Shown: in pieces, positions 1 to 64,000 of the stretch
Layout of the letters: each line of letters begins with the position of its first letter
Numbering within the stretch: the stretch's first letter is position 1
DNA from: Arthrobacter sp. zg-Y1110
GTDB taxonomy: Bacteria; Actinomycetota; Actinomycetes; Actinomycetales; Micrococcaceae
Assembly (NCBI RefSeq): GCF_025244865.1
Contig: NZ_CP104272.1
Coordinates: 1,798,001-1,862,000 of the forward strand
Direction: 5' to 3'
Length of the DNA: 64,000 nt
The notes under the pieces: generated by a model
Seen by the model: the letters and a program-made list of their open reading frames with translations, nothing else
The model's database searches: none
What the model was told of the DNA's origin: nothing
Position numbers and translations under genes: made by a program

Positions 1-978
1 GGCGGCGTGCAGGCCTTCGTGCAGTACAGCCGACAGTTCAGCCAGCCGCTGGGACAGCTTGGCGGGCTGATCAACATGCTCCAGTCCGGCGTCGCGTCCG
101 CCGAACGGGTGTTCGCCCTCCTTGACGCGAAGGAACAAGAACCGGACCCTTCCCGGCCCGACCACCTGAAGGCGGTGCGGGGGCGGGTGGCCTTCGAAGA
201 CGTCTCCTTCAGCTACAGCCCCGATGCGCCGTTGATCCGGAACCTGTCCTTCACCGCGGAGCCCGGGCAGACCGTGGCCATCGTGGGTCCCACCGGTGCC
301 GGCAAGACCACGCTGGTCAACCTGCTGATGCGTTTCTACGAGGTGGACGCGGGCCGCATCACCATTGACGGCATCGACATTGCCCGGCTCCGCCGCGAGG
401 ACCTGCGCGGACACATCGGCATGGTGCTCCAGGACGCCTGGCTGTTCGAGGGCACGGTGCGGGAGAACCTGGCCTACGGCGCACCCGGCGCAACCGAGGA
501 GCAGATTGTCGAGGCGGCGCAGGCCACCCACGTGGACCACTTCGTCCGGTCCCTGCCGGAGGGTTACGACACCGTGCTCGGGTACGACGGCGGGGCGCTC
601 AGCCAGGGCCAGCGGCAACTGCTGACGATCGCCCGGGCCTGGCTTTCGAACCCGTCCATCCTGGTGCTGGACGAAGCGACCAGTTCCGTGGACACTCGCA
701 CGGAAATCGCCATCCGGCTGGCGATGAACGCCCTGCGGCAGGACCGCACCAGCTTCGTGATTGCCCACCGCCTGTCCACCATCCGGGACGCGGACATCAT
801 CCTGGTGGTGCGGGACGGGCAGATCGTGGAGCAGGGAACCCATGATGCACTGCTGGAGGCCGAGGGGTTCTACACCGAGCTCTACCGTTCACAGTTCGCC
901 GGACCGGCACAGGATGGCGCGGCGGGTGGCGCGGCGGTGGCCGACGTGCCGGCGCCTGCCGATCCGGCCGGGCACTAG
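1..978 (+). CDS. ABC transporter, fused permease/ATPase, C-terminal part (5' end outside window)
   Basis: This is the C-terminal part of a fused ABC exporter half-transporter of the MdlB/MsbA type; the reading frame is open from base 1, so the start and most of the membrane domain lie upstream. The first ~45 residues are the end of the last membrane helix region and the linker ([21 protein letters not shown]). The nucleotide-binding domain follows, with Walker [10 protein letters not shown] near codon 96, signature LSQGQRQLL, Walker [13 protein letters not shown] and H-loop AHRLST. The C-terminus is Ala/Pro-rich. Such proteins usually work as heterodimers encoded by adjacent genes, so a partner gene may lie just upstream. 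The substrate cannot be predicted. The family is certain; the function is open. Confidence 0.93.
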
Positions 979-981
979 CAT
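976..981 (+). promoter_or_regulatory. -10 box for leaderless gntR-type gene
   Basis: TAGCAT lies exactly six bases before the ATG at 988 and fits the TANNNT pattern of actinobacterial -10 boxes. Its first three bases are also the stop codon of the upstream ABC gene. No Shine-Dalgarno sequence lies between the two genes, so the regulator may be made from a leaderless mRNA. Confidence 0.5.
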
Positions 982-987
982 TGCACC

Positions 988-1404
988 ATGACGCCTGACA
1001 CAACCCCCGTAACCGCACCGACCCCCGCCGGCAACGACGCCGGTGTGCTGGCAGGGGTCCGGATTGACGCTTCCAGCTCGGTGCCGCCCTACGAACAGCT
1101 CCGCCTGCAGATCCTGGACGCCGTGAACGAGGGGCGCCTCGCCATTGGGACCCGGCTTCCACCGGTGCGTGCACTGGCCGGACACCTCGGACTGGCCGTG
1201 AACACGGTGGCGAAGGCCTACCGGGAGCTGGAGCAGGCGCAGGTCGTCACCACGCGGTCCCGCGCCGGCACTGTTGTCGCGGCGGGCGGCGACACCGGCC
1301 GCGGCCGGGTGGCCGAAGCTGCCGCTGCGTATGCCGCAGCGGTGCGGGCCAACGGCGTCTCGGATGACGACGCCGTGTCCCTCCTGCGGGCGGCCCTGGG
1401 CTAA
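988..1404 (+). CDS. GntR family transcriptional regulator (YtrA type)
   Basis: A 138-residue DNA-binding protein. Residues ~30-105 form the GntR winged helix-turn-helix, with the typical PPYEQLRLQI opening, RLPPVRALAGHLGL and NTVAKAYRELE. The C-terminal part (~35 residues) is short and Ala-rich, as in the YtrA subfamily, and lacks the larger ligand-binding domains of FadR or HutC proteins. YtrA-type regulators often control a neighbouring ABC transporter, and this gene directly follows one, which suggests but does not prove a link. The ATG at 988 is chosen because a TANNNT box sits six bases upstream. Confidence 0.88.
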   Translation: MTPDTTPVTAPTPAGNDAGVLAGVRIDASSSVPPYEQLRLQILDAVNEGRLAIGTRLPPVRALAGHLGLAVNTVAKAYRELEQAQVVTTRSRAGTVVAAGGDTGRGRVAEAAAAYAAAVRANGVSDDDAVSLLRAALG

Positions 1405-1434
1405 ACGGTCACTCAGCTTCCGGGCTGCGCCCCA

Positions 1435-1517
1435 GCACAGCATCCCACTCGGTGGTGCTGCTGGTGCCGGTGGGACCTCAGGAACTACCAGCAGCCCCTA
1501 ACCGTGGGACCCCGTGC
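1435..1517 (+). repeat. Palindromic element, copy 1 (83 bases)
   Basis: An imperfect palindrome between gntR and uvrA. The left end GCACAGCATCCCA and right end TGGGACCCCGTGC are inverted repeats (10 of 13 positions). Inner arms GCTGCTGGT (1457-1465) and ACCAGCAGC (1487-1495) pair perfectly. The same ends and length recur in the 25.7 kb array and at 63583-63665, where the inner arms have other sequences that also pair. No open frame or target-site duplication was recognised. Confidence 0.75.
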
Positions 1518-1607
1518 ACGCGTGCGATGCAGCCCCGGCAGCTCCAAAGGCCCGCAGCCAGGGACCCCCGCACCGGCTCCGCTTCGCCCGCGGCGAAACC
1601 CGGGGGG

Positions 1608-1623
1608 TCGAATACTTTTTCGA
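1608..1623 (+). promoter_or_regulatory. LexA (SOS) box upstream of uvrA
   Basis: TCGAATACTTTTTCGA is a palindrome (TCGAA-N6-TTCGA) that differs from the Gram-positive LexA consensus TCGAAC-N4-GTTCGA by one base in each arm. It ends 14 bases before the -10 box TACAGT of uvrA, so a bound repressor would cover the -35 region. uvrA is a classical SOS gene, so the context supports the call. Confidence 0.7.
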
Positions 1624-1637
1624 ATCGGCGTTTGAAC

Positions 1638-1643
1638 TACAGT
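1638..1643 (+). promoter_or_regulatory. -10 box of uvrA
   Basis: TACAGT lies seven bases before the GTG at 1651. The alternative GTG at 1642 falls inside this box, so the box favours 1651 as the start of a leaderless message. No clear TTGACA-like -35 is present; the LexA box overlaps that position. Confidence 0.5.
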
Positions 1644-1650
1644 GGAAAAC

Positions 1651-4554
1651 GTGCCTAAATCGACTCTTCCGACGGCTGACACCACGTTCGTGCCGCATAA
1701 AGCCAATGACCTTTCCCGCCTGGTAGTGAAAGGTGCGCGCGAGCACAACCTCCGCAACGTTGACCTGGACCTGCCGCGGGACGCCATGATCGTGTTCACC
1801 GGCCTGTCCGGCTCGGGCAAATCCTCCCTGGCGTTCGACACCATCTTCGCGGAGGGGCAGCGGCGTTACGTCGAGTCCCTGTCCGCCTATGCGCGCATGT
1901 TCCTCGGCCAGGTGGACAAGCCCGACGTCGACTTCATCGAGGGGCTTTCACCCGCCGTCTCGATCGATCAGAAGTCCACCAGCAAGAACCCGCGGTCCAC
2001 GGTGGGAACCATCACCGAGATCCACGACTACATGCGCCTGCTCTGGGCCCGTGTGGGGCGGCCCTTCTGCCCGGTCTGCGGCGAGCCCGTCAGCCGGCAG
2101 ACCCCGCAGCAGATCGTGGACCAGCTCCTCGAACTCGAAGAGGGAACCCGGTTCCAGATCCTTGCCCCGGTGGTCCGCGGCCGGAAGGGCGAATTCGTCG
2201 ACCTGTTCAAGGAACTCGCCGCCAAGGGCTACTCGCGTGCCCGGGTGGACGGCAAGCAGGTCCAGCTGTCCGATCCGCCGAAGCTTGGCAAGCAGTACAA
2301 GCACAACATCGAAGTGGTCGTGGACCGCCTGGTGGCCAAGGACGGCATCCGGCAGCGGCTCACGGACTCCGTGGAAACCGGACTCGGCCTGGCCGACGGC
2401 CGCGTGGTGGTGGACTTCGTCGACATCCCCGAGGACAGCAGCGAACGGACCCGCACCTTCTCCGAGAACCTCGCCTGCCCGAACGAGCACCCGCTGGCCA
2501 TCGACGAAATCGAACCGCGGTCCTTCTCCTTCAACAACCCGTTCGGGGCCTGCCCCGTCTGCACCGGCATCGGCTCCCGGCTGGAAGTCGATGAGGACCT
2601 GATCATTCCGGATCCCTCCAAGTCCCTGGCCGAGGGCGCCATCGCCCCGTGGTCCCTGGGCACCGCCACCACCGAGTACTGGAACCGGCTGCTCGACGGC
2701 CTGGCCAAGGACATGGGCTTCTCGATGGACACCCCCTGGAAGAAGCTCCCGGCCAAGGTGCGCGAGGCAGTGCTCCACGGCAAGGACCACAAGGTGGTGG
2801 TCCAGTACCGGAACCGCTTCGGCCGCGAACGCAAGTACAGCACCGGCTTTGAAGGCGTGATCCAGTACATCCACCGCAAGCACGGGGAAACCGAATCGGA
2901 CCACGCCCGTGACCGGTACGAAGAGTACATGCGGGAAATCGCCTGCCCCGAGTGCGGGGGAGCGCGGCTGAACCCGGCGTCCCTGTCCGTGCTGATCAAC
3001 GGCCGCAACATCGCCGAGATCAGCGCCCTGCCGCTGCGCGAAGCCGCGGACTTCCTGAACACCTTGGTCCTGACCGGACGTGAAGCGCAGATTGCCAACC
3101 AGGTGCTGAAGGAGATCCAGGCCCGCCTGACCTTCCTGCTCGACGTCGGCCTGGAGTACCTGAGCCTGAACCGCCCGGCGGCCACGCTGTCCGGCGGCGA
3201 GGCCCAGCGCATCCGCCTGGCCACGCAGATCGGCTCCGGCCTCGTCGGCGTGCTGTACGTCCTCGACGAGCCGTCCATCGGCCTGCACCAGAAGGACAAC
3301 CGGCGCCTGATCGATACCCTGATCCGGCTGCGCAGCCTGGGCAACACCCTGATCGTGGTGGAACACGACGAAGACACCATCCAGGAAGCGGACTGGATTG
3401 TCGACGTCGGCCCCGGCGCCGGAGAGCGCGGCGGCGAGGTTGTGCACTCCGGCCCGTTGGCCGAGCTGCTCACCAACGAGCGCTCCATCACCGGCGCCTA
3501 CCTGTCCGGGCGCAAGAAGATCGAAATCCCGGCGAAGCGGCGCAAGGTGGACAAGTCCCGCCAGCTGAAGATCGTAGGTGCCCGGGAAAACAACCTGCAG
3601 AACCTGAACGTGGATGTTCCGCTGGGCGTCTTCACCGCCGTGACAGGTGTCAGCGGGTCCGGCAAGTCCACGCTGATCAACGACATCCTCTACAAGACGA
3701 TGGCGAACAAGCTCAACGGCGCGAAGCACGTGGCCGGGCGGCACACCCGTGTGGAGGGCCTGGAGCAGCTGGACAAGGTCATCCACGTGGACCAGAGCCC
3801 GATCGGACGGACCCCGCGGTCCAACCCGGCCACCTACACCGGCGTCTGGGACCACATCCGCAAGCTGTTCGCCGAGACCAACGAGGCGAAGGTGCGCGGC
3901 TACCTGCCGGGCCGCTTCTCCTTCAACGTCAAGGGCGGCCGCTGCGAAGCCTGCCACGGCGACGGCACACTGAAGATCGAAATGAACTTCCTGCCCGACG
4001 TGTATGTTCCCTGCGAGGTGTGCCACGGCGCCCGGTTCAACCGGGAAACCATGGAGGTGCACTACAAGGGCAAGAACATCGCCGAGGTGCTGGACATGCC
4101 GATCGAAGAGGCAGCAGAGTTCTTCGCCGCCTTCGGTCCCATTTCCCGGCACCTGAACACGCTGGTGGACGTGGGCCTGGGCTACGTCCGGCTGGGCCAG
4201 CCCGCCACCACGCTCTCCGGCGGTGAGGCGCAGCGCGTGAAGCTCGCCAGCGAACTGCAGAAGCGGTCCAACGGCCGCAGCATCTACGTCCTCGACGAGC
4301 CCACCACGGGCCTGCACTTCGAAGATGTGCGCAAGCTGCTGGAGGTGCTGCAGGGACTGGTGGACAAGGGCAACACCGTGATCACCATCGAGCACAACCT
4401 GGACGTCATCAAGAGCGCCGACTGGATCATCGACCTCGGCCCCGACGGCGGTACCGGCGGCGGCAAGGTGGTTGCCTCCGGCACCCCGGAGAAGGTTGCC
4501 AAGGTGGAGGGCAGCCACACCGCGACGTTCCTGGCGGAGATCCTCAACCAGTAG
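1651..4554 (+). CDS. uvrA: Excinuclease ABC subunit A
   Basis: UvrA is the DNA damage-recognition ATPase of nucleotide excision repair; it loads UvrB onto lesions. The 967-residue product has the full family architecture: Walker A GLSGSGKS at 51-58, a first zinc module (CPVCGE), a second (CPECGG), signature TLSGGEAQR with Walker [11 protein letters not shown], a second Walker A GVSGSGKS at 666-673, the CEACHGDG...CEVCHG zinc finger, a second TLSGGEAQR and [10 protein letters not shown]. Length is normal. The GTG at 1651 is preferred over 1642 because of the -10 box position. SOS control is likely through the LexA box at 1608-1623. uvrC lies 1.6 kb downstream in its own unit; uvrB is not in the window. 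Confidence 0.98.
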
Positions 4555-4560
4555 TTCAAT

Positions 4561-4600
4561 GAAGGCCGGTGGCTGCCCTAGCGGGCGGCCGTCGGCCTTC
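4561..4600 (+). terminator. Stem-loop after uvrA
   Basis: GAAGGCCG pairs with CGGCCTTC and, inside it, GGCTGCCC pairs with GGGCGGCC around a TAGC loop; the two stems are separated by a GT/GT internal loop. There is no U-tract, so this is a terminator of the U-less kind common in actinobacteria, or a 3'-end stabiliser. Confidence 0.6.
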
Positions 4601-4644
4601 GGCGTGTCCGGCCCGGTCGCGGAGAAATATACGCGCCCGAAAGA

Positions 4645-4691
4645 TATGCACCGCAGGGCATACCTTTTTCCCTTGGGACGCCCGGATATGC
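4645..4691 (+). promoter_or_regulatory. TATGC palindrome and extra half-site upstream of the HAD gene
   Basis: TATGC (4645-4649) and GCATA (4658-4662) form an inverted repeat with an 8-base spacer; a further TATGC lies at 4687-4691, 14 bases before the GTG start. The spacing looks like an operator with a third half-site, or TATGCA at 4687 may be the -10 box. No regulator is known for it. Confidence 0.3.
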
Positions 4692-4704
4692 AAAACTTAG
4701 GCCC

Positions 4705-5403
4705 GTGACTTCTCCCCGGCTTTTAGTGCTGTTCGATCTCGATGGAACGCTGGTTGATCCGGCCGGTGCCATCACGGGCGGCATCCGTTCCGCCCTCACG
4801 GCCTGCGGGCTGCCGCAGCCGTCAGAGGCGGACCTGTTCCGGATGGTCGGACCCTCCCTGGTGACGTCCCTGCGTGAAATCGCCGGCGTTCCCCAGGACC
4901 GCCTGGAAGCGGTGATCCGCCACTACCGGCAGGGTTACCGGCAGGCAGGCATGGCACAGAGCCGGCCTTACCCGGGCATCCGGGACCTGGTGGAGAATCT
5001 GCGCACGGAGCACACCGTAGCCGTGGCCACCCAGAAACCCGGGCACTTGGCGGTGGAACTCCTGGAGGTGCAGGGCATGGACAGCCTCTTTGCTTCCGTT
5101 CACGGCTCGCCCGCCGACGAGCAGGCCGCCGCCGCACTCAACGGCAAAGCCGGCATTATCCGTGCCGCCCTGGAGCGGCACGCGGGTTCCTTCGACCGGG
5201 CCGTGATGATCGGCGACCGCAGGCACGACGTCGAGGGAGCCGCTGCCAACGGAATCGACTGCATCGGCGTCTCCTGGGGCTTCGCTGCCACCGGCGAGCT
5301 CGACGCGGCGGGGACCGCCGTCGTCGTTGACACCGCGGAAGAACTGGCCGATGCTGTGCTGGCCTATGCGCAGAACGGAGCGGCACTGAATGGTTCTGTA
5401 TAA
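4705..5403 (+). CDS. HAD family phosphatase (phosphoglycolate phosphatase-like)
   Basis: A 232-residue haloacid dehalogenase-type hydrolase of the Gph/PGMB subfamily. Motif I is DLDGTLVDP (nucleophile Asp plus Asp) near residue 10; a helical cap follows; motif II is the Thr of ATQKP, motif III the Lys of that loop, and motif IV GDRRHDVEGAAANG. These bind phosphate and magnesium in a cytosolic enzyme. The substrate is uncertain: 2-phosphoglycolate, pyrophosphate and sugar phosphates are all possible. Translation starts at GTG with little leader. The gene overlaps the next one (plsC-like) by 14 bases, so the two are probably co-translated. Confidence 0.88.
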   Translation: MTSPRLLVLFDLDGTLVDPAGAITGGIRSALTACGLPQPSEADLFRMVGPSLVTSLREIAGVPQDRLEAVIRHYRQGYRQAGMAQSRPYPGIRDLVENLRTEHTVAVATQKPGHLAVELLEVQGMDSLFASVHGSPADEQAAAALNGKAGIIRAALERHAGSFDRAVMIGDRRHDVEGAAANGIDCIGVSWGFAATGELDAAGTAVVVDTAEELADAVLAYAQNGAALNGSV

Positions 5404-6058
5404 CCTGACCCGGGCAAGCACCCGCGGGCTTGTCGCCGGTCTGTGCCGGCCCACGATCACCGGACTCGAGCATGTTCCGGCTCACGGCCCTTTCATTGTC
5501 GCCTGCAACCACCAGTCCTTCCTGGACAGCGTCCTGGTCCAGGCCCTGCTGCCGCGCCGCGTGGGTTTCTTCGCCAAGGCCGAATACTTCACCGGGACCG
5601 GCCTCAAGGGGCTCGCGATGAAAAGCTTCTTCGAAGGCGTGGGTTCCATTCCGGTGCAGCGCGACCAGCAGGCCGCCAGCGTTGCGGCGCTCAAGACCCT
5701 GCTGGACATCCTCGAGGAGGGCGGCGGCGTCGGAATTTACCCCGAAGGCACCCGCTCACGCGACGGACTGCTCTACCGCGGCCGCACCGGCGTGGGCTGG
5801 CTGGCACTGACCTCCGGGGCTCCGGTGGTACCCGTGGGGCTCATCGACACCGACAAGCTGCAGCCCGCCGGCAAGAAAACGGTCAAGCCCGGACACTTCA
5901 CCCTGAAGGTGGGGCAGCCGCTGTACTTCCAGAAGACCGGACCGGAGCATGCGCTGCCGGCTCGCCGCCAGGCCACCGACCGGGTCATGGACGCCATCGC
6001 CGAGCTCAGCGGCCAGCAGCGCTCGGACAGCTACAACCGGAACCGGCCGGAGGGGTAG
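5390..6058 (+). CDS. plsC: 1-acyl-sn-glycerol-3-phosphate acyltransferase family protein
   Basis: A 222-residue PlsC-type acyltransferase that adds an acyl chain to lysophosphatidic acid (or a related acceptor) at the membrane. Motif 1 is NHQSFLD near residue 39, the catalytic His-Asp pair; the FFEGVGSIPVQR block follows; motif 3 is YPEGTRSRDG; motif 4 is the APVVPVGL region. The length is typical of actinobacterial members, which are often present in several copies, so the exact acyl acceptor is uncertain. Its start lies inside the end of the HAD phosphatase gene; a phosphatase beside an acyltransferase fits a lipid role for both, but this is inference. Confidence 0.88.
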   Translation: MVLYNLTRASTRGLVAGLCRPTITGLEHVPAHGPFIVACNHQSFLDSVLVQALLPRRVGFFAKAEYFTGTGLKGLAMKSFFEGVGSIPVQRDQQAASVAALKTLLDILEEGGGVGIYPEGTRSRDGLLYRGRTGVGWLALTSGAPVVPVGLIDTDKLQPAGKKTVKPGHFTLKVGQPLYFQKTGPEHALPARRQATDRVMDAIAELSGQQRSDSYNRNRPEG

Positions 6059-6162
6059 CCAGACGGCCCGGTAAAGACGCTCACCGGCGCCCGGAGCGTG
6101 CCGGACTGTTCAGCGCCGCGCGAAACCCCATGCCGCCGTCCGGGGCCGGCGAAAGGCGAACG

Positions 6163-6168
6163 TAGGAT
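6163..6168 (+). promoter_or_regulatory. -10 box for leaderless uvrC
   Basis: TAGGAT lies exactly six bases upstream of the GTG at 6175, the standard distance for a leaderless actinobacterial mRNA. No LexA-like palindrome was found near it, unlike uvrA. Confidence 0.55.
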
Positions 6169-6174
6169 GGAGAC

Positions 6175-8181
6175 GTGGCAGATCCAGCAACCTACCGGCC
6201 GAAAACAGGGGAGATCCCCACGGCACCGGGCGTATACCGCTTCCGGGACGAGCACGGCCGGGTCATCTATGTGGGCAAGGCGAAGAACCTCCGCTCCCGC
6301 CTGAACTCCTATTTTGCGAACCCGCGCGGGCTGATGCCCAAGACCCGGGCCATGGTGCATACCGCGGCCGGCGTCGAGTGGACGGTGGTCGGCACCGAAC
6401 TCGAAGCGCTGCAGCTCGAATACACCTGGATCAAGGAATTCAATCCCCGGTTCAACATCATGTTCCGGGACGACAAGTCCTACCCCTACCTGGCAGTGAC
6501 CATGGGGGAGAAGTACCCCCGCGCCCAGGTCATGCGCGGGGACCGGCGCAAGGACACCCGCTACTTCGGCCCGTTCTATCCGGCCAAGGCAATCCGCGAA
6601 ACCCTGGACACACTGCTCCGGGTCTTCCCCGTCCGTACCTGCAGCAGCGGCGTCTTCAAGCGCGCAGAGCGCACGGGCAGACCGTGCCTGCTCGGCTACA
6701 TCGACAAGTGCTCCGCCCCCTGCGTCGGACGGATCAGCCCGGAGGACCACCGCGAACTGGCCGCGGAACTCTGCGACTTCATGGCCGGCGAGGGCAAGCG
6801 CTTCATCTCCAGCCTCGAGAAGGAAATGCAGGCCGCCGTCGCCGAACTGGACTACGAAACCGCCGCCCGGCTCCGCGACGACGTCTCGGCCCTGCGGAAA
6901 GTATTCGAACGCAACAACGTGGTCCTAAGCGAAGACACCGACGCCGACATCTTCGCGCTGGAGGAAGACGAACTCGAGGCGTCGGCCCAGGTGTTCCATG
7001 TCCGCGGCGGACGCATCCGCGGCCAGCGCGGCTGGGTCGTGGAAAAGGTCGAGGACAACGACACCGCCGACCTCGTGGAGCACCTGATCCAGCAGGTCTA
7101 CGGCGAGGCGAACTCGACCGACCGCATTCCGCGCCAGGTCCTCGTCCCGGTGCTGCCGCCTAACGCGGAGGAGCTGGCCGAATGGCTGGGCGGGCTGCGC
7201 GGCGCCCGGGTGGACATCCGGGTGCCCATGCGCGGAGACAAGAAGGCGCTCATGGAGACCGTTGCCCGCAACGCCGCGGATGCCCTGCGGCTGCACAAGA
7301 GCCGCCGGGCCGGGGACATCACCACCCGCTCCGCCGCCCTGCAGGAACTGCAGGAGGCCCTGGACCTGCCCTCGCCGCCGCTGCGTATCGAGTGCTACGA
7401 CATTTCCCATGTGCAGGGCACCAATGTGGTGGCCTCCATGGTGGTGGCCGAAGACGGCCTGCCGAAGAAATCGGACTACCGCAAGTTCTCGATCACCGGC
7501 GACGCCGCCCGGGACGACACGTCCTCCATGTACAACGTCATTTCCCGCCGTTTCCGCAATTACCTCGCGGAGAACGCGGATCCCGCCGCCGATCCCGATG
7601 CCCCGGTGGACCTGCCGGACGAGCGCGGCGGCGACGGCGACGTCCAGCCGTTGACGGACACACTCACCCCTGCGCCCAAGGCAAAGTTCGCCTACCCGCC
7701 GAACCTGGTGGTGGTGGACGGCGGCCAGCCCCAGGTCGCGGCGGCGTCGAAGGCCCTCGCGGATCTGGGCATCACCGATGTGCAGGTGGTCGGACTGGCC
7801 AAGCGCCTCGAGGAGGTCTGGGTTCCGGACAGCGACTTCCCGGTGATCCTCCCGCGCGCCTCCGAGGCACTGTTCCTGCTCCAGCGCGTCCGGGACGAGG
7901 CGCACCGCTTCGCCATCACCTTCCACCGGCAGAAGCGGGGCAAGTCCATGACCGCGTCACTGCTCGATGAGGTGCCCGGACTGGGACCGTCGAAGCGGCA
8001 GGCACTGCTTAAGCACTTCGGCTCCGTGAAGAAACTGCGTGCCGCGACCGAGGAGGAACTCCTGGAGGTGCCGGGCATCGGTCCGGCCATGGCCGCCAAC
8101 CTGCGCAGCCGCCTGGCGGACAAGGAAACGGCGGGAGTTCCGGCGGTCAATATGGCCACCGGCGAAATCCTGGAAACTTAG
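6175..8181 (+). CDS. uvrC: Excinuclease ABC subunit C
   Basis: UvrC makes both incisions in nucleotide excision repair. The 668-residue protein shows the GIY-YIG nuclease at residues ~16-95 ([24 protein letters not shown]), the conserved Cys-rich stretch ([13 protein letters not shown]), the UVR motif that binds UvrB ([14 protein letters not shown]), the RNase H-like 3' nuclease domain ([22 protein letters not shown]) and paired helix-hairpin-helix motifs at the end ([19 protein letters not shown]). A short acidic insert (residues ~465-490) sits in the RNase H-like domain. Start GTG fits a leaderless message. It opens the block that continues with rapZ, yvcK and whiA, a classical actinobacterial order. 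Confidence 0.98.
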
Positions 8182-8262
8182 TTAGGCTTGGGAACCGGCG
8201 TGTCGGCTTCGAACCGTTCGGAGTTCTTCGAAAAGCAGGACAATCAGGATGGGATCACAGTA

Positions 8263-9162
8263 ATGACGCAAGAGGACGGCTTGACCGTAGTCAAACCGGA
8301 GGAATCGGAGCTGCTCGTAGTTACGGGCATGTCCGGCGCCGGGCGCAGTACCGCCGCCAATGCGTTGGAAGACCACGGCTGGTACGTCGTCGAGAACCTG
8401 CCTCCGATGATGCTTGGTACCCTCACCGAGCTGGTCTCCCGGATGCCGCAGTCCATTCCGAAGCTGGCCGTGGTGGTCGACGTCCGCAGCAAGGAACTCT
8501 TCCAGGACATCCGCGAAGCCCTGCGCAACCTGCGTGCCGCCGGCGTCACCTACCGCCTGCTGTTCCTCGACGCCGATGATTCCACCCTGGTCCGGCGCTT
8601 TGAACAGGGACGACGCCCCCATCCGCTGCAGGCCGACGGCAGCATCCTGGACGGCATCGCCGCCGAACGCGAGGTCCTGACGGAGCTGAGGGAGTCCTCC
8701 GACATCGTCCTGGATACGTCCAAGCTGAATGTCCACGCTCTGGCCACCGCCGTCACGGAGCTGTTCACGGAGTCCGGCCCGATTGTGCTGCGCCTGAACG
8801 TGATGAGCTTCGGTTTCAAATACGGACTGCCGGTGGACGCGAACTACGTTGCCGACGTCCGCTTCATCCCCAACCCGCACTGGGTCCCGCAGCTGCGCCC
8901 GCACACCGGGCTGGACGAAGACGTCCGCGACTACGTCCTGCAGGCCAAGGGCACCGCGGAGTTCCTGGACCGTTACGTCGACGCCCTGGAGCCCGTCATT
9001 GACGGCTACCGCCGGGAAAACAAGCACTACGCCACGATCGCCGTCGGCTGCACCGGCGGCAAGCACCGCTCCGTTGCCGTCACGGAGGAACTGGCCAAGC
9101 GCCTGGCCCAGCTTCCGCACGTGACGGTCAGCTCCCACCACCGGGATCTGGGGCGCGAGTAA
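8263..9162 (+). CDS. rapZ: RNase adapter RapZ / UPF0042 nucleotide-binding protein
   Basis: A 299-residue P-loop protein. Residues 22-29, GMSGAGRS, form the Walker A motif with Arg in place of Lys, a common actinobacterial variant. The C-terminal half carries the conserved FKYGLP, RFIPNPHW and GCTGGKHRSVA blocks. In E. coli RapZ guides RNase E to the GlmZ sRNA; in Gram-positives the partner is not settled. The ATG at 8263 gives the usual length and begins just before the conserved domain; an upstream TTG at 8188 would add 25 residues that do not look like the family. The stop codon shares one base with the yvcK start, so the genes are translationally coupled. Confidence 0.95.
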   Translation: MTQEDGLTVVKPEESELLVVTGMSGAGRSTAANALEDHGWYVVENLPPMMLGTLTELVSRMPQSIPKLAVVVDVRSKELFQDIREALRNLRAAGVTYRLLFLDADDSTLVRRFEQGRRPHPLQADGSILDGIAAEREVLTELRESSDIVLDTSKLNVHALATAVTELFTESGPIVLRLNVMSFGFKYGLPVDANYVADVRFIPNPHWVPQLRPHTGLDEDVRDYVLQAKGTAEFLDRYVDALEPVIDGYRRENKHYATIAVGCTGGKHRSVAVTEELAKRLAQLPHVTVSSHHRDLGRE

Positions 9163-10181
9163 TGTCCTTCCTCACCGGACCCCTGCCCCTGATTCCGGAG
9201 GGGAAGGGACGTGAGAGCGGGAGCGGGAGCGGATCGATCGTCGCGCTCGGCGGCGGCCACGGGCTGTCCGCCTCCCTCTCGGCCCTCCGCCTGCTCACCA
9301 CCGACCTCACCGCCATCGTTACGGTGGCGGACGACGGCGGCTCCTCCGGCCGCCTCCGCCGGGAACTGGGCGTCCTTCCGCCCGGGGACCTGCGGATGGC
9401 CCTGGCGGCGCTCTGCGACGACACTGACTGGGGACGCACCTGGCGTGACGTCATGCAGCACCGCTTCCGGTCCCAGCCCGGTGTCGAAGGCTCGCTGGAT
9501 GACCATGCCCTCGGCAACCTGCTGATTGTCACGCTGTGGGAGCTGCTGGGGGATCCCGTCGCCGGACTCCAGTGGGCCGGCGCCCTGTTGGGTGCCCGCG
9601 GCCAGGTGCTGCCGATGTCCACCCTGCCGCTGACCATTGAAGGTGACGTCCTTCGGCGCACAGCCGACGGAGACCTGCTCGAGACCATCAGCGGCCAGGC
9701 CAGCCTCGCCGCTGCCGGCTCCCGCAGCAACGTCAGCGACGTCCGGCTGCTGCCCGTCGACGCCCCGGCCTGCCCGGCCGCGCTGGAAGCAATCGATCTG
9801 GCTGACTGGGTGGTCCTGGGGCCCGGCTCCTGGTACACGTCGGTCCTGCCGCACCTGATGCTGCCGCAGCTTAGGGACGCGTTGTGCGCCACATCCGCCA
9901 AACGCTGCCTGACCATGAACCTCAGCAATGAAACAACCGAAACATCCGGGATGACCGCCGTCGACCACTTGGCCGTTATCCGCCGCTACGCGCCGGAGTT
10001 CAAGGTGGATGCCGTGCTGGTGGATCCGTCGGTGGTGGCGGACAAAGCGGCCTTCGAGGATGCTGTAGCAGAACTGGGCGGCCGTCCGGTCTTCGGTAAG
10101 GTGGGGGCAGCGTCGGGGCGTCCGATCCATGATCCGCTCCGCCTCGCGACCGCCTTCCACGATATTTTTGGGGAGAATTAG
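9162..10181 (+). CDS. yvcK: Gluconeogenesis factor YvcK/CofD-like
   Basis: A 339-residue protein of the YvcK/CofD fold (UPF0052). The N-terminal [12 protein letters not shown] binds a nucleotide sugar, and [18 protein letters not shown] and [12 protein letters not shown] are the family signatures. The [13 protein letters not shown] loop and the [10 protein letters not shown] region complete it. YvcK proteins bind UDP-sugars and support growth on gluconeogenic carbon and cell wall homeostasis. The first ~25 residues are variable and Gly/Ser-rich. It overlaps rapZ by one base (TAATG), and whiA follows after 10 bases; this trio is conserved across Gram-positives. Confidence 0.95.
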
Positions 10182-10191
10182 GAGTGTATTT

Positions 10192-11172
10192 GTGGCGTTA
10201 ACCGCAGCTGTAAAAGAGGAACTGTCGCGTCTGGACGTGAAGAAATCCTCAGTCCGCAAGGCCGAGGTGTCGGCAATGCTGCGTTTTGCCGGCGGCCTGC
10301 ACATCATTTCCGGACGGATAGTCATCGAAGCCGAGGTAGACCTCGCGTCGACTGCCCGACGGCTGCGTGCAGCCATTGCCGAGGTCTACGGCCACGCCAG
10401 CGACATCATTGTGGTGTCCGGCGGGGGACTGCGCCGCGGCAACCGATACGTGGTTCGAGTGGTCAAGGACGGCGAATCACTCGCCCGGCAGACCGGCCTC
10501 CTGGATGCCCGCGGGCGTCCGGTGCGCGGGCTGCCCTCCGTCGTGGTGAACGGTTCCGCGGCCGATGCGGAGGCCGTCTGGCGGGGAGCCTTCCTCGCCC
10601 ACGGTTCCCTCACCGAACCCGGACGGTCCTCCTCGCTTGAAGTCACCTGCCCGGGACCTGAAGCTGCCCTGGCCCTGGTCGGATCCGCCCGCCGGATCGG
10701 CATCGCCGCCAAGGCACGCGAGGTGCGCGGCGTGGACCGCGTGGTGATCCGCGACGGCGACACCATCGCCGCCCTGCTCACCCGGATGGGTGCGCATGAC
10801 GCGCTCATGGTGTGGGAAGAGCGCCGGATGCGCAAGGAAGTACGCGCCACGGCGAACCGGCTTGCCAACTTCGACGACGCCAACCTCCGCCGCTCCGCGC
10901 AGGCCGCCGTCGCGGCCGGTGCCCGGGTGGAGCGCGCCCTGGAGATCCTCGGCGAGGACGTCCCGGAGCACCTGCGCTACGCCGGCGAACTGCGCGTGGC
11001 CCATAAGCAGGCCAGCCTGGACGAGCTCGGCCACCTGGCCGACCCGCCCATGACCAAGGACGCCATTGCCGGGCGGATCCGGCGGCTGCTGGCCATGGCT
11101 GACAAGCGGGCAGCGGAATTGGGTATTCCGGGTACTGAGTCGAGCGTCACTCCGGAAATGTTGGACGAATAG
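10192..11172 (+). CDS. whiA: DNA-binding protein WhiA
   Basis: WhiA (326 residues) is a sporulation/cell division regulator in Streptomyces and is widespread in Gram-positives. The N-terminal part resembles a LAGLIDADG homing-endonuclease fold without catalytic acids ([20 protein letters not shown]), and the C-terminal helix-turn-helix lies around [22 protein letters not shown]. The GTG at 10192 is preceded by TTAGGAG with a 7-base gap, and starts the conserved [13 protein letters not shown]. It ends the rapZ-yvcK-whiA block; a palindrome follows at 11222 before sodA. In non-sporulating relatives its role is tied to cell division, but this is not shown here. Confidence 0.96.
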
Positions 11173-11221
11173 CGTTATTGCATAGGATGGAAGCCTGCTG
11201 CCTTTCGGCGGCACAACGAGT

Positions 11222-11246
11222 TTCCGGACGGGAATTCCGTCCGGAA
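11222..11246 (+). promoter_or_regulatory. Perfect 10-bp-arm palindrome between whiA and sodA
   Basis: TTCCGGACGG (11222-11231) and CCGTCCGGAA (11237-11246) pair perfectly around GAATT. No U-tract follows. It lies 18 bases before the sodA Shine-Dalgarno, so it may be a 5'-leader hairpin or operator of sodA, or a U-less terminator for whiA. Confidence 0.5.
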
Positions 11247-11276
11247 CATTGATCCGACACCAACGGAGGATTTTTC

Positions 11277-11903
11277 GTGAACGAATACACACTGCCGGAA
11301 CTGCCGTACGATTACGCGGCCCTTGAGCCGCATATTTCCGCACGCATCATGGAGCTGCACCACGACAAGCACCACGCCACCTACGTGGCCGGCGCCAACA
11401 CCGCCCTGGCCCAGATGGCAGAGGCACGCGAAAAGGGCGAGTTCGGCACCATCGGCAAGCTCTCCAAGGATCTGGCCTTCCACCTGGGCGGCCACACCAA
11501 CCACAGCATCTTCTGGAACAACATGTCTCCGGACGGGGGCGACAAGCCCGAGGGCGAACTGGCAGCCGCCATCGATGAGTTCTTCGGATCCTTCGACGGT
11601 TTCCGCGGCCAGTTCACTGCCGTGGCGAACTCCATCCAGGGCTCCGGCTGGTCCATCCTGGCCTACGAACCGCTGGGCAAGAACCTCGTCATCGAGCAGC
11701 TCTACGACCAGCAGGGCAACATCCCGGTGGGCACCATCCCGCTGCTGATGCTCGACATGTGGGAGCACTCCTACTACCTGGACTACGCCAACGTTAAGGG
11801 CGACTACGTCAAGGCCTGGTGGAACATCGTGAACTGGGCCGATGTCGCCGCGCGTTTCGACGCCGCCCGCACCGGCGCCAAGAGCCTGATCGTCCCGGCT
11901 TAG
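11277..11903 (+). CDS. sodA: Superoxide dismutase, Mn type predicted
   Basis: A 208-residue Fe/Mn superoxide dismutase that converts superoxide to oxygen and peroxide. The metal ligands are visible: His28 (ELHHDKHH), His76 ([10 protein letters not shown]), Asp160 and His164 (DMWEHSYYL). Gln145 stands where the iron enzyme of M. tuberculosis has His145, and GG precedes HTNH; both favour manganese. The GTG start has a good Shine-Dalgarno, CGGAGGA, six bases upstream. The gene sits alone between whiA and gap, with hairpins on both sides. No secretion signal is visible, so the product is cytosolic unless exported by another route. Confidence 0.96.
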
Positions 11904-11984
11904 TCTTGAGCCCCTGCCGCACATTTGTGCGGGTGCCCCGGTCCCTACGGAGACTGTGACGCGTAAGATAAATCCGTAGGTCCG

Positions 11985-12017
11985 GTCCCGCCCGGTGCTT
12001 TCGGGCACCGGCGGGAC
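11985..12017 (+). terminator. Stem-loop between sodA and gap
   Basis: GTCCCGCCCGGTGC and GCACCGGCGGGAC pair around TTTCGG with a single bulged C. It lies 82 bases after sodA and 126 bases before gap, with no U-tract. It may end the sodA transcript; a shorter hairpin (CCGCACA/TGTGCGG, 11917-11932) lies closer to the sodA stop. A leader role for gap is the alternative. Confidence 0.45.
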
Positions 12018-12118
12018 GGGGCCACGGCGCCGCGGCCGGAAGGGTTTCCCAAGCGGAAGTGTCAGGCCGCAGTCAGTCCGGTGGCTTCTTACCATGAGGT
12101 CACGCAGCTCTCGATTGA

Positions 12119-13147
<1,029 letters not shown>

Positions 13148-13171
13148 TCAACCAAGTACGCAAAGGTAGAC

Positions 13172-14398
13172 ATGACTGTCAAAACTCTCCCCGACCTGAT
13201 CAGCGAAGGCGTTGACGGCAGGTACGTCCTCGTCCGCTCCGACCTGAACGTCCCGCTCGACGACGGCCGGGTTACCGACGACGGACGCATCCGGGCGTCG
13301 ATTCCCACCCTGCAGACCCTCGTGGAGCACGGTGCCAAGGTCATTGTGATGGCCCACCTCGGCCGCCCGAAGGGCAAGCCGGATGAGAAGTACTCGCTGC
13401 GTCCCGCCGTCGACCGCCTCGCCGAACTGTCCCCGTTCCCGGTGGAGTTCGCCGACGACGTGGTGGGCGACAGCGCCCGCGAACTGGCATCCTCGCTTGC
13501 CGCCGGTTCTGTCCTGGTGCTGCAGAACATCCGCTTCGATCCGCGCGAGACCTCCAAGGACGACGCGGAACGCCAGGCGCTGGCAGGGGAGCTGGCAGCC
13601 CTGACCGGCGGCAACGGCGCGTATGTGGACGATGCTTTCGGTGCCGTGCACCGCAAGCACGCCAGCGTTTACGACGTTGCCGAGGCGCTGCCTGCCTACG
13701 AAGGAGGGTTGGTGCACACCGAGGTCGAGGTCCTCAAGCGCCTCACCGAGAACCCGGAGAAGCCCTACGTGGTGGTTCTGGGCGGCTCCAAGGTGTCCGA
13801 CAAGCTGGCAGTGATCGAAAACCTGATGGACCGGGCCGATTACCTGCTGGTGGGCGGCGGCATGGTCTTTACCTTCCTGGCCGCACAGGGCCACAAGGTC
13901 GGCGCATCCCTGCTCGAGGCAGACCAGATCGAAAACGTGAAGGGCTACCTGAACCGGGCCAAGGAGGTCGGCTGCGAGTTTGTGCTGCCCACCGACATTG
14001 TGGTGGCGGATAAGTTCGCTGCGGACGCCGACGTCGACACCGTTCCTGCCGAGGGCATGGAGGACAGCCGCTTCGGTGCTTCCGGCATCGGCCTGGATAT
14101 CGGCCCCGATTCCGCTGCGGCCTTTGCCGAGCGGATCCGCCACGGCAAGACCATCTTCTGGAACGGCCCGATGGGCGTGTTCGAGTTCGAAGCCTTCGCC
14201 AACGGCACCCGTGCCGTGGCCCAGGCCTTGAAGGACTCCAGCGGCTTCAGCGTCGTCGGCGGCGGCGATTCAGCAGCGGCCGTCCGCAAGCTGGGCTTCT
14301 CGGAAGCCGACTTCGGGCATATCTCCACCGGCGGCGGCGCCAGCCTCGAGTATCTCGAAGGCAAGGCCCTTCCGGGCCTTACCGTCCTCGACAAGTAA
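13172..14398 (+). CDS. pgk: Phosphoglycerate kinase
   Basis: A 408-residue cytosolic kinase that transfers phosphate from 1,3-bisphosphoglycerate to ADP. The N-terminal [11 protein letters not shown] and [10 protein letters not shown] motifs bind the triose; ENIRF-like QNIRFDPRE, the DDAFGAVHR loop, and [10 protein letters not shown] are all typical. The nucleotide-binding C-terminal part ends with [19 protein letters not shown] and [14 protein letters not shown] lies a few bases before the ATG. It is followed by a 15-bp stem-loop, which separates gap-pgk from tpiA-secG, so tpiA may partly depend on read-through. Confidence 0.98.
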
Positions 14399-14405
14399 AG
14401 CCAAA

Positions 14406-14438
14406 GGTGCGGGTCCGCTGTCCCAGCGGGCCCGCACC
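14406..14438 (+). terminator. Stem-loop between pgk and tpiA
   Basis: GGTGCGGGTCCGCTG pairs with CAGCGGGCCCGCACC (one G-U pair) around a three-base loop, eight bases after the pgk stop. There is no U-tract. It may set different levels for gap-pgk and tpiA-secG or stabilise the upstream message. Confidence 0.6.
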
Positions 14439-14501
14439 CGCATGTCCCATCCCGCCCGGCTCTTAGCGCCGGCGCACCGCGAGTAAGAAACCGGAGTAAC
14501 C

Positions 14502-15317
14502 ATGACTACCTCCACGAACGGCAAGTTCGACCGCACACCCCTGATCGCCGGCAACTGGAAGATGAACATGGACCACGTCCAGGGCATCACCCTCTTGCAG
14601 AAGCTGGCGTGGACGCTGAGCGACGCACGGCACGACTACGGCCGCGTGGAAGTTGTGGTGTTCCCTCCGTTCACCGACCTGCGCAGCACACAGACCCTGG
14701 TAGCGGGCGACAAGCTGAAGGTGGAATACGGCGCGCAGGACCTGTCGCCCAACGATTCCGGCGCATACACCGGTGACATCTCCGGCCAGTTCCTCGCCAA
14801 GCTCGGCTGCAGCTACGTCCTCGTAGGCCACAGCGAACGCCGGTCCGTCCACGGCGAGAGCGACGAGCTGCTGAACGAAAAGCTCAAGGCCGCCTACCGC
14901 CACAACCTCGTGCCCATCCTCTGCGTTGGCGAAGGGCTCGAAGTACGGCAGGCCGGGGATCACGTGATCCACACCCTCGAACAGGTCCGCAGGGACCTGG
15001 CAGGACTGGATGCCGAGCAGGTGTCCCGCCTCGTCATTGCCTACGAACCCATCTGGGCCATCGGCACCGGTGAAGTTGCCGGCCCCGAGGATGCCCAGGA
15101 AATGTGTGCCGCCATCCGTGCCGAAATCGCCGATCTGTATGACGATTCCGTTGCTGCCAAGACCCGCCTGCTCTACGGCGGCTCGGTCAAGGCCGCTAAT
15201 GCAGCAAGCATTCTGGGGGAGCGGGACGTGGACGGCGTGCTGGTGGGCGGTGCCAGTTTGGATGTAGGCGAATTTGCTAATATTGTCAGGTTCGAACAAC
15301 ATCTGGTGACTGACTGA
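14502..15317 (+). CDS. tpiA: Triosephosphate isomerase
   Basis: A 271-residue TIM-barrel enzyme that interconverts dihydroxyacetone phosphate and glyceraldehyde-3-phosphate. Lys20 in AGNWKMN, the His in GHSERR and the Glu in [11 protein letters not shown] are the catalytic set; the phosphate-binding [11 protein letters not shown] and [10 protein letters not shown] loops are present. A short N-terminal extension (residues 1-13) precedes the barrel. CCGGAG gives a Shine-Dalgarno before the ATG at 14502. secG follows after 61 bases; the strong terminator after secG closes the unit. Confidence 0.98.
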
Positions 15318-15378
15318 ACTGCAGCTGAAGGGCGCCGCAGCGGCGTCTCCAATCCATGAGTCACCCGAAAGGCCGTAA

Positions 15379-15630
15379 GTGGAAATTCTGAAGATCGTCC
15401 TGCTGGTGCTCCTTGCGATCACGAGCCTGCTGCTGACGCTGCTCATCCTGCTCCACAAGGGCCGCGGCGGCGGCATGTCGGATATGTTCGGCGGCGGCAT
15501 GACCAGCAGCCTCGGATCCTCCGGTGTTGCCGAAAAGAACTTGAACCGCTTTACGGTGGCGCTGGCGATCTCCTGGGGCGTGGTCATCGTGGCACTCGGG
15601 CTGATCCAGCGCTTCGCCGGCGAAGCGTAG
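15379..15630 (+). CDS. secG: Preprotein translocase subunit SecG
   Basis: An 83-residue membrane protein of the SecYEG channel. Two hydrophobic helices (residues ~3-25 and ~57-77) flank the conserved cytoplasmic loop HKGRGGGMSDMFGGG, the SecG hallmark. GTG start with GAAAGG upstream. Linkage to tpiA is common in actinobacteria and many other bacteria. The protein speeds SecA-driven export but is usually not essential. Confidence 0.95.
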   Translation: MEILKIVLLVLLAITSLLLTLLILLHKGRGGGMSDMFGGGMTSSLGSSGVAEKNLNRFTVALAISWGVVIVALGLIQRFAGEA

Positions 15631-15655
15631 GCAGCAGCGCAGCAATAGCTCCAAA

Positions 15656-15694
15656 GGAATGGCCCCCGGACGTGTCCGGGGGCCATTCCTTTTT
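15656..15694 (+). terminator. Rho-independent terminator after secG
   Basis: A perfect 16-bp stem, GGAATGGCCCCCGGAC with GTCCGGGGGCCATTCC, around GT, followed by TTTTT. It is the strongest classical terminator in the window and lies between convergent secG and pgl; the A-rich left flank lets it work partly in the other direction. Confidence 0.93.
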
Positions 15695-15707
15695 AAGCGA
15701 GTCGGGC

Positions 15708-16532
15708 CTAGTCCTCGTCGCCGGCGTCGCGGTCGTCCGAATCGAAGAGCCGCTGGGACAGCTGCGATGCCGCGGCCTGGTCAATCAACCACCGGGTCTT
15801 GGTGCGGCCATGGGCACCCGCCGCCGGGACCTGGATTTCCCCCGCGCCGGCGAGGGCCAGGCCCACGGCACCGGCCTTGTCATTGCCGGCGACACCCAGC
15901 CAGACCTCGAAGGCCGTGTTGATGCTCTCCAGGGTGAGCGAGATCCGCTCGGGCGGCGGCTTGGGTGCATCACGGACGGCTACCGTGGTGGCGCCGACGG
16001 TCCGAACGCCCGGGGTTTCGGGGAAGAGGGACGCGATGTGCGCGTCCGGCCCTACCCCGAGCAGCAGGACGTCAAAGCGGGGGAGCCGCGGGTCGACAGG
16101 TTCGAACCCGGTTGCAAGGTGCTCGGCGGCAGCGGCGTCGGCCAGCTGCCGGGCATAGTCGGCTGCGGCGTCTTCCACCGTCTCCGCCTCATCGGCGGAA
16201 GCGACCGCGTGGATGCGGCCGGCCGGGACGCCAAGCGGATCCAGCATCGCCTGCCGCGCCTGCAGTGAGTTCAGCTCCGGATCGCCGGCCGGGAGGAACC
16301 GTTCATCGCCCCACCAGAAGTTGACCTTCGTCCAGTCCACCGCTGTCCGTGCCGGATTGGCCGTCACGGCCTCCAGCGTCGCGATGCCCACGGTTCCGCC
16401 CGTGAGCACCACGGTGGCCTCTCCGCGCCGGCTCTGGACGTCCACGAGCTTGGTGATCAGCCGCGCTGCCGTTGTGGACACGAGCGCCTGGGGATCCGGG
16501 TGGATGCTGACGCCTTTGGGGGAGTGCTTCAT
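15708..16532 (-). CDS. pgl: 6-phosphogluconolactonase
   Basis: A 274-residue DevB-type lactonase that hydrolyses 6-phosphogluconolactone, the second step of the oxidative pentose phosphate pathway. Family motifs are VVLTGGTVGIATLEA, NFWWGDERFLP, LLLGVGPDAHIASLFP and the late AVRDAPKPPPERISLTL. The ATG at 16532 overlaps the opcA stop as ATGA. An in-frame start nine codons upstream would sit inside opcA and adds unconserved residues. The C-terminus is Asp-rich. It is the last gene of the tkt-tal-pgi-zwf-opcA-pgl run and ends against the terminator shared with secG. Confidence 0.95.
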   Translation of the reverse strand: MKHSPKGVSIHPDPQALVSTTAARLITKLVDVQSRRGEATVVLTGGTVGIATLEAVTANPARTAVDWTKVNFWWGDERFLPAGDPELNSLQARQAMLDPLGVPAGRIHAVASADEAETVEDAAADYARQLADAAAAEHLATGFEPVDPRLPRFDVLLLGVGPDAHIASLFPETPGVRTVGATTVAVRDAPKPPPERISLTLESINTAFEVWLGVAGNDKAGAVGLALAGAGEIQVPAAGAHGRTKTRWLIDQAAASQLSQRLFDSDDRDAGDED

Positions 16533-17464
16533 GCGTCCGCCCCTTCCTTGGACAGGCACGCGGCCAGTCCCTCGGTAAGTACTTCTCCGAACACCTCGTC
16601 CGGATCCAGCCGGCGCAGTTCCTCCGCCAGGCAGTCCCGCAGGGTGCGGCGCGGCAGTGAAATCTGCTGCTCCGGCTGCCCCGGCTGGGTCAGATGGGCG
16701 GTGACCTGGTCCGGGCGGGCCAGTTCCACGTCTCCGTCGCCGCGGCTAAACACTACCCTGTGGATGCCGGTTCCGGCTTCCCCTTCGATGATCTCCAGCG
16801 GTACTTTCAGTGCCTTTTTCAACCAGGCGGCCAGCAGGAAGGTGCTGGCCGAGTCTGAAGCGCCCTCGACGACGACGGACCGGACCTGGGCCGCTCCGCC
16901 ACCGTCCAGGACGGCGGCCAGCTGGACGCGCCAATTCGTCAACCGGGTCCAGCTGAGGTCGGTATCCCCGGCAGCGTAGCTGTCCGCCAGGCCCAGCAGC
17001 GCCTTCTTCGGATCATCCTCGGTTGCTGCATCGGTAATCCGGCGGTGGGCAATGCAGCCCAGCGGTGTCTGCGCCGGATCGGAGGGAACTCCGTGCGGCC
17101 ACCAGACCACTATGGGAGCGTCCGGCAGCAGCAGGGAAGACACCAGGGATTCGCTTTCGCCCGTAAGTTCGCCGTACCCGGACAGCACAATCACTTCCGA
17201 GGCACCGGCGTCGCCGCCCACCCGGATCTGCGCGTCAAGGCGGGTCTTCTCGTCCGGGCTGCCCTCGGCCAGCACGATGATGCGGCACGGGTGTTCCCTG
17301 CTGGCCTCGTTGGCGGCGGCGATGGCCTCCTCGACGAAGTCCGGCTGGGTATCCACCACCAGGGTCAGCACGCGGCCGAGGGTGACCACGCCGCCCCTTT
17401 CACGCATGGCGACTATTTCCTTGGACACCTTGGAGGTGGTGGTGTCCGGCAGTTCTACTATCAC
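16529..17464 (-). CDS. opcA: Glucose-6-phosphate dehydrogenase assembly protein OpcA
   Basis: A 311-residue OpcA protein. OpcA is needed for assembly or redox activation of glucose-6-phosphate dehydrogenase in cyanobacteria and actinobacteria. The N-terminal MIVELPDTTTSKV, the VLTLVV segment, PIVVWWPHGVPSDP and the late VFSRGDGDVELARP and PRRTLRDCLAEELRRLDPD blocks match the actinobacterial type. The GTG start overlaps the zwf stop (GTGA), as expected for a partner protein made in a fixed ratio. No cofactor site is obvious. Confidence 0.95.
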   Translation of the reverse strand: MIVELPDTTTSKVSKEIVAMRERGGVVTLGRVLTLVVDTQPDFVEEAIAAANEASREHPCRIIVLAEGSPDEKTRLDAQIRVGGDAGASEVIVLSGYGELTGESESLVSSLLLPDAPIVVWWPHGVPSDPAQTPLGCIAHRRITDAATEDDPKKALLGLADSYAAGDTDLSWTRLTNWRVQLAAVLDGGGAAQVRSVVVEGASDSASTFLLAAWLKKALKVPLEIIEGEAGTGIHRVVFSRGDGDVELARPDQVTAHLTQPGQPEQQISLPRRTLRDCLAEELRRLDPDEVFGEVLTEGLAACLSKEGADA

Positions 17465-19005
17465 GGCCTTCTCCAGGTCCTTCCGTCTTGGGCGAGCAGC
17501 TCGTTGGCGGAGTCCGGCCCCCAGCTGCCGGGAGCGTAAGGCTCGGGCTGGGTGTCGAGCGACGCCCAGTATTCTTCGAAGGGATCCACGATCTTCCAGG
17601 ACAGCTCGACTTCCTGGTGCCGGGGGAAGAGCGGAGGCTCACCCAACAGCACGTCCAGGATCAACCGTTCATAGGCCTCGGGGCTGGACTCGGTGAAGGA
17701 ATGCCCGTAGCCGAAGTCCATGGAAACGTCGCGGACCTCCATCTGGGTACCCGGCACCTTGGAGCCGAAGCGGATGGTGGCACCTTCGTCCGGCTGGACA
17801 CGGATGACCACGGCGTTCTGGCCGAAGTCGTCACCGTTGTGTTCGCGGAACAGCAGATTGGGGGAGCGCTTGAAGACGACGGCGATCTCGGTGACGCGCC
17901 GGCCCAGCCGTTTGCCGGCCCGCAGGTAGAACGGTGCTCCGGCCCATCGGCGGGTATTGATATCGAGCCGGATCGCGGCGAAGGTCTCGGTCTTGGAATC
18001 CGGGTTGAAGCCTTCTTCCTCCAGGAAACCGGTAACCTTCTCACCGCCCTGCCAGCCGCCTGTGTACTGCCCGCGGGCGGAACTGCGGGAGAGGTCCTCC
18101 GGCAGCCGGACGGCTGCCAGGACCTTTTCCTTTTCCGCGCGGAGGTGCTCCGCATTGAAGGAAATGGGTTCCTCCATGGCGGTCAGCGCCAAAAGCTGCA
18201 GCAGGTGGTTTTGGATCACGTCACGGGCGGCGCCCACGCCGTCGTAATAGCCCGCACGGCCGCCGATGCCGATGTCCTCGGCCATGGTGATCTGCACGTG
18301 GTCCACGTAGTTGGCGTTCCAGATCGGTTCGAACAGCTGGTTCGCGAAACGCAGCGCCAGGATGTTCTGGACCGTCTCCTTGCCCAAGTAGTGGTCGATG
18401 CGGAACACCGAATCGGCGGGGAACACCGATTCCACCACGTTGTTGAGTTCCCGGGCAGAGGCGAGGTCGTGGCCGAACGGCTTTTCGATGACCACCCGCC
18501 GCCACTTGCCCTCGGAGGTCTTGGCCAGTCCGTGTCCGGAAAGCTGCTGGCAGACCTCTTCAAAGGACTTGGGCGGCACTGAAAGGTAGAACGCGTGGTT
18601 GCCGCGGGTTCCGCGTCGTTCGTCCAGGTCCTCGAGGGTCGCCTTGAGGTCCTCGAAGGCTTCGTCGCTGTCGAATCCGCCTTCGACAAACCGGATGCCC
18701 TCTGCCAGCTGCTTCCACACGCCCTCATCGAAATCGGTCCGGGCATGTGCCTGCACCGATTCCTTCACCTGGGCGGCGAACTCCTCGTGGCTCCACGGCC
18801 GGCGGCCGAAGCCCACCAGCGAGAAGCTGGGCGGAAGCAGGCCGCGGTTGGCCAGGTCATAGACAGCCGGAATGAGCTTCTTCCGGGCCAGGTCTCCCGT
18901 CACGCCAAAGATCACCAGGGAGGACGGACCGGCGATCCGGCTCAGCCGGCGGTCCCGTGGATCCCGGAGCGGGTTGCCCTTCCTGGTCTTTCCCACGGCG
19001 GGCAT
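17461..19005 (-). CDS. zwf: Glucose-6-phosphate 1-dehydrogenase
   Basis: A 514-residue enzyme that oxidises glucose-6-phosphate with NADP and opens the pentose phosphate pathway. FGVTGDLARKK is the nucleotide-binding motif; RIDHYLGKETVQN holds the catalytic His; EKPFGHD is the substrate-binding lysine motif. The C-terminal domain is complete. The ATG directly abuts the pgi stop (TAAATG, no gap), and the 3' end overlaps opcA. This packing suggests translational coupling from pgi through pgl. Confidence 0.98.
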   Translation of the reverse strand: MPAVGKTRKGNPLRDPRDRRLSRIAGPSSLVIFGVTGDLARKKLIPAVYDLANRGLLPPSFSLVGFGRRPWSHEEFAAQVKESVQAHARTDFDEGVWKQLAEGIRFVEGGFDSDEAFEDLKATLEDLDERRGTRGNHAFYLSVPPKSFEEVCQQLSGHGLAKTSEGKWRRVVIEKPFGHDLASARELNNVVESVFPADSVFRIDHYLGKETVQNILALRFANQLFEPIWNANYVDHVQITMAEDIGIGGRAGYYDGVGAARDVIQNHLLQLLALTAMEEPISFNAEHLRAEKEKVLAAVRLPEDLSRSSARGQYTGGWQGGEKVTGFLEEEGFNPDSKTETFAAIRLDINTRRWAGAPFYLRAGKRLGRRVTEIAVVFKRSPNLLFREHNGDDFGQNAVVIRVQPDEGATIRFGSKVPGTQMEVRDVSMDFGYGHSFTESSPEAYERLILDVLLGEPPLFPRHQEVELSWKIVDPFEEYWASLDTQPEPYAPGSWGPDSANELLAQDGRTWRRP

Positions 19006-20634
19006 TTACTTGCTGCTCGCTTCGGCGGCCAGGGCCCGCACGACGTTTTCGATTTCGCGGACCCCTTCGTCGCGGTTCAGCAGGTGCAGCCGCAGTACGG
19101 GGCGGCCCTGGTCCGCGAGGACCTGCGCGTCACCGGCGGCCTGCGCGCTGATGAGTTCGCCGAAGGAGAAGGGCCGGTCCGGGATGCCGATGTCCTGTGC
19201 GGGCTTACCTGTGATCTGCAGGTAGACTCCCTGCGCCGGGCCGCCCTTGTGGAACTGGCCGGTGGAGTGCAGGAAGCGCGGACCCCAGCCGAAGGTCACG
19301 GGACGGCCGGTGGCTGCAGCAAGCTCCGGACGGATCTGCTCCAGGTCTGCCTGCCGGAAACGGTCGAGGTAGGCCTGGACGCTGAGGTAGCCGTCCGTGC
19401 CGAGGTGCCGGAGCAGGGCCGCCAGCGCGCCCCTCAGGGTGTGCGCCGTGCCAAGGAGATCAGCCGGCCCGCGTACCTCGACGGACCCGTCAATGAAGGA
19501 CGGTTCCGTGGGCTCCGGGGTAGCGTCAAGCAGTCCGCGTGCCGCCTTCTTCGCAGCTTCGACGTCCGGCTGGTCAAACGGATTGATGTTCAACAGGCGT
19601 CCGGCCACCGCCGTCGCGAATTCCCAGAGCATCATGGAACTGCCCAGGCTGCCGGAAACCACTATCTGGTCCCCTTCAGGGAGGACGTCGGAATCGACGG
19701 GGACAATCCGGACGGTGAGTACGTCGCCGGCACCGGAAACCATCTCCGGGGCGCCGGGTTCGACGGCGACGGGCAGCAGGCCCGTGCCGAGCTTGCCGGT
19801 GGATTCCGCGATCAGCTGCTCTGCCCAGTCGGGGAAGCCTGCCAGTCCGGAGCCTTCGTCCACAATCACGATCTTGTTGCGCAGCGGGCCGGTTCCGCCG
19901 AGGGCCGCTCCAAGTTCCAGGCCGATGTTGTCCGGCGCGTCGTCCCGGAGGATTTCGGCTGTCATCTCGGCGTCGTCCAGCAGGGTTTCAATGTCCGCGC
20001 CGGCCAGGCCCGAAGGCACCAGCCCAAACGCCGTAAGGGCGGAGTAGCGCCCGCCGACGTTGGGGTCGGCGTTGAACACGGCGCGGTAGCCGGCCTCGCG
20101 GGCCGCTGCGTCCAGCGGCGACCCCGGGTCGGTGACGACGACGATGCGGGACTTGGCGTCGATACCGGCGTCGGTGAAGGCCTGTTCGAACACCCGGCGC
20201 TGCGAATCCGTCTCCACCGTGGAACCCGATTTCGAGCTCACGACAATGACGGTCTCGGACAGCCGGTCGCCGAGGGCGGCCGCAACCACGTCCGGGTCGG
20301 TGGAATCCAGGACTGTCAGGTCCACGCCCGCAGTGCGGGTAATGACCTCGGGCGCCAGGGAAGAGCCGCCCATGCCGGCCAGGACCACGCGGGTCACTGA
20401 CTCGGCGGCGAGCTCTTCCCTCAGCGCCGCGATCTGTCCCACGAGCGGCCGGGAGCTTTCCCCGGGGTTGAGCCAGCCGAGGCGGATGGACGCCTCGGCT
20501 TCGGCATCTGGTCCCCAGAGGGTGGGATCCTGGGCCACGAGGCGGGAGGCGACTTCATCCCCCACGAGTTCGGGCACCTTGGCGTCGACGGCAACGCTGG
20601 CCGCCCCGGCTGCTTCAAAGGACAGTGTGGTCAT
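19006..20634 (-). CDS. pgi: Glucose-6-phosphate isomerase
   Basis: A 542-residue phosphoglucose isomerase with SIS-type sugar-binding domains. VVLAGMGGSSLAPEV and VIVVSSKSGSTVETDSQ are the two phosphosugar loops; NADPNVGGRYSALTAFGL and the NINPFDQPDVEAAK and HSTGQFHKGGP blocks carry catalytic residues. It diverges from the E. coli enzyme and belongs to the form often found between tal and zwf in actinobacteria. It links glycolysis with the pentose phosphate cycle. Only six bases separate it from tal. Confidence 0.95.
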   Translation of the reverse strand: MTTLSFEAAGAASVAVDAKVPELVGDEVASRLVAQDPTLWGPDAEAEASIRLGWLNPGESSRPLVGQIAALREELAAESVTRVVLAGMGGSSLAPEVITRTAGVDLTVLDSTDPDVVAAALGDRLSETVIVVSSKSGSTVETDSQRRVFEQAFTDAGIDAKSRIVVVTDPGSPLDAAAREAGYRAVFNADPNVGGRYSALTAFGLVPSGLAGADIETLLDDAEMTAEILRDDAPDNIGLELGAALGGTGPLRNKIVIVDEGSGLAGFPDWAEQLIAESTGKLGTGLLPVAVEPGAPEMVSGAGDVLTVRIVPVDSDVLPEGDQIVVSGSLGSSMMLWEFATAVAGRLLNINPFDQPDVEAAKKAARGLLDATPEPTEPSFIDGSVEVRGPADLLGTAHTLRGALAALLRHLGTDGYLSVQAYLDRFRQADLEQIRPELAAATGRPVTFGWGPRFLHSTGQFHKGGPAQGVYLQITGKPAQDIGIPDRPFSFGELISAQAAGDAQVLADQGRPVLRLHLLNRDEGVREIENVVRALAAEASSK

Positions 20635-20640
20635 TTTTTC

Positions 20641-21756
20641 CTATGCCTCTTTCGCGGTATCCAGTGCGGTCTGAACGGTCTGGAGGAGTTCGCCCCAGCT
20701 GACCACGAACTTATCCAGGCCTTCGGTCTCCAGCTGCTCCACAACGTCGTTGTAGGAGATGCCAAGGCCGTCCAGCTGGTCGAGGACTGCATTGGACTCC
20801 GCGTACGTGCCGGTGATGGTGTCACCGGTGACTTCGCCGTGGTCCGCAGTGGCTTCCAGCGTCTTTTCCGGCATGGTGTTAACCGAGTTCGGTGCCACGA
20901 GGCCGGTGACGTACAGGGTGTCCGGCAGGGCCGGATCCTTCACGCCGGTGGAGGCCCAGAGCGGGCGCTGGGCGTTGGCACCGGCCGCGGCCAGCACCTG
21001 CCAGCGTTCGCTGGCGAACTGCTCTTCGAAGACCTGGTAGGCCAGGCGGGCGTTGGCCAGGCCGGCCTTGCCCTTCAAGCCCTTGGCCTCGTCGGAGCCG
21101 ATGCCGTCCAGGCGCTTGTCGATTTCAGCGTCGACGCGGGAGACGAAGAAGGACGCCACCGAGTGGATGGTGGAGAGATCGTGTCCGTTTTCCTTCGCCT
21201 GCTCAATGCCGAGCATGTACGCGTTGATGACCTCGCGGTAGCGCTCGAGGGAGAAGATCAGGGTCACATTGACGCTGATGCCCGCGGCCAGCGTGGCGGT
21301 GATGGCCGGCAGGCCTTCCTGGGTGGCGGGAATCTTGATCAGGACGTTGGCTCGGCCAACCTTGTCGAAGAGTTCCTTCGCCTCGTTGATGGTGCCCTGG
21401 GTGTCACGCGACAGGCGCGGATCCACCTCGATGGAGACGCGGCCGTCGACGCCGTTGGTTGCTTCGTAGACCGGTGCAAAGACGTCGCAGGCCTGGATGA
21501 CGTCGTCGGTGGTGATTTCGAAGACGGACTTGTCGACGTCGGCACCCGAACGCGAGAGCTGCTGCACCTGGGCGGCGTAGGACTCGCCGTTCGCCAGTGC
21601 GGCTGCGAAGATGCTCGGGTTCGTGGTCACGCCGACCACGTTGCGCTCATCGATGAGCTTCTTCAGGGAACCGGAAACAATCCGTTCGCGGGAGAGATCG
21701 TCGAGCCAGATGGAGACTCCGGCTTCGGAAAGCCGGGCGGTGGGAGTGGAAGTCAT
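20641..21756 (-). CDS. tal: Transaldolase
   Basis: A 371-residue transaldolase that moves a dihydroxyacetone unit between sugar phosphates. The family signature [14 protein letters not shown] is at residues ~41-54 and the Schiff-base lysine lies in [13 protein letters not shown]; the [13 protein letters not shown] strand and [10 protein letters not shown] block follow. Length fits the long actinobacterial class. AAAGGAG lies nine bases before the ATG, a good Shine-Dalgarno. It sits 27 bases after tkt, with which it forms the non-oxidative branch. Confidence 0.97.
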
Positions 21757-21783
21757 TGTTTGATGCTCCTTTAAGTAAGGGGA

Positions 21784-23973
21784 TTACTGCTGGTCGCCGG
21801 TCTCGGTGGACTGTGCTCCGGAAGCGGCACCGGTTGTGCCGTCGGGAGCGGATCCGTTGCCGCCGACAGCGGCGAGGGAATCACGGGCAGCCTGGGCCAC
21901 GGCGTCGGCAGTGATGCCGAATTCGCGGAACAGCGTCTTGTAGTCGGCGGAGGCACCGAAGTGCTCCAGGGAGACGCTGCGGCCCGCGTCGCCGACGATT
22001 TCACGCCAGCCGAGGGCAATTCCCGCCTCGACGGAAACCCGGGCACGGATGTCCTTGGGCAGTACCGACTCGCGGTATTCCTTGTCCTGCTTGTTGAACC
22101 ACTCGATGCTCGGCATCGAGACCACGCGGGCGGCTACGCCTTCGGCAGCGAGTGCTTCGCGGGCTTCAACAGCCAGCTGGACCTCGGAACCGGTGCCGAC
22201 CAGGATGACGTCCGGCGTCACGACGCTGCCGTCGCGGACGGCTTCGGCAAGCACGTACCCGCCGCGGGCGGCACCTTCGGCGGAGCCGAACTCGGTGGCG
22301 GTGGCCGCGCCGGCGCCCCGGGCATAGGTGGGGATGTTCTGGCGCGTCAGCACGATGCCGGCCGGGTTCTCGGTGTTCTCCAGGATGGTCCGCCAAGCGA
22401 CGGCCACCTCGTTGGCGTCGCCCGGGCGGACGACGTCGAGCCCCGGGATCGCGCGCAGGGAAGCGAGCTGCTCCACCGGCTGGTGGGTGGGACCGTCTTC
22501 GCCCAGGCCGATGGAGTCGTGGGTCCAGACGTAGATGGCAGGCACGCCCATCAGCGCGCCCAAGCGGATGGCCGGACGCTGGTAGTCGCTGAAGATCAGG
22601 AACGTACCGGAGAAGGCGCGCGTGTTGCTGTGCATCGTGATGCCGTTGACGATTGATGCCGCTGCGTGCTCGCGGATGCCGAAGTGCAGCACCCGGCCGT
22701 ACGGGTTGCCGGACCAGGCGTTGGTCTGCTTTCCCGCGGGGATGAAGGAGGGGGAGCCTTCAATGGTCGTGTTGTTGGACTCGGCGAGGTCGGCGGAGCC
22801 GCCCCACAGTTCCGGCAGTGCCGGGCCGATGGCGGAGAGGACCTTGCCCGAAGCCGCACGGGTGGACATGTCCTTGCCGGCTTCGAAGACGGGCAGCGAT
22901 GCCTCCCAGCCCTCCGGCAGCTCGCCCTTTTCCAGGCGGGCCAGCAGTGCGGAGCCTTCGGCGTTTGCTTCCTCCCAGGCCTTGAAACCTTCGTTCCACT
23001 TCTCGTGTGCCTCGGCGCCGCGGGCTACTGCCTGGCGGGCGTGCTCGAGGACCTCGGGGTCGACGTCGAAGTTCTTGGCCGGGTCGAAGCCCAGGGTTTC
23101 CTTCAGCGCGGCCACTTCGTCGGTGCCCAGGGCGGAACCGTGGATCTTGCCGGTGTTCTGCTTGTTCGGTGCAGGCCAGCCGATGATGGTACGCAGGGAG
23201 ATGATGGACGGCCGGCTCGTTTCGGCCTTGGCTGCCATCAGGGCGTTGTAGAGCTCGTGAACGTCCTCGACGTATTCGCCCGTCTTGGTCCAGTCCACCC
23301 GCTGGGTGTGCCAGCCGTAGGCTTCGTAGCGCTTGAGCACGTCTTCGGTGAAGGCAATGTCGGTGTCATCTTCGATGGAGATGTGGTTCTCGTCGTACAG
23401 GACCACGAGGTTGCCCAGTTCCTGGTGCCCCGCCAGCGAGGAGGCCTCGGCCGTAACGCCTTCCTGCAGGTCGCCGTCGGACGCAATGACCCAGATCGTG
23501 TGGTCGAACGGGCTGGTGCCTTCGGCAGCGTCGGCGTCGAGCAGGCCGCGCAGGCGGCGCTGGGCGAACGCGAAGCCAACCGAGGACGCCAGGCCCTGGC
23601 CCAGCGGGCCGGTGGTGATTTCGACGCCGTCGGTGTGGCGGTATTCGGGGTGGCCGGGGGTCTTGGAACCCCAGGTGCGCAGGGACTGCAGGTCCTCGAG
23701 TTCCAGGCCGTAGCCGGAAAGGAAGAGCTCGATGTAGAGCGTGAGGGAGGTGTGCCCGGGGGAGAGGACGAAGCGGTCGCGGCCAATCCACTGCGGATCG
23801 GACGGGTCGTGGCGCATGACCTTCTGGAACAGAAGGTAGGCGGCCGGAGCCAGGCTCATGGCCGTACCGGGGTGGCCGTTGCCGACCTTCTCCACGGCGT
23901 CGGCAGCCAGGACGCGGACGGTGTCCACTGCCTTGCGGTCTGTCTCGGTCCAGATCAGTTCTTGCTCTTCCAT
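21784..23973 (-). CDS. tkt: Transketolase
   Basis: A 729-residue thiamine diphosphate enzyme that transfers two-carbon units. The N-terminal [27 protein letters not shown], the ThDP-binding GDGDLQEG-like [13 protein letters not shown], and [16 protein letters not shown] are all present. The last ~30 residues are a Gly/Ala/Thr-rich tail beyond the usual end. Two starts are possible: ATG at 23973, or GTG at 23982, which has GAGAGAGGGG ten bases upstream; the ATG has no clear Shine-Dalgarno. The frame stays open further upstream, but that part overlaps predicted leader hairpins. It is the first gene of the pentose phosphate run. Confidence 0.96.
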
Positions 23974-24011
23974 ATGTGGCACGTTTACCGGGCCCCTCTC
24001 TCTACAGACAA

Positions 24012-24069
24012 CCGGCGCCGTACAGCGCCGGAGATGCCCGGAAGCCCCCCGTGAACGGGGTGCGTCCGG
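24012..24069 (-). promoter_or_regulatory. Structured leader upstream of tkt
   Basis: Two hairpins lie 39-96 bases before the tkt ATG: CCGGCGC/GCGCCGG (24012-24031) and a nested stem CCGGA/TCCGG with CCCCG/CGGGG inside (24038-24069). They would be in the tkt 5' leader if transcription starts further upstream, but no convincing promoter was seen. The whole divergent gap to ctaB (about 430 bases) holds nothing else that looks coding. Confidence 0.35.
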
Positions 24070-24395
24070 TTCCTTTACCACTACAACCAACGGCAGACGC
24101 AAATCGATACCGCGTTCACGGCATAACTTGTTCCGCGTTCCGCAGCCGACGCCGCGGATACTGCTTAATACTGTTTGTTGCTTTTCCCGTGCCGCAGCGT
24201 AATTAGCCGCGGGAAAGGTCCGTTCCAACCTTATCGTCTAAGGCTGCTTCCTGCCCGCCCCCGCGGCATGATCCCGGCCTTCGGGCCGCGGCTGTTCCGT
24301 TTCCTGCAGGTGTGCGGGCGCATGCGTATTCCATACTTCGATTTCTACAGCCGATAGAGGTTATGATTAGGACGGATTTTTCGTTCCAGATTGGA

Positions 24396-24401
24396 TAAAG
24401 T
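24396..24401 (+). promoter_or_regulatory. -10 box of ctaB
   Basis: TAAAGT lies nine bases before the GTG of ctaB and no Shine-Dalgarno intervenes, so a leaderless message is likely. A second candidate, TATGAT at 24362-24367, would give a ~35-base leader. Confidence 0.4.
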
Positions 24402-24410
24402 GATCGCTTC

Positions 24411-25349
24411 GTGACTACCCAGCATGCCGAGTCTCCGGTCCACACGGGGAAGATGACGGCGGGCCGCAAGGTCCGGGCATACGTGGCGCTCACCAAACCG
24501 CGCGTCATCGAACTCCTGCTCGTGACCACGCTCCCCACCATGATCTTCGCCGAACAGGGACTTCCGTCCCTGGGCCTGATCCTGGTCACCATGATCGGCG
24601 GCGCACTGGCAGCAGGAAGCGCCGGTGCCTTCAACTGCTATATCGACCGCGACATGGACAAGCTGATGAAGCGGACCAAGAACCGTCCGCTGGTCACCGG
24701 CGAGGTGTCCCCGCGGGAGGCCATGGTCTTTGCGTGGGTGCTGGGTGTTATCGCCATTGCCCTGCTCTGGTTCGGGGCCAACCCGCTCACCGGCCTGCTG
24801 GGCCTCGGAGCCATCCTCCTGTACGTGGTCTTCTACACGCTGATCCTCAAGCGCCGCACCACCCAGAACATTGTCTGGGGCGGCGCCGCGGGCTGCATGC
24901 CCGTACTCATCGCGTGGGCCGCCGTCACCGACAAGGTGGAATGGCCGGCCATCATCCTGTTCATGATCATCTTCCTGTGGACGCCGCCGCACTACTGGCC
25001 GCTGTCCATGAAGTACGGCGAGGACTACCGCAACGCCAGCGTGCCGATGCTCGGCGCAGTTGCCGGCGCCAAGCTCGTCTCCGTCCAGGTGGTCCTGTAC
25101 GCCTACGCCACCGTGGCCTGCTCGCTGCTGCTCGTTCCCGTTGGCGGTGCCGGCTGGGTCTACACCATCGCCGCCCTGCTCTCCGGCGGCTGGTTCGTGG
25201 CCGAGGCCCACAAGCTGCATTCCCGGGCCCAGCGCGAAGAGCTCAATGACAAGTCCGCCATGAAGGTCTTCCACCTGTCCATCAGCTACCTCACGATCCT
25301 CTTCCTGGCTTTGGCCGTGGATCCGTTCGTGGGCGGCGCGCTGGTCTAG
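24411..25349 (+). CDS. ctaB: Protoheme IX farnesyltransferase (heme O synthase)
   Basis: A 312-residue membrane prenyltransferase of the UbiA superfamily that adds a farnesyl group to heme B, giving heme O for cytochrome oxidase. The first Asp-rich motif is [20 protein letters not shown] and the second [13 protein letters not shown]; both bind Mg-diphosphate. About nine membrane helices alternate with these loops. The GTG start sits close to a TAAAGT -10 box. ctaA, the next enzyme in the pathway, lies convergently 720 bases away beyond a repeat-rich gap. Confidence 0.97.
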
Positions 25350-25365
25350 CCTTTCCGCTTTACTG

Positions 25366-25393
25366 TGGCCGGATCCCTTCGGGGGTCCGGCCA
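25366..25393 (+). terminator. Terminator after ctaB
   Basis: TGGCCGGATCCC pairs with GGGGTCCGGCCA (one mismatched or wobble position) around a TTCG tetraloop, then TTGTTGTGT. It begins 17 bases after the ctaB stop. Confidence 0.8.
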
Positions 25394-25408
25394 TTGTTGT
25401 GTCTGGGG

Positions 25409-25450
25409 TTCCGTGTTCCGTGCTCCGTGCTCCGTGTTCTGTGCTCCGGG
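25409..25450 (+). repeat. Heptad tandem repeat, six copies
   Basis: Six contiguous 7-base units: TTCCGTG, TTCCGTG, CTCCGTG, CTCCGTG, TTCTGTG, CTCCGGG. They lie directly after the ctaB terminator and run into the nested palindrome. Units this short can change number by slippage. Confidence 0.8.
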
Positions 25451-25526
25451 CGTTCCGGAACGGCGGCTACGAAACTCCCGGCTCGCAGAGCTCGCCGGGA
25501 GTATTAAAGCCGCCTACCCCGGAACG
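25451..25526 (+). repeat. Nested palindrome (76 bases) in the ctaB-ctaA gap
   Basis: Three pairs of arms are nested: CGTTCCGG/CCGGAACG (25451-25458, 25519-25526), GGCGGCT/AGCCGCC (25462-25468, 25508-25514) and CTCCCGGC/GCCGGGAG (25475-25482, 25494-25501). The layout resembles the 83-base palindromes nearby, but the sequence is unrelated. It could fold into a long hairpin. Confidence 0.7.
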
Positions 25527-25624
25527 TCCTCCGCGCCTGTTACAGCACCGTGTGCCTCATCGGCTGCACCCGCGCAGCTGTTCATAGTGCAGTTAATGCC
25601 GGTAACGGAACGGACAGACAGCAT

Positions 25625-25647
25625 CTACTGCACTCTGAATGCAGTAG
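25625..25647 (+). promoter_or_regulatory. Perfect 8-bp inverted repeat
   Basis: CTACTGCA (25625-25632) and TGCAGTAG (25640-25647) flank a 7-base loop, 31 bases before the tandem array. It may be a hairpin or binding site; no gene starts near it. The bases from 25527 to 25676 hold nothing else that I recognise. Confidence 0.4.
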
Positions 25648-25678
25648 CCCCCGGCCGGGCGGGTCCGGATCCGTCCGT

Positions 25679-25960
25679 GCACAGCATCCCAGGCTTTGGG
25701 ACTCCTGTTGCTGCCGGGGTCACACCCGCAACAGGAGCACCAGGGCGTGGGACACCGTGCGGGAGGCAGCCCTTGCGTGCACAGCATCCCAGGCTTTGGG
25801 ACTCCTGTTGCTGCCGGGGTCACACCCGCAACAGAAGCACCAGGGCGTGGGACACCGTGCGGGAGGCAGTCCTTGCGTGCACAGCATCCCAGGCTTTGGG
25901 ACTCCTGTTACTGCCGGGGTCACACCCGCAACAGAAGCACCAGGGCGTGGGACACCGTGC
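25679..25960 (+). repeat. Three tandem copies of the palindromic element (100-base period)
   Basis: Copies of 82 bases at 25679-25760, 25779-25860 and 25879-25960 are separated by near-identical 18-base spacers, giving an exact 100-base period. They differ by single changes only. In copy 1, CTCCTGTTGC and GCAACAGGAG pair perfectly; copy 2 has one mismatch and copy 3 two. The ends GCACAGCATCCCA and TGGGACACCGTGC match those of the copies at 1435 and 63583. All forward frames read open because the GC-rich unit lacks stops; this is not coding. Confidence 0.9.
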
Positions 25961-25998
25961 GGGAGGCAGTCCTCCCGAACACAGGCCCCGGGGGAAAA

Positions 25999-26039
25999 GA
26001 AGAAGGGCCGGACCCCGTCAGGAGTCCGGCCCTTTCTTC
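25999..26039 (-). terminator. Terminator of ctaA
   Basis: On the minus strand GAAGAAAGGGCCGGAC pairs with GTCCGGCCCTTCTTC (one bulge), followed by TTTTCCCCC. It lies 31 bases after the ctaA stop. Confidence 0.8.
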
Positions 26040-26069
26040 GGCAAATGCGCCCGTTACAAGAGGCGCCCG

Positions 26070-27071
26070 CTACTTCCGAACAGCCCGGGTCTTGCGCGCC
26101 CGCCGGGCCTGCTGGACCGCGATGGCGGCCCCGCCGGGAACCTGCTTGTTGAAGCCGATGTAGACGGCCTGGGCCGCTGCGGCCGTCAGCAGGCATGCAC
26201 CGAACATGTGCAGGGCCACCAACGCAATAGGCAGGTGCAGGAAGTGCTGCACGTAGCCGATGGCGGCCTGAGCCAGTACGACGACGGCCAGCACCATCAC
26301 GGCCCGGCGCACCCGGGCATCGGTCGCCCTGCGGAGCACCAGGTAAAGGGCCACGGCCAGCGCAAAGACCAGCAGGTAGACGGGAACCACGTGGATGCGG
26401 GTGATCAGGTCCGGGTTCAGGCCGTTACGCGCAGCTCCGTGGTCGCCGGCGTGCGGGCCGGAACCGGTCACTACTACACCCAGCACCACGGTCAGGGCGG
26501 ACAGGACGCCGATGGCGCCCAGCACGGGGCGGAGGCTTTTATCCGCCAGCGGAGCATGGCGCGCCTGGAGATCCATCGCGGAAAGCCTTGAGCGATTCAC
26601 CATGACCACGGCCACGGTGATCATGATGGTGGAGGCAAGGAAGTGCAGGCCCACAACCCACGGGTTGAGGTCCGTGAGGACGGTGATCCCGCCGATGACG
26701 GCCTGTGCCGGGACTCCGGCCAGCAGTGCAATGGAAAGCCACCAGAGATCACGGCGTTCGGACCGCAGGCGCCACACGGAGAAGACCATCGCAAAGGCAA
26801 TGGCCGTAAGCACGAAAGTGAGCAGCCGGTTGCCGAACTCGATGACGCCGTGCAGCCCCATCTCGGGCGTCGTGACGAGGGAATCGGCCGTGCACAGCGG
26901 CCATTCAGGACAGCCCAGCCCGGACGCTGTCAGGCGCACGGCACCGCCGGTCACCACGATAACTATGTTGGCCACCAGCGAGGCCACGGCAAGGTTGCGG
27001 ATAAGGCGTCCGGCCACCGGCAGCTGGCTGTTCGATTGCCGGGAGGGGACACCGGCCGAGGTTGATGACAC
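26070..27071 (-). CDS. ctaA: Heme A synthase
   Basis: A ~333-residue membrane protein that oxidises heme O to heme A for cytochrome aa3 oxidase. Eight helices are expected. GLGCPEWPLC near the first helix is the conserved Cys pair of the Gram-positive type; heme-ligand histidines lie in HGVIEFGNR, VGLHFLAS, ITRIHVVPVY and ALHMFGA. The C-terminus is basic (RRARKTRAVRK). The GTG at 27071 has GGAG nine bases upstream; an ATG at 27086 would overlap the permease gene by ten bases and has no Shine-Dalgarno. It is co-directional with the ABC pair, the order also known from mycobacteria. Confidence 0.95.
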   Translation of the reverse strand: MSSTSAGVPSRQSNSQLPVAGRLIRNLAVASLVANIVIVVTGGAVRLTASGLGCPEWPLCTADSLVTTPEMGLHGVIEFGNRLLTFVLTAIAFAMVFSVWRLRSERRDLWWLSIALLAGVPAQAVIGGITVLTDLNPWVVGLHFLASTIMITVAVVMVNRSRLSAMDLQARHAPLADKSLRPVLGAIGVLSALTVVLGVVVTGSGPHAGDHGAARNGLNPDLITRIHVVPVYLLVFALAVALYLVLRRATDARVRRAVMVLAVVVLAQAAIGYVQHFLHLPIALVALHMFGACLLTAAAAQAVYIGFNKQVPGGAAIAVQQARRARKTRAVRK

Positions 27072-27076
27072 GGTTT

Positions 27077-27820
27077 CTAACTCCATTTGAACCAGCGGAC
27101 AGCACCCAGGCCGCCCAGTATTGTCCACGCCAGAAGGATCAGCGTGGCGGAAATGTTGAACTGCGAATCGATCAGGGCCGAGCGCAGCGCGTCGCCAAGG
27201 GCCGCGGAGGGGAGGACCTCGATAAACGGCTGCAGTACCTGGGGCAGGTTGCCTACGGGGATGATGATACCGCCAGCGGCAGCCAGGAGGATCCACAGGA
27301 GGTTGGTTATGGCCAAGGTGGCCTCAGGCCGAACGGTCCCGGCGACCAGGAGGCCGAGGGCCGTGAAGGCCACCGCGCCGAGCACCAGCTGCACGGCGGC
27401 CGGCAGCAACCCGCTCAGCTCCGGCTGCCAGCCGAACAGCAGCGCCGCTACGGAGACCAGAACCACCTGGATGACCAGGACGGCCAGGACCGCAATGACC
27501 TTCCCGGCAATCAGGCCGGTGCGGCCCAGGGGGGTGGTGGACAGGTAGCGGAGCACGCCGTACCGGCGGTCAAAGCCGGTGGCGATGCCCTGCCCGGTAA
27601 AAGCGGTGGACATGGCGCAGAGCGCGAAGATGCCCGGGGCAGCCATGTTGATCCGGCTGGGTCCGTAGCCGTCCAGCAGGGGAGTGACCACCAGGGCCAC
27701 CATGGCCAGCAGCGGCAGGACCACGGCGAGGATCAGCTGTTCGCCGTTGCGCAGCATCGTCAGGGCCTCATAGCGGCCCTGGTTCAGGATGCGCGCCGGC
27801 AGCGATGCGGGAGCACTCAA
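27077..27820 (-). CDS. ABC-2 type transporter permease
   Basis: A 247-residue integral membrane protein with about six helices and the ABC-2 pattern (LPLLAMVALVVTPLL, TAFTGQGIATGFDRRYGVLRYLSTTPLGR, PVGNLPQVLQPFIEVLPSAALGDALR). It should pair with the ATPase encoded just upstream. The start is TTG at 27820: GGAAGGA lies seven bases before it and the TTGA overlap with the ATPase stop is typical coupling. A longer frame from 27916 would run through the ATPase coding region. The substrate is unknown; position between ctaA and sufR suggests a role linked to heme or respiration, by inference only. Confidence 0.9.
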   Translation of the reverse strand: MSAPASLPARILNQGRYEALTMLRNGEQLILAVVLPLLAMVALVVTPLLDGYGPSRINMAAPGIFALCAMSTAFTGQGIATGFDRRYGVLRYLSTTPLGRTGLIAGKVIAVLAVLVIQVVLVSVAALLFGWQPELSGLLPAAVQLVLGAVAFTALGLLVAGTVRPEATLAITNLLWILLAAAGGIIIPVGNLPQVLQPFIEVLPSAALGDALRSALIDSQFNISATLILLAWTILGGLGAVRWFKWS

Positions 27821-28794
27821 CGGATGGTCCTTCCGGACAGGTCGAGGAAAACGTCCTCGAGGGTACGCGAAGCCATATGTACTGAAGAAGGCAGGATGTT
27901 CCGTTCCGCCCACCACGAGGCCAGTGCGGCCAGGTCGTGGGGAGTCAGCGCCCCCCGGACGGCGTAGTGTCCGGGTGCGGCCTCCTGCACCTCCAGATGC
28001 TGCAGCCGCCCGGAGGAGAGGGCGACGACGTCGAGCCCGGGTTCGGCGTCGAACGTCAGCAACCGCTGCTCGGCGGGTGAGCCGGGGGAGCCGGTGGCGG
28101 AGGTGAGCTCGGCTACGGTGCCCGAGGCGACGGTCTTGCCGGCGTCGATGATGTAGACGTAGTCGGCCAGCTTCTGCGCGTCGTCCATCAGGTGGGTGGT
28201 GAGGATGATGCCGAGCCCCTCGTCCCGCAGCTCGGTGATCAGGTCAAACACGATCTGGCGTGACTGGGGATCCAGTCCGGCGCTGGGTTCGTCCAGGAAA
28301 AGGACCTCGGGGCGGCCGATCAGCGCCGCGGCCATGGCCAGTCGCTGCTTCTGCCCGCCGGAGAGACGCCGGATTCCGGTGTTGGCGAAGCTGCGGATGC
28401 CCAGGCGGTCCACCAGCTCGGCGACCGGCCGGGGCGCCTCATACATGCGGGCCACATGCTCAAGCAGGGCCACGGGACGGGCCGACGGCGGTAGTCCGCC
28501 TTCCTGGAGCATCACGCCTACGCGGCTGCGGAGGCGGGCGTCTGCACGGTAAGGATCCTGTCCGAGCAGGCGGATTTCCCCGCCGTCAATGGACTGCAGT
28601 CCCTGGGCGCATTCAAGCGTGGTGGTCTTTCCCGCTCCGTTGGCACCAAGGAGGGCAGTGACGGATCCGCGGCGGGCAGTGAAGTCGACGCCGGCCAGCA
28701 CACGGATCATTTTGCCGTCGAGACCAGCAACCGGGCCGCAGTCCTTGATCAGACCTTTAATGGTCAGGCAGGGTTCATCGATAGGCACCTGCAT
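27817..28794 (-). CDS. ABC transporter ATP-binding protein
   Basis: A 325-residue ATPase of the drug/ABC-2 exporter class (CcmA/DrrA-like). Walker A is GANGAGKTTT near residue 51, Q-loop GVMLQEGGL, signature RLSGGQKQRL, Walker B VLFLDEPSAGLD and switch TTHLMDD. The last ~80 residues form the extra C-terminal domain common in this class. It forms one unit with the permease (TTGA overlap) and probably ctaA. On the minus strand TAACGT lies five bases before the ATG, so the message may be leaderless. It diverges from sufR across a 123-base gap. Confidence 0.92.
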   Translation of the reverse strand: MQVPIDEPCLTIKGLIKDCGPVAGLDGKMIRVLAGVDFTARRGSVTALLGANGAGKTTTLECAQGLQSIDGGEIRLLGQDPYRADARLRSRVGVMLQEGGLPPSARPVALLEHVARMYEAPRPVAELVDRLGIRSFANTGIRRLSGGQKQRLAMAAALIGRPEVLFLDEPSAGLDPQSRQIVFDLITELRDEGLGIILTTHLMDDAQKLADYVYIIDAGKTVASGTVAELTSATGSPGSPAEQRLLTFDAEPGLDVVALSSGRLQHLEVQEAAPGHYAVRGALTPHDLAALASWWAERNILPSSVHMASRTLEDVFLDLSGRTIR

Positions 28795-28917
28795 ATTCTA
28801 CGTTAGGTAGTACAGGACGCCGGCACGGGCGGACACGCGCGATGGACCATGGCGATGGGAAGCCTTGCCTTAGTGGAATCGGGGAACAGATTAGGTCATG
28901 CTTGTGTTGTGTATTCT

Positions 28918-29700
28918 GTGAGCAACTCTGAGACTAAGGCGGCGGCCGTGCCGAGCGCTGCCCGCGAAGCGGAGGAGCGTACCCGGGACAAGGTGCTGGG
29001 TGCGGTTCTGGAGCACGGCCCGGTCAGTGCCGCGGAGCTGGGGGAACGGTTGGGCTTCACGCCCGCCGCCGTGCGCCGCCACCTTGACGCCCTCTCGGGG
29101 AAGGGCCTGATCCAGGTCAAGCTTGTCCGTAATTCCTCTTCCGGTGCAGGAAGGCCGGCCCGGCGGTACGTATTGAGCCCGCAGGGACAGGCCCATCTCG
29201 GCAACGACTACCTCGACATCGCCACTGAGGCGCTGCGCCAGCTCGGTGCAGCCCTTGGACCCCAGGCAATCGAGGCGTTTGCCGCGGAACGGTTCGGCCG
29301 GATGGAGGAACGTTACCGACCCGTCGTCGACGCCGCCGGTCCCGAACTCGCCGACCGCGCCGAGGCGCTGGCTGCCGAACTGACGAAGGACGGTTTCGTC
29401 GCGTCGACCACCATGATCGGCGCCGCGGCGAAAAAGAGCACGCTGCTGAGTATCCAGCTGTGCCAGGCGCACTGCCCCATCCAGGGACTCGCCACGGCCT
29501 ACCCCGTCTTCTGTGACAAGGAGACCGAAGTTTTTGCCCGCCTGCTGGAGGTGGACGTCCGCCGTCTGTCCACGCTCTCCCGCGGCGGCCATGTTTGTAC
29601 GACCCACATCCCCGTGGGTCGGACCCGATCCGCGCCGCAGGTTCCCCTGCACGCCGAGACCAACCAGTCCACATCCATTCATCAGCAAGAAAGGCCGTGA
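28918..29700 (+). CDS. sufR: SufR-type Fe-S sensing transcriptional regulator
   Basis: A 260-residue winged-helix regulator. Residues ~25-70 hold the HTH ([26 protein letters not shown]), and the C-terminal part has Cys182, Cys186 and Cys199 in a CQAHCP...FC pattern plus Cys227. Such cysteines bind a 4Fe-4S cluster in SufR, which represses the suf genes when clusters are sufficient. The stop overlaps the sufB ATG by one base (TGATG), so it is the first gene of the suf operon and probably controls itself. The GTG at 28918 is chosen because the conserved part begins just after it; starts at 28849, 28855 and 28909 are also in frame. Confidence 0.9.
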
Positions 29701-31175
29701 TGACGGATCAAGTAACCCAGAAGCCAACGGCACCTTCCATGGTGCCGGAGTCTGTGATTTCAGACATCCTGGAGAAGAACCCTGAACTCGAGGGCATCGG
29801 TACATACGAGTACGGATGGGCAGACTCGGACGTCGCCGGTGCTACGGCCCGCCGCGGCCTGAGTGAAGAAGTCGTCCGCGACATTTCGGCTAAGAAGAAC
29901 GAGCCGCAGTGGATGCTGGACCTTCGCCTGAAGGGCCTGAAGTACTTTGAGCGCAAGCCCATGCCGACCTGGGGTGCAGACCTCTCCGGCATCGACTTCG
30001 ACAACATCAAGTACTTCGTCCGTTCCACGGAGAAGCAGGCCAACACCTGGGAAGACCTCCCCGAGGACATCCGCAACACGTACGAGAAGCTCGGTATCCC
30101 CGAAGCTGAGCGCGGCCGCCTGGTTTCCGGCGTCGCAGCGCAGTACGAGTCCGAGGTTGTCTACCACCAGCTCCGCGAGGACCTGGAACGCCAGGGCGTC
30201 ATCTTCCTGGACACGGACACCGCGCTGAAGGAACACCCGGAAATGTTCCAGGAGTACTTCGGCACCGTCATCCCTGTCGGTGACAACAAGTTCGGCTCGC
30301 TGAACACTGCCGTGTGGTCCGGCGGTTCCTTCGTGTACGTCCCCAAGGGCGTCCACGTAGAGATCCCGCTGCAGGCCTACTTCCGTATCAACACGGAGAA
30401 CATGGGCCAGTTCGAGCGCACCCTGATCATTGCGGACGAGGATTCCTACGTCCACTACATCGAGGGCTGCACCGCGCCGATCTACACGTCGGATTCGCTG
30501 CACTCCGCCGTCGTCGAAATCATCGTGAAGAAGGGCGCCCGCGTCCGCTACACGACCATCCAGAACTGGTCCAACAACGTGTACAACCTGGTGACCAAGC
30601 GCGCCATTGCACACGAGGGCGCCACCATGGAATGGATCGACGGCAACATCGGCTCCAAGGTCACCATGAAGTACCCGGCTGTCTACCTGGTCGGCGAGCA
30701 CGCCAAGGGTGAGACCCTGTCCATCGCCTTTGCCGGCGAGGGCCAGCACCAGGACACCGGATCCAAGATGGTCCACATTGCGCCCAACACCAAGAGCTCC
30801 ATCATTTCCAAGTCCGTGGCCCGCGGCGGCGGCCGTGCCGCTTACCGCGGCCTGGTCCAGGTCCGCGAAGGCGCCACGCACTCGGCCAACACCGTGCGCT
30901 GCGACGCCCTCCTGGTGGACACCATCTCCCGCTCGGACACGTACCCGTACGTGGACATCCGCGAAGATGACGTCACCATGGGCCACGAAGCCACTGTCTC
31001 CCGCGTCAGCGAGGAGCAGCTGTTCTACCTCATGTCCCGCGGCCTTCCCGAGGACGAGGCAATGGCAATGATCGTGCGCGGCTTCATCGAGCCGATCGCG
31101 CGCGAACTGCCCATGGAATACGCCCTTGAACTCAACCGCCTCATCGAACTCCAGATGGAAGGAGCCGTCGGTTAA
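29700..31175 (+). CDS. sufB: Fe-S cluster assembly protein SufB
   Basis: A 491-residue scaffold subunit of the SufBCD complex, which builds Fe-S clusters in the cytosol. Conserved blocks include [56 protein letters not shown] and the C-terminal [17 protein letters not shown], with the Cys that takes part in cluster assembly. GAAAGG is five bases before the ATG. Both ends overlap neighbours by one base (sufR TGATG, sufD TAATG). No intein is present, unlike the homologue in some mycobacteria. Confidence 0.97.
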
Positions 31176-32509
31176 TGTCGAAGCTTAACGACGTCGTCGA
31201 AACCGTGACCGAAAAGGTCAGCAATGTAGTGGAGGAGGTCAAGGCGAAGGTAGGTTCCCCTCGGGAAACCAACCGTGTGCGCATTGACGGCTTCACCGAG
31301 GAGGGCGAAAACCTCTCCCCGCTGAACGAGGACTCCTCACCGCTGGGCGGCGACAGCAGCAAGTCCCACAGCCACGGTGGCGGAGAGGGCATCCCGGACA
31401 GCTCACGCGCCGGCCGCACCACCTCCTTCCACCGGGCTGACTTCGGCAGAATGACCGGCCGCGAAGAAGACTGGCGGTTCACCCCGCTCAAGCGCCTGCG
31501 CGGACTGCACACCGCGGACCTCGATGGAACAGCTCCCGAGCTGGCCGTCGTGGCCCCCGACGGCGTGCGGGTCGAGAGCATTGCCCGCACCGACTCCCGC
31601 ATCGGCTCCGCCGGCATCCCCGAAGACCGGGTTGCCGCCGCCGCGTGGGAAGACTTCCGCGAGGCCACTGCCGTAACCATCCCCGCCGAGACCGTAGTTG
31701 ACGGCAGCGTCACGCTGACCATCAACGGTGTCAGCAAGGATCCGGCCGCGCAGCACATCGTCATCACCGCGGAGAAGTTCTCCAAGGGCGTTGTGGTCCT
31801 GGACCACAAGGGTTCGGCTGTGCTGTCCCAGAACGTGGAAATCGTCGTCGGCGACGGTGCTGAACTGACCGTCGTGTCCGTTCAGGACTGGGACGACGAC
31901 GCCGTGCACGCCTCCGCGCAGTACGCCAAGATCGGCCGCGACGCGAAGTTCAAGCACGTCGTCGTCAGCCTCGGCGGCGACCTGGTGCGCGTCACCCCGT
32001 CCTCCAAGTTCACCGCCACCGGCGGCGACGTGCAGATGTTCGGCCTGTACTACGCCGACGCCGGCCAGCACCTGGAGCAGCGCCTGTTCGTGGACCACGC
32101 AGTGGCGAACTGCAAGTCCCGCGTGATGTACAAGGGAGCCCTGCAGGGCCGCGACGCGCACACCGTCTGGGTTGGCGACGTCCTGATCCGCAAGGAAGCA
32201 GAAGGTACCGACACGTACGAAGTCAACCGCAACCTGCTGCTGACCGACGGCGGCCGCGCCGACTCCGTACCGAACCTGGAGATCGAAACCGGACTGATCG
32301 AGGGTGCCGGCCACGCCAGCGCCACCGGCCGGTTCGACGACGAGCACCTGTTCTACCTGATGGCACGCGGTATCCCCGAGGACACCGCCCGCCGCCTGGT
32401 GGTCCGGGGCTTCCTCACCGAGATCATCCAGCAGATCAAGGTACCTGCCCTGGAAGAGCGTCTCACCGACGCCGTCGAGCGCGAGCTCGAAGCCTCCGGA
32501 GCCTACTGA
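31175..32509 (+). CDS. sufD: Fe-S cluster assembly protein SufD, with N-terminal extension
   Basis: A 444-residue SufD, the partner of SufB and SufC. The core starts near residue 88 with GREEDWRFTPLKRLRGLH, and continues through SVQDWDDDAVH, GLYYADAGQHLEQRLFVDH and the C-terminal RGIPEDTARRLVVRGFL. The first ~70 residues are unusual: residues 3-27 look like a charged amphipathic helix (NDVVETVTEKVSNVVEEVKA), then a Ser/Asp/His-rich stretch. The ATG is fixed by its one-base overlap with sufB. A stem-loop follows the stop, before sufC. Confidence 0.95.
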   Translation: MSKLNDVVETVTEKVSNVVEEVKAKVGSPRETNRVRIDGFTEEGENLSPLNEDSSPLGGDSSKSHSHGGGEGIPDSSRAGRTTSFHRADFGRMTGREEDWRFTPLKRLRGLHTADLDGTAPELAVVAPDGVRVESIARTDSRIGSAGIPEDRVAAAAWEDFREATAVTIPAETVVDGSVTLTINGVSKDPAAQHIVITAEKFSKGVVVLDHKGSAVLSQNVEIVVGDGAELTVVSVQDWDDDAVHASAQYAKIGRDAKFKHVVVSLGGDLVRVTPSSKFTATGGDVQMFGLYYADAGQHLEQRLFVDHAVANCKSRVMYKGALQGRDAHTVWVGDVLIRKEAEGTDTYEVNRNLLLTDGGRADSVPNLEIETGLIEGAGHASATGRFDDEHLFYLMARGIPEDTARRLVVRGFLTEIIQQIKVPALEERLTDAVERELEASGAY

Positions 32510-32515
32510 GACCAA

Positions 32516-32547
32516 GTCCGGGTGCCGGATAATCCCGGTGCCCGGAC
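32516..32547 (+). terminator. Stem-loop between sufD and sufC
   Basis: GTCCGGGTGCCGG pairs with CCGGTGCCCGGAC through 13 pairs (two G-U) around ATAATC, six bases after sufD. No U-tract. It may attenuate transcription or mark a processing point between sufBD and sufC. Confidence 0.5.
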
Positions 32548-32579
32548 CCTCTCGCCTTCCATCCCCAAAGCTTAGTAAC

Positions 32580-32593
32580 GCACCCGCGGGTGC
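32580..32593 (+). promoter_or_regulatory. 14-base palindrome before the sufC Shine-Dalgarno
   Basis: GCACCCGCGGGTGC is a perfect palindrome touching the AAAGGAG of sufC. It could be a protein-binding site or a hairpin that limits ribosome access. Confidence 0.35.
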
Positions 32594-32613
32594 AAAGGAG
32601 AAAGCCAACTCGC

Positions 32614-33384
32614 ATGTCTACTCTTGAGATCAAGGATCTTCACGTCAGCATTGAGACCGAACAGGGCCGCAAGCCGATCCTGAAGGGTGTCAGCCTGACC
32701 ATCAAAACCGGTGAGACGCACGCCATCATGGGCCCCAACGGCTCCGGCAAGTCCACCCTGGCCTCCACCATTGCCGGTCACCCGCGCTACAGCGTGGACA
32801 GCGGCTCCATCACGCTCGACGGCGAAGACGTCCTGGCCATGAGCGTGGACGAGCGTGCCCGCGCAGGTCTCTTCCTGGCCATGCAGTACCCGGTAGAGGT
32901 TCCCGGCGTCACCATGACCAACTTCCTGCGCACCGCCAAGACCGCGCTCGACGGCGAAGCCCCCTCCCTGCGCCACTGGACCAAGGACGTCAAGGCGGCC
33001 ATGGCCGACCTGCGCATCGATGCCGACTTCGCCCAGCGCAACGTCAACGAAGGCTTCTCCGGCGGCGAGAAGAAGCGCGTCGAGATCCTCCAGATGGAAC
33101 TCTTCCACCCCAAGATCGCCATCCTGGACGAGACCGACTCCGGCCTCGACGTCGACGCCCTGAAAATTGTTTCCGAAGGCGTTAACCGCGAGCACTCCAA
33201 GGGCGGCATGGGCACGCTGCTCATCACGCACTACACGCGTATCCTTCGTTACATCAAGCCCGACTATGTGCACGTCTTCGTCGACGGCCACATCGCCGAG
33301 CAGGGCGGCCCCGAACTTGCCGACCGCCTCGAAGAAGAAGGCTACGACCGCTTCACCGGCGCCAACGCCGCAGCCGGCGCGTAG
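32614..33384 (+). CDS. sufC: Fe-S cluster assembly ATPase SufC
   Basis: A 256-residue ABC-type ATPase that drives conformational change in SufBD. Walker A is GPNGSGKST, the Q-loop region FLAMQYPVEVPGV, signature FSGGEKKRVEI, Walker B IAILDETDSGLD (the SufC-type DETDSG) and switch ITHYTRIL. The ATG at 32614 starts the conserved STLEIKDLHV; AAAGGAG is 13 bases upstream, rather far, so initiation may be weaker than for sufB. It is separated from sufD by 104 bases holding a stem-loop and a palindrome. Confidence 0.97.
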   Translation: MSTLEIKDLHVSIETEQGRKPILKGVSLTIKTGETHAIMGPNGSGKSTLASTIAGHPRYSVDSGSITLDGEDVLAMSVDERARAGLFLAMQYPVEVPGVTMTNFLRTAKTALDGEAPSLRHWTKDVKAAMADLRIDADFAQRNVNEGFSGGEKKRVEILQMELFHPKIAILDETDSGLDVDALKIVSEGVNREHSKGGMGTLLITHYTRILRYIKPDYVHVFVDGHIAEQGGPELADRLEEEGYDRFTGANAAAGA

Positions 33385-33407
33385 TAAAGACAGCTGAAGG
33401 AGCAAAT

Positions 33408-33737
33408 ATGAGCGACTCCGATCTGGCCTCCACGTCCCTTGAGGACGTCGAAGAGGCCCTCAAGGACGTCATTGACCCCGAGCTCGGGGTGAATGTCGTT
33501 GACCTTGGCCTGCTCTACGGCTTGAAGTACGCCGAGGACGGCGCACTGCTGATCGACATGACGCTGACGACGGCGGCCTGCCCGCTGACCGATGTGCTTG
33601 AAGAGCAGACCGCCCAGGCCCTGGACGGCGTCGTTGATGAGTGGCGCCTGAACTGGGTATGGATGCCGCCGTGGGGACCTGACAAGATCACCGACGACGG
33701 CCGCGACCAGATGCGGGCCCTCGGCTTCAACATCTAG
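33408..33737 (+). CDS. sufT: Metal-sulfur cluster assembly factor (SufT/DUF59)
   Basis: A 109-residue MIP18/DUF59 protein involved in Fe-S cluster maturation or transfer. The hallmark DPELGVNVVDLGLLYGL and the TTAACPL motif with the conserved Cys are present. GAAGGAG lies seven bases before the ATG. It ends the suf operon. The cysteine desulfurase SufS and scaffold SufU, which often sit in this operon in actinobacteria, are absent here. Confidence 0.92.
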   Translation: MSDSDLASTSLEDVEEALKDVIDPELGVNVVDLGLLYGLKYAEDGALLIDMTLTTAACPLTDVLEEQTAQALDGVVDEWRLNWVWMPPWGPDKITDDGRDQMRALGFNI

Positions 33738-33771
33738 AGGTTCGGCAGCTAGCAGTCGAACCGGCAACAGG

Positions 33772-33806
33772 CAGGGCCGCTTCCCCAATGCGGGGAAGCG
33801 GCCCTG
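33772..33806 (+). terminator. Terminator of the suf operon
   Basis: CAGGGCCGCTTCCCC and GGGGAAGCGGCCCTG form a perfect 15-bp stem around AATGC, 34 bases after sufT. There is no U-tract. The next gene has its own -10 box ten bases later. Confidence 0.75.
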
Positions 33807-33815
33807 TCTGCGTGC

Positions 33816-33821
33816 TAGCGT
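33816..33821 (+). promoter_or_regulatory. -10 box of the SnoaL-like gene
   Basis: TAGCGT lies seven bases before the ATG at 33829, just past the suf terminator, with no Shine-Dalgarno. It would start a leaderless message for the three-gene unit ending with kptA. Confidence 0.5.
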
Positions 33822-33828
33822 GTCCGCC

Positions 33829-34227
33829 ATGGGGAACAGCATCCATTTTCATGACCAATATCTGGCGGCCTGGAACGAAGCCATGGCAACGGGCGACAGC
33901 GCTCCGATCGAAACCTTCCTGTCGCCGGACTACCACGGCTGGCTGGGACAGGAAGCAGCTGCCGCTGAGCCGTTTGACGCGGCGACGGCACGCGCAGGGT
34001 TTGGCGGCACCGTGGCCGCCCTGCGGGGGAGTACCGTGCATGCGGACTTCCGGACAGTCACGCCCCGCGGCCGGGACGAGGCGGTGGTGTTCTACGAGAT
34101 GACCTACCGTTCGGGCGGCGAGGTGACCGGGCGTGCCCTGCTGATGGAATCCTGGCGGCTCCAGGACGGCCGGTGGCAGCTTTGCCGCGATTTCACCGAA
34201 GTGAACGTCGGGCAGCCGGCTGCCTAG
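33829..34227 (+). CDS. SnoaL-like / nuclear transport factor 2-type protein
   Basis: A 132-residue protein with the small alpha+beta barrel pattern of the SnoaL/NTF2 superfamily: an N-terminal helix pair (YLAAWNEAMATGDSAPIETFL), the SPDYHGWLG turn, and strands ending in SWRLQDGRWQLCRDF. Members are enzymes or ligand binders with very different roles, so the function is open. A GTG nine bases upstream is possible, but the -10 box favours the ATG. The next gene starts one base after its stop, so they form an operon. Confidence 0.75.
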   Translation: MGNSIHFHDQYLAAWNEAMATGDSAPIETFLSPDYHGWLGQEAAAAEPFDAATARAGFGGTVAALRGSTVHADFRTVTPRGRDEAVVFYEMTYRSGGEVTGRALLMESWRLQDGRWQLCRDFTEVNVGQPAA

Positions 34228-34228
34228 G

Positions 34229-34564
34229 ATGCCGGGGCAGTCCCTGCCGCCGCTTTACGCCCATATGATCGAGTGCGGCGTGGTCGATCTGGATCCGTGG
34301 CACCTCTTACAGGGAGAGGATCAGGTGTGGCGCGCCCGGCACATTGAACAGGTATTTCCCGGCTGGGCCATCGTCCCCTTTGCCCGCAGGACTGATAACG
34401 ACGACGTTGCGTGCTGGACAGGCAGCGGCGTTGTCGTGATCGATGACTGGGACTTGACGTGGAAAAACGGGATGCCGATACGTCATGTGCAGGATGAATA
34501 CGCCACGATGGGTGAGTGGCTGGTGGCGGCCGTGCAGGATTTTGTCGAGTTCGAGTGGAGTTGA
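34229..34564 (+). CDS. SMI1/KNR4-like protein
   Basis: A 111-residue acidic protein with two Trp-rich segments. RHIEQVFPGWAIVPFARRTDNDDVACW followed by VVVIDDWD resembles the core of the SMI1/KNR4 (SUKH-like) family, many members of which are immunity proteins against contact-dependent or polymorphic toxins; others have unrelated regulatory roles. No toxin gene lies next to it. It starts one base after the SnoaL-like gene and is followed 14 bases later by kptA. The family call rests on pattern recognition only. Confidence 0.6.
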   Translation: MPGQSLPPLYAHMIECGVVDLDPWHLLQGEDQVWRARHIEQVFPGWAIVPFARRTDNDDVACWTGSGVVVIDDWDLTWKNGMPIRHVQDEYATMGEWLVAAVQDFVEFEWS

Positions 34565-34578
34565 GGAACGTGGGATCG

Positions 34579-35139
34579 ATGGCTAAGCCACTGAGCCGGA
34601 CAGAGATCAGCCGGGTGTTGTCCCATGCGCTGCGTCATGCTCCGGAAGAGTATGCGCTGGAGCTGGATGCGGAGGGTTGGGCGCCGGTTACTGAGGTACT
34701 CAGCGCCCTGCACCGACTTGGCCCGGAGTGGGAGTCTGTTGACAAGCAGGTGCTCGTTGAAGTGCTGGAAGCCGCGGAGAAGAAACGGCACCAGATGAGC
34801 GACGGGCGGATACGCGCCGTGCACGGCCATTCCGTCCCGGTACAGCCTGCGCAGGCACCCAGTACGCCCCCGCCGGTGCTTTTCCACGGCACCGCGCCTG
34901 CTGCTGTGCCGCAGATTCTCGCGGCCGGGATACTTCCGATGCGGCGGCAGTACGTCCATCTGTCGGACTCCGTGGAGCAGGCGCGTCAGGTGGGACAGCG
35001 CAAGGACGCCGATCCCGTGATCCTTACTGTGGATACCGGTGTCGCCGTGGCCCAGGGGACTAGTTTCTACCGATCGGATTCAGGAGTCTGGCTGGCTGAG
35101 TCCGTTCCGGCTTCCGCTGTGTCCGTGCCGGGAGCCTGA
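34579..35139 (+). CDS. kptA: RNA 2'-phosphotransferase KptA/Tpt1
   Basis: A 186-residue Tpt1/KptA enzyme, which removes an internal RNA 2'-phosphate using NAD. Family blocks are LSRTEISRVLSHALRHAPE (Arg/His pair), DAEGWAPVTEVL, KKRHQMSDGRIRAVHGHS, LFHGTAP, RQYVHLSDS and FYRSDSGVWLAE, which cover the Arg-His-Arg-Arg active site. In eukaryotes it finishes tRNA splicing; bacteria lack that pathway, so its natural substrate is unclear (RNA repair or RNA ADP-ribosylation are proposed). The ATG at 34579 is preferred; GTG at 34570 is in frame. The 206 bases that follow hold only short direct repeats. Confidence 0.92.
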   Translation: MAKPLSRTEISRVLSHALRHAPEEYALELDAEGWAPVTEVLSALHRLGPEWESVDKQVLVEVLEAAEKKRHQMSDGRIRAVHGHSVPVQPAQAPSTPPPVLFHGTAPAAVPQILAAGILPMRRQYVHLSDSVEQARQVGQRKDADPVILTVDTGVAVAQGTSFYRSDSGVWLAESVPASAVSVPGA

Positions 35140-35272
35140 GCGTAGGGGACGACGCTGAGGGGCTGGGGGCTGCCGCGTTTAGCCGGACCGATGCCCGAGT
35201 CGATGGTCCGTGAACAGGCCAACGGAACTGGCGTGTCCGGGGTAGGTAGTAGCTTTTGAAAGACGGGTATTT

Positions 35273-35311
35273 CCGGTTTTCGGGTCAGGCCGGTTTGGGC
35301 CGGTTTTCGGG
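35273..35311 (+). repeat. Short direct repeats upstream of the HNH gene
   Basis: CCGGTTTTCGGG occurs at 35273-35284 and 35300-35311, with a partial CCGGTTT at 35290 between them. They lie 35 bases before the start of the DUF222-HNH gene and could be binding sites or slippage remnants. Confidence 0.5.
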
Positions 35312-35345
35312 CCTGGAATGTCAGTGCGGGATGAAATCCTGAGGT

Positions 35346-37127
35346 ATGGATCAGCTCGGAAACACCGAACGGACAACCGAAGTACCAGGCAGTGAAGACC
35401 GGCAGCCCGAGGGGCAGGCCGGGAAGGCGGAGGCGCCCCGTGCGGCCTGTACCCTGGCGGTCTATCGGGCGGAACTGGCCGCCGAGCCTTCCGTGGCCGC
35501 TGACGGTACTACTCAGGTCGGAAGTCCCGACGCCGAATATCCGGACGGCTTTACCGGGACACTGGTGCTGCAGAACCTTGAGGCCTTTGACGTGCAGACG
35601 GTCGGCGAAGCCCTGTCCCGGATGGAACATTTGATGTCCTGGGTGCAGGCACTGGAGGCCCGCCTGGTCAACCGCATGGAGGAACTTTTCCGGGAGGACT
35701 TTCGTGCGGCCTCGGGGCGGCTTGAGCCCGGGATGGCATTCAGCCTGGCGTCTTCCGAATGCGCCGCGATCCTGAATGTCCCGCAGGTCACCGCCCAGCG
35801 GATGATGTTCGAAGCGGACAGGCTGTGCAGCACCCATGCGGCCACCCTGACCGCCTTGGAAGAAGGACAGCTTAGTTACCAGCACGCGCAGGTAGTGCTG
35901 GACCAGTGCCTGAACGTTCCACCGGATCAGCTCCCGGAGTTCGAGGCGGACCTGCTGGCGGCTGCGTCCGGACAAACCCGGGCACAGTTCTCCTGTAAGG
36001 CCCGGCGTCTGCGGGAAAGGAAGTTTCCGGAGACCGTCAGCAAGCGGCACCTGACCGCGTTCGAACAGCGCAAGGTCACTCTGGACCGGGAAGAGGACGG
36101 CATGTCCTGCCTTTCCGCGCACCTGCGTGCGGCCGAAGCCCAGCAGATCTACACGGCACTCAGTAGTGCTGCCCGGGGCGAGCAGTCCGCGGGGGATTCC
36201 CGGACTGTGGATCAGCTGCGTGCGGATATTCTGGCGCAGCTGCTGATGGGCGGCAGCCGTGGACTCTTCGCCGCGGCGGAAACCCAACGCGGGGCCGGGC
36301 ACGCCGAGGGTTCCGGGTGCTCCGCCGGTGGCGGAGACGCCGGAGGCGACACCCGGGGTGACGGAGGCATCGTCTGCCCGGAAGGCACCACCGTTTTAAA
36401 GACCGGGCCGGACGAGGGGATCGTCCCACGAACCGAAATCATGGTCCTGATCAACGCTGAAACCCTCTTCGGCGCCGACGACCAGCCCGCTGAACTGCAC
36501 GGTTACGGGCCCATCAGCGCAGAAGCAGCACGCAGGCTGGCCCGTAACGCCGTCGGGTGGACCGGGCTGGCGCAGGATCCGCAGACCGGAGAAATCCTCG
36601 GGGTAGGACGGCGGCGGAAGGTCCCGGCCGGGCTCCGACGCTGGCTCCGCGCAAGGGACGGAACCTGCAGATTCCCCGGTTGCCGGGTCAGTACGGCGAA
36701 TTCGGACGTTGACCACACCATCGACTGGGCCCAGGGCGGCCCTACAGACCACGGGAACCTGGAACACCTTTGCCGCCGGCACCACCGGTTCAAGACCCTC
36801 GGTTTCTGGAAGGCCTGCCAGCCTACGCCGGGAGTCATCGAATGGACGTCCCCGACCGGACGCATCTACCGGACCGAGCCCTTCCTGGAACTCGGACCAC
36901 CGGAAGCGGGTCCTGGGCCGGAAGCGGGTCCTGGGCCGGAAGCGAGTCCGGGTCCTGGGCCGGAAGCGAGTCCGGGTCCGCGTCCGGAAGCTAGTCCGAG
37001 TCTGGGTCCGAGTCCGGGTCCGGGTCCGGCGCCGGGTACAGATTCCAAGCAAGTGCCACAGAAGGACTCGGTGCTGCAGGACGACGTGCTGCAGGACTCC
37101 CTGCCGGAACAAGGGCCACCATTCTGA
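35346..37127 (+). CDS. DUF222 / 13E12-type HNH endonuclease-like protein
   Basis: A 593-residue protein with an N-terminal DUF222 domain (residues ~60-330; LEARLVNRMEELF, TAQRMMFEADRL, EGQLSYQHAQVV) and a C-terminal HNH nuclease motif at ~438-482 (CRFPGC, DVDHTIDWAQGG, NLEHLCRRHH). This family is present in many copies in actinobacteria and is often linked to mobile elements, but no such element is seen beside it. The tail after the HNH is a Gly/Pro/Glu repeat encoded by tandem DNA repeats. A Gly-rich insert (~310-345) splits the two domains. The Asp-His and His-His pairs of the HNH motif look intact. Confidence 0.9.
   Translation: MDQLGNTERTTEVPGSEDRQPEGQAGKAEAPRAACTLAVYRAELAAEPSVAADGTTQVGSPDAEYPDGFTGTLVLQNLEAFDVQTVGEALSRMEHLMSWVQALEARLVNRMEELFREDFRAASGRLEPGMAFSLASSECAAILNVPQVTAQRMMFEADRLCSTHAATLTALEEGQLSYQHAQVVLDQCLNVPPDQLPEFEADLLAAASGQTRAQFSCKARRLRERKFPETVSKRHLTAFEQRKVTLDREEDGMSCLSAHLRAAEAQQIYTALSSAARGEQSAGDSRTVDQLRADILAQLLMGGSRGLFAAAETQRGAGHAEGSGCSAGGGDAGGDTRGDGGIVCPEGTTVLKTGPDEGIVPRTEIMVLINAETLFGADDQPAELHGYGPISAEAARRLARNAVGWTGLAQDPQTGEILGVGRRRKVPAGLRRWLRARDGTCRFPGCRVSTANSDVDHTIDWAQGGPTDHGNLEHLCRRHHRFKTLGFWKACQPTPGVIEWTSPTGRIYRTEPFLELGPPEAGPGPEAGPGPEASPGPGPEASPGPRPEASPSLGPSPGPGPAPGTDSKQVPQKDSVLQDDVLQDSLPEQGPPF
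36902..37030 (+). repeat. In-frame tandem repeat in the HNH gene tail
   Basis: Units of 18, 18, 24 and 24 bases begin with GGAAGCG or GGAAGCT and are filled with GGGTCC or GGGTCT blocks; later ones degenerate to a 6- or 12-base period. They encode EAGPGP, EASPGPGP and similar. All unit lengths are multiples of three, so copy changes keep the frame. Confidence 0.8.
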
Positions 37128-37198
37128 TGCCGCCTTCCTCGCCCGCTAAACGCCACCGGAGATCAGGCCCAGGGACGAGACAGCCATCCGGCCAGACC

Positions 37199-38101
37199 CT
37201 ACGGGCGGGACAGGTCCGCAGCGCTGAAGGTATCGCACTTTTCCAGGCTGCCGCCGTCGTTGTAGCCGGCCAGGAACCACGCCTGGCGCTGGGCACTGGA
37301 CCCGTGGGTCCAGCTCTCCGGGTTCACCTGACCGGTGGCCGAAGCCTGGATCCGGTCATCGCCGATGGCGGACGCCGCAGAGAGTGCGTCACTGATATCG
37401 GCTTCGGTGAACGGAGCCAGGAAAGGCACGTCCGAGCCCGGAGCCGGCTGGTCTGCGGCATGCCGTGCCCACAGGCCGGCATAGCAGTCGGCCTGCAGCT
37501 CGGTGCGTACGGAGGCAGAGTCCGCACCCTGCGGATCGGCGTTCCGGCCCGCACTGGAGCCGGTGATCTGCTGGATGTGGTGGCCGAACTCATGCGCGAC
37601 CACGTATTCCTGTGCCAGCGGACCGCCGGAGGAACCGTAGTTGGTGACGAGGTCGGAGAAGAACGCGGTGTCGTAATAGGTCTGCTCGTCTGCCGGGCAG
37701 TAGAACGGACCGACAGCGCTGGTCGCCGTGCCGCAGCCGGTGGTGGTCCGGTCGGTAAAGAGCACCACGCCGGGCTCCGTGTAGGTCAGGCCGTAACCGT
37801 CCAGATACGGTGCCCAGAAGCTGTCCAGGCTTTCGGCGGTGCCCAGAATGCGGCAGTCCAGCCGTTCGTTGGCGTCTTCGCCGTTCAAGCAGGTATCGAT
37901 GCTCTCGGACTGCGCCTGGCCGGCGGCTACACCGGAGCCGTCGCTCAGGCCGAGGCCGTCAATGACGTCCGACCCGAAGAACAGGGACAGGATCAGCAGA
38001 AGCCCGCCGCCCAGTCCACCGCCGACTGCAATGCCCTTGCCTTTGCCGCGCCGGTCGCTGACCCGCGAGGAATCCAGGCGCGCGTTGTTATTGAAACTCA
38101 T
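37199..38101 (-). CDS. Neutral zinc metallopeptidase, YpfJ family
   Basis: A 300-residue membrane-anchored protein. A single helix at ~22-43 follows a basic N-terminus, so the peptidase part lies outside the cytoplasm. Zinc motif AHEFGHHIQ, with a later Glu in TELQADCYAGLWA, is typical of the YpfJ/zinc_peptidase family; FYCPADEQTYYDTAFF is also conserved. The biological substrate is unknown. It lies nine bases downstream of the biotin transporter gene ecfT, but a -10 box overlapping the ecfT stop suggests it also has its own promoter. It converges with the HNH gene. Confidence 0.92.
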   Translation of the reverse strand: MSFNNNARLDSSRVSDRRGKGKGIAVGGGLGGGLLLILSLFFGSDVIDGLGLSDGSGVAAGQAQSESIDTCLNGEDANERLDCRILGTAESLDSFWAPYLDGYGLTYTEPGVVLFTDRTTTGCGTATSAVGPFYCPADEQTYYDTAFFSDLVTNYGSSGGPLAQEYVVAHEFGHHIQQITGSSAGRNADPQGADSASVRTELQADCYAGLWARHAADQPAPGSDVPFLAPFTEADISDALSAASAIGDDRIQASATGQVNPESWTHGSSAQRQAWFLAGYNDGGSLEKCDTFSAADLSRP

Positions 38102-38107
38102 GCCCTC

Positions 38108-38113
38108 AGGTTA
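38108..38113 (-). promoter_or_regulatory. -10 box of the YpfJ-type peptidase gene
   Basis: On the minus strand TAACCT lies exactly six bases before the ATG at 38101. Its TAA is also the stop codon of ecfT, the same arrangement seen at 976. GAGGGC between box and ATG contains GAGG, so a weak Shine-Dalgarno is an alternative reading. Confidence 0.45.
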
Positions 38114-38764
38114 TCGGTTGCCTTGGTCAACCTTCGTGTCGGAGCTTTCCCCGATACCGCGTGCAGCCAGGGCATCGCCGGTCTGCCGGGCATAGGCAAC
38201 CGCACGGATCACCACGGGGACGGTCAGCGCGCGGGGATTGCGCTCCAGTCCACGGGCCATGGCAGATTCCCGGACATCCCGGGCGGACCCGAGCAGGAAC
38301 GGAATGCTGCGCAGCATCAGCGCCAGGGTCAGCCCGAAACGTTCCGGGTCCGCACCGAGCGGTTCCAGCGGACGGGCCAGCGACACGAGCCCGTCCAGCA
38401 GCACCTGCGGTGCAGTGGTCAGCGTCAGCAGCCGAGCCGCCACTACGCAGACCGCAATACTGCCGGTCACCAGGACCGCTGCCAGCACGCCGGACGCCCA
38501 CCACTGGAAAGCCCCCAGCAGCACCAGGACCGGCCACATCAGCTTCAGCGGCACCCAAGCCTCCCGCAACAACCGGGCGCCGGCATAGGCCGCCAGCACC
38601 AGGACTGCGGCAACCACCAGCACCACAGGGGAGCGCAGCGCCAACACAGCAACGGACAGCACAACCAGAGCGCCCGCCTTCAAGCCCAGCGGCGCCGCAT
38701 GCACGGGCGAAACGCCGGGGCGGTAGGCGCCCAGCAGATCGTAGGAGCCAGTAGAACGCTTCAT
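38111..38764 (-). CDS. bioN: ECF transporter transmembrane subunit (BioN/EcfT)
   Basis: A 217-residue membrane protein with four to five helices and the EcfT coupling signatures near the C-terminus: SARDVRESAMARGLE (the A-R-G motif) and the ARGIGES segment. It couples the ATPase to the substrate-binding BioY. The ATG overlaps the ATPase gene stop (ATGA). With a single ATPase gene and BioY, the set matches the dedicated BioMNY type rather than a shared group II ECF module. It takes up biotin. Confidence 0.88.
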   Translation of the reverse strand: MKRSTGSYDLLGAYRPGVSPVHAAPLGLKAGALVVLSVAVLALRSPVVLVVAAVLVLAAYAGARLLREAWVPLKLMWPVLVLLGAFQWWASGVLAAVLVTGSIAVCVVAARLLTLTTAPQVLLDGLVSLARPLEPLGADPERFGLTLALMLRSIPFLLGSARDVRESAMARGLERNPRALTVPVVIRAVAYARQTGDALAARGIGESSDTKVDQGNR

Positions 38765-39468
38765 CCCACCCCCAGCGCCAGCGCCCGGTACGCCGCAATA
38801 GCTTCGCGAGGGCCGCCGTCGAACACCACCGCGCCGGCATCCATCACCAGCACCCGATCCGCGTCGGCGGCGAACTCCAGATCATGGGTGGTGTAGATGA
38901 CCTGCTGCGGAAGGGAGGCAAAGACTTCCCGCAGCCGGGCGGTGTTCCTCAGGTCCAGCAGCGTGCTGGGCTCATCTGCCACCAGCACGGCAGGCTCAAC
39001 GGCCAGCACCGATGCCAGGGCCATCAACTGGCGTTCGCCGCCGGAAAGGTCGTAGATGCTTCGGTCCGCCAATTCCAGCAGCCCCAGGGCCGCCAGGCGG
39101 GCCTCGGCAGCTGCGCGCCGCTGGGACCTGTTCCGGATCGAGGCACGCAGGGACAGCTCGACGTCGTCCCGTCCCGTGGGCATCACGAGCTGCGAGAGGG
39201 GATCGGTGAAAACGAACCCGACCCGCCGCCGCACGTCCGCTCCGTGCCGGGCAGTGTCCAGGCCGTCCACGCTGACCGTGCCGGTATCCGGCCTCACCAA
39301 CCCGTTCAGCAGCTTCAGCAGCGTGGACTTCCCGGAACCGTTGGCGCCGACGACGGCGGTGCGGGGAGTGTCCAGCGTCAGCGACAGCAGGTGCAGGATC
39401 GGTTCCGCGGATTCCCCTGGCACCCCGGGAGGAATCACGGAAACGTCCTGCAGCAGGATGCAGGACAT
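38761..39468 (-). CDS. bioM: ECF transporter ATPase (BioM/EcfA)
   Basis: A 235-residue ATPase. Walker A is GANGSGKST, the ECF-type Q-loop VGFVFTDPLSQLV, signature DLSGGERQLMALA, Walker B VLVADEPSTLLD and switch TTHDLEFA. One-base overlap with bioY (TGATG) and a four-base overlap with bioN show a tight operon. The Q-loop and the single-ATPase arrangement support a role in biotin uptake with its neighbours. Confidence 0.9.
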   Translation of the reverse strand: MSCILLQDVSVIPPGVPGESAEPILHLLSLTLDTPRTAVVGANGSGKSTLLKLLNGLVRPDTGTVSVDGLDTARHGADVRRRVGFVFTDPLSQLVMPTGRDDVELSLRASIRNRSQRRAAAEARLAALGLLELADRSIYDLSGGERQLMALASVLAVEPAVLVADEPSTLLDLRNTARLREVFASLPQQVIYTTHDLEFAADADRVLVMDAGAVVFDGGPREAIAAYRALALGVG

Positions 39469-40142
39469 CAGCGGCCGCCGCGGTCCCGAACAGCCATTCG
39501 TGGAAAGGCCTTGAAGACACTGACGGCCACCGCAGCGGCAAGCAGGTTCTTCACCACGTCACCGGGCCAGAACGCCATGTCCGCTGCCAGCGCTGCGGGG
39601 AACGAGAGATGCCCGTTGAGCATAAGTCCCGCGATGCCGGCCGGATGCACCACGGCGAAGCTCGTGGCCAGTCCCGCGGCGAACAAGAGAACCATCCGCC
39701 CCTTCCGGGCGCGGCGCAGCACCAGGCCGGCAAGCAGGCCGACGACGGCGGCCGCCACCGGGAAGGACAGCAGGTACCCCGCCGACGGCCCGGCCAGGAC
39801 ACCCAGGCCACCGCGGAAACCGCTGAAGACCGGCAGGCCGGCCAGGCCAGCCACCAGGAAGAGGCCCACTGCCGCTGCCCCGCGCCCGGGGCCAAGGAGC
39901 ATCCCGGTAAGCATCACCGCCAAGGTCTGCAGGGTGATCGGCACGCCCGCTCCCAGCGGCACGCCGGGAAGGATGGAGAAGACGGCGGTGAGGGCGGCGA
40001 AGACGGCAATCAGGGACAGGTCCGCCGAGGTCCACCTGGAGCGCCTCGTACCGGTGGAACCGTGAGTGCCAGGAGAGCCGGGGGAGCCGTGCGTGCCGGT
40101 GCCGGGGAGGGGGCGCGGCGCGTTGGCCGATGTGTTGTTCAT
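39468..40142 (-). CDS. bioY: Biotin transporter substrate-binding subunit BioY
   Basis: A 224-residue S-component that binds biotin in the membrane. About six helices follow a ~38-residue Gly/Thr/Pro-rich cytoplasmic head. The conserved PLGAGVPITLQTLAVMLTG and GPSAGYLLSFP segments are BioY hallmarks. AAGGA lies upstream of the ATG. It is first in bioY-bioM-bioN; no clear BirA or BioQ-type operator was recognised in the upstream 100 bases. The head is low complexity and probably variable among relatives. Confidence 0.92.
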   Translation of the reverse strand: MNNTSANAPRPLPGTGTHGSPGSPGTHGSTGTRRSRWTSADLSLIAVFAALTAVFSILPGVPLGAGVPITLQTLAVMLTGMLLGPGRGAAAVGLFLVAGLAGLPVFSGFRGGLGVLAGPSAGYLLSFPVAAAVVGLLAGLVLRRARKGRMVLLFAAGLATSFAVVHPAGIAGLMLNGHLSFPAALAADMAFWPGDVVKNLLAAAVAVSVFKAFPRMAVRDRGGR

Positions 40143-40230
40143 CGCTGCACTTTTCCTTGTAGGGGAAGAAAAACGGTCCGGATTTCGTTTCGAACATTAG
40201 CTGCGCCGGAGCGGGATTCCATTGGAGGTT

Positions 40231-40259
40231 TTCTACAAATGGGCCAGGGCGGCTAGACT
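40231..40259 (+). promoter_or_regulatory. Possible promoter of the ABC-F gene
   Basis: TAGACT (40254-40259) with TTCTAC (40231-40236) 17 bases upstream. The -10 is good and the -35 weak. It would give a leader of about 130 bases before the GTG at 40397. The rest of the 254-base gap to bioY shows nothing else. Confidence 0.35.
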
Positions 40260-40396
40260 GGAAAGGCTGTTACGGCCAACCAGGCCCCCATGACCGGTCA
40301 TTGTGACCCTTCCCGCCTCGGTGGAATCCCACCGTTCAAGGCCCGCGCGCCGCGCAGCGTATCTGCAATACCAAAAACCTTCGAAAGGTCCACTGA

Positions 40397-41995
<1,599 letters not shown>

Positions 41996-42012
41996 CCTCC
42001 GGCCCATCCCGT

Positions 42013-42058
42013 ACACAAAGGCGGCCCCGCTCCGATCGGAGCGGGGCCGCCTTTGTGT
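42013..42058 (+). terminator. Bidirectional terminator, perfect 46-base palindrome
   Basis: Two 23-base arms, beginning ACACAAAGGCGG, are exact reverse complements with no extra loop bases. The right side reads CCTTTGTGT in both directions. It lies between convergent abcF and the SURF1 gene. Confidence 0.85.
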
Positions 42059-42090
42059 CAGTGGGAGCAGGTGTCTGCGGAAGCGGTGGG

Positions 42091-42966
42091 TTAGAACCCC
42101 TGGGCGTCCAGGATCGCGTCCTCTTCCTCTTCGCCGGTGGGCCCGCGCTTTTTGCGGCGCGGCGGACGACGCCGGGACGGAGTCGGGTGGGCGGCGATTA
42201 TTTCATCGTCGTCCTCCTCGTCATCGTCGATGCCGTCGTAATACCGGTTGAGGGCTTCCTGGCGGGCGGCGTATCCCAGCCCGATGAACATCATCAGCGC
42301 GAACCCGTACCACTGCAGTCCATACGAAAGGTGCAGGCCCTCGTCCACCTCCGGCCGCGGTGCGCTTTCGGGTGCGACGGCGGCACCCGGGTCCTCGCTG
42401 GCCATGAGTCCGTAGGAGCCCTGGTGCAGCGGGTAGTCCAGCTGCTCCGCGAAAGCCTCCAGGTCGATGGAGGGGAGCTGGCCTTCAGGGGCGCTGCGGG
42501 TCAGGGTGGGTTCGGCGGCCTTGATCCGGGCCACCACGCTCACCCGTCCCTCGGGGGCGGCAGGGATGCTGTCCGGCCGGCCGGCCTCGTCGTCGCCGAT
42601 CGGCAGCCAGCCGCGGTTGACCGCCACGCTGGTGCCGTCATCAAGCTTCAGCGGCACCAGGACCTCGTAGCCGGGCCGGCCCTTCAGCGGGCGGTTGCGG
42701 ATGATGCGCTGCTCGGAGGAGTCGTACGTTCCCTCAAGCTTCACGGGCAGCCATTCGGCTGCTTCGTCGTAGGTGTCGAAGTAATCCCTGGCCTCGTCAT
42801 AGGGGACCGGCGCGGCGTCGTAGTTGGATTCGATCCGGGCGCTGTCAGCGAGGGAGGCTTCACGGCGGTCCATCTGCCACTGGCCCAGCCCTACACAGGC
42901 GGCCGCAAGGATGCAGACGAGGACAAACCAGCCCAGCCAGCGGGCCGAAAAGAGGAAACGGTACAT
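42091..42966 (-). CDS. SURF1 family cytochrome oxidase biogenesis protein
   Basis: A 291-residue SURF1-type protein with the usual two helices (residues ~9-28 and ~216-235) around an extracytoplasmic domain. LGQWQMDRREA, RNRPLKGRPGYEVLVPL and the AVNRGWLP motif are typical. SURF1 helps insert heme A into oxidase subunit I, which fits ctaA and ctaB elsewhere in the window. The cytoplasmic tail is odd: an acidic run (DDDEEDDDE), a basic Arg/Lys run and a second acidic run. Its ATG abuts the stop of the 84-residue gene upstream (TAAATG). Confidence 0.9.
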   Translation of the reverse strand: MYRFLFSARWLGWFVLVCILAAACVGLGQWQMDRREASLADSARIESNYDAAPVPYDEARDYFDTYDEAAEWLPVKLEGTYDSSEQRIIRNRPLKGRPGYEVLVPLKLDDGTSVAVNRGWLPIGDDEAGRPDSIPAAPEGRVSVVARIKAAEPTLTRSAPEGQLPSIDLEAFAEQLDYPLHQGSYGLMASEDPGAAVAPESAPRPEVDEGLHLSYGLQWYGFALMMFIGLGYAARQEALNRYYDGIDDDEEDDDEIIAAHPTPSRRRPPRRKKRGPTGEEEEDAILDAQGF

Positions 42967-43221
42967 TTACGCCGTACCGCCTTCAGTGCTGCCGTCCAGC
43001 GGGAGGGTTTCCTTCCAGAGTCCGCGGGTGCGCAGGTAATCCTCCAGCCAGTCCCGGTGCTCATCGCAGGCAAGCCAGGTCTTGCGGCGTTCCGGGGTGT
43101 GGATGCGGGGGTTGTTCCACAGCAGCTGCCAGCTTGCGTTGAGCCGGCAGGCCTTCCGGGAGCACACCGGGGTGCCGGCGCCTGCGTCCGGGTTGCCGGA
43201 GAGGGAATCGAGGAGGTTCAT
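42967..43221 (-). CDS. Conserved hypothetical protein with Cys motif, linked to SURF1
   Basis: An 84-residue protein of unknown function. VCSRKAC (C-x4-C) and, 25 residues later, LACDEHRDWL give a set of Cys and His residues that could bind a metal. WQLLWNNPRIHTPERRKTWLACDEH is the most distinctive part. Similar small proteins next to SURF1 have been labelled acetone carboxylase in some annotations, which has no support in the sequence. It has zero spacing to the SURF1 gene, suggesting a joint role. Confidence 0.75.
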   Translation of the reverse strand: MNLLDSLSGNPDAGAGTPVCSRKACRLNASWQLLWNNPRIHTPERRKTWLACDEHRDWLEDYLRTRGLWKETLPLDGSTEGGTA

Positions 43222-43230
43222 GCTGGGGGA

Positions 43231-43626
43231 TCAGGCCTTGTCTTCGTTGTCATTGATGTCGTCGTTGTCTACGATTTCGCCCGACAACACAGTGGTTTCG
43301 GGACTTTCACCGGGTTCTTCGGCCACCCGCGGAGCGTCCAGCGCGGTGGCCGGCGGACGCTCTATCATCGCATCCGAGCCGGTCATCAGCCGGGTATCCG
43401 AGCCTCCGTTGGCGATGATGACCGCGAAGTAGGGGAGCACCACCGCTCCGGCAATCACCACCCACAGCAACCAGCCGTGCACGAAGAACATCAGGAACAG
43501 GCAGACCACACGGATGCCCATGGACACGCTGTACTTGATCATGCGGGCGCGCATTTCGTCCGTGTGCGGGCTGGGCGCGTCGGTGATTCTGGGGACGCTC
43601 TCCCCGCGGTTTGTGTCCCTAGCCAT
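43231..43626 (-). CDS. DUF3099 family membrane protein
   Basis: A 131-residue protein with a soluble N-terminus (RITDAPSPHTDEMRARMIKY, typical of DUF3099), two helices at residues ~34-73, and an acidic tail. The function is unknown. AGGAAG lies six bases before the ATG. It is the first gene of the minus-strand set DUF3099, 84-residue protein, SURF1, so a role near the membrane in respiration is possible but unproved. It diverges from fabG. Confidence 0.8.
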   Translation of the reverse strand: MARDTNRGESVPRITDAPSPHTDEMRARMIKYSVSMGIRVVCLFLMFFVHGWLLWVVIAGAVVLPYFAVIIANGGSDTRLMTGSDAMIERPPATALDAPRVAEEPGESPETTVLSGEIVDNDDINDNEDKA

Positions 43627-43682
43627 CAGTAGTCTTCCTCGCCCTCCAAACAGGTCCGTTCATTCTCTCACTAGCAGCGGCG

Positions 43683-43713
43683 TTGCAGAAGTTGAATCCG
43701 GCGCACGTAGGAT
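43683..43713 (+). promoter_or_regulatory. Possible promoter of fabG
   Basis: TTGCAG (43683-43688) and TAGGAT (43708-43713) are 19 bases apart. The start codon lies 40 bases downstream behind a good Shine-Dalgarno, GAAGGAA. Confidence 0.45.
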
Positions 43714-43753
43714 CGAGACAACCCCCAATCGCTGGCTGAAAGAAGGAACATCC

Positions 43754-44482
43754 GTGCAGAACACAACAGAAAACGAGTCCGGCCGCAGCGTCCTGGTGAC
43801 CGGAGGAAACCGCGGAATCGGGCTGGCTATTGCCAAGGCGTTCCTGGCCGCAGGTGACCGCGTGGCCATCACGTACCGCAGCGGCGAGGTCCCCGACGGG
43901 ATGCTGGGCGTCAAGGCGGATGTGACGGATATGGCATCGGTCGATGCCGCATTTACCGAGGTGGAGGCCGCGCACGGACCGGTTGAAGTCCTCGTGGCCA
44001 ATGCCGGGATTACCCGGGACACGCTGCTGCTGCGGATGAGTGAAGACGATTTCGCCGACGTCATCGACACCAACCTCACCGGCGCCTTCCGGGTGGTCAA
44101 GCGCGCCTCCAAGGGCATGCTCCGGATGAAGAAGGGCCGGGTAGTGCTGATCTCCTCGGTGGTCGGGCTGTACGGTTCACCCGGGCAGATCAACTACGCC
44201 GCCTCCAAGTCCGGGCTGATCGGTATCGCCCGTTCCCTCACCCGCGAACTGGGTTCCCGCAACATCACGGCCAACGTCGTGGCCCCGGGCTTCATCAACA
44301 CCGACATGACCCGCGCCCTGCCCGAGGACACGCAGAAGAACTACCTGTCCTCCATCCCCGCCGGCCGGTTCGCCGAGCCGGAGGAAGTTGCCAACGTAGT
44401 GCGCTGGATTGCGGGTGACGAGGCAGGCTACATTTCCGGTGCAGTCATCCCGGTCGACGGCGGCCTGGGCATGGGGCACTAG
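43754..44482 (+). CDS. fabG: 3-oxoacyl-ACP reductase
   Basis: A 242-residue short-chain dehydrogenase that reduces 3-oxoacyl-ACP in fatty acid synthesis. NADPH loop TGGNRGIG, the VANAG motif, the catalytic Ser in LISSVVG and the Tyr-Lys pair in NYAASK are all canonical, as is the C-terminal YISGAVIPVDGGLGMGH. GTG start with GAAGGAA five bases upstream. A second, divergent SDR gene follows after a stem-loop. FabG is the likely role by overall similarity, but several paralogues can exist in one genome. Confidence 0.93.
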   Translation: MQNTTENESGRSVLVTGGNRGIGLAIAKAFLAAGDRVAITYRSGEVPDGMLGVKADVTDMASVDAAFTEVEAAHGPVEVLVANAGITRDTLLLRMSEDDFADVIDTNLTGAFRVVKRASKGMLRMKKGRVVLISSVVGLYGSPGQINYAASKSGLIGIARSLTRELGSRNITANVVAPGFINTDMTRALPEDTQKNYLSSIPAGRFAEPEEVANVVRWIAGDEAGYISGAVIPVDGGLGMGH

Positions 44483-44526
44483 CCCGGCCCAACGCGGCGC
44501 TCCGGAATCGTTGGAGGTTTCCTCAA

Positions 44527-44552
44527 CTGCCAGCCGGCCCGCCGGCTGGCAG
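44527..44552 (+). terminator. Stem-loop after fabG
   Basis: CTGCCAGCCGG and CCGGCTGGCAG pair perfectly around CCCG, 44 bases after the fabG stop; no U-tract follows. It lies 52 bases before the next start. Confidence 0.6.
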
Positions 44553-44604
44553 GATGGGTTCAAAGAGCTGAACGCTTAGATACTTTCTACAAAAAGGAGT
44601 TCAC

Positions 44605-45381
44605 ATGGGTCTGCTGGAGGGCAAAGCCGCGATAGTCACCGGATCATCGCGCGGAATCGGAGCCGAAGTGGCCCGGTTCCTGGCAGCCGAGGGTGCCGGC
44701 GTCGTCGTCAACTACCGCCAAAAGGCACCGCGTGCCAACAAGGTGGTCGCTGCCATTGAGGAAGCCGGCGGACGCGCAGTCGCCGTTGGCGCAGACCTCA
44801 CCGCAGCCGAGGGGACAGCTGCGCTGGTGGCGGCCGCGCAGGAAAGCTTCGGCGGCCTCGACATCCTGGTGCTTAATGCCTCCGGCGGTATGGAAACCGG
44901 CGTGGAGGAGAACTACGCGCTGAAGCTGAACCGCGACGCGCAGGTCAACATGCTCACGGCCGCACTCGAAGTGATGCCCGCAGGTTCGCGGGTGGTCTTC
45001 GTCACCAGCCACCAGGCGCATTTCATTCGCTCCGTACCGACCATGCCGGAATACGAGGCCGTTGCCCTGAGCAAGCGTGCCGGCGAGGACGCGCTGCGGG
45101 CCATGCTGCCGCAGCTGGACGAGAAGGGCATCAGCCTGGTGGTGGTCTCCGGCGACATGATCGAAGGCACCGTGACGGCAACCCTGCTGGACCGGGCCAA
45201 CCCGGGCGCCATCGAAGCCCGCCGCGAGGAAGCCGGTCGGCTTTACTCCGTGCAGGAGTTCGGCGCCGAAGTAGCCCGCATGGCCACTGCCGATGTTCCG
45301 TCCGGACACACCGAATACGTGGGCGGCGCGGATTACCTTTCCGCAGGGGCGGCAGCCGACCGGGCGGGCGATCCCGCCTAG
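44605..45381 (+). CDS. SDR family oxidoreductase, divergent active site
   Basis: A 258-residue Rossmann-fold protein. The NAD loop VTGSSRGIGAE and the LVLNASGG block are clear. The catalytic region is VFVTSHQAHFI...PEYEAVALSKRAGE: the Ser is in place, but the Lys is preceded seven residues earlier by Tyr rather than four, so the YxxxK motif is not canonical. Actinobacteria carry a family like this next to fabG. AAAAAGGAGTT gives a very strong Shine-Dalgarno. The stop overlaps the serB stop on the other strand (CTAG). The substrate is unknown. Confidence 0.88.
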   Translation: MGLLEGKAAIVTGSSRGIGAEVARFLAAEGAGVVVNYRQKAPRANKVVAAIEEAGGRAVAVGADLTAAEGTAALVAAAQESFGGLDILVLNASGGMETGVEENYALKLNRDAQVNMLTAALEVMPAGSRVVFVTSHQAHFIRSVPTMPEYEAVALSKRAGEDALRAMLPQLDEKGISLVVVSGDMIEGTVTATLLDRANPGAIEARREEAGRLYSVQEFGAEVARMATADVPSGHTEYVGGADYLSAGAAADRAGDPA

Positions 45382-46283
45382 AGCTTCACGAAGTGCTGAA
45401 CCACGTCCAGTTGGGGCAGGTTCAGCACGGCATCCGCGGCGGCCTGCACTGCCGGTTTGGCGTTAAACGCCACTCCCAGTGCGGCCGCCGCGAGCATGTC
45501 CAGGTCATTGGCGCCGTCGCCCACCGCAATGGTGTGCCCGGGTGCCACACCCAGCTCACGAGCCCACTCAGCCAGGGAACGGGCCTTGACCGCACGGTCC
45601 ACGACTTCCCCCGACACAGCGCCGGTCAGCACCCCGTCCTCGATTTCCAGCAGGTTCGCCCTGCGGAAGCTGAGCCGCAGCCGGTCGGCCAGCGGATCAA
45701 GCACCTGGGTGAAACCGCCGGACACCACGGCAACCCCGTGCCCGGCCGCAAGGAACTCCTTCACCAGCAGTTCCGCGCCGTCGGAAAGCTCAATCCGGGC
45801 ACCCACTTCGTCGATTACGGACGCCGGCAGTCCGGCGAGCGTTTTCACCCGGGCGTGCAGGCTAGCGGCAAAATCCAGTTCCCCGCGCATGGCGGCCTCG
45901 GTCACCGCTGCCACCTCCGCTTCCCGCCCTGCGTGCGCCGCCAGCAGTTCAATGACTTCCTGTTTGATCAGGGTCGAGTCCACGTCAAGCACCAGCAGCT
46001 TCCGGGCATCCTCGAGGAGCGACGGCGGCACCACGGCGCTGTGCTCACCGCCTGGCCTCGCCGGCACCGCTGCCGCGGCTGCTTCGACGGCGCGCCGCAG
46101 CCGGGGGAGTCCGCCGTCGTAGCCAACGTAAAGCTTGGACACGGTGAAACCGTTCCCCGCAGCGTTCTCCAGTTCCAGGATCCGCGCGCCCAAGCCGGAG
46201 ACGGCAGCCTGGACCGCCCCCAGATAGGCGTCGGACAGGTCCCGCCCGTAGCTGACGACACTGTATTCGGGGGAGTTCGGCAT
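45378..46283 (-). CDS. serB: Phosphoserine phosphatase
   Basis: A 301-residue HAD enzyme that makes serine from phosphoserine. Motif I is LLVLDVDSTLIKQEV, motif II VVSGGFTQVLDPLA and motif III/IV AVGDGANDLDMLAAAALGVAFNAKP, all SerB-specific. The first ~95 residues form an ACT-like regulatory part. The ATG at 46283 gives this normal length; the frame stays open much further upstream but that is antisense to the next gene. It converges with and overlaps the SDR gene by four bases. Confidence 0.95.
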   Translation of the reverse strand: MPNSPEYSVVSYGRDLSDAYLGAVQAAVSGLGARILELENAAGNGFTVSKLYVGYDGGLPRLRRAVEAAAAAVPARPGGEHSAVVPPSLLEDARKLLVLDVDSTLIKQEVIELLAAHAGREAEVAAVTEAAMRGELDFAASLHARVKTLAGLPASVIDEVGARIELSDGAELLVKEFLAAGHGVAVVSGGFTQVLDPLADRLRLSFRRANLLEIEDGVLTGAVSGEVVDRAVKARSLAEWARELGVAPGHTIAVGDGANDLDMLAAAALGVAFNAKPAVQAAADAVLNLPQLDVVQHFVKL

Positions 46284-46396
46284 GGTTTCCGTTCTGCTCG
46301 GTCCAACGGGTGGGTACGTGTTTGCTACGGGGATCCCCGGCCGCGTCTGCGTGGCCGCCGGGGCGCATCGTTTCGCCAATGCCCCTTTCTTTAGCC

Positions 46397-46402
46397 TAAT
46401 GT
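46397..46402 (+). promoter_or_regulatory. -10 box of the soluble ABC ATPase gene
   Basis: TAATGT lies eight bases before the ATG at 46411. The other candidate ATG, at 46399, falls inside the box, so a leaderless message from 46411 fits better. Confidence 0.5.
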
Positions 46403-46410
46403 CTAGTGCT

Positions 46411-47199
46411 ATGAGTGATGTTCTTGAATTTGCCGGCGTAAGCGTTGTCCGCGGCGGCAAAATCCTGTTGGACGGCGTCAACTGGCAGGTCAAGGAGGGG
46501 GAGCGTTGGGTCATCATGGGCCCCAACGGTGCCGGAAAGACCACGCTGCTGCAGATTGCCAGCGGCCGGATGCACCCCACCCGCGGCGTAGCGGGAATCC
46601 TCGAGGAAGTCCTCGGCGCGGTGGACGTCTTTGAACTCCGCCCGCGCATCGGCCTGGCCTCCGCGGCCTTGGCCGGGCAGATCCCCGAAGATGAAACAGT
46701 CCTCAACGTGGTGCTCACGGCGTCCTACGGGATGACCGGGCGCTGGCGTGAAAAGTACGAAAAGCTCGACGAACGGCGCGCCTTCCGCCTCCTGCACGAG
46801 TGGGGCATGTCCACCTTCATGAACCGCCGCTTCTCCTCCCTCAGCGAAGGGGAGCGCAAGCGCGTTCAGATCGCCCGCGCCCTGATGACGGATCCGGAAC
46901 TGCTGCTGCTGGACGAGCCGGCCGCCGGCCTGGACCTGGCCGGCCGTGAGGACCTGCTGTTCCGGCTCGGAGAACTGGCCCGGGACGAGGAAGCACCGGC
47001 CATGGTGCTGGTCACCCATCATCTGGAAGAGGTCCCGACCGGTTTCACCCACGCCCTGCTGCTCCGCGAAGGCGGCGTGGTGGCGTCCGGTCCCATCGAA
47101 GAAGTGTTCACCGAAGAACACCTGAGCACCGCCTTCGACCTGCCGCTGGATCTGCGCCGCGAGGGCGGCCGCTACTCGGCCACTGCCCGGCGCGGCTAG
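46411..47199 (+). CDS. ABC transporter ATP-binding protein (ModF/YlmA-like)
   Basis: A 262-residue single-domain ATPase without a membrane partner nearby. Walker A GPNGAGKTT, signature SLSEGERKRVQIA, Walker B LLLLDEPAAGLD and switch VTHHLEEVP. VFELRPRIGLASAAL and TGRWREKYEKLDE are typical of a conserved actinobacterial protein often encoded near serB and an RNA methyltransferase, as here. Members are probably soluble; the target is not known. The SEGER form of the signature (instead of SGGQ) is normal for this group. The next gene follows after 13 bases. Confidence 0.88.
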   Translation: MSDVLEFAGVSVVRGGKILLDGVNWQVKEGERWVIMGPNGAGKTTLLQIASGRMHPTRGVAGILEEVLGAVDVFELRPRIGLASAALAGQIPEDETVLNVVLTASYGMTGRWREKYEKLDERRAFRLLHEWGMSTFMNRRFSSLSEGERKRVQIARALMTDPELLLLDEPAAGLDLAGREDLLFRLGELARDEEAPAMVLVTHHLEEVPTGFTHALLLREGGVVASGPIEEVFTEEHLSTAFDLPLDLRREGGRYSATARRG

Positions 47200-47212
47200 G
47201 AGCAGTTTCCGG

Positions 47213-48016
47213 GTGAACCTCCAGTATTTGTTGTCTGCCGACGATCCCCGCGTCTACGACTACACCTCCCTCACGGACACCTCCCTCCGCAAGCGGCGGG
47301 AACCCGAGGAAGGCATGTACATTGCCGAATCCTCCAAGGTCCTGCGCCGCGCGGTCGACGCCGGACACCGCCCGCGGTCCTTCTTCCTGGCCGAGAAATG
47401 GCTTCCGGACCTGGCGGACATCCTGGCCCGGTTCCCGGATGTGCCTGCCTACGTAGGTACGCCCGAGGTCCTGGAACAGATCACCGGGTTCCACCTGCAC
47501 CGCGGCGCCCTGGCAGCGATGGAACGCCCGGCACCCCTGGACCTGCCCGGCCTGCTGGGTACGGCGCGCAGGATTGCGGTGCTGGAGGACATAGTCGACC
47601 ACACCAACATCGGCGCGATCTTCCGATCCGCTGCCGCCCTGCAGGTGGACGCCGTGCTGGTGACTCCCCGTTGTGCCGATCCGTTGTACCGCCGGGCCAT
47701 CCGCGTGAGCATGGGCGCCGTCTTCCAGGTTCCGTGGGTGCGGCTGACGGACTGGCCCGGCCAACTCGGACAGCTCCGCGAAGCCGGCTTTGTGACTGCC
47801 GCCCTGGCGCTGCGGGAGGATTCCCTGACCTTGGATGAACTGAGCGCCCGCCGCGACGAGCGCCTGGCCCTGGTCCTCGGCACGGAAGGCGACGGCCTGG
47901 CCGAGACGACCCTCGCCGGCGTCGACCTGGCCGTGCGCATCCCGATGAGCGGGGGCGTCGATTCGTTGAATGTGGCCGCCGCCAGCGCCGTCGCATTCTG
48001 GGAGTGCCGGCCCTAA
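47213..48016 (+). CDS. TrmH/SpoU family RNA 2'-O-methyltransferase
   Basis: A 267-residue SPOUT methyltransferase. The three knot motifs are present: DHTNIGAIFRSAAAL, LVLGTEGDGL and IPMSGGVDSLNVAAASAV. The N-terminal ~90 residues form the RNA-binding domain of the RlmB/TsnR type (EEGMYIAESSKVLRRAV). It methylates a ribose in rRNA or tRNA; the exact nucleotide cannot be told. GTG start; it probably shares a message with the ABC ATPase gene. Confidence 0.93.
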   Translation: MNLQYLLSADDPRVYDYTSLTDTSLRKRREPEEGMYIAESSKVLRRAVDAGHRPRSFFLAEKWLPDLADILARFPDVPAYVGTPEVLEQITGFHLHRGALAAMERPAPLDLPGLLGTARRIAVLEDIVDHTNIGAIFRSAAALQVDAVLVTPRCADPLYRRAIRVSMGAVFQVPWVRLTDWPGQLGQLREAGFVTAALALREDSLTLDELSARRDERLALVLGTEGDGLAETTLAGVDLAVRIPMSGGVDSLNVAAASAVAFWECRP

Positions 48017-48023
48017 GGCCGCC

Positions 48024-48039
48024 GGGCAGCCCGCTGCCC
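48024..48039 (+). terminator. Stem-loop after the methyltransferase gene
   Basis: GGGCAGC and GCTGCCC pair around CC, seven bases after the stop; TTACCC follows. A short and weak terminator candidate. Confidence 0.45.
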
Positions 48040-48110
48040 TTACCCTGCAGCCCCTCAGGTGCCAGACTGTGCGCAGTCACCCACCCTTCGAGGACACCAG
48101 CGGAGCTGCC

Positions 48111-49055
48111 ATGGAATCCCGTGCAAGCACCCGGCCAGGCAAGGTCCTGGCGCTGTGCGCTGGATTGCTGCTGACCGTTTCAGCCTGCGGCCCCACAGCC
48201 GGGCAACTGCAGGAACGGGACGCCTCGGCTTCGGCGTCGCCGTCGGGCACCGGACGTGTTGCTGCCGAGCCGTCCCGCACCGCCTATCCCGCCCGGCCGC
48301 CGGCACCCGTCCCGGCAACCACCGCTCCGCCGACGCGGGTGGGTGTCACCGGCAGCCAGGCAGGCATGCCGCAGCCGGTCCAGGATGCCTGCCAGTGGCT
48401 CCTTCGCCGGGATCCGGAGCCGGCGTCCGGCGCCGAAGCCGGGACCTGCGTCTCCGCCGCCATGGCCGCGGGCGGAGGCGGCGTCCAGACCCTTCGGACG
48501 GACACCAGCTGGCTCCCGGCCGGCACGTACAGCGTCCGGTTCGCCACCGGGCCTGACTTTGCCATGACCCTGCAGGACACGGATGCGGACCTCTCCATCA
48601 CCATCCGCGAGGGGCAGCGGGTGCTGCACAAGGAGAACCAGGACATCTCCGCGGACCGGGACGGCACGGCTGAAGAGGCCTCTGCGGCGATCCTTGCCGA
48701 CGCCGCCGAGTTGACCGTTCGGCCGGAGAAAGTGGCCGCACTGCTCGCACCGGCGGAAGAGGTCGCCGTCCGGTACGGGGTAGTGCTCGACGGGGAGCCC
48801 TGCACACAGATCAGCGGCAGCTTCGACACTGGGGATTCCGACACCGGGGATTTCGACACCGGGGATGCGCAGCAGCGAGGAAACGAAACCGGACCTCCGG
48901 CCAGCTCATCCGCGGTGCTTCCGGCCGGGTCCTTTTCACTCTGCCTTGATGATTTTTACCGGCCCGTAAAGATTGAAATCACCGGCCTGAACCAGGGCAT
49001 CACCTCGCAGATCACCGCTGTCAACGCCCAGTGGGGCACCCGCCCGCTCTCCTGA
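48111..49055 (+). CDS. Predicted lipoprotein of unknown function
   Basis: A 314-residue protein with a signal peptide (residues 1-25) and a lipobox ending in LTVSAC, so Cys26 should be lipidated and the protein attached outside the membrane. A Pro/Ala/Thr-rich linker follows (residues ~35-80). The rest resembles no family that I can name; CxxA-like Cys residues at ~98 and ~112 and late FSLCLDDF may form disulfides. A short acidic repeat, (D/T)GD(S/F)DT, is encoded by a 15-base tandem repeat. The ATG at 48111 fits the signal peptide. Neighbours give no hint of function. Confidence 0.8.
   Translation: MESRASTRPGKVLALCAGLLLTVSACGPTAGQLQERDASASASPSGTGRVAAEPSRTAYPARPPAPVPATTAPPTRVGVTGSQAGMPQPVQDACQWLLRRDPEPASGAEAGTCVSAAMAAGGGGVQTLRTDTSWLPAGTYSVRFATGPDFAMTLQDTDADLSITIREGQRVLHKENQDISADRDGTAEEASAAILADAAELTVRPEKVAALLAPAEEVAVRYGVVLDGEPCTQISGSFDTGDSDTGDFDTGDAQQRGNETGPPASSSAVLPAGSFSLCLDDFYRPVKIEITGLNQGITSQITAVNAQWGTRPLS
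48825..48869 (+). repeat. 15-base tandem repeat in the lipoprotein gene
   Basis: Three in-frame units: GACACTGGGGATTCC, GACACCGGGGATTTC, GACACCGGGGATGCG. They encode DTGDS, DTGDF and DTGDA. Confidence 0.8.
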
Positions 49056-49096
49056 ACCGAGGGTCGAAGGGTTTCCTGCCGGTCCCCGAAATGCGC

Positions 49097-49169
49097 TAGT
49101 ATGGGTTGCTGGCCGAATGTACGGCCGATAAAGCTTTCAACCACACTGTGCCTGGCAAAATCCAGGCAC
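49097..49169 (+). promoter_or_regulatory. Promoter and structured leader of rpmE2
   Basis: TAGTAT (49097-49102) is a good -10 box. The leader of about 80 bases holds two hairpins, GGCCG/CGGCC (49111-49126) and GTGCCTGG/CCAGGCAC (49148-49169), before the GAAGG Shine-Dalgarno. Ribosomal protein leaders often carry autoregulatory structures; no zinc-regulator (Zur) box was recognised. Confidence 0.5.
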
Positions 49170-49186
49170 CAAAAGAAGGTAAAACT

Positions 49187-49444
49187 GTGAAGTCTGATAT
49201 CCACCCCAAGTATGCTCCGGTTGTCTTCCGTGACCTCGCGTCCGACACCGCTTTCCTGACGGCCTCCACCGCCACCTCCTCCAAGACGATCGAGTGGGAA
49301 GACGGAAACACCTACCCGCTCATCGAGGTGGAAATCTCCTCTGCATCGCACCCGTTCTACACGGGCAAGCAGCGCATCATGGACTCCGCCGGCCGCGTGG
49401 AGCGCTTCAACGCCCGCTTCAAGGGCTTCGGCGCGAAGAAGTAG
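49187..49444 (+). CDS. rpmE2: 50S ribosomal protein L31 type B
   Basis: An 85-residue L31 of the zinc-free (C-minus) type: [24 protein letters not shown], then [18 protein letters not shown] and RFNARF. The four zinc cysteines of the type A protein are absent. In many bacteria this form replaces the zinc form when zinc is short. The GTG start has GAAGG seven bases before it; the frame reads open further upstream but that part is the leader. It stands alone between a lipoprotein and the lipoate ligase gene. Confidence 0.96.
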
Positions 49445-49473
49445 CCAGTAACGGAAATACAGCAGTACTTAGA

Positions 49474-49508
49474 GAAAGGTCCGCCGGCATCAGCCCGGCG
49501 GGCCTTTC
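49474..49508 (+). terminator. Terminator of rpmE2
   Basis: GAAAGGTCCGCCGG pairs with CCGGCGGGCCTTTC (one G-U) around CATCAGC. The stem base supplies A/T pairs; CCCTGT follows. Confidence 0.75.
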
Positions 49509-49564
49509 CCTGTAACAGGGGGCCGTGCGGTCCCGGCAGAGCGGTTCGGAGCTAAGGAGTCTTG

Positions 49565-50641
49565 ATGGCAAGCACGGATAACAACGGACGCCGGCACGGG
49601 GAATACAAAGTTCCCGGCGGCAAACTTGTTGTAGTGGACCTGGAAGTCCGTGACGGCAGGCTGGCCGACGTCTCCCTTGGCGGCGACTTCTTCCTGGAAC
49701 CTGATGAAGCACTCGGGGATATCAATGCCGCCCTCGAGGGGCTGCCTGCCGAGACGACGTTCGGTGATATTGCCGCGGCCGTCCGCTCCCGCTTGTCCCC
49801 GGATGCGGTTTTCTTCGGCTTCTCGCCCGAAGCCGTGGCCACCACCGTGCGCCGCGCCCTGGGCAAGGCCACCGGCTGGGGCGACCACCAGTGGGAGATC
49901 ATCCCGCCCACCCCGCTGTCCACACACATGCATGTAGCCATGGACGAGGTCCTGGCGGAGGAAGTGGGCGCCGGCAAGCGCAATCCCACGCTCCGGTTCT
50001 GGGAATGGGAGTCGCCTTCAGTGGTGATCGGCAGCTTCCAGTCCCTGAAGAACGAGGTGGATCCGGAGGGAGCGGAACGGCACGGCGTCACCGTAGTCCG
50101 GCGCATCACCGGCGGCGGTGCCATGTTCATGGAGCACGGCAACGCCATCACCTACTCCCTCTACGTTCCCCAGTCCTTGGTGGACGGACTGAGCTTCGCG
50201 GATTCCTACCCCTTCCTGGACGGCTGGGTGATGGAATCCCTGAAGAAGCTCGGAATCTCCGCCTGGTACGTTCCGCTGAACGACATTGCCACGGACCAGG
50301 GCAAGATCGGCGGTGCCGCGCAGAAGCGATTCAGCAGCGGCGGCATGCTGCACCACGTCACCATGTCCTACAACATCGACGCGGACAAGATGGTGGAGGT
50401 GCTGCGCATCGGCAAGGAAAAGCTCTCCGACAAGGGCACCACGAGCGCCAAGAAGCGGGTGGACCCGCTGAAGCGGCAGACCGGGCTTTCCCGTGAAGAC
50501 ATCATTGACACCATGATGGACACCTTCGCCACGCGTTACGGCGCCGTGGAGGCGTCGATCTCCGACGAGGAGCTTGCCCTCGCGGAGCAGAAGGTCGCCG
50601 AAAAGTTCGACACCCCGGAGTGGCTGAGCCGCGTCCCCTAA
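49565..50641 (+). CDS. lplA: Lipoate-protein ligase A family protein, small domain first
   Basis: A 358-residue ligase. The first ~95 residues (YKVPGGKLVVVDLEVRDGRL, DFFLEPDEAL) match the small accessory domain that is C-terminal in E. coli LplA; the catalytic domain follows, with VVRRITGGGAMFMEHGN for lipoyl-AMP binding and GKIGGAAQKR for the lysine loop. It attaches lipoate to E2 and GcvH proteins, or may transfer octanoate. AAGGAG lies five bases before the ATG at 49565; a TTG one codon upstream is less likely. It forms its own unit after the rpmE2 terminator. Confidence 0.9.
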   Translation: MASTDNNGRRHGEYKVPGGKLVVVDLEVRDGRLADVSLGGDFFLEPDEALGDINAALEGLPAETTFGDIAAAVRSRLSPDAVFFGFSPEAVATTVRRALGKATGWGDHQWEIIPPTPLSTHMHVAMDEVLAEEVGAGKRNPTLRFWEWESPSVVIGSFQSLKNEVDPEGAERHGVTVVRRITGGGAMFMEHGNAITYSLYVPQSLVDGLSFADSYPFLDGWVMESLKKLGISAWYVPLNDIATDQGKIGGAAQKRFSSGGMLHHVTMSYNIDADKMVEVLRIGKEKLSDKGTTSAKKRVDPLKRQTGLSREDIIDTMMDTFATRYGAVEASISDEELALAEQKVAEKFDTPEWLSRVP

Positions 50642-50690
50642 CCCGCGGGCCTGCGGACCGTCGAACTACCCCGGCGGCGGTCCGTAGGCC

Positions 50691-50696
50691 TAGACT
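50691..50696 (+). promoter_or_regulatory. -10 box of the cupin gene
   Basis: TAGACT lies six bases before the ATG at 50703, with no Shine-Dalgarno, so the message is probably leaderless. Confidence 0.55.
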
Positions 50697-50702
50697 GCGG
50701 AC

Positions 50703-51041
50703 ATGGAGAAAAAGTCGCTGACCGCCCTCGCCCGCCAACACATGGAATCCTCACGGCAGGCGGCCAGCGGACGCAGCGCCTCCACCGTCTACGGCGGGCA
50801 CGAGCACGTGCTGCGGCAAACCGTGATCGCCCTCCGGGCCGGGTTTGTTATGGACGAGCATGAGAATCCGGGCGAGGCTACGGTCTATGTCCTCAAGGGC
50901 CGGGTTGCCCTGGCTTCGGAGGGAAACACCTGGGACGGCTCCGCGGGAGACCTGCTGATTGTTCCGCAGGCACGGCACTCCGTCGAGGCCCTGGAGGACT
51001 CGGCCATCCTCCTCACCGTCGCCAAGCCGCAGCTGGCCTGA
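50703..51041 (+). CDS. Cupin domain protein
   Basis: A 112-residue small beta-barrel protein. The cupin motif 1 region is HENPGEATVYVLKGRVAL and motif 2 DLLIVPQARHSVEAL; the metal-binding His/Glu residues of motif 1 are partly conserved (DEHENPGE) and motif 2 has one His. A single-domain cupin of this kind could be an enzyme or a ligand sensor; I cannot tell which. Preceded by a TAGACT box, it is likely to be expressed alone. pepN lies convergently 37 bases away. Confidence 0.85.
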   Translation: MEKKSLTALARQHMESSRQAASGRSASTVYGGHEHVLRQTVIALRAGFVMDEHENPGEATVYVLKGRVALASEGNTWDGSAGDLLIVPQARHSVEALEDSAILLTVAKPQLA

Positions 51042-51078
51042 TCCCAGGCCTGCTGCGGCGGCACCTGCCTCCCCGGAC

Positions 51079-53688
51079 CTACAGTCCGGCCGCCTGGACG
51101 CGCAGGGACCGAAGCAGCTGGTCCTGCTGCTCGATGATAATCCGCCGCAGCGCACCCGGCGCGTCGGGATGGAGCTCCAGCCATTCGACCGATTTCTGCA
51201 CTACCGGATGGTCGGCCGGCGCTATGCCGGCTGCTGCGTCCTGGTGCCCCGGGTAGAGCCCGCCGACCACGCGTGAGGCCAGCTCGATGCTGCGCGCGGA
51301 CCAGACCCCGGTAAGTGAGGCGAAATAGTCCTCTACGTATCCGTCCAGCAGCTCGTGGCTGCCCAGGCCGAACCCGGTGATCGTGGCGGACAGCAGTTCG
51401 TTGGAGAGGCTGTCGGACTTCACTGCTGCCTGCCATGCCGCTGCCTTTACCTCCGGATCCGGGAAGGCAGCCGCAGCGGTGGTGTGGCCCACCCGGCCCG
51501 ACGCCGTGGTGTCCCGTTCCAGTTCCGCGTCCAGTTCCGCGCGGGTCGCGGAATCAGTGGCCGCAAGGGCCACCCACAGGCGCCAGCGAAGATCGGAATC
51601 CACTGCCAGGCCTTCGATGCCGGCGCTGCCGTCCAGCAGTCCGCGCAGCAGCTGGTTGTAGGTGCTGCTGCGCCGCCCGGCACCGGCGGCGGCCCGGGCC
51701 CAGATGATCTGCCGGTCGCTGCCAGGTGCGGCCGTCTTCAACTGCTCGGCAATATGCGCGTAGAACTCCTCGCGCAATCCGTCCCGCCGCGACGTCGGTG
51801 CGTAGTACTCGATGGCGCTGAGGGCGTTGTCCAGCAGTACCTGCAGGACGCCTGCACCGCTTTCCTGCGGCGCCACCCGCTGGACCAGCCGGACGTAGTC
51901 CTTGGCACTGAGGACACCGTCACGGACGCTGTTCCACAGAGCTGACAGGGTGATGGCCCGGGCCAGGGGATCGCTGAGCCGGTGCAGGGACTCCAGCAGG
52001 GTGCCCAGCGACGCGTCGTCAAAGCGGATCTTGGCGTAGGTAAGGTCCTCGTCGTTGAGCAGCAGGAGGGCCGGACGCTGCCTGCCGAGCAGTTCAGGTA
52101 CCTCCGTCCGTGCACCGGCGACGTCCAGTTCCACGCTGTCGATGCGGACCAGGGCGCCGGCGTCGTCGAAATCGTACAGGCCGACGCGGAGCCGGTGCGG
52201 CCGGGGGACCTGTTCTCCGCTGACCGGATCCGGAGCATTCTGCCGGATGACCACGGAAGTGTAGGCACCGGCGTCGTCGGTTTCGGTCTCCGGAACCAGG
52301 ACCGGAACGCCAGCGGTCTGGAGCCACCGGCTGGACCACAGCGCCATGTCCCTGCCGGACGCAGCTTCCAGTGCGCCGAGGAGATCCGCGAGCGTGGTGT
52401 TGCCGAAGGCATGGGCCCGGAAGTATCCCCGGGCGGCTTCGATAAAGGTATCGAACCCGACGTAGGCCACCAGCTGCTTGAGCACCGAGGCACCCTTGGC
52501 ATACGTGATGCCGTCGAAGTTCTGCTTCGCCGCCTCCAGGTCGGGAATGTCCGCCACGATGGGGTGCGTGGTGGGCAGCTGGTCCTGGACATAGGCCCAG
52601 GCCTTGCGCCGGTTCGCGAAGCTGACCCACGAGTTGGTGAAATCGGTGGCACGGTCCACGGCCAGGGCGCCCATGTAGTCCGCGAAGGACTCCTTGAGCC
52701 ACAGGTCGTCCCACCATTTCATGGTCACCAGGTCGCCGAACCACATATGCGCCATCTCGTGCAGGATGGTGTTCGCCCGTGCCTCGTACTGCGCCTCCGT
52801 GGCCCGGGACCGGAACACGTATGCCTCCGTGAAGGTCACCAGGCCGGGATTCTCCATGGCGCCGAGGTTGTACTCGGGGACGAAGGCCGAATCGTACTTC
52901 CCGAAGGGATACGGGAAGGCAAAGAGGTGGTGGAAGTAGTCCAGTCCCCGCTTCGTGACCGCGAAGATGTTTTCCGCGTCAAAATACCCGGCCAGGGAGG
53001 AACGGCAGTACGCAGCCAGCGGAACGTGCAGGTCGGTGCCGTCGTCGAGCCGGATGGACCACTCGTCCTGGGCTCGGTGGTACGGCCCGGCGAGGACCGT
53101 GGTGATGTAGGTGGAGATGCGCTGGGTGGGGGCGAACTTCCACCGGCTCAAGCTGCCGTCACCCAGCGGCGTCCGCTGCGTTTCGACGCCGTTGGAGGCC
53201 ACTTCCCAGCCGGTCGGCGCCGTTACGGTGAAACTGAAGGATGCCTTCAGGTCCGGCTGCTCAAAGTCGGCAAACACGCGCCGCGCGTCGGCGGGCTCGT
53301 ACTGCGTGTAGAGGTAGGTCTGCCCGTCCGCCGGGTCGCGGAAGCGGTGCAGGCCCTCGCCGCTGCGGCTGTAGAGGGCCGTGCCGTCCACGGTGACGGT
53401 GTTTTGCTCCTGCAGGCCGGGCAGGTGGATCCGGGAATCCTCCACAACATCCGCGAGGTCCAGCTCGACGCCGTTCAGGACCACCGAGGACACCCCGCCG
53501 TGGATGAAGTCCAGGAACGTCCCGGCACCGGGCTCTGAACAGTCGAAGGTTATGGTGCTTCGCGACCGGAATCCTGCGGCATCCTGGTCCAGGGCATTGC
53601 CCAGGTCCAGATGGACGTCGTAGGAGGTCACGGACAGCAGGCGGGACCGCAGAGCGGCTTCGTCACGGCTCAGGTTCTGGTTAGGCAC
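51079..53688 (-). CDS. pepN: Aminopeptidase N (M1 family)
   Basis: An 869-residue metallo-aminopeptidase that trims N-terminal residues from peptides. The substrate motif GAMEN is in YNLGAMENPGLV, and the zinc site is HEMAHMWFGDLV followed by the Glu of KESFADY. The C-terminal ~400 residues form the ERAP1-like helical domain usual for actinobacterial PepN. The GTG at 53688 is chosen because it lies four bases after the upstream gene's stop; TTG at 53700 is in frame but would overlap that gene. The protein lacks a signal peptide. Confidence 0.95.
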   Translation of the reverse strand: MPNQNLSRDEAALRSRLLSVTSYDVHLDLGNALDQDAAGFRSRSTITFDCSEPGAGTFLDFIHGGVSSVVLNGVELDLADVVEDSRIHLPGLQEQNTVTVDGTALYSRSGEGLHRFRDPADGQTYLYTQYEPADARRVFADFEQPDLKASFSFTVTAPTGWEVASNGVETQRTPLGDGSLSRWKFAPTQRISTYITTVLAGPYHRAQDEWSIRLDDGTDLHVPLAAYCRSSLAGYFDAENIFAVTKRGLDYFHHLFAFPYPFGKYDSAFVPEYNLGAMENPGLVTFTEAYVFRSRATEAQYEARANTILHEMAHMWFGDLVTMKWWDDLWLKESFADYMGALAVDRATDFTNSWVSFANRRKAWAYVQDQLPTTHPIVADIPDLEAAKQNFDGITYAKGASVLKQLVAYVGFDTFIEAARGYFRAHAFGNTTLADLLGALEAASGRDMALWSSRWLQTAGVPVLVPETETDDAGAYTSVVIRQNAPDPVSGEQVPRPHRLRVGLYDFDDAGALVRIDSVELDVAGARTEVPELLGRQRPALLLLNDEDLTYAKIRFDDASLGTLLESLHRLSDPLARAITLSALWNSVRDGVLSAKDYVRLVQRVAPQESGAGVLQVLLDNALSAIEYYAPTSRRDGLREEFYAHIAEQLKTAAPGSDRQIIWARAAAGAGRRSSTYNQLLRGLLDGSAGIEGLAVDSDLRWRLWVALAATDSATRAELDAELERDTTASGRVGHTTAAAAFPDPEVKAAAWQAAVKSDSLSNELLSATITGFGLGSHELLDGYVEDYFASLTGVWSARSIELASRVVGGLYPGHQDAAAGIAPADHPVVQKSVEWLELHPDAPGALRRIIIEQQDQLLRSLRVQAAGL

Positions 53689-53692
53689 CTGT

Positions 53693-55378
53693 TCATTCAA
53701 TCACTTCTGCCGGCCCCGGCGTTGCCGCATGACGTGGCCGGCTCCGCAGGCGGCTCCCAACCGCTGCTGCCTGCAATCGTTCCATCACTGCCGTGAAGGA
53801 CAACGAGGCCAGCACTATGAAATACGGCGCGTAGAGATAGAGGAACCGTGCACGGGCCTCGAAGAGCAAAAGGAACAGGAGCAATCCGAGCAGTGCAATC
53901 CGCATTGCCGAAAGCTCCGGGCGCAGGAGGCGGGGCGTCCGCAGGAACAACGGCACGGCCACGAGGGCAAGGACCGCGAACCAGGCTCCCTGCCAGAGGG
54001 AGAGCATCCATTGAAAGTTCGGACGGGTATTGCCGAACAGGTCCTGGATGCTTTGGTCTGCGGGGCGGGACGAAAGGAAATCCTCCCCGGTCAGCACTCC
54101 TTCGCCCCAGGAGAAGAAGGACCCGTCACCGGTGATCCACGCCAGCTTGTGGTGAAGGAAGACCACGTAGCCGCCCGGTCCCATGGCGGACACCCGGTTC
54201 TGGTAGGCCTGCAGGCCGTGCCGGAATTTCTCCTTTTCGCCGGTGATGGAAACCGTGCTCTGGTAATCACCCTCGTTGTATGTGCCGTAGTAGGGACCGT
54301 GGGGTCCCTGCGTGGTGCCTGCACCGACCTTCAGGAAATGCCCCGGGTTCATCGTGTGGGGATTGTCTTTGATATCGAACGCAATGACCGGGGTCTGTTG
54401 TTCAAACGCCGCAATCAGCCGGTTGCCGGCGAAGAAGCTCCCGCCAACAACCACAATTGCCAGAATCAGGACTGCGGAGTTCCTCCGGGAAGCGAGCAGG
54501 CATACCGCCGTGACGCCGGCAGCCACGAGGCAGATCAGCACGGTGGGTTTGATTCCGTAGCCCACTGCGGCCACCGCGCCCGCAAGGATCCACAGCGGCA
54601 CGCGGACGGTAAGCCGGGCCCAACGGCGGGACGCAAGCAGCAGGCAGAGGATCAGGACGGTGAACAGCACGCCCGCGGTGTCCGAGTAAAGCACTCCCGC
54701 CCACGGGGAGAGAACCAGGAAGACAGTTGCCGGCAGCAGCGAAACGGCGGCGGCCGTCCGGCCGCCCAGCATGCGTACCGCGCAGTAGGTCAGCACCGTC
54801 CCGGCGAAGAGCACCAACCCGTTGAGGAACGCCGTGATCATTCCCAGGTCCTGATAGCCGAGCGAGAGCGCGAGCTCGTAGTACGCCGCTACCAGCAGCA
54901 CCAAAAGCAGGTTGTTCGGGTTGGTCTCGAAATAGGGAGTTACGGAGTCAGCCGTTTTGCCTGCCAGTCCGGCGGCCGCATCGGCGATCGCATGCACATC
55001 CCAGTCCGGGGGAAGCCGGACGGCGTAGGCCACCCGCATCTGCAGGGCCAGCAGCAGGGCCCAGACCGCTGCCCACGTCAGGTACGCCCAGACGCGGTGC
55101 CGCACAGCCAGCGGCGCCGCTTTCTTCAGCAGCCAATACAGGCCGGCCATCAGCACGGGCACGGACGCCGCGGCGAGAAGGGCCCACCCGGTGCGGTACC
55201 GCGAAATGCCGTAATGCGGGTCGACCACGTTGGTCAGCAGGGCCCACAGGATCAACGCACAGAGAACCAGGCCGGCGGCAGCCGGCAAGTTCGCAAGCCG
55301 CGAGCGGGTTCGCAAAGACGCGGCATGACGCCGTTGGACGCTGTCGACGGTGTGTTGTGCAACGCCTTCTCCGGACAT
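53693..55378 (-). CDS. GT-C type integral membrane glycosyltransferase-like protein
   Basis: A 561-residue protein with about 11-12 helices. PPDWDVHAIADAA after the second or third helix carries the Asp pair (DWD) expected in the first outer loop of GT-C glycosyltransferases, and LYSDTAGVLFTVL resembles a second motif. A large outer loop follows (HTMNPGHFLKVGAG..., WITGDGSFFSWGEG). It may move a sugar from a lipid carrier to an envelope acceptor, but donor and acceptor are unknown. Short spacing to pepN (4 bases) suggests co-transcription without implying shared function. Confidence 0.75.
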   Translation of the reverse strand: MSGEGVAQHTVDSVQRRHAASLRTRSRLANLPAAAGLVLCALILWALLTNVVDPHYGISRYRTGWALLAAASVPVLMAGLYWLLKKAAPLAVRHRVWAYLTWAAVWALLLALQMRVAYAVRLPPDWDVHAIADAAAGLAGKTADSVTPYFETNPNNLLLVLLVAAYYELALSLGYQDLGMITAFLNGLVLFAGTVLTYCAVRMLGGRTAAAVSLLPATVFLVLSPWAGVLYSDTAGVLFTVLILCLLLASRRWARLTVRVPLWILAGAVAAVGYGIKPTVLICLVAAGVTAVCLLASRRNSAVLILAIVVVGGSFFAGNRLIAAFEQQTPVIAFDIKDNPHTMNPGHFLKVGAGTTQGPHGPYYGTYNEGDYQSTVSITGEKEKFRHGLQAYQNRVSAMGPGGYVVFLHHKLAWITGDGSFFSWGEGVLTGEDFLSSRPADQSIQDLFGNTRPNFQWMLSLWQGAWFAVLALVAVPLFLRTPRLLRPELSAMRIALLGLLLFLLLFEARARFLYLYAPYFIVLASLSFTAVMERLQAAAVGSRLRSRPRHAATPGPAEVIE

Positions 55379-55426
55379 GGCTCACGGGTCCTAGTTGGGT
55401 CGGCGGGGGAGTTGGGCCCGGTCCCA

Positions 55427-56473
55427 CTATCCGGCCAGCAGCACCGCCGCGGCTAGGCCCAGCCCGGATATCAGGGCCCACGAGGTCAACGCTGCTGCCG
55501 CCGCACGGAAACCGGAGGCGAAGAGTGTCCTCACCCGGACACCGGCCCCCAGCGCAAACAATGCCGCGGCAAACAGCAGTTCCTGCAGGACGGCGGCGGT
55601 TTCCAGCGCCGCCTCAGGCAGCACTCCCCAGGTGCGGACCAGGATCAGCGCGAGGAACCCGAGAACAAACAAGGGGACCAGCGGAGGGCGCTTGCCCTGC
55701 ACCGGAACCTGCGCCTCTGCACGCCGGGCCAGCAGTCCGGCGGCTGCGGTCATCGGTGCCAGCAGCACTACCCGCGCCAGTTTCACGACGACGGCCACCG
55801 CCAGGGCCGCGGTTCCTGCGGTCTGCGCCGTGGCGACTACCTGTCCGACGTCGTGCACGGACGCCCCGGCCCATGCGCCGAAAACTTCCGCCGGCAGGTC
55901 CAGCACCCTGCCGGCCAACGGCAGCGCCGCAATGGCGAGCGTGCCGCAAAGGGTGACCAGCGCGACCGGTACCACCGTTTCTTCGGTGCGGGTCCTGCGG
56001 ACTGCGGCCATTGCCCCGATGGCAGAAACGCCGCAGATGGAGAACCCGGCTGCGATGAGCACCGGTTCATCACCCGGAAGGCGGAACAACCGGCAGATGA
56101 CGTACGTCCCCGCGAACGCCGCCAGCACAAGCGCCACGATCAGCAGCAGTGCTGTCCAGCCCAGTCCGGCGATATCGACCAGCGAGACCTTCAGCCCCAG
56201 CAGCACGATTCCGAGGCGGAGGAATTTCCGCGCGGCCAGGGCCAGTCCGGGTTTCCAGGAACCGACGGCTTGGGCCGCGGTACCGGGTAGGTTCGCCGCC
56301 AGCAGGCCCAGCACAACTGCGGCTGTCAGGACAGGTACCGCGGGCAGGAGCTGATGCACCAGGAAGGACGCGGCGACGGCGGCCGCAGCGGTCAGCAGCC
56401 CGGGGACAGTGCGTTGCAGGCGGGCAGGCCGGGAGGACGGCACGGGGGAGGAGGCAGCGCGGGAATCTGGCAC
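55427..56473 (-). CDS. YeiH family (UPF0324) putative sulfate exporter
   Basis: A 348-residue membrane protein with about ten helices. KFLRLGIVLLGLKVSL, AAGFSICGVSAIGAMAAV and SVHDVGQVVATAQTAG are the conserved YeiH segments. Members are predicted exporters of sulfate or sulfonates, mainly from context; direct evidence is limited. The start is GTG at 56473 behind a GGCAGGG stretch. The gene is minus-strand and diverges from the cation ATPase; 48 bases separate it from the GT-C gene downstream. Confidence 0.88.
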   Translation of the reverse strand: MPDSRAASSPVPSSRPARLQRTVPGLLTAAAAVAASFLVHQLLPAVPVLTAAVVLGLLAANLPGTAAQAVGSWKPGLALAARKFLRLGIVLLGLKVSLVDIAGLGWTALLLIVALVLAAFAGTYVICRLFRLPGDEPVLIAAGFSICGVSAIGAMAAVRRTRTEETVVPVALVTLCGTLAIAALPLAGRVLDLPAEVFGAWAGASVHDVGQVVATAQTAGTAALAVAVVVKLARVVLLAPMTAAAGLLARRAEAQVPVQGKRPPLVPLFVLGFLALILVRTWGVLPEAALETAAVLQELLFAAALFALGAGVRVRTLFASGFRAAAAALTSWALISGLGLAAAVLLAG

Positions 56474-56621
56474 GTTTACACCCTGCCGCAGTCACGGCAG
56501 TTATCCAAAGCGCTCAGGCTTTCGGCCTTCCCGAGCCAGGCCTGCCCGCGGTTGGCATACTGCTCCCACGGCCTGCGTTGCTACCATTGGGGCACCATCC
56601 TCAAGGAACCGGGAAGCACCC

Positions 56622-59420
56622 ATGAGTTCGCAAGGCAACAGTGGAAGCGTCCCAGGCGTTTCCATGCAGCATCAGATCCAGTCCCCGTGGTTGTTCCCCG
56701 CTGAAGAGGTGGCAGCGGCGCTGAACACAGACCCGGATGCCGGGCTAGACGCCGGCGAAGTCCGGGACCGGCTGGACCGTTACGGGCCGAACCAGCTCGC
56801 CGAGGGCAAAAAGGTACCGGTGTGGCGGAAGATCCTGGCCCTGCTCTCGGACCGGTTGACCATCGTCCTGATCATCGCCGCGGTTGTCAGTGCCGTGGTC
56901 TCGCGCGAGTGGGAAACCCCGGTGGTGATCCTGCTGGTCATCATCCTCAACACCACCCTGAACTACGTGCAGGAGCAACGGGCCGAGAACAGCCTGGAAG
57001 CCCTGCGCAATGCGTCGGTGGACAGTTGCCGGGTGCTGCGGTCCGGGAACGCGGCAACAGTGGAGCGCACGGAGCTGGTGCCCGGCGACGTTGTGCTCCT
57101 TGAAGCGGGGGACAGTGTGCCGGCGGACGGACGGCTGCTGGAAGCCGTGCGCCTGCAGGTGGCCGAGGCTGCGCTCACCGGCGAGTCCAAGCCCACCAAT
57201 AAGATTGTCGCTCCGCTGTCGGATCCGCAGCTGCCGGTCGCGGACCGCACCAACCTGCTTTTTATGGACACCGATGTGACCCGTGGGCGCGGCGTGCTGC
57301 TGGTCACGGGGACCGGCATGGAAACCCAGATCGGCACCATCGCGCATTTGCTGGGCAGTACGGCGGAGGAAAAGACCACCCTGCAGCGCAGCATCGACCA
57401 GCTGGCACGTGTCCTGACCTACATCGCCTTCGCCGTCGTCACCCTCGTGTTCTTACTGGGGCTGCTGCGCGGGGACAGCTGGGAAGACCTGTTCCTGACC
57501 GCCGTCTCACTGGCCGTGGCCACCATTCCCGAGGGGCTGACCGCCGTTGTGGCCTTCACCCTCGCCATGGGTGCCTCCCGGCTTGCCGCACGCGGGGCGA
57601 TCATCAAGCAGCTGGCAGCCGTGGAGACCCTCGGCAGCACTTCGCAGATCTGCACGGACAAGACCGGCACGCTTACCCTCAATGAAATGACGGTGCGGCG
57701 GTTGTACTCGCCCGCGGGCCGCCGGTTCCGGGTGACCGGGAACGGCTATTCCACGGATGGAAAGATCCTCAGCCCCGACGGGCAGTCCGCCCCCTTGCCA
57801 CCGGAGGCGTTTATGGCCATGGCGCTGTGCAACGACGCCTCTGTCGAGGACGGCAGGCTGACCGGCGACCCGACCGAGGGCTCCCTCGTGGTCCTGGCGG
57901 AAAAGGGCGGGATCGACGTCGCCGGCGCCCGGGCCACCCACCGGCGCATCGCCGAGGTGCCGTTCGACTCCGACTACAAGTTCATGGCCACGTTCAACCG
58001 CTCGGACGACGCCGGGGCCGCCGTGCACTGCAACGTCAAGGGGGCGCCCGGCGTGGTCCTGGACCGGACGGCGTTCCTGCAGACCCCGGACGGCCTGGTT
58101 CCGCTGGACCCGGAGGAACGGGCGCGCATCTCCCGCGACGTGGAGTCCCTGGCCAACGCCGGCCTGCGGACCATGGCGGTAGCCGGGCGGGTACTGGATG
58201 CACCGCTGCCGTCCAGCCCGGATGCGCTGTTTGCCGAGGCTGCCAACCTGGTGCTGTACGCCGTCGTCGGAATCCTGGATCCGCCCCGGCAGGAGGCAGC
58301 CGAAGCCATTGCCCGCGCGCGGGCCGCCGGGATCGACGTGCACATGATCACCGGGGACCATCTGATCACGGCCTCGGCGATTGCCAGGGACCTCGGGATC
58401 GAGGGCAGGGCCGCAGCCGGCACGGCACTCGATGCCATGGATGATGCTGAACTGCGCAGGCAGGCTCCGCAGCTGGGGGTGCTGGCCCGGGTTTCCCCCG
58501 AACACAAGATCCGGATTGTGGAGGCACTTCAGGCGGACGGCTACATAGTGGCCATGACCGGCGACGGCGTGAATGACGCTCCGGCGCTGAAACGCGCCGA
58601 CATCGGGATTGCCATGGGCATCACCGGCACCGATGTGTCCAAGGGCGCGGCCAAGATGATCCTCACCGATGACAACTTCGCCACCATTGTGGCGGCTGTC
58701 GAAGAAGGCCGAGGCATCTACGACAACATCCTGAAATTCGTCCGGTTCCAGCTGACCACCGCCTGGGGGTTCGTGCTGATCTTCCTCGCGGCCGCAACCT
58801 TCGGCTTCGCCGGCGGGGCGCCCTTCACCGCGCTGCAGATCCTGTGGGTGAACATCATCATGGACGGTCCGCCCGCCTTGGCCCTCGGCGTGGACCGGAC
58901 CGATCCGGACGTGATGAAAAAGCCGCCCCGGCCGGCCACCGAGCCCCTGCTTACGGCCCGGCGGATCGCGGTGCTGACAATGCTCGGCATCGTGATGGCG
59001 GTGGGCACCTGTACCGTCCTGGTCAATGCGCCGCGGTGGTTCCCCGAAAGCGCCGGCAGTACCAACTTCGCCACCACCATGGCCTTTACCACCTTCGTGT
59101 TCTACCAAGTGTTCAACCTGTTGAACGTCCGCTCGGAAACCGGCAGCATCTTCACGCTGCGGACCTTCACCAACCGCGCCATCTGGGTTTCCCTCGTCGC
59201 AGTGGTGGTGCTGCAGATCCTGGTGGTGCAGCTGAGCATCTTCGCGGGAATCTTCGACACGGTGCCGCTGACCTCAGCGCAGTGGTTCCTCTGCTTCGCC
59301 GTCGGCGCGACCGTCCTGGTGGTCTCCGAGATCGGCAAGGCGGTGCAGCGGCTGTCCGCCCGCCGTCGTCGGCCGGGGCCTGCGGCTGTGCCGAAGTCCT
59401 ACCAGGGGGAGGGCTTGTAG
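56622..59420 (+). CDS. P-type cation-transporting ATPase (P2 class, probably Ca2+)
   Basis: A 932-residue ATPase with ten helices. The phosphorylated Asp is Asp346 in CTDKTGTLTLNEM; GDGVNDAPALKRAD at ~647 and the TGES-like AALTGESKPTNK loop are present. In helix 4 ATIPEGLTAVVA and in helix 6 WVNIIMDGPPALALG keep the Ca2+-site Glu, Asn and Asp; helix 5 (FQLTTAWGF) lacks the extra SERCA residues, resembling one-site SPCA pumps. So it probably exports Ca2+ (or Mn2+). AAGGAA lies 13 bases before the ATG. Its end overlaps the next gene by 22 bases. Confidence 0.92.
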   Translation: MSSQGNSGSVPGVSMQHQIQSPWLFPAEEVAAALNTDPDAGLDAGEVRDRLDRYGPNQLAEGKKVPVWRKILALLSDRLTIVLIIAAVVSAVVSREWETPVVILLVIILNTTLNYVQEQRAENSLEALRNASVDSCRVLRSGNAATVERTELVPGDVVLLEAGDSVPADGRLLEAVRLQVAEAALTGESKPTNKIVAPLSDPQLPVADRTNLLFMDTDVTRGRGVLLVTGTGMETQIGTIAHLLGSTAEEKTTLQRSIDQLARVLTYIAFAVVTLVFLLGLLRGDSWEDLFLTAVSLAVATIPEGLTAVVAFTLAMGASRLAARGAIIKQLAAVETLGSTSQICTDKTGTLTLNEMTVRRLYSPAGRRFRVTGNGYSTDGKILSPDGQSAPLPPEAFMAMALCNDASVEDGRLTGDPTEGSLVVLAEKGGIDVAGARATHRRIAEVPFDSDYKFMATFNRSDDAGAAVHCNVKGAPGVVLDRTAFLQTPDGLVPLDPEERARISRDVESLANAGLRTMAVAGRVLDAPLPSSPDALFAEAANLVLYAVVGILDPPRQEAAEAIARARAAGIDVHMITGDHLITASAIARDLGIEGRAAAGTALDAMDDAELRRQAPQLGVLARVSPEHKIRIVEALQADGYIVAMTGDGVNDAPALKRADIGIAMGITGTDVSKGAAKMILTDDNFATIVAAVEEGRGIYDNILKFVRFQLTTAWGFVLIFLAAATFGFAGGAPFTALQILWVNIIMDGPPALALGVDRTDPDVMKKPPRPATEPLLTARRIAVLTMLGIVMAVGTCTVLVNAPRWFPESAGSTNFATTMAFTTFVFYQVFNLLNVRSETGSIFTLRTFTNRAIWVSLVAVVVLQILVVQLSIFAGIFDTVPLTSAQWFLCFAVGATVLVVSEIGKAVQRLSARRRRPGPAAVPKSYQGEGL

Positions 59421-60835
59421 TCCTTGAGGAAGACGCCGTACTGGTCTTCGCCGTTTTCGCCCATCACGATCGGGTCGTAGACGCGGGCCGCGCCGTCGAC
59501 CAGGTCCAGCGGCGCGTGGAAGCCTTCCTCAGCCAACCGCACCTTCGTGGGGTGGGGACGCTCGTCGGTGATCCAGCCGGTGTCCACGGCCGTCATGAGG
59601 ATCCCGTCCGTTTCCAGCATTTCCTCGGCGCTGGTGCGCGTGAGCATATTCAGCGATGCCTTGGCCATGTTGGTGTGCGGATGTCCGGGCCCCTTGTAAC
59701 GGCGGGAGAACTGTCCTTCCATGGCTGACACGTTCACGATGTACTTCCGCCGTGCCGAAGACGCGGCCATCGCGGGGCGGAGCCGGTTGACGAGCAGGAA
59801 CGGTGCCGTGACGTTGCACAGCTGCACCTCGAGCATCTCCAGCGGGTCCACTTGGTCCACCACCTGCGTCCAGCTGTTAATCGGCGCCGTGTCCGGTACC
59901 AGCCCGCCGGCGTCGATCGCCGTTCCGGCCTCCATCCGCGCCAGCGACGAAGATCCGGCGGTGAGTGCCAGGGCAGTGACGGCGTCTGCTGCCAGCACCG
60001 GATGCGCGGCGACTGACCCGGCCAGCGCCGTGGGATGCGCGTCGTAGGTGTGCCCGAAGGTGACCAGCTCGGGCATGGGGCCGTCCGGCAACGGCGCCAG
60101 TTCGGCGTCGGTCAGCGGGCGGTAGGCGTTGGAGGACCGCCGGACGGTCTGGGCGGCATTGTTGATCAGGATGTCCAGGGGACCGGCCTCCGCCACGGAC
60201 TCGGCAAGCGAGATGACCTGGGCCGGGTCGCGCAGGTCGATGCCGACGATGCGCAGCCGGTGCAGCCAGTCCGCCGAGTCTTCCATCGCGGCGAAACGGC
60301 GGGCAGCGTCCTTCGGGAAGCGGGTGGTGATGGTGGTGTGCGCACCGTCGCGCAGGAGCCGCAGGGCGATATACATGCCGATCTTGGCGCGGCCGCCGGT
60401 CAGCAGTGCCCGCCTGCCGGTCAGGTCGGTGCGGGCGTCCCGTTTGGTGTGGCTGAAGCCCGCGCATTCGGGGCAGAGCTGGTGGTAGAACGCATCCACC
60501 ACGGTGTAGGGCTGCTTGCAGATGTAGCAGTTGCGCGGCTTGAGCAGCGTGCCGGCGGACGGTCCGTGCGCCGCGGTGGTGAGCTGCGCCCCGCGGGTCT
60601 CATCGTCAATCCGGTCAGCGGCGCCCGTGGCCGTGAGGGCGACGACGGCGCGGTCCGCCTCTGCAACGGCGGAGCGCTTTTCGTTCTTCCGGTGCTTCTT
60701 CACGGACTTGAACATCTTGGCGGTGGCCCGCCGGACCGCGACGTAGTCGGGGTTTTCTTCATCCAGGACATGGATGGAAGCCAGGACCTTCAGGGCTGTC
60801 TGGATTTCTTCCGGGCTTAGTTCAGGGGTGCTCAT
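59399..60835 (-). CDS. SDR family protein with N-terminal zinc ribbon and atypical active site
   Basis: A 478-residue protein. The first ~80 residues are helical and basic (ATAKMFKSVKKHRKNEKR). CYICKQPYTVVDAFYHQLC with CPEC forms a C-x2-C...C-x2-C zinc ribbon near residues 118-141. The Rossmann fold then starts with LTGGRAKIGMYIA and ILINNAAQ. At the catalytic site, NVSAMEG holds the Ser, but Thr stands four residues before the Lys in HTNMAKASL, so the usual Tyr is missing. AAAGG precedes the ATG at 60835 by five bases; a start at 60853 has none. The substrate is unknown. Confidence 0.85.
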   Translation of the reverse strand: MSTPELSPEEIQTALKVLASIHVLDEENPDYVAVRRATAKMFKSVKKHRKNEKRSAVAEADRAVVALTATGAADRIDDETRGAQLTTAAHGPSAGTLLKPRNCYICKQPYTVVDAFYHQLCPECAGFSHTKRDARTDLTGRRALLTGGRAKIGMYIALRLLRDGAHTTITTRFPKDAARRFAAMEDSADWLHRLRIVGIDLRDPAQVISLAESVAEAGPLDILINNAAQTVRRSSNAYRPLTDAELAPLPDGPMPELVTFGHTYDAHPTALAGSVAAHPVLAADAVTALALTAGSSSLARMEAGTAIDAGGLVPDTAPINSWTQVVDQVDPLEMLEVQLCNVTAPFLLVNRLRPAMAASSARRKYIVNVSAMEGQFSRRYKGPGHPHTNMAKASLNMLTRTSAEEMLETDGILMTAVDTGWITDERPHPTKVRLAEEGFHAPLDLVDGAARVYDPIVMGENGEDQYGVFLKDYKPSPW

Positions 60836-60934
60836 GGGGGCCTTTACGCTCATCGGCACCGGAGGATCCACAGTGCAGGCGCACCATGTGCGCCCTCCGA
60901 GGATACCGGACAAGACAGCAGGCACCCGTATCGA

Positions 60935-60975
60935 GGGCGGGGGCACCGGGATATCTCACACCCGGCGCCCCGCCC
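60935..60975 (-). terminator. Stem-loop after glgC
   Basis: GGGCGGGGGC with ACCGGG pairs with CCCGG and GCCCCGCCC with small bulges. On the minus strand it lies eight bases after the glgC stop. No U-tract. The gap to the SDR gene also holds a smaller hairpin (GGCGCAC/GTGCGCC, 60878-60894). Confidence 0.6.
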
Positions 60976-60983
60976 CTGACCGG

Positions 60984-62228
60984 TTAGTTCTCCGGGACGC
61001 GCTGTCCCTTGCTGAGCACGGTGAGGCCGGACTCGGTCACGGTGAACCCGCGGCTGAGGTCCAGTTCCCGGTCCACGCCCACGGTGGCGCCGGCGGGGAT
61101 GCGTACGTTCTTGTCGATAATCGCCCTTCGGACCACCGCGCCCTCACCCACGTGCACCTTGTCCATCAGCACTGAGTCGGTCACCTCGGCGTTGGAGGCC
61201 ACGTAGACGTCCTGCGCCAGCACGGAACCGGTCACTGTGCCGCCGGAGATCACGGTGCCGTCGGACACGATCGAGTCGATGGCGGATCCGGCCTGGTCGG
61301 AAGCGCTGCGGACGAACTTGGCGGGCGGGGAAATGCTCTGCCGCGTGTAGATGGGCCACTTCAGGTTGTACAGGTTGAACGCCGGCAGCGGCGAAATCAG
61401 GTCCATGTTGGCGTCGTAGTAGGAATCCAGGGTGCCGACGTCGCGCCAGTACTGGTGGTCGCTGCCGGTGGCGCCGGGAATGATGTTCCGGGTGAAGTCG
61501 TAAACGGCAGCGTCGCCGCGTTCGACGAAGTAGGGAATGATGTCCCCGCCCATGTCGTGCTTGGTGACCAGGCGTTCCTCGTCCCACTCCAGCGCCGAGA
61601 CCAGGGCGTCGGTGTTGAAGACGTAGTTGCCCATGGAGGCCAGGAAGCTGCCGGGATCATCGGGCAGCCCGGGGGTGGTCTCCGGCTTTTCCACGAACGC
61701 AGCGATGCGCTCCGGGTTTTCGGAATCGGTTTCGATCACGCCGAACTGGTCCGCCAGGTGCAGCGGCTGCCGCACTGCGGCTACGCTGACCGACGCGCCG
61801 GAGGCAATGTGCGCCTCGACCATCTGGGAGAAGTCCATGCGGTACACGTGGTCGGCGCCGATGACGACGACGATGTCCGGCTGGGCGTCCTCAATCAGGT
61901 TCATGGACTGGTAGATGGCGTTCGCGCTGCCCAGGAACCAGCTCTTGCCCACTCGCTGCTGCGCGGGCACGGAAGCTACATAATTCTGCAGCTGGGTGGA
62001 AAGCCGCCAGGTTTCAGAAATATGCCGATCCAGGCTGTGGGATTTGTACTGGGTCAGGACCACGATCTGCAGGTAGCCGGAGTTCACCAGGTTTGAAAGT
62101 GCGAAGTCGATGAGGCGGTAACGTCCGGCAAAGGGAACCGCCGGTTTAGCCCGATCTGCTGTGAGCGGCATTAGCCGTTTACCCTCGCCGCCCGCGAGAA
62201 CTACTGCCAGGACCTTCTTAGGCGCCAT
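60984..62228 (-). CDS. glgC: Glucose-1-phosphate adenylyltransferase
   Basis: A 414-residue enzyme that makes ADP-glucose for glycogen synthesis. [16 protein letters not shown] with [11 protein letters not shown] is the nucleotidyltransferase site; [26 protein letters not shown] and [16 protein letters not shown] are typical. The C-terminal third is a left-handed beta helix (repeat-like [12 protein letters not shown]). GGAAGAGG lies nine bases before the ATG. It diverges from glgA, which uses its product. Confidence 0.97.
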
Positions 62229-62252
62229 TGTCTTGAACCTCTTCCGAAAATA

Positions 62253-62271
62253 AGTCTACTGACTTCAGACT
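62253..62271 (+). promoter_or_regulatory. Inverted repeat and promoter in the glgC-glgA divergent gap
   Basis: AGTCT (62253-62257) and AGACT (62267-62271) are inverted with a 9-base spacer. On the minus strand, TAGACT (62258-62253) is a likely -10 box of glgC. One site could serve both genes, but no known regulator site matches. Confidence 0.35.
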
Positions 62272-62294
62272 AGATCACTGGTTGCCCGGTGCAC

Positions 62295-62300
62295 TACGTT
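62295..62300 (+). promoter_or_regulatory. -10 box of glgA
   Basis: TACGTT lies six bases before the GTG at 62307. The upstream GTG at 62289 lies before this box and could not be on the same leaderless message. Confidence 0.5.
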
Positions 62301-62306
62301 GGTTTA

Positions 62307-63503
62307 GTGCGAGTAGATATTGTGTCGAAGGAATTCCCGCCGGAAATCTACGGAGGAGCAGGCGTTCACGTTGCCGAGCTCAGCCGGGTCCTGGCCGGAG
62401 AAGTAGATCTCCATGTGCATTGTTTCGGTGCCCCGCGCCCCGAAGATTTCCACGGAGCCAAAGTAAAAAGTTATGCAGTGCCGGCGGAACTCCAGTCCGC
62501 GAATCCTGCCGTGCAGACCCTCGGGACGGACCTCGAAATCCTCGGCGGACTGGCCGGCGCGGACCTGGTCCATTCACATACCTGGTATGCCAATATGGCC
62601 GGCCACCTGGGATCGCTGCTGCACGGCGTTCCGCACGTGCTCAGCGCCCACAGCCTGGAGCCGCTGCGTCCGTGGAAGGCCGAGCAGCTCGGCGGGGGAT
62701 ACGCCGTCTCCTCCTGGGTGGAGAAAACCGCCTACGAGGCAGCCGCCGCCATCATCGCCGTCTCCGAGGGCATGCGCCAGGACATCCTGCGCAGCTACCC
62801 TGACGTGGACCCGGGCCGGGTTCGGGTGGTCCACAACGGCATCGATGTGCAGCAGTGGCAGCCGGACATCGACCCCGACGGCGTCCGTGCCTTCGACATT
62901 GATCCGGACCGTCCCAGCGTGGTCTTCGTCGGCCGCAACACCCGCCAGAAGGGTGTGCCCTACCTGCTGCGCGCTGCGGCACTGCTGCCGCCGGAGGTCC
63001 AGCTGGTGCTGTGCCTCGGCGCAGCTGACACGCCTGAACTGGCTGCGGAAACCGCCGTGCTGATCGAGGAACTGCGGCGCACCCGCACCGGCGTCGTGGT
63101 GATTGAGCGTATGCTGCCGCGCGCCGAGCTGATCAAGGTCCTCTCCATCGCCACCGTGTTCGCCTGCCCGTCGGTCTACGAGCCGCTGGGCATCGTGAAC
63201 CTCGAGGCAATGGCCTGCGGCACCGCCGTCGTCGCCAGCGCCACCGGAGGTATCCCCGAAGTCGTCGATACCGGCGTCACCGGGCTGCTGGTGCCCATTG
63301 AGCAGGTCACCGACGGGACCGGCACGCCGCTGGACCCGGAGAAATTCGTGCGGGACTTCGCTGCTGCGCTGACCGAAGTGGTGACGGATCCGGAGCTGGC
63401 CCGGCGGATGGGCGAGGCAGGCCGGATCCGGGCCACCGAGCGGTTCTCCTGGGAATCCATCGCCGAGGAGACCCTCGCGGTGTACCGCTCCGTCCTGGCC
63501 TAG
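62307..63503 (+). CDS. glgA: Glycogen synthase (actinobacterial GT4-type)
   Basis: A 398-residue GT-B glycosyltransferase. The N-terminal RVDIVSKEFPPEIYGGAGVHVAEL matches the actinobacterial GlgA/GlgM group; VHSHTWYANMAG, FVGRNTRQKGVPYLLRA and CPSVYEPLGIVNLEAMACG (donor-binding E-x7-E) complete it. In mycobacteria the homologue (GlgM) makes maltose-1-phosphate from ADP-glucose rather than glycogen directly, so the true product may be either. The leaderless GTG at 62307 begins the conserved region. It diverges from glgC, its ADP-glucose supplier. Confidence 0.93.
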   Translation: MRVDIVSKEFPPEIYGGAGVHVAELSRVLAGEVDLHVHCFGAPRPEDFHGAKVKSYAVPAELQSANPAVQTLGTDLEILGGLAGADLVHSHTWYANMAGHLGSLLHGVPHVLSAHSLEPLRPWKAEQLGGGYAVSSWVEKTAYEAAAAIIAVSEGMRQDILRSYPDVDPGRVRVVHNGIDVQQWQPDIDPDGVRAFDIDPDRPSVVFVGRNTRQKGVPYLLRAAALLPPEVQLVLCLGAADTPELAAETAVLIEELRRTRTGVVVIERMLPRAELIKVLSIATVFACPSVYEPLGIVNLEAMACGTAVVASATGGIPEVVDTGVTGLLVPIEQVTDGTGTPLDPEKFVRDFAAALTEVVTDPELARRMGEAGRIRATERFSWESIAEETLAVYRSVLA

Positions 63504-63523
63504 GCCGGGGGATCCGAACGCCG

Positions 63524-63556
63524 AAAGGCGCCGTCGCAGCTGCGTCGGCGCCTTTT
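63524..63556 (+). terminator. Terminator after glgA
   Basis: AAAGGCGCCG pairs with CGGCGCCTTT, and inside CGCAG pairs with CTGCG with one T-T mismatch between; a T follows to give TTTT. It lies 20 bases after the stop. Confidence 0.8.
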
Positions 63557-63582
63557 GGCTGTACCGGTGCGCAACCTCCGCC

Positions 63583-63665
63583 GCACAGGGTCCCACCGTT
63601 TGGTGCTCCTGTGAACGCTGTGACCCCGACGGACAACACAGGCCCCACCTACTGGGACGCTGTGC
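63583..63665 (-). repeat. Palindromic element, copy 5 (83 bases, inverted)
   Basis: Read on the minus strand, it begins GCACAGCGTCCCA and ends TGGGACCCTGTGC, close to the copies at 1435 and 25679. The ends pair at 12 of 13 positions; inner arms CCTGTG (63608-63613) and CACAGG (63637-63642) pair. The central GGGGTCACA is shared with the tandem array. It lies between the terminators of glgA and the convergent gene. Confidence 0.75.
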
Positions 63666-63699
63666 GGACGCTCAACCCCGTGCCCCGGCCGGAACGCAG

Positions 63700-63735
63700 A
63701 AAGGGCGCCACCGCACAGTGCGTGCGACGGCGCCC
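63700..63735 (-). terminator. Terminator of the acyl-CoA oxidase gene
   Basis: On the minus strand GGGCGCC and GGCGCCC pair around a loop that itself can pair (CGCAC/GTGCG), followed by TTTCT. It lies about 38 bases after the stop. Confidence 0.7.
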
Positions 63736-63773
63736 GTTCGGCTTTCAGAGACCTGGGAGACCCGGAGGGACCC

Positions 63774-64000
63774 CTACTTCCGGCCGGACTTCTTCTGCTC
63801 GGCCTTCCGGCGGGCAATCAGGACCTTTTCGTCCACCGGCGCGGCGCCGCTGGCACGCAGCAGGCGCTGGTACTCCATCGCCTCGTCCTGGCGGACCTTC
63901 TCTGCGCCCGAGGCAATCTTGGCCCGCAGGTGCTCCTGGCCGTAGCCGAACGAGTCGACCAGGTCCAGGGCGTGCGGACGGATCTTGGCCAGCAGGCGGT
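63774..64000 (-). CDS. Acyl-CoA oxidase/dehydrogenase, C-terminal end (start outside window)
   Basis: The last 75 codons of a gene whose start lies beyond the window. RPHALDLVDSFGYGQEHLRA resembles the end of acyl-CoA oxidases (the peroxisomal ACOX type has a similar RPNAVxLVDAF segment), a group also common in actinobacteria. The tail is Lys-rich (RRKAEQKKSGRK). If right, it would carry out the first step of beta-oxidation with FAD. The call rests on this short segment. Confidence 0.6.
   Translation of the reverse strand, partial: RLLAKIRPHALDLVDSFGYGQEHLRAKIASGAEKVRQDEAMEYQRLLRASGAAPVDEKVLIARRKAEQKKSGRK

Follow-up and report, generated by a model that had tools for sequence, protein, structure and literature searches.

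A dispersed intergenic palindrome of Arthrobacter with two inverted arms of 9-bp subsites, a candidate protein platform on double-stranded DNA

Introduction

Three intergenic places in a 64,000-nucleotide stretch of the Arthrobacter sp. zg-Y1110 genome (hereafter the window) carry a palindrome of about 83 bp, and the question is what kind of element this is: one that folds, one that moves, or one that is bound by a protein. Dispersed bacterial palindromes tend to get filed as hairpins, REPs or MITEs. MITEs are short, dispersed elements with inverted-repeat ends, and 'foot' is the term for a palindrome start of the GTAG/GTGG type. In the accessible part of their description, REPs and BIMEs are dispersed intergenic imperfect palindromes, often clustered or in tandem and variable in copy number; BIMEs are known binding sites for proteins (gyrase, IHF and Pol I), and the REPs listed there start with GTAG/GTGG-type sequences (PMC2817692). 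The available sections of a 2025 REP survey give a length of mostly 20-50 nt and mention Arthrobacter once, in a table row for A. livingstonensis with generic hairpin counts (PMC12306157). Searches of the open-licence literature, outside which most subscription papers lie, brought up no description of the element family analyzed here.

Results

Copies in the window and their surroundings

Five copies of the element, 82-83 bp long, were recovered with the positions, lengths and ends that an earlier note on this DNA had given (Table 1). Four lie on the minus strand, and the copy at 63583..63665 is inverted relative to the others. The three copies at 25679-25960 form a tandem array with a period of 100 bp. 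Eight proteins scanned beside the copies belong to ordinary, mutually unrelated families. A search of the window with Rfam 15 at gathering score gave 0 matches; at relaxed E-values the region 25300-26100 gave three, all under the gathering scores of their families, and a tRNA search found none.

Table 1. Element copies and associated features, in window coordinates.
Feature	Position	Strand	Description
Element copy 1	1435..1517	-	83 bp; between GntR-family regulator gene and uvrA-like gene, both +
Element copy 2	25679..25760	-	82 bp; first of tandem array of three
Array of three, placement			Between convergent UbiA-family (+) and COX15/CtaA-family (-) genes
Array spacer	25761..25778	.	18 bp
Element copy 3	25779..25860	-	82 bp; same array
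Array spacer	25861..25878	.	18 bp
Element copy 4	25879..25960	-	82 bp; same array
Terminator-like hairpin left of copy 5	63518..63560	.	By eye
Element copy 5	63583..63665	+	83 bp; convergent glycosyltransferase (+) and acyl-CoA oxidase-like (-) genes either side
Copy 5 left arm, three head-to-tail 9-bp subsites	63601..63627	+	TGGTGCTCC, TGTGAACGC, TGTGACCCC; register from family profile
Copy 5 right arm, three 9-bp subsite positions	63621..63647	-	Innermost degenerate, overlaps centre
Second terminator-like hairpin, right of copy 5	63700..63746	.	By eye

Two other palindromes lie close to the array. At 25446-25529 there is a member of a second, unrelated dispersed family of about 83-87 bp, with ends GGNCGTTCCGG..CCGGAACGTCC and inner stems GCCGCC and CTCCCGGC. 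At least 26 of the 29 genomes of the genus have matches to it of 81-95% identity, and many have several; among them are G001 and G003, both of which are without the element with 9-bp subsites described below. This second palindrome is not a tRNA and has no Rfam match at gathering score. A third type (..GTGCAGTAGATGC../..GCATCTACTGCAC..) occupies 25583-25647 and is found also in loci L050, L062, L063 and L140; by eye it adjoins several copies of the element with 9-bp subsites.

Family size and distribution

A pattern of the two ends matched 8 places in the genome, each on both strands, and its reversed control matched 0. A covariance model built from seven copies (R1) returned 72 rows, which represent 36 copies at 19 loci as each copy is detected on both strands, so that further copies in the genome are not few. 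All 36 copies are on C1 (3.5 Mb) and none is on C2 (0.4 Mb). With a rough codon-based gene caller, 19 of 19 loci lie outside called genes, in agreement with the dispersed intergenic family proposed from the window. By the same rough caller the flanking genes are convergent at 8 of these 19 loci, divergent at 6 and co-directional at 5; L055 (two copies 0.7 kb apart with a small called gene between them) was classed by its outer genes. A terminator function by itself does not suit this mixed orientation of neighbours, and a promoter function by itself does not either.

Related Arthrobacter genomes, which the earlier note had proposed to search, contain the element as well. R1 was positive in 19 of 39 genomes, all among the 25 genomes of the same genus (own genome included), and gave 0 positives in the 14 genomes from other families of the order. 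The sequence-only models R2 and R3 added G019 and four further genus genomes (G039-G042), which brings the genus to 24 of 29 genomes with copies. G001, G003, G010, G014 and G021 had no match with R1 and R3, nor G003 and G010 with R2; with 5 of 29 genomes lacking a detected copy, a function of the element would not be essential throughout the genus. An exact-pattern scan of a collection of 84,980 species returned 31 stretches, 30 of them in Arthrobacter (A. zhaoxinii, A. gandavensis, A. gallicola, A. yangruifuii and zg-Y strains); the single stretch in a Caldilineales MAG was taken as chance.

Within the family Micrococcaceae, R2 matched 14 of 197 genomes, which belong to 2 of 32 genera. R3, which was built solely from 16 copies of a second genus (g41), matched 27 of 395 genomes, spread over 6 of 32 genera, and recovered the present genus again. 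Repeated R3 matches were obtained in three genera (g1, g41 and g30), with 8-10 matches in each of 3 genomes of g30, for which up to 10 candidates were scored per genome and three loci were read. The one weak R3 match in each of g20, g24 and g36 (E 2e-4 to 1e-3) looked chance-like by eye, and these genera were not counted. Judged by sequence matches, relatives of the element are present in at least two other genera.

Two inverted trains of 9-bp subsites

The element consists of two oppositely oriented half-sites of about 41 bp, and the profiles of its left and right arms are nearly alike. Each half-site has an outer box RCACRGNKTCCCA, followed 5 bp further in by three head-to-tail 9-bp subsites with consensus TGKKRCNSN, which start at arm positions 19, 28 and 37. 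The arm profile, made from the 59 of 67 representative copies that are 82-84 bp long, reads RCACRG at 1-6, TCCCA at 9-13, TGKKRC at 19, TGKK at 28 and a weaker TGK at 37. When one copy per locus of the own genome was taken (38 arms), 33 arms had a TGKK starting at position 19, 29 arms had one at 28, 19 arms at 37 and 6 arms at 38; no other start between 15 and 38 was seen in more than 5 arms. The autocorrelation of the arm profile at lag 9 was not reached in any of 3000 column shuffles, both in this genus and in g41. Lag 10 was also raised in this genus (P=0.018), lag 9 alone stood out in g41, and lag 11 was not raised (P 0.58 and 0.44). In the spectrum of the conservation profile the peak lies at 9.25-9.5 bp and not at 10.5, as predicted by 9-bp repeats.

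The same 9-bp subsite anatomy is found independently in g41, where the ends of the element are different (mostly CCCAGYT before GTCCCAC). Counted in 16 of 17 copies, with the G068 copy omitted, a looser pattern, WGDK, is present at three starts spaced by 9 bp in 32, 32 and 29 of the 32 arms, and at any other start in at most 13. The core (TCCCA..TGGGA) measures 77 bp in all 17 copies, in a search that allowed 70-85 bp; the commonest core length in the present genus is 67 bp (82 of 139 copies), which is 10 bp, or about one helical turn, shorter. Copy length in this genus is 82-84 bp in 129 of 139 distinct copies. Near-fixed geometry, symmetric half-sites and head-to-tail repeats are together what the assembly of a protein on duplex DNA would require.

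Folding and covariation between the arms

The inner arms are complementary within each window locus, as the earlier note had observed, and it had taken this as covariation of inner stems, indicative of selection for a folded DNA or RNA or of a mobile palindrome of REP or MITE type. When the better strand was folded, the energies of all five copies were 4.07 to 5.89 sd under those of dinucleotide shuffles (-4.07 for the copies at 1435 and 63583; -5.89, -4.62 and -4.31 for the tandem copies), and on the other strand the copies at 1435 and 63583 were at -1.87 and -1.54 sd.

Pairing was then compared between each arm with its own partner and the same arm with arms from other copies (whole-arm shuffle). 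The sets with 2000 shuffles comprised 129 of 139 copies, 59 of 67 representatives and 34 of 36 own copies; a set of 30 copies consisted of the representatives with length 83. The 156-copy set omits repeated fetches of one locus and eight short, cut-off or weakest matches (located in L031, L038, L078/L162, L094, L100, L140 and L142). In the 34 own copies the inner arms were paired at 0.665 against 0.656 after shuffling, with 630 of 2000 shuffles as high, and the outer arms showed no excess (0.878 against 0.879). One copy per own locus (n=19) gave P=0.31 for the inner and 0.53 for the outer arms. The proposed covariation of inner stems is thus not borne out in this genome. In g41 the inner arms were paired at 0.658 against 0.683 after shuffling (P=0.92, 16 copies).

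The multi-species sets pointed partly the other way. The 30 diverged copies had 65.8% inner pairing against 63.2% (31 of 500 shuffles as high), and small inner excesses were seen in two more sets (0.655 against 0.635, 32 of 2000; 0.623 against 0.596, 48 of 2000). As the shuffles keep the relatedness of the copies, a small pairing excess is expected without structure. The outer stem had a clear excess, with 0 of 500 shuffles as high and 0 of 2000 in two further sets. Of the outer cells with both sides changed, 15 of 20 fall on positions 7-8, at which the two arms change in concert from one clade variant to the other (GTCCCA/TGGGAY and TTCCCA/TGGGAA), as symmetric half-sites would behave. A lack of compensating excess with more copies, which had been named as evidence against a fold, was seen for the inner stem in the own genome, and the multi-species sets departed from it with their small inner and clear outer excess.

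The centre (34-40) was less paired than in every one of the 2000 shuffles, both for the own copies and for the all-copies set; for the representatives this held against 1921 of 2000. G-U cells exceeded A-C cells (162 against 119 in 67 representatives; 59 against 34 in a second count), and the per-copy asymmetry was 125 against a simulated mean of 107, the largest of 2000 simulations being 139. The G-U excess leans toward a structure specific to one strand, but the model used to orient the copies itself favours G-U pairs. What makes the arms of the window copies complementary is that each holds a version of the same motif. Selection for a folded element largely fails as a reading: compensating changes are in no clear excess in the inner arms, and the arms vary near-independently.

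Tandem arrays and spacers

Among the matches listed for the own genome, G009, G020 and G039 there are 61 spacers shorter than 200 bp, of which 38 are 18-22, 12 are 29-31 and 4 are 8-9 bp long, with single spacers of 6, 16, 25, 34, 39, 43 and 51 bp. These were entered by hand, with cut-off matches extended to the model ends, and the set omits one 60-base partial match and two weak isolated G039 matches. Spacer sequences vary between loci, so that the common length is not simply that of a shared spacer. After arrays had been collapsed, with orthologous arrays of different species kept apart, 8 of the 14 spacers outside the main class were in phase at 10.5 bp where 3.3 would be expected (P=0.008 in a post hoc test); those of 6, 16, 25, 34, 39 and 43 bp were out of phase. 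The helical phasing of spacers is suggestive only. Also among the matches listed, G039 has arrays of 6 copies (G039:C1:1967265-1967912, L110) and 8 copies (G039:C1:2264356-2265120), and the spacers of the latter run 20, 8, 8, 20, 20, 8, 20.

Orthologous sites

The site orthologous to 25679 is occupied in G008, G009, G012, G018, G020, G039 and G042, and weaker matches are present in the fetched loci of G006, G017 and G024. The 63583 locus has one copy in G020, two in G042, three each in G012 and G009 and six in G039. Empty sites, another feature to be looked for in relatives, were found in G015 and G041: neither has a match at the 25679 locus nor a copy at the 63583 locus, where their left flank is 95% identical. 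By eye, two terminator-like hairpins flank the element or elements at the 63583 locus in the own genome, G020 and G042, and a single hairpin is present at the empty locus of G041, G015, G008 and G018. This pattern suggests either a gain with local duplication or a loss by recombination between the hairpins.

Between copies at the same locus in different species, the motif blocks were 0.88-0.91 identical and the other positions 0.61-0.64, and between copies at different loci 0.74-0.85 and 0.41-0.45, in a comparison for which the blocks had been defined on the same family and copies within one array are not independent. It included 15 of 17 copies for the 25679 locus and 15 of 16 for the 63583 locus, one odd-length copy each from G008, G012 and G039 being omitted. 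The block identity at the same locus argues for vertical descent in which the blocks are preserved as the other positions diverge, and gene conversion between copies may add to this preservation.

Search for a mobile parent

The Y1 transposase domain of RAYT and IS200-type proteins (PF01797) was detected in 0 of 25 genus genomes, with the control positive in 5 of 14, and the REP-like character considered in the earlier note finds no partner there. A half-site pattern, CACNGNNTCCCA, matched 105 places in the genome against 35 for its reversed control. Thirteen half-sites outside known copies, chosen among about 100 of the 105 places in the own genome, were read, and no transposase was recognized beside them. 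Nine lie inside called genes, those at 144810 and 2450216 are without a called gene, and two truncated copies lie beside 2379343. An inverted pair of half-sites 5.6 kb apart (2444649/2450216) encloses no transposase recognized by eye. The window array had no match at E 1e-5 in plasmid and phage collections, and viral contigs gave one match, within a called gene. By eye or flank-flank BLAST no consistent target duplication was seen, with weak matches only; at 63583 the BLAST returned an inverted match that comes from the two terminator-like hairpins.

Some copies are incomplete. At L061 (genome 2379299-2379485) an intact copy has truncated copies on either side. L140 3100-3128, of Arthrobacter zhaoxinii, is a 29-bp copy in which the interior is deleted and the outer arms are joined, a shape as expected from replication slippage across a hairpin. 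G019, a genome in which one full copy was found, has two solitary half-elements of 35-38 bp (L178 and L181), and no transposase was recognized by eye in their 3-kb loci.

Discussion

The element is probably a platform of double-stranded DNA for a putative protein that oligomerizes head to tail. As a predicted protein site it is well supported by its sequence; a protein of the BldC or recombination-directionality type is what we infer beyond that. The protein would bind sequence-specifically and load on each arm, so that two filaments, one per arm, would face each other; it is most likely small, of the winged-helix or HTH kind, and oligomerizes head to tail in a BldC-like manner. In tandem copies, with spacers of mostly 18-22 and less often 8-10 or 29-31 bp, neighbouring complexes may cooperate on one face of the helix. 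The sites would multiply by tandem duplication and occasional dispersal and would be kept by selection. As to their role, the least certain part, our guess is chromosome organization or structuring, a regulatory array or insulation, rather than transposon ends.

BldC is the closest precedent for the subsites. In the part of the BldC report at hand each protomer occupies one 9-bp direct repeat, head to tail, and the number of repeats is variable; the consensus is AATTXXXX(C) and the two sites described are promoter sites (PMC5859096). The present element shares the head-to-tail 9-bp direct repeats, but its consensus is TGKKRCNSN and its repeats form two inverted trains in dispersed intergenic elements. 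With a consensus that differs, it would work like BldC sites without being one. Binding sites of MtrA or of another OmpR/PhoB-family relative also consist of direct repeats with a GTCACA-like core, and the other strand of the subsite, NSNGYMMCA (for example GTCACA or GTAACA), resembles MtrA half-sites such as GTCACAgcg (PMC4285127, in the portion seen). The accessible excerpts describe MtrA boxes as 8-bp repeats with a 3-bp linker (PMC3353115), as 9 nucleotides with a spacing of 2 (PMC6265350) and as GtnAcC-n5-GTnAcn (PMC13189361), and do not describe them as inverted pairs. Their repeats are 11 bp apart, whereas lag 9 is strong here and lag 11 is not, and no promoter is expected at the loci between convergent genes. 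MtrA boxes were rejected on this spacing, and we regard a site of this protein family as highly improbable.

The main rival is a MITE in which two long terminal inverted repeats abut and which a putative transposase, binding the 9-bp subsites, would move in trans. Like MITEs, the element is short and dispersed with inverted-repeat ends; its spread to 19 loci with conserved ends, the patchy occupation of orthologous sites, the truncated copies around an intact one and the internally deleted copy at L140 3100-3128 would all be explained. In a limited search neither a parent transposon nor a consistent target duplication was found: no transposase was recognized beside the half-sites read in the own genome, the plasmid and phage collections held no match of the window array, and the one viral-contig match is inside a called gene. 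The blocks are moreover conserved at orthologous sites, which a dead insertion would not do. We consider this reading unlikely, though it deserves to be kept in view. Selection on base pairing, in a structured RNA or in a REP- or attC-like hairpin of single-stranded DNA, would account for the low folding energies, for the outer covariation and small inner excess across species and for the G-U excess. That reading is largely refuted and has very little probability left, as there is no clear excess in the inner stem nor any in the outer stem of the own genome, the centre is less complementary than shuffles, the inner arms of g41 show no excess either, no Rfam family matches at gathering score and the 25 genomes lack a Y1 transposase. 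With REPs and BIMEs the element has in common that it is a dispersed, intergenic, imperfect palindrome in many copies; it differs from the REPs of the accessible descriptions in being 83 bp rather than mostly 20-50 nt and in its ends (RCACRG..CYGTGY, not GTAG/GTGG), as well as in having no PF01797 partner, 9-bp head-to-tail subsites and inner arms without clear covariation.

If the element is a platform for a putative oligomerizer, the copies might, more tentatively, form a chromosomal site system specific to this actinobacterial family, with dozens of intergenic platforms per genome, each of two inverted trains of three 9-bp subsites, serving organization or insulation between genes. This wider proposal is possible but doubtful. 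Under it, the recognition of the protein would have drifted together with its sites (GTCCCA, TTCCCA and CCCAGYT-GTCCCA forms), and arrays would be set in steps of about one helical turn.

The palindrome analyzed here illustrates that apparent compensating changes can stem from two copies of a binding motif, which a test for the same motif on both arms brings out. With the 9-bp subsites the protein could be sought directly. Should dozens of these sites on each chromosome indeed be coated by a protein, they would represent a nucleoid or regulatory system of a new sort, whose targets are conserved across species.
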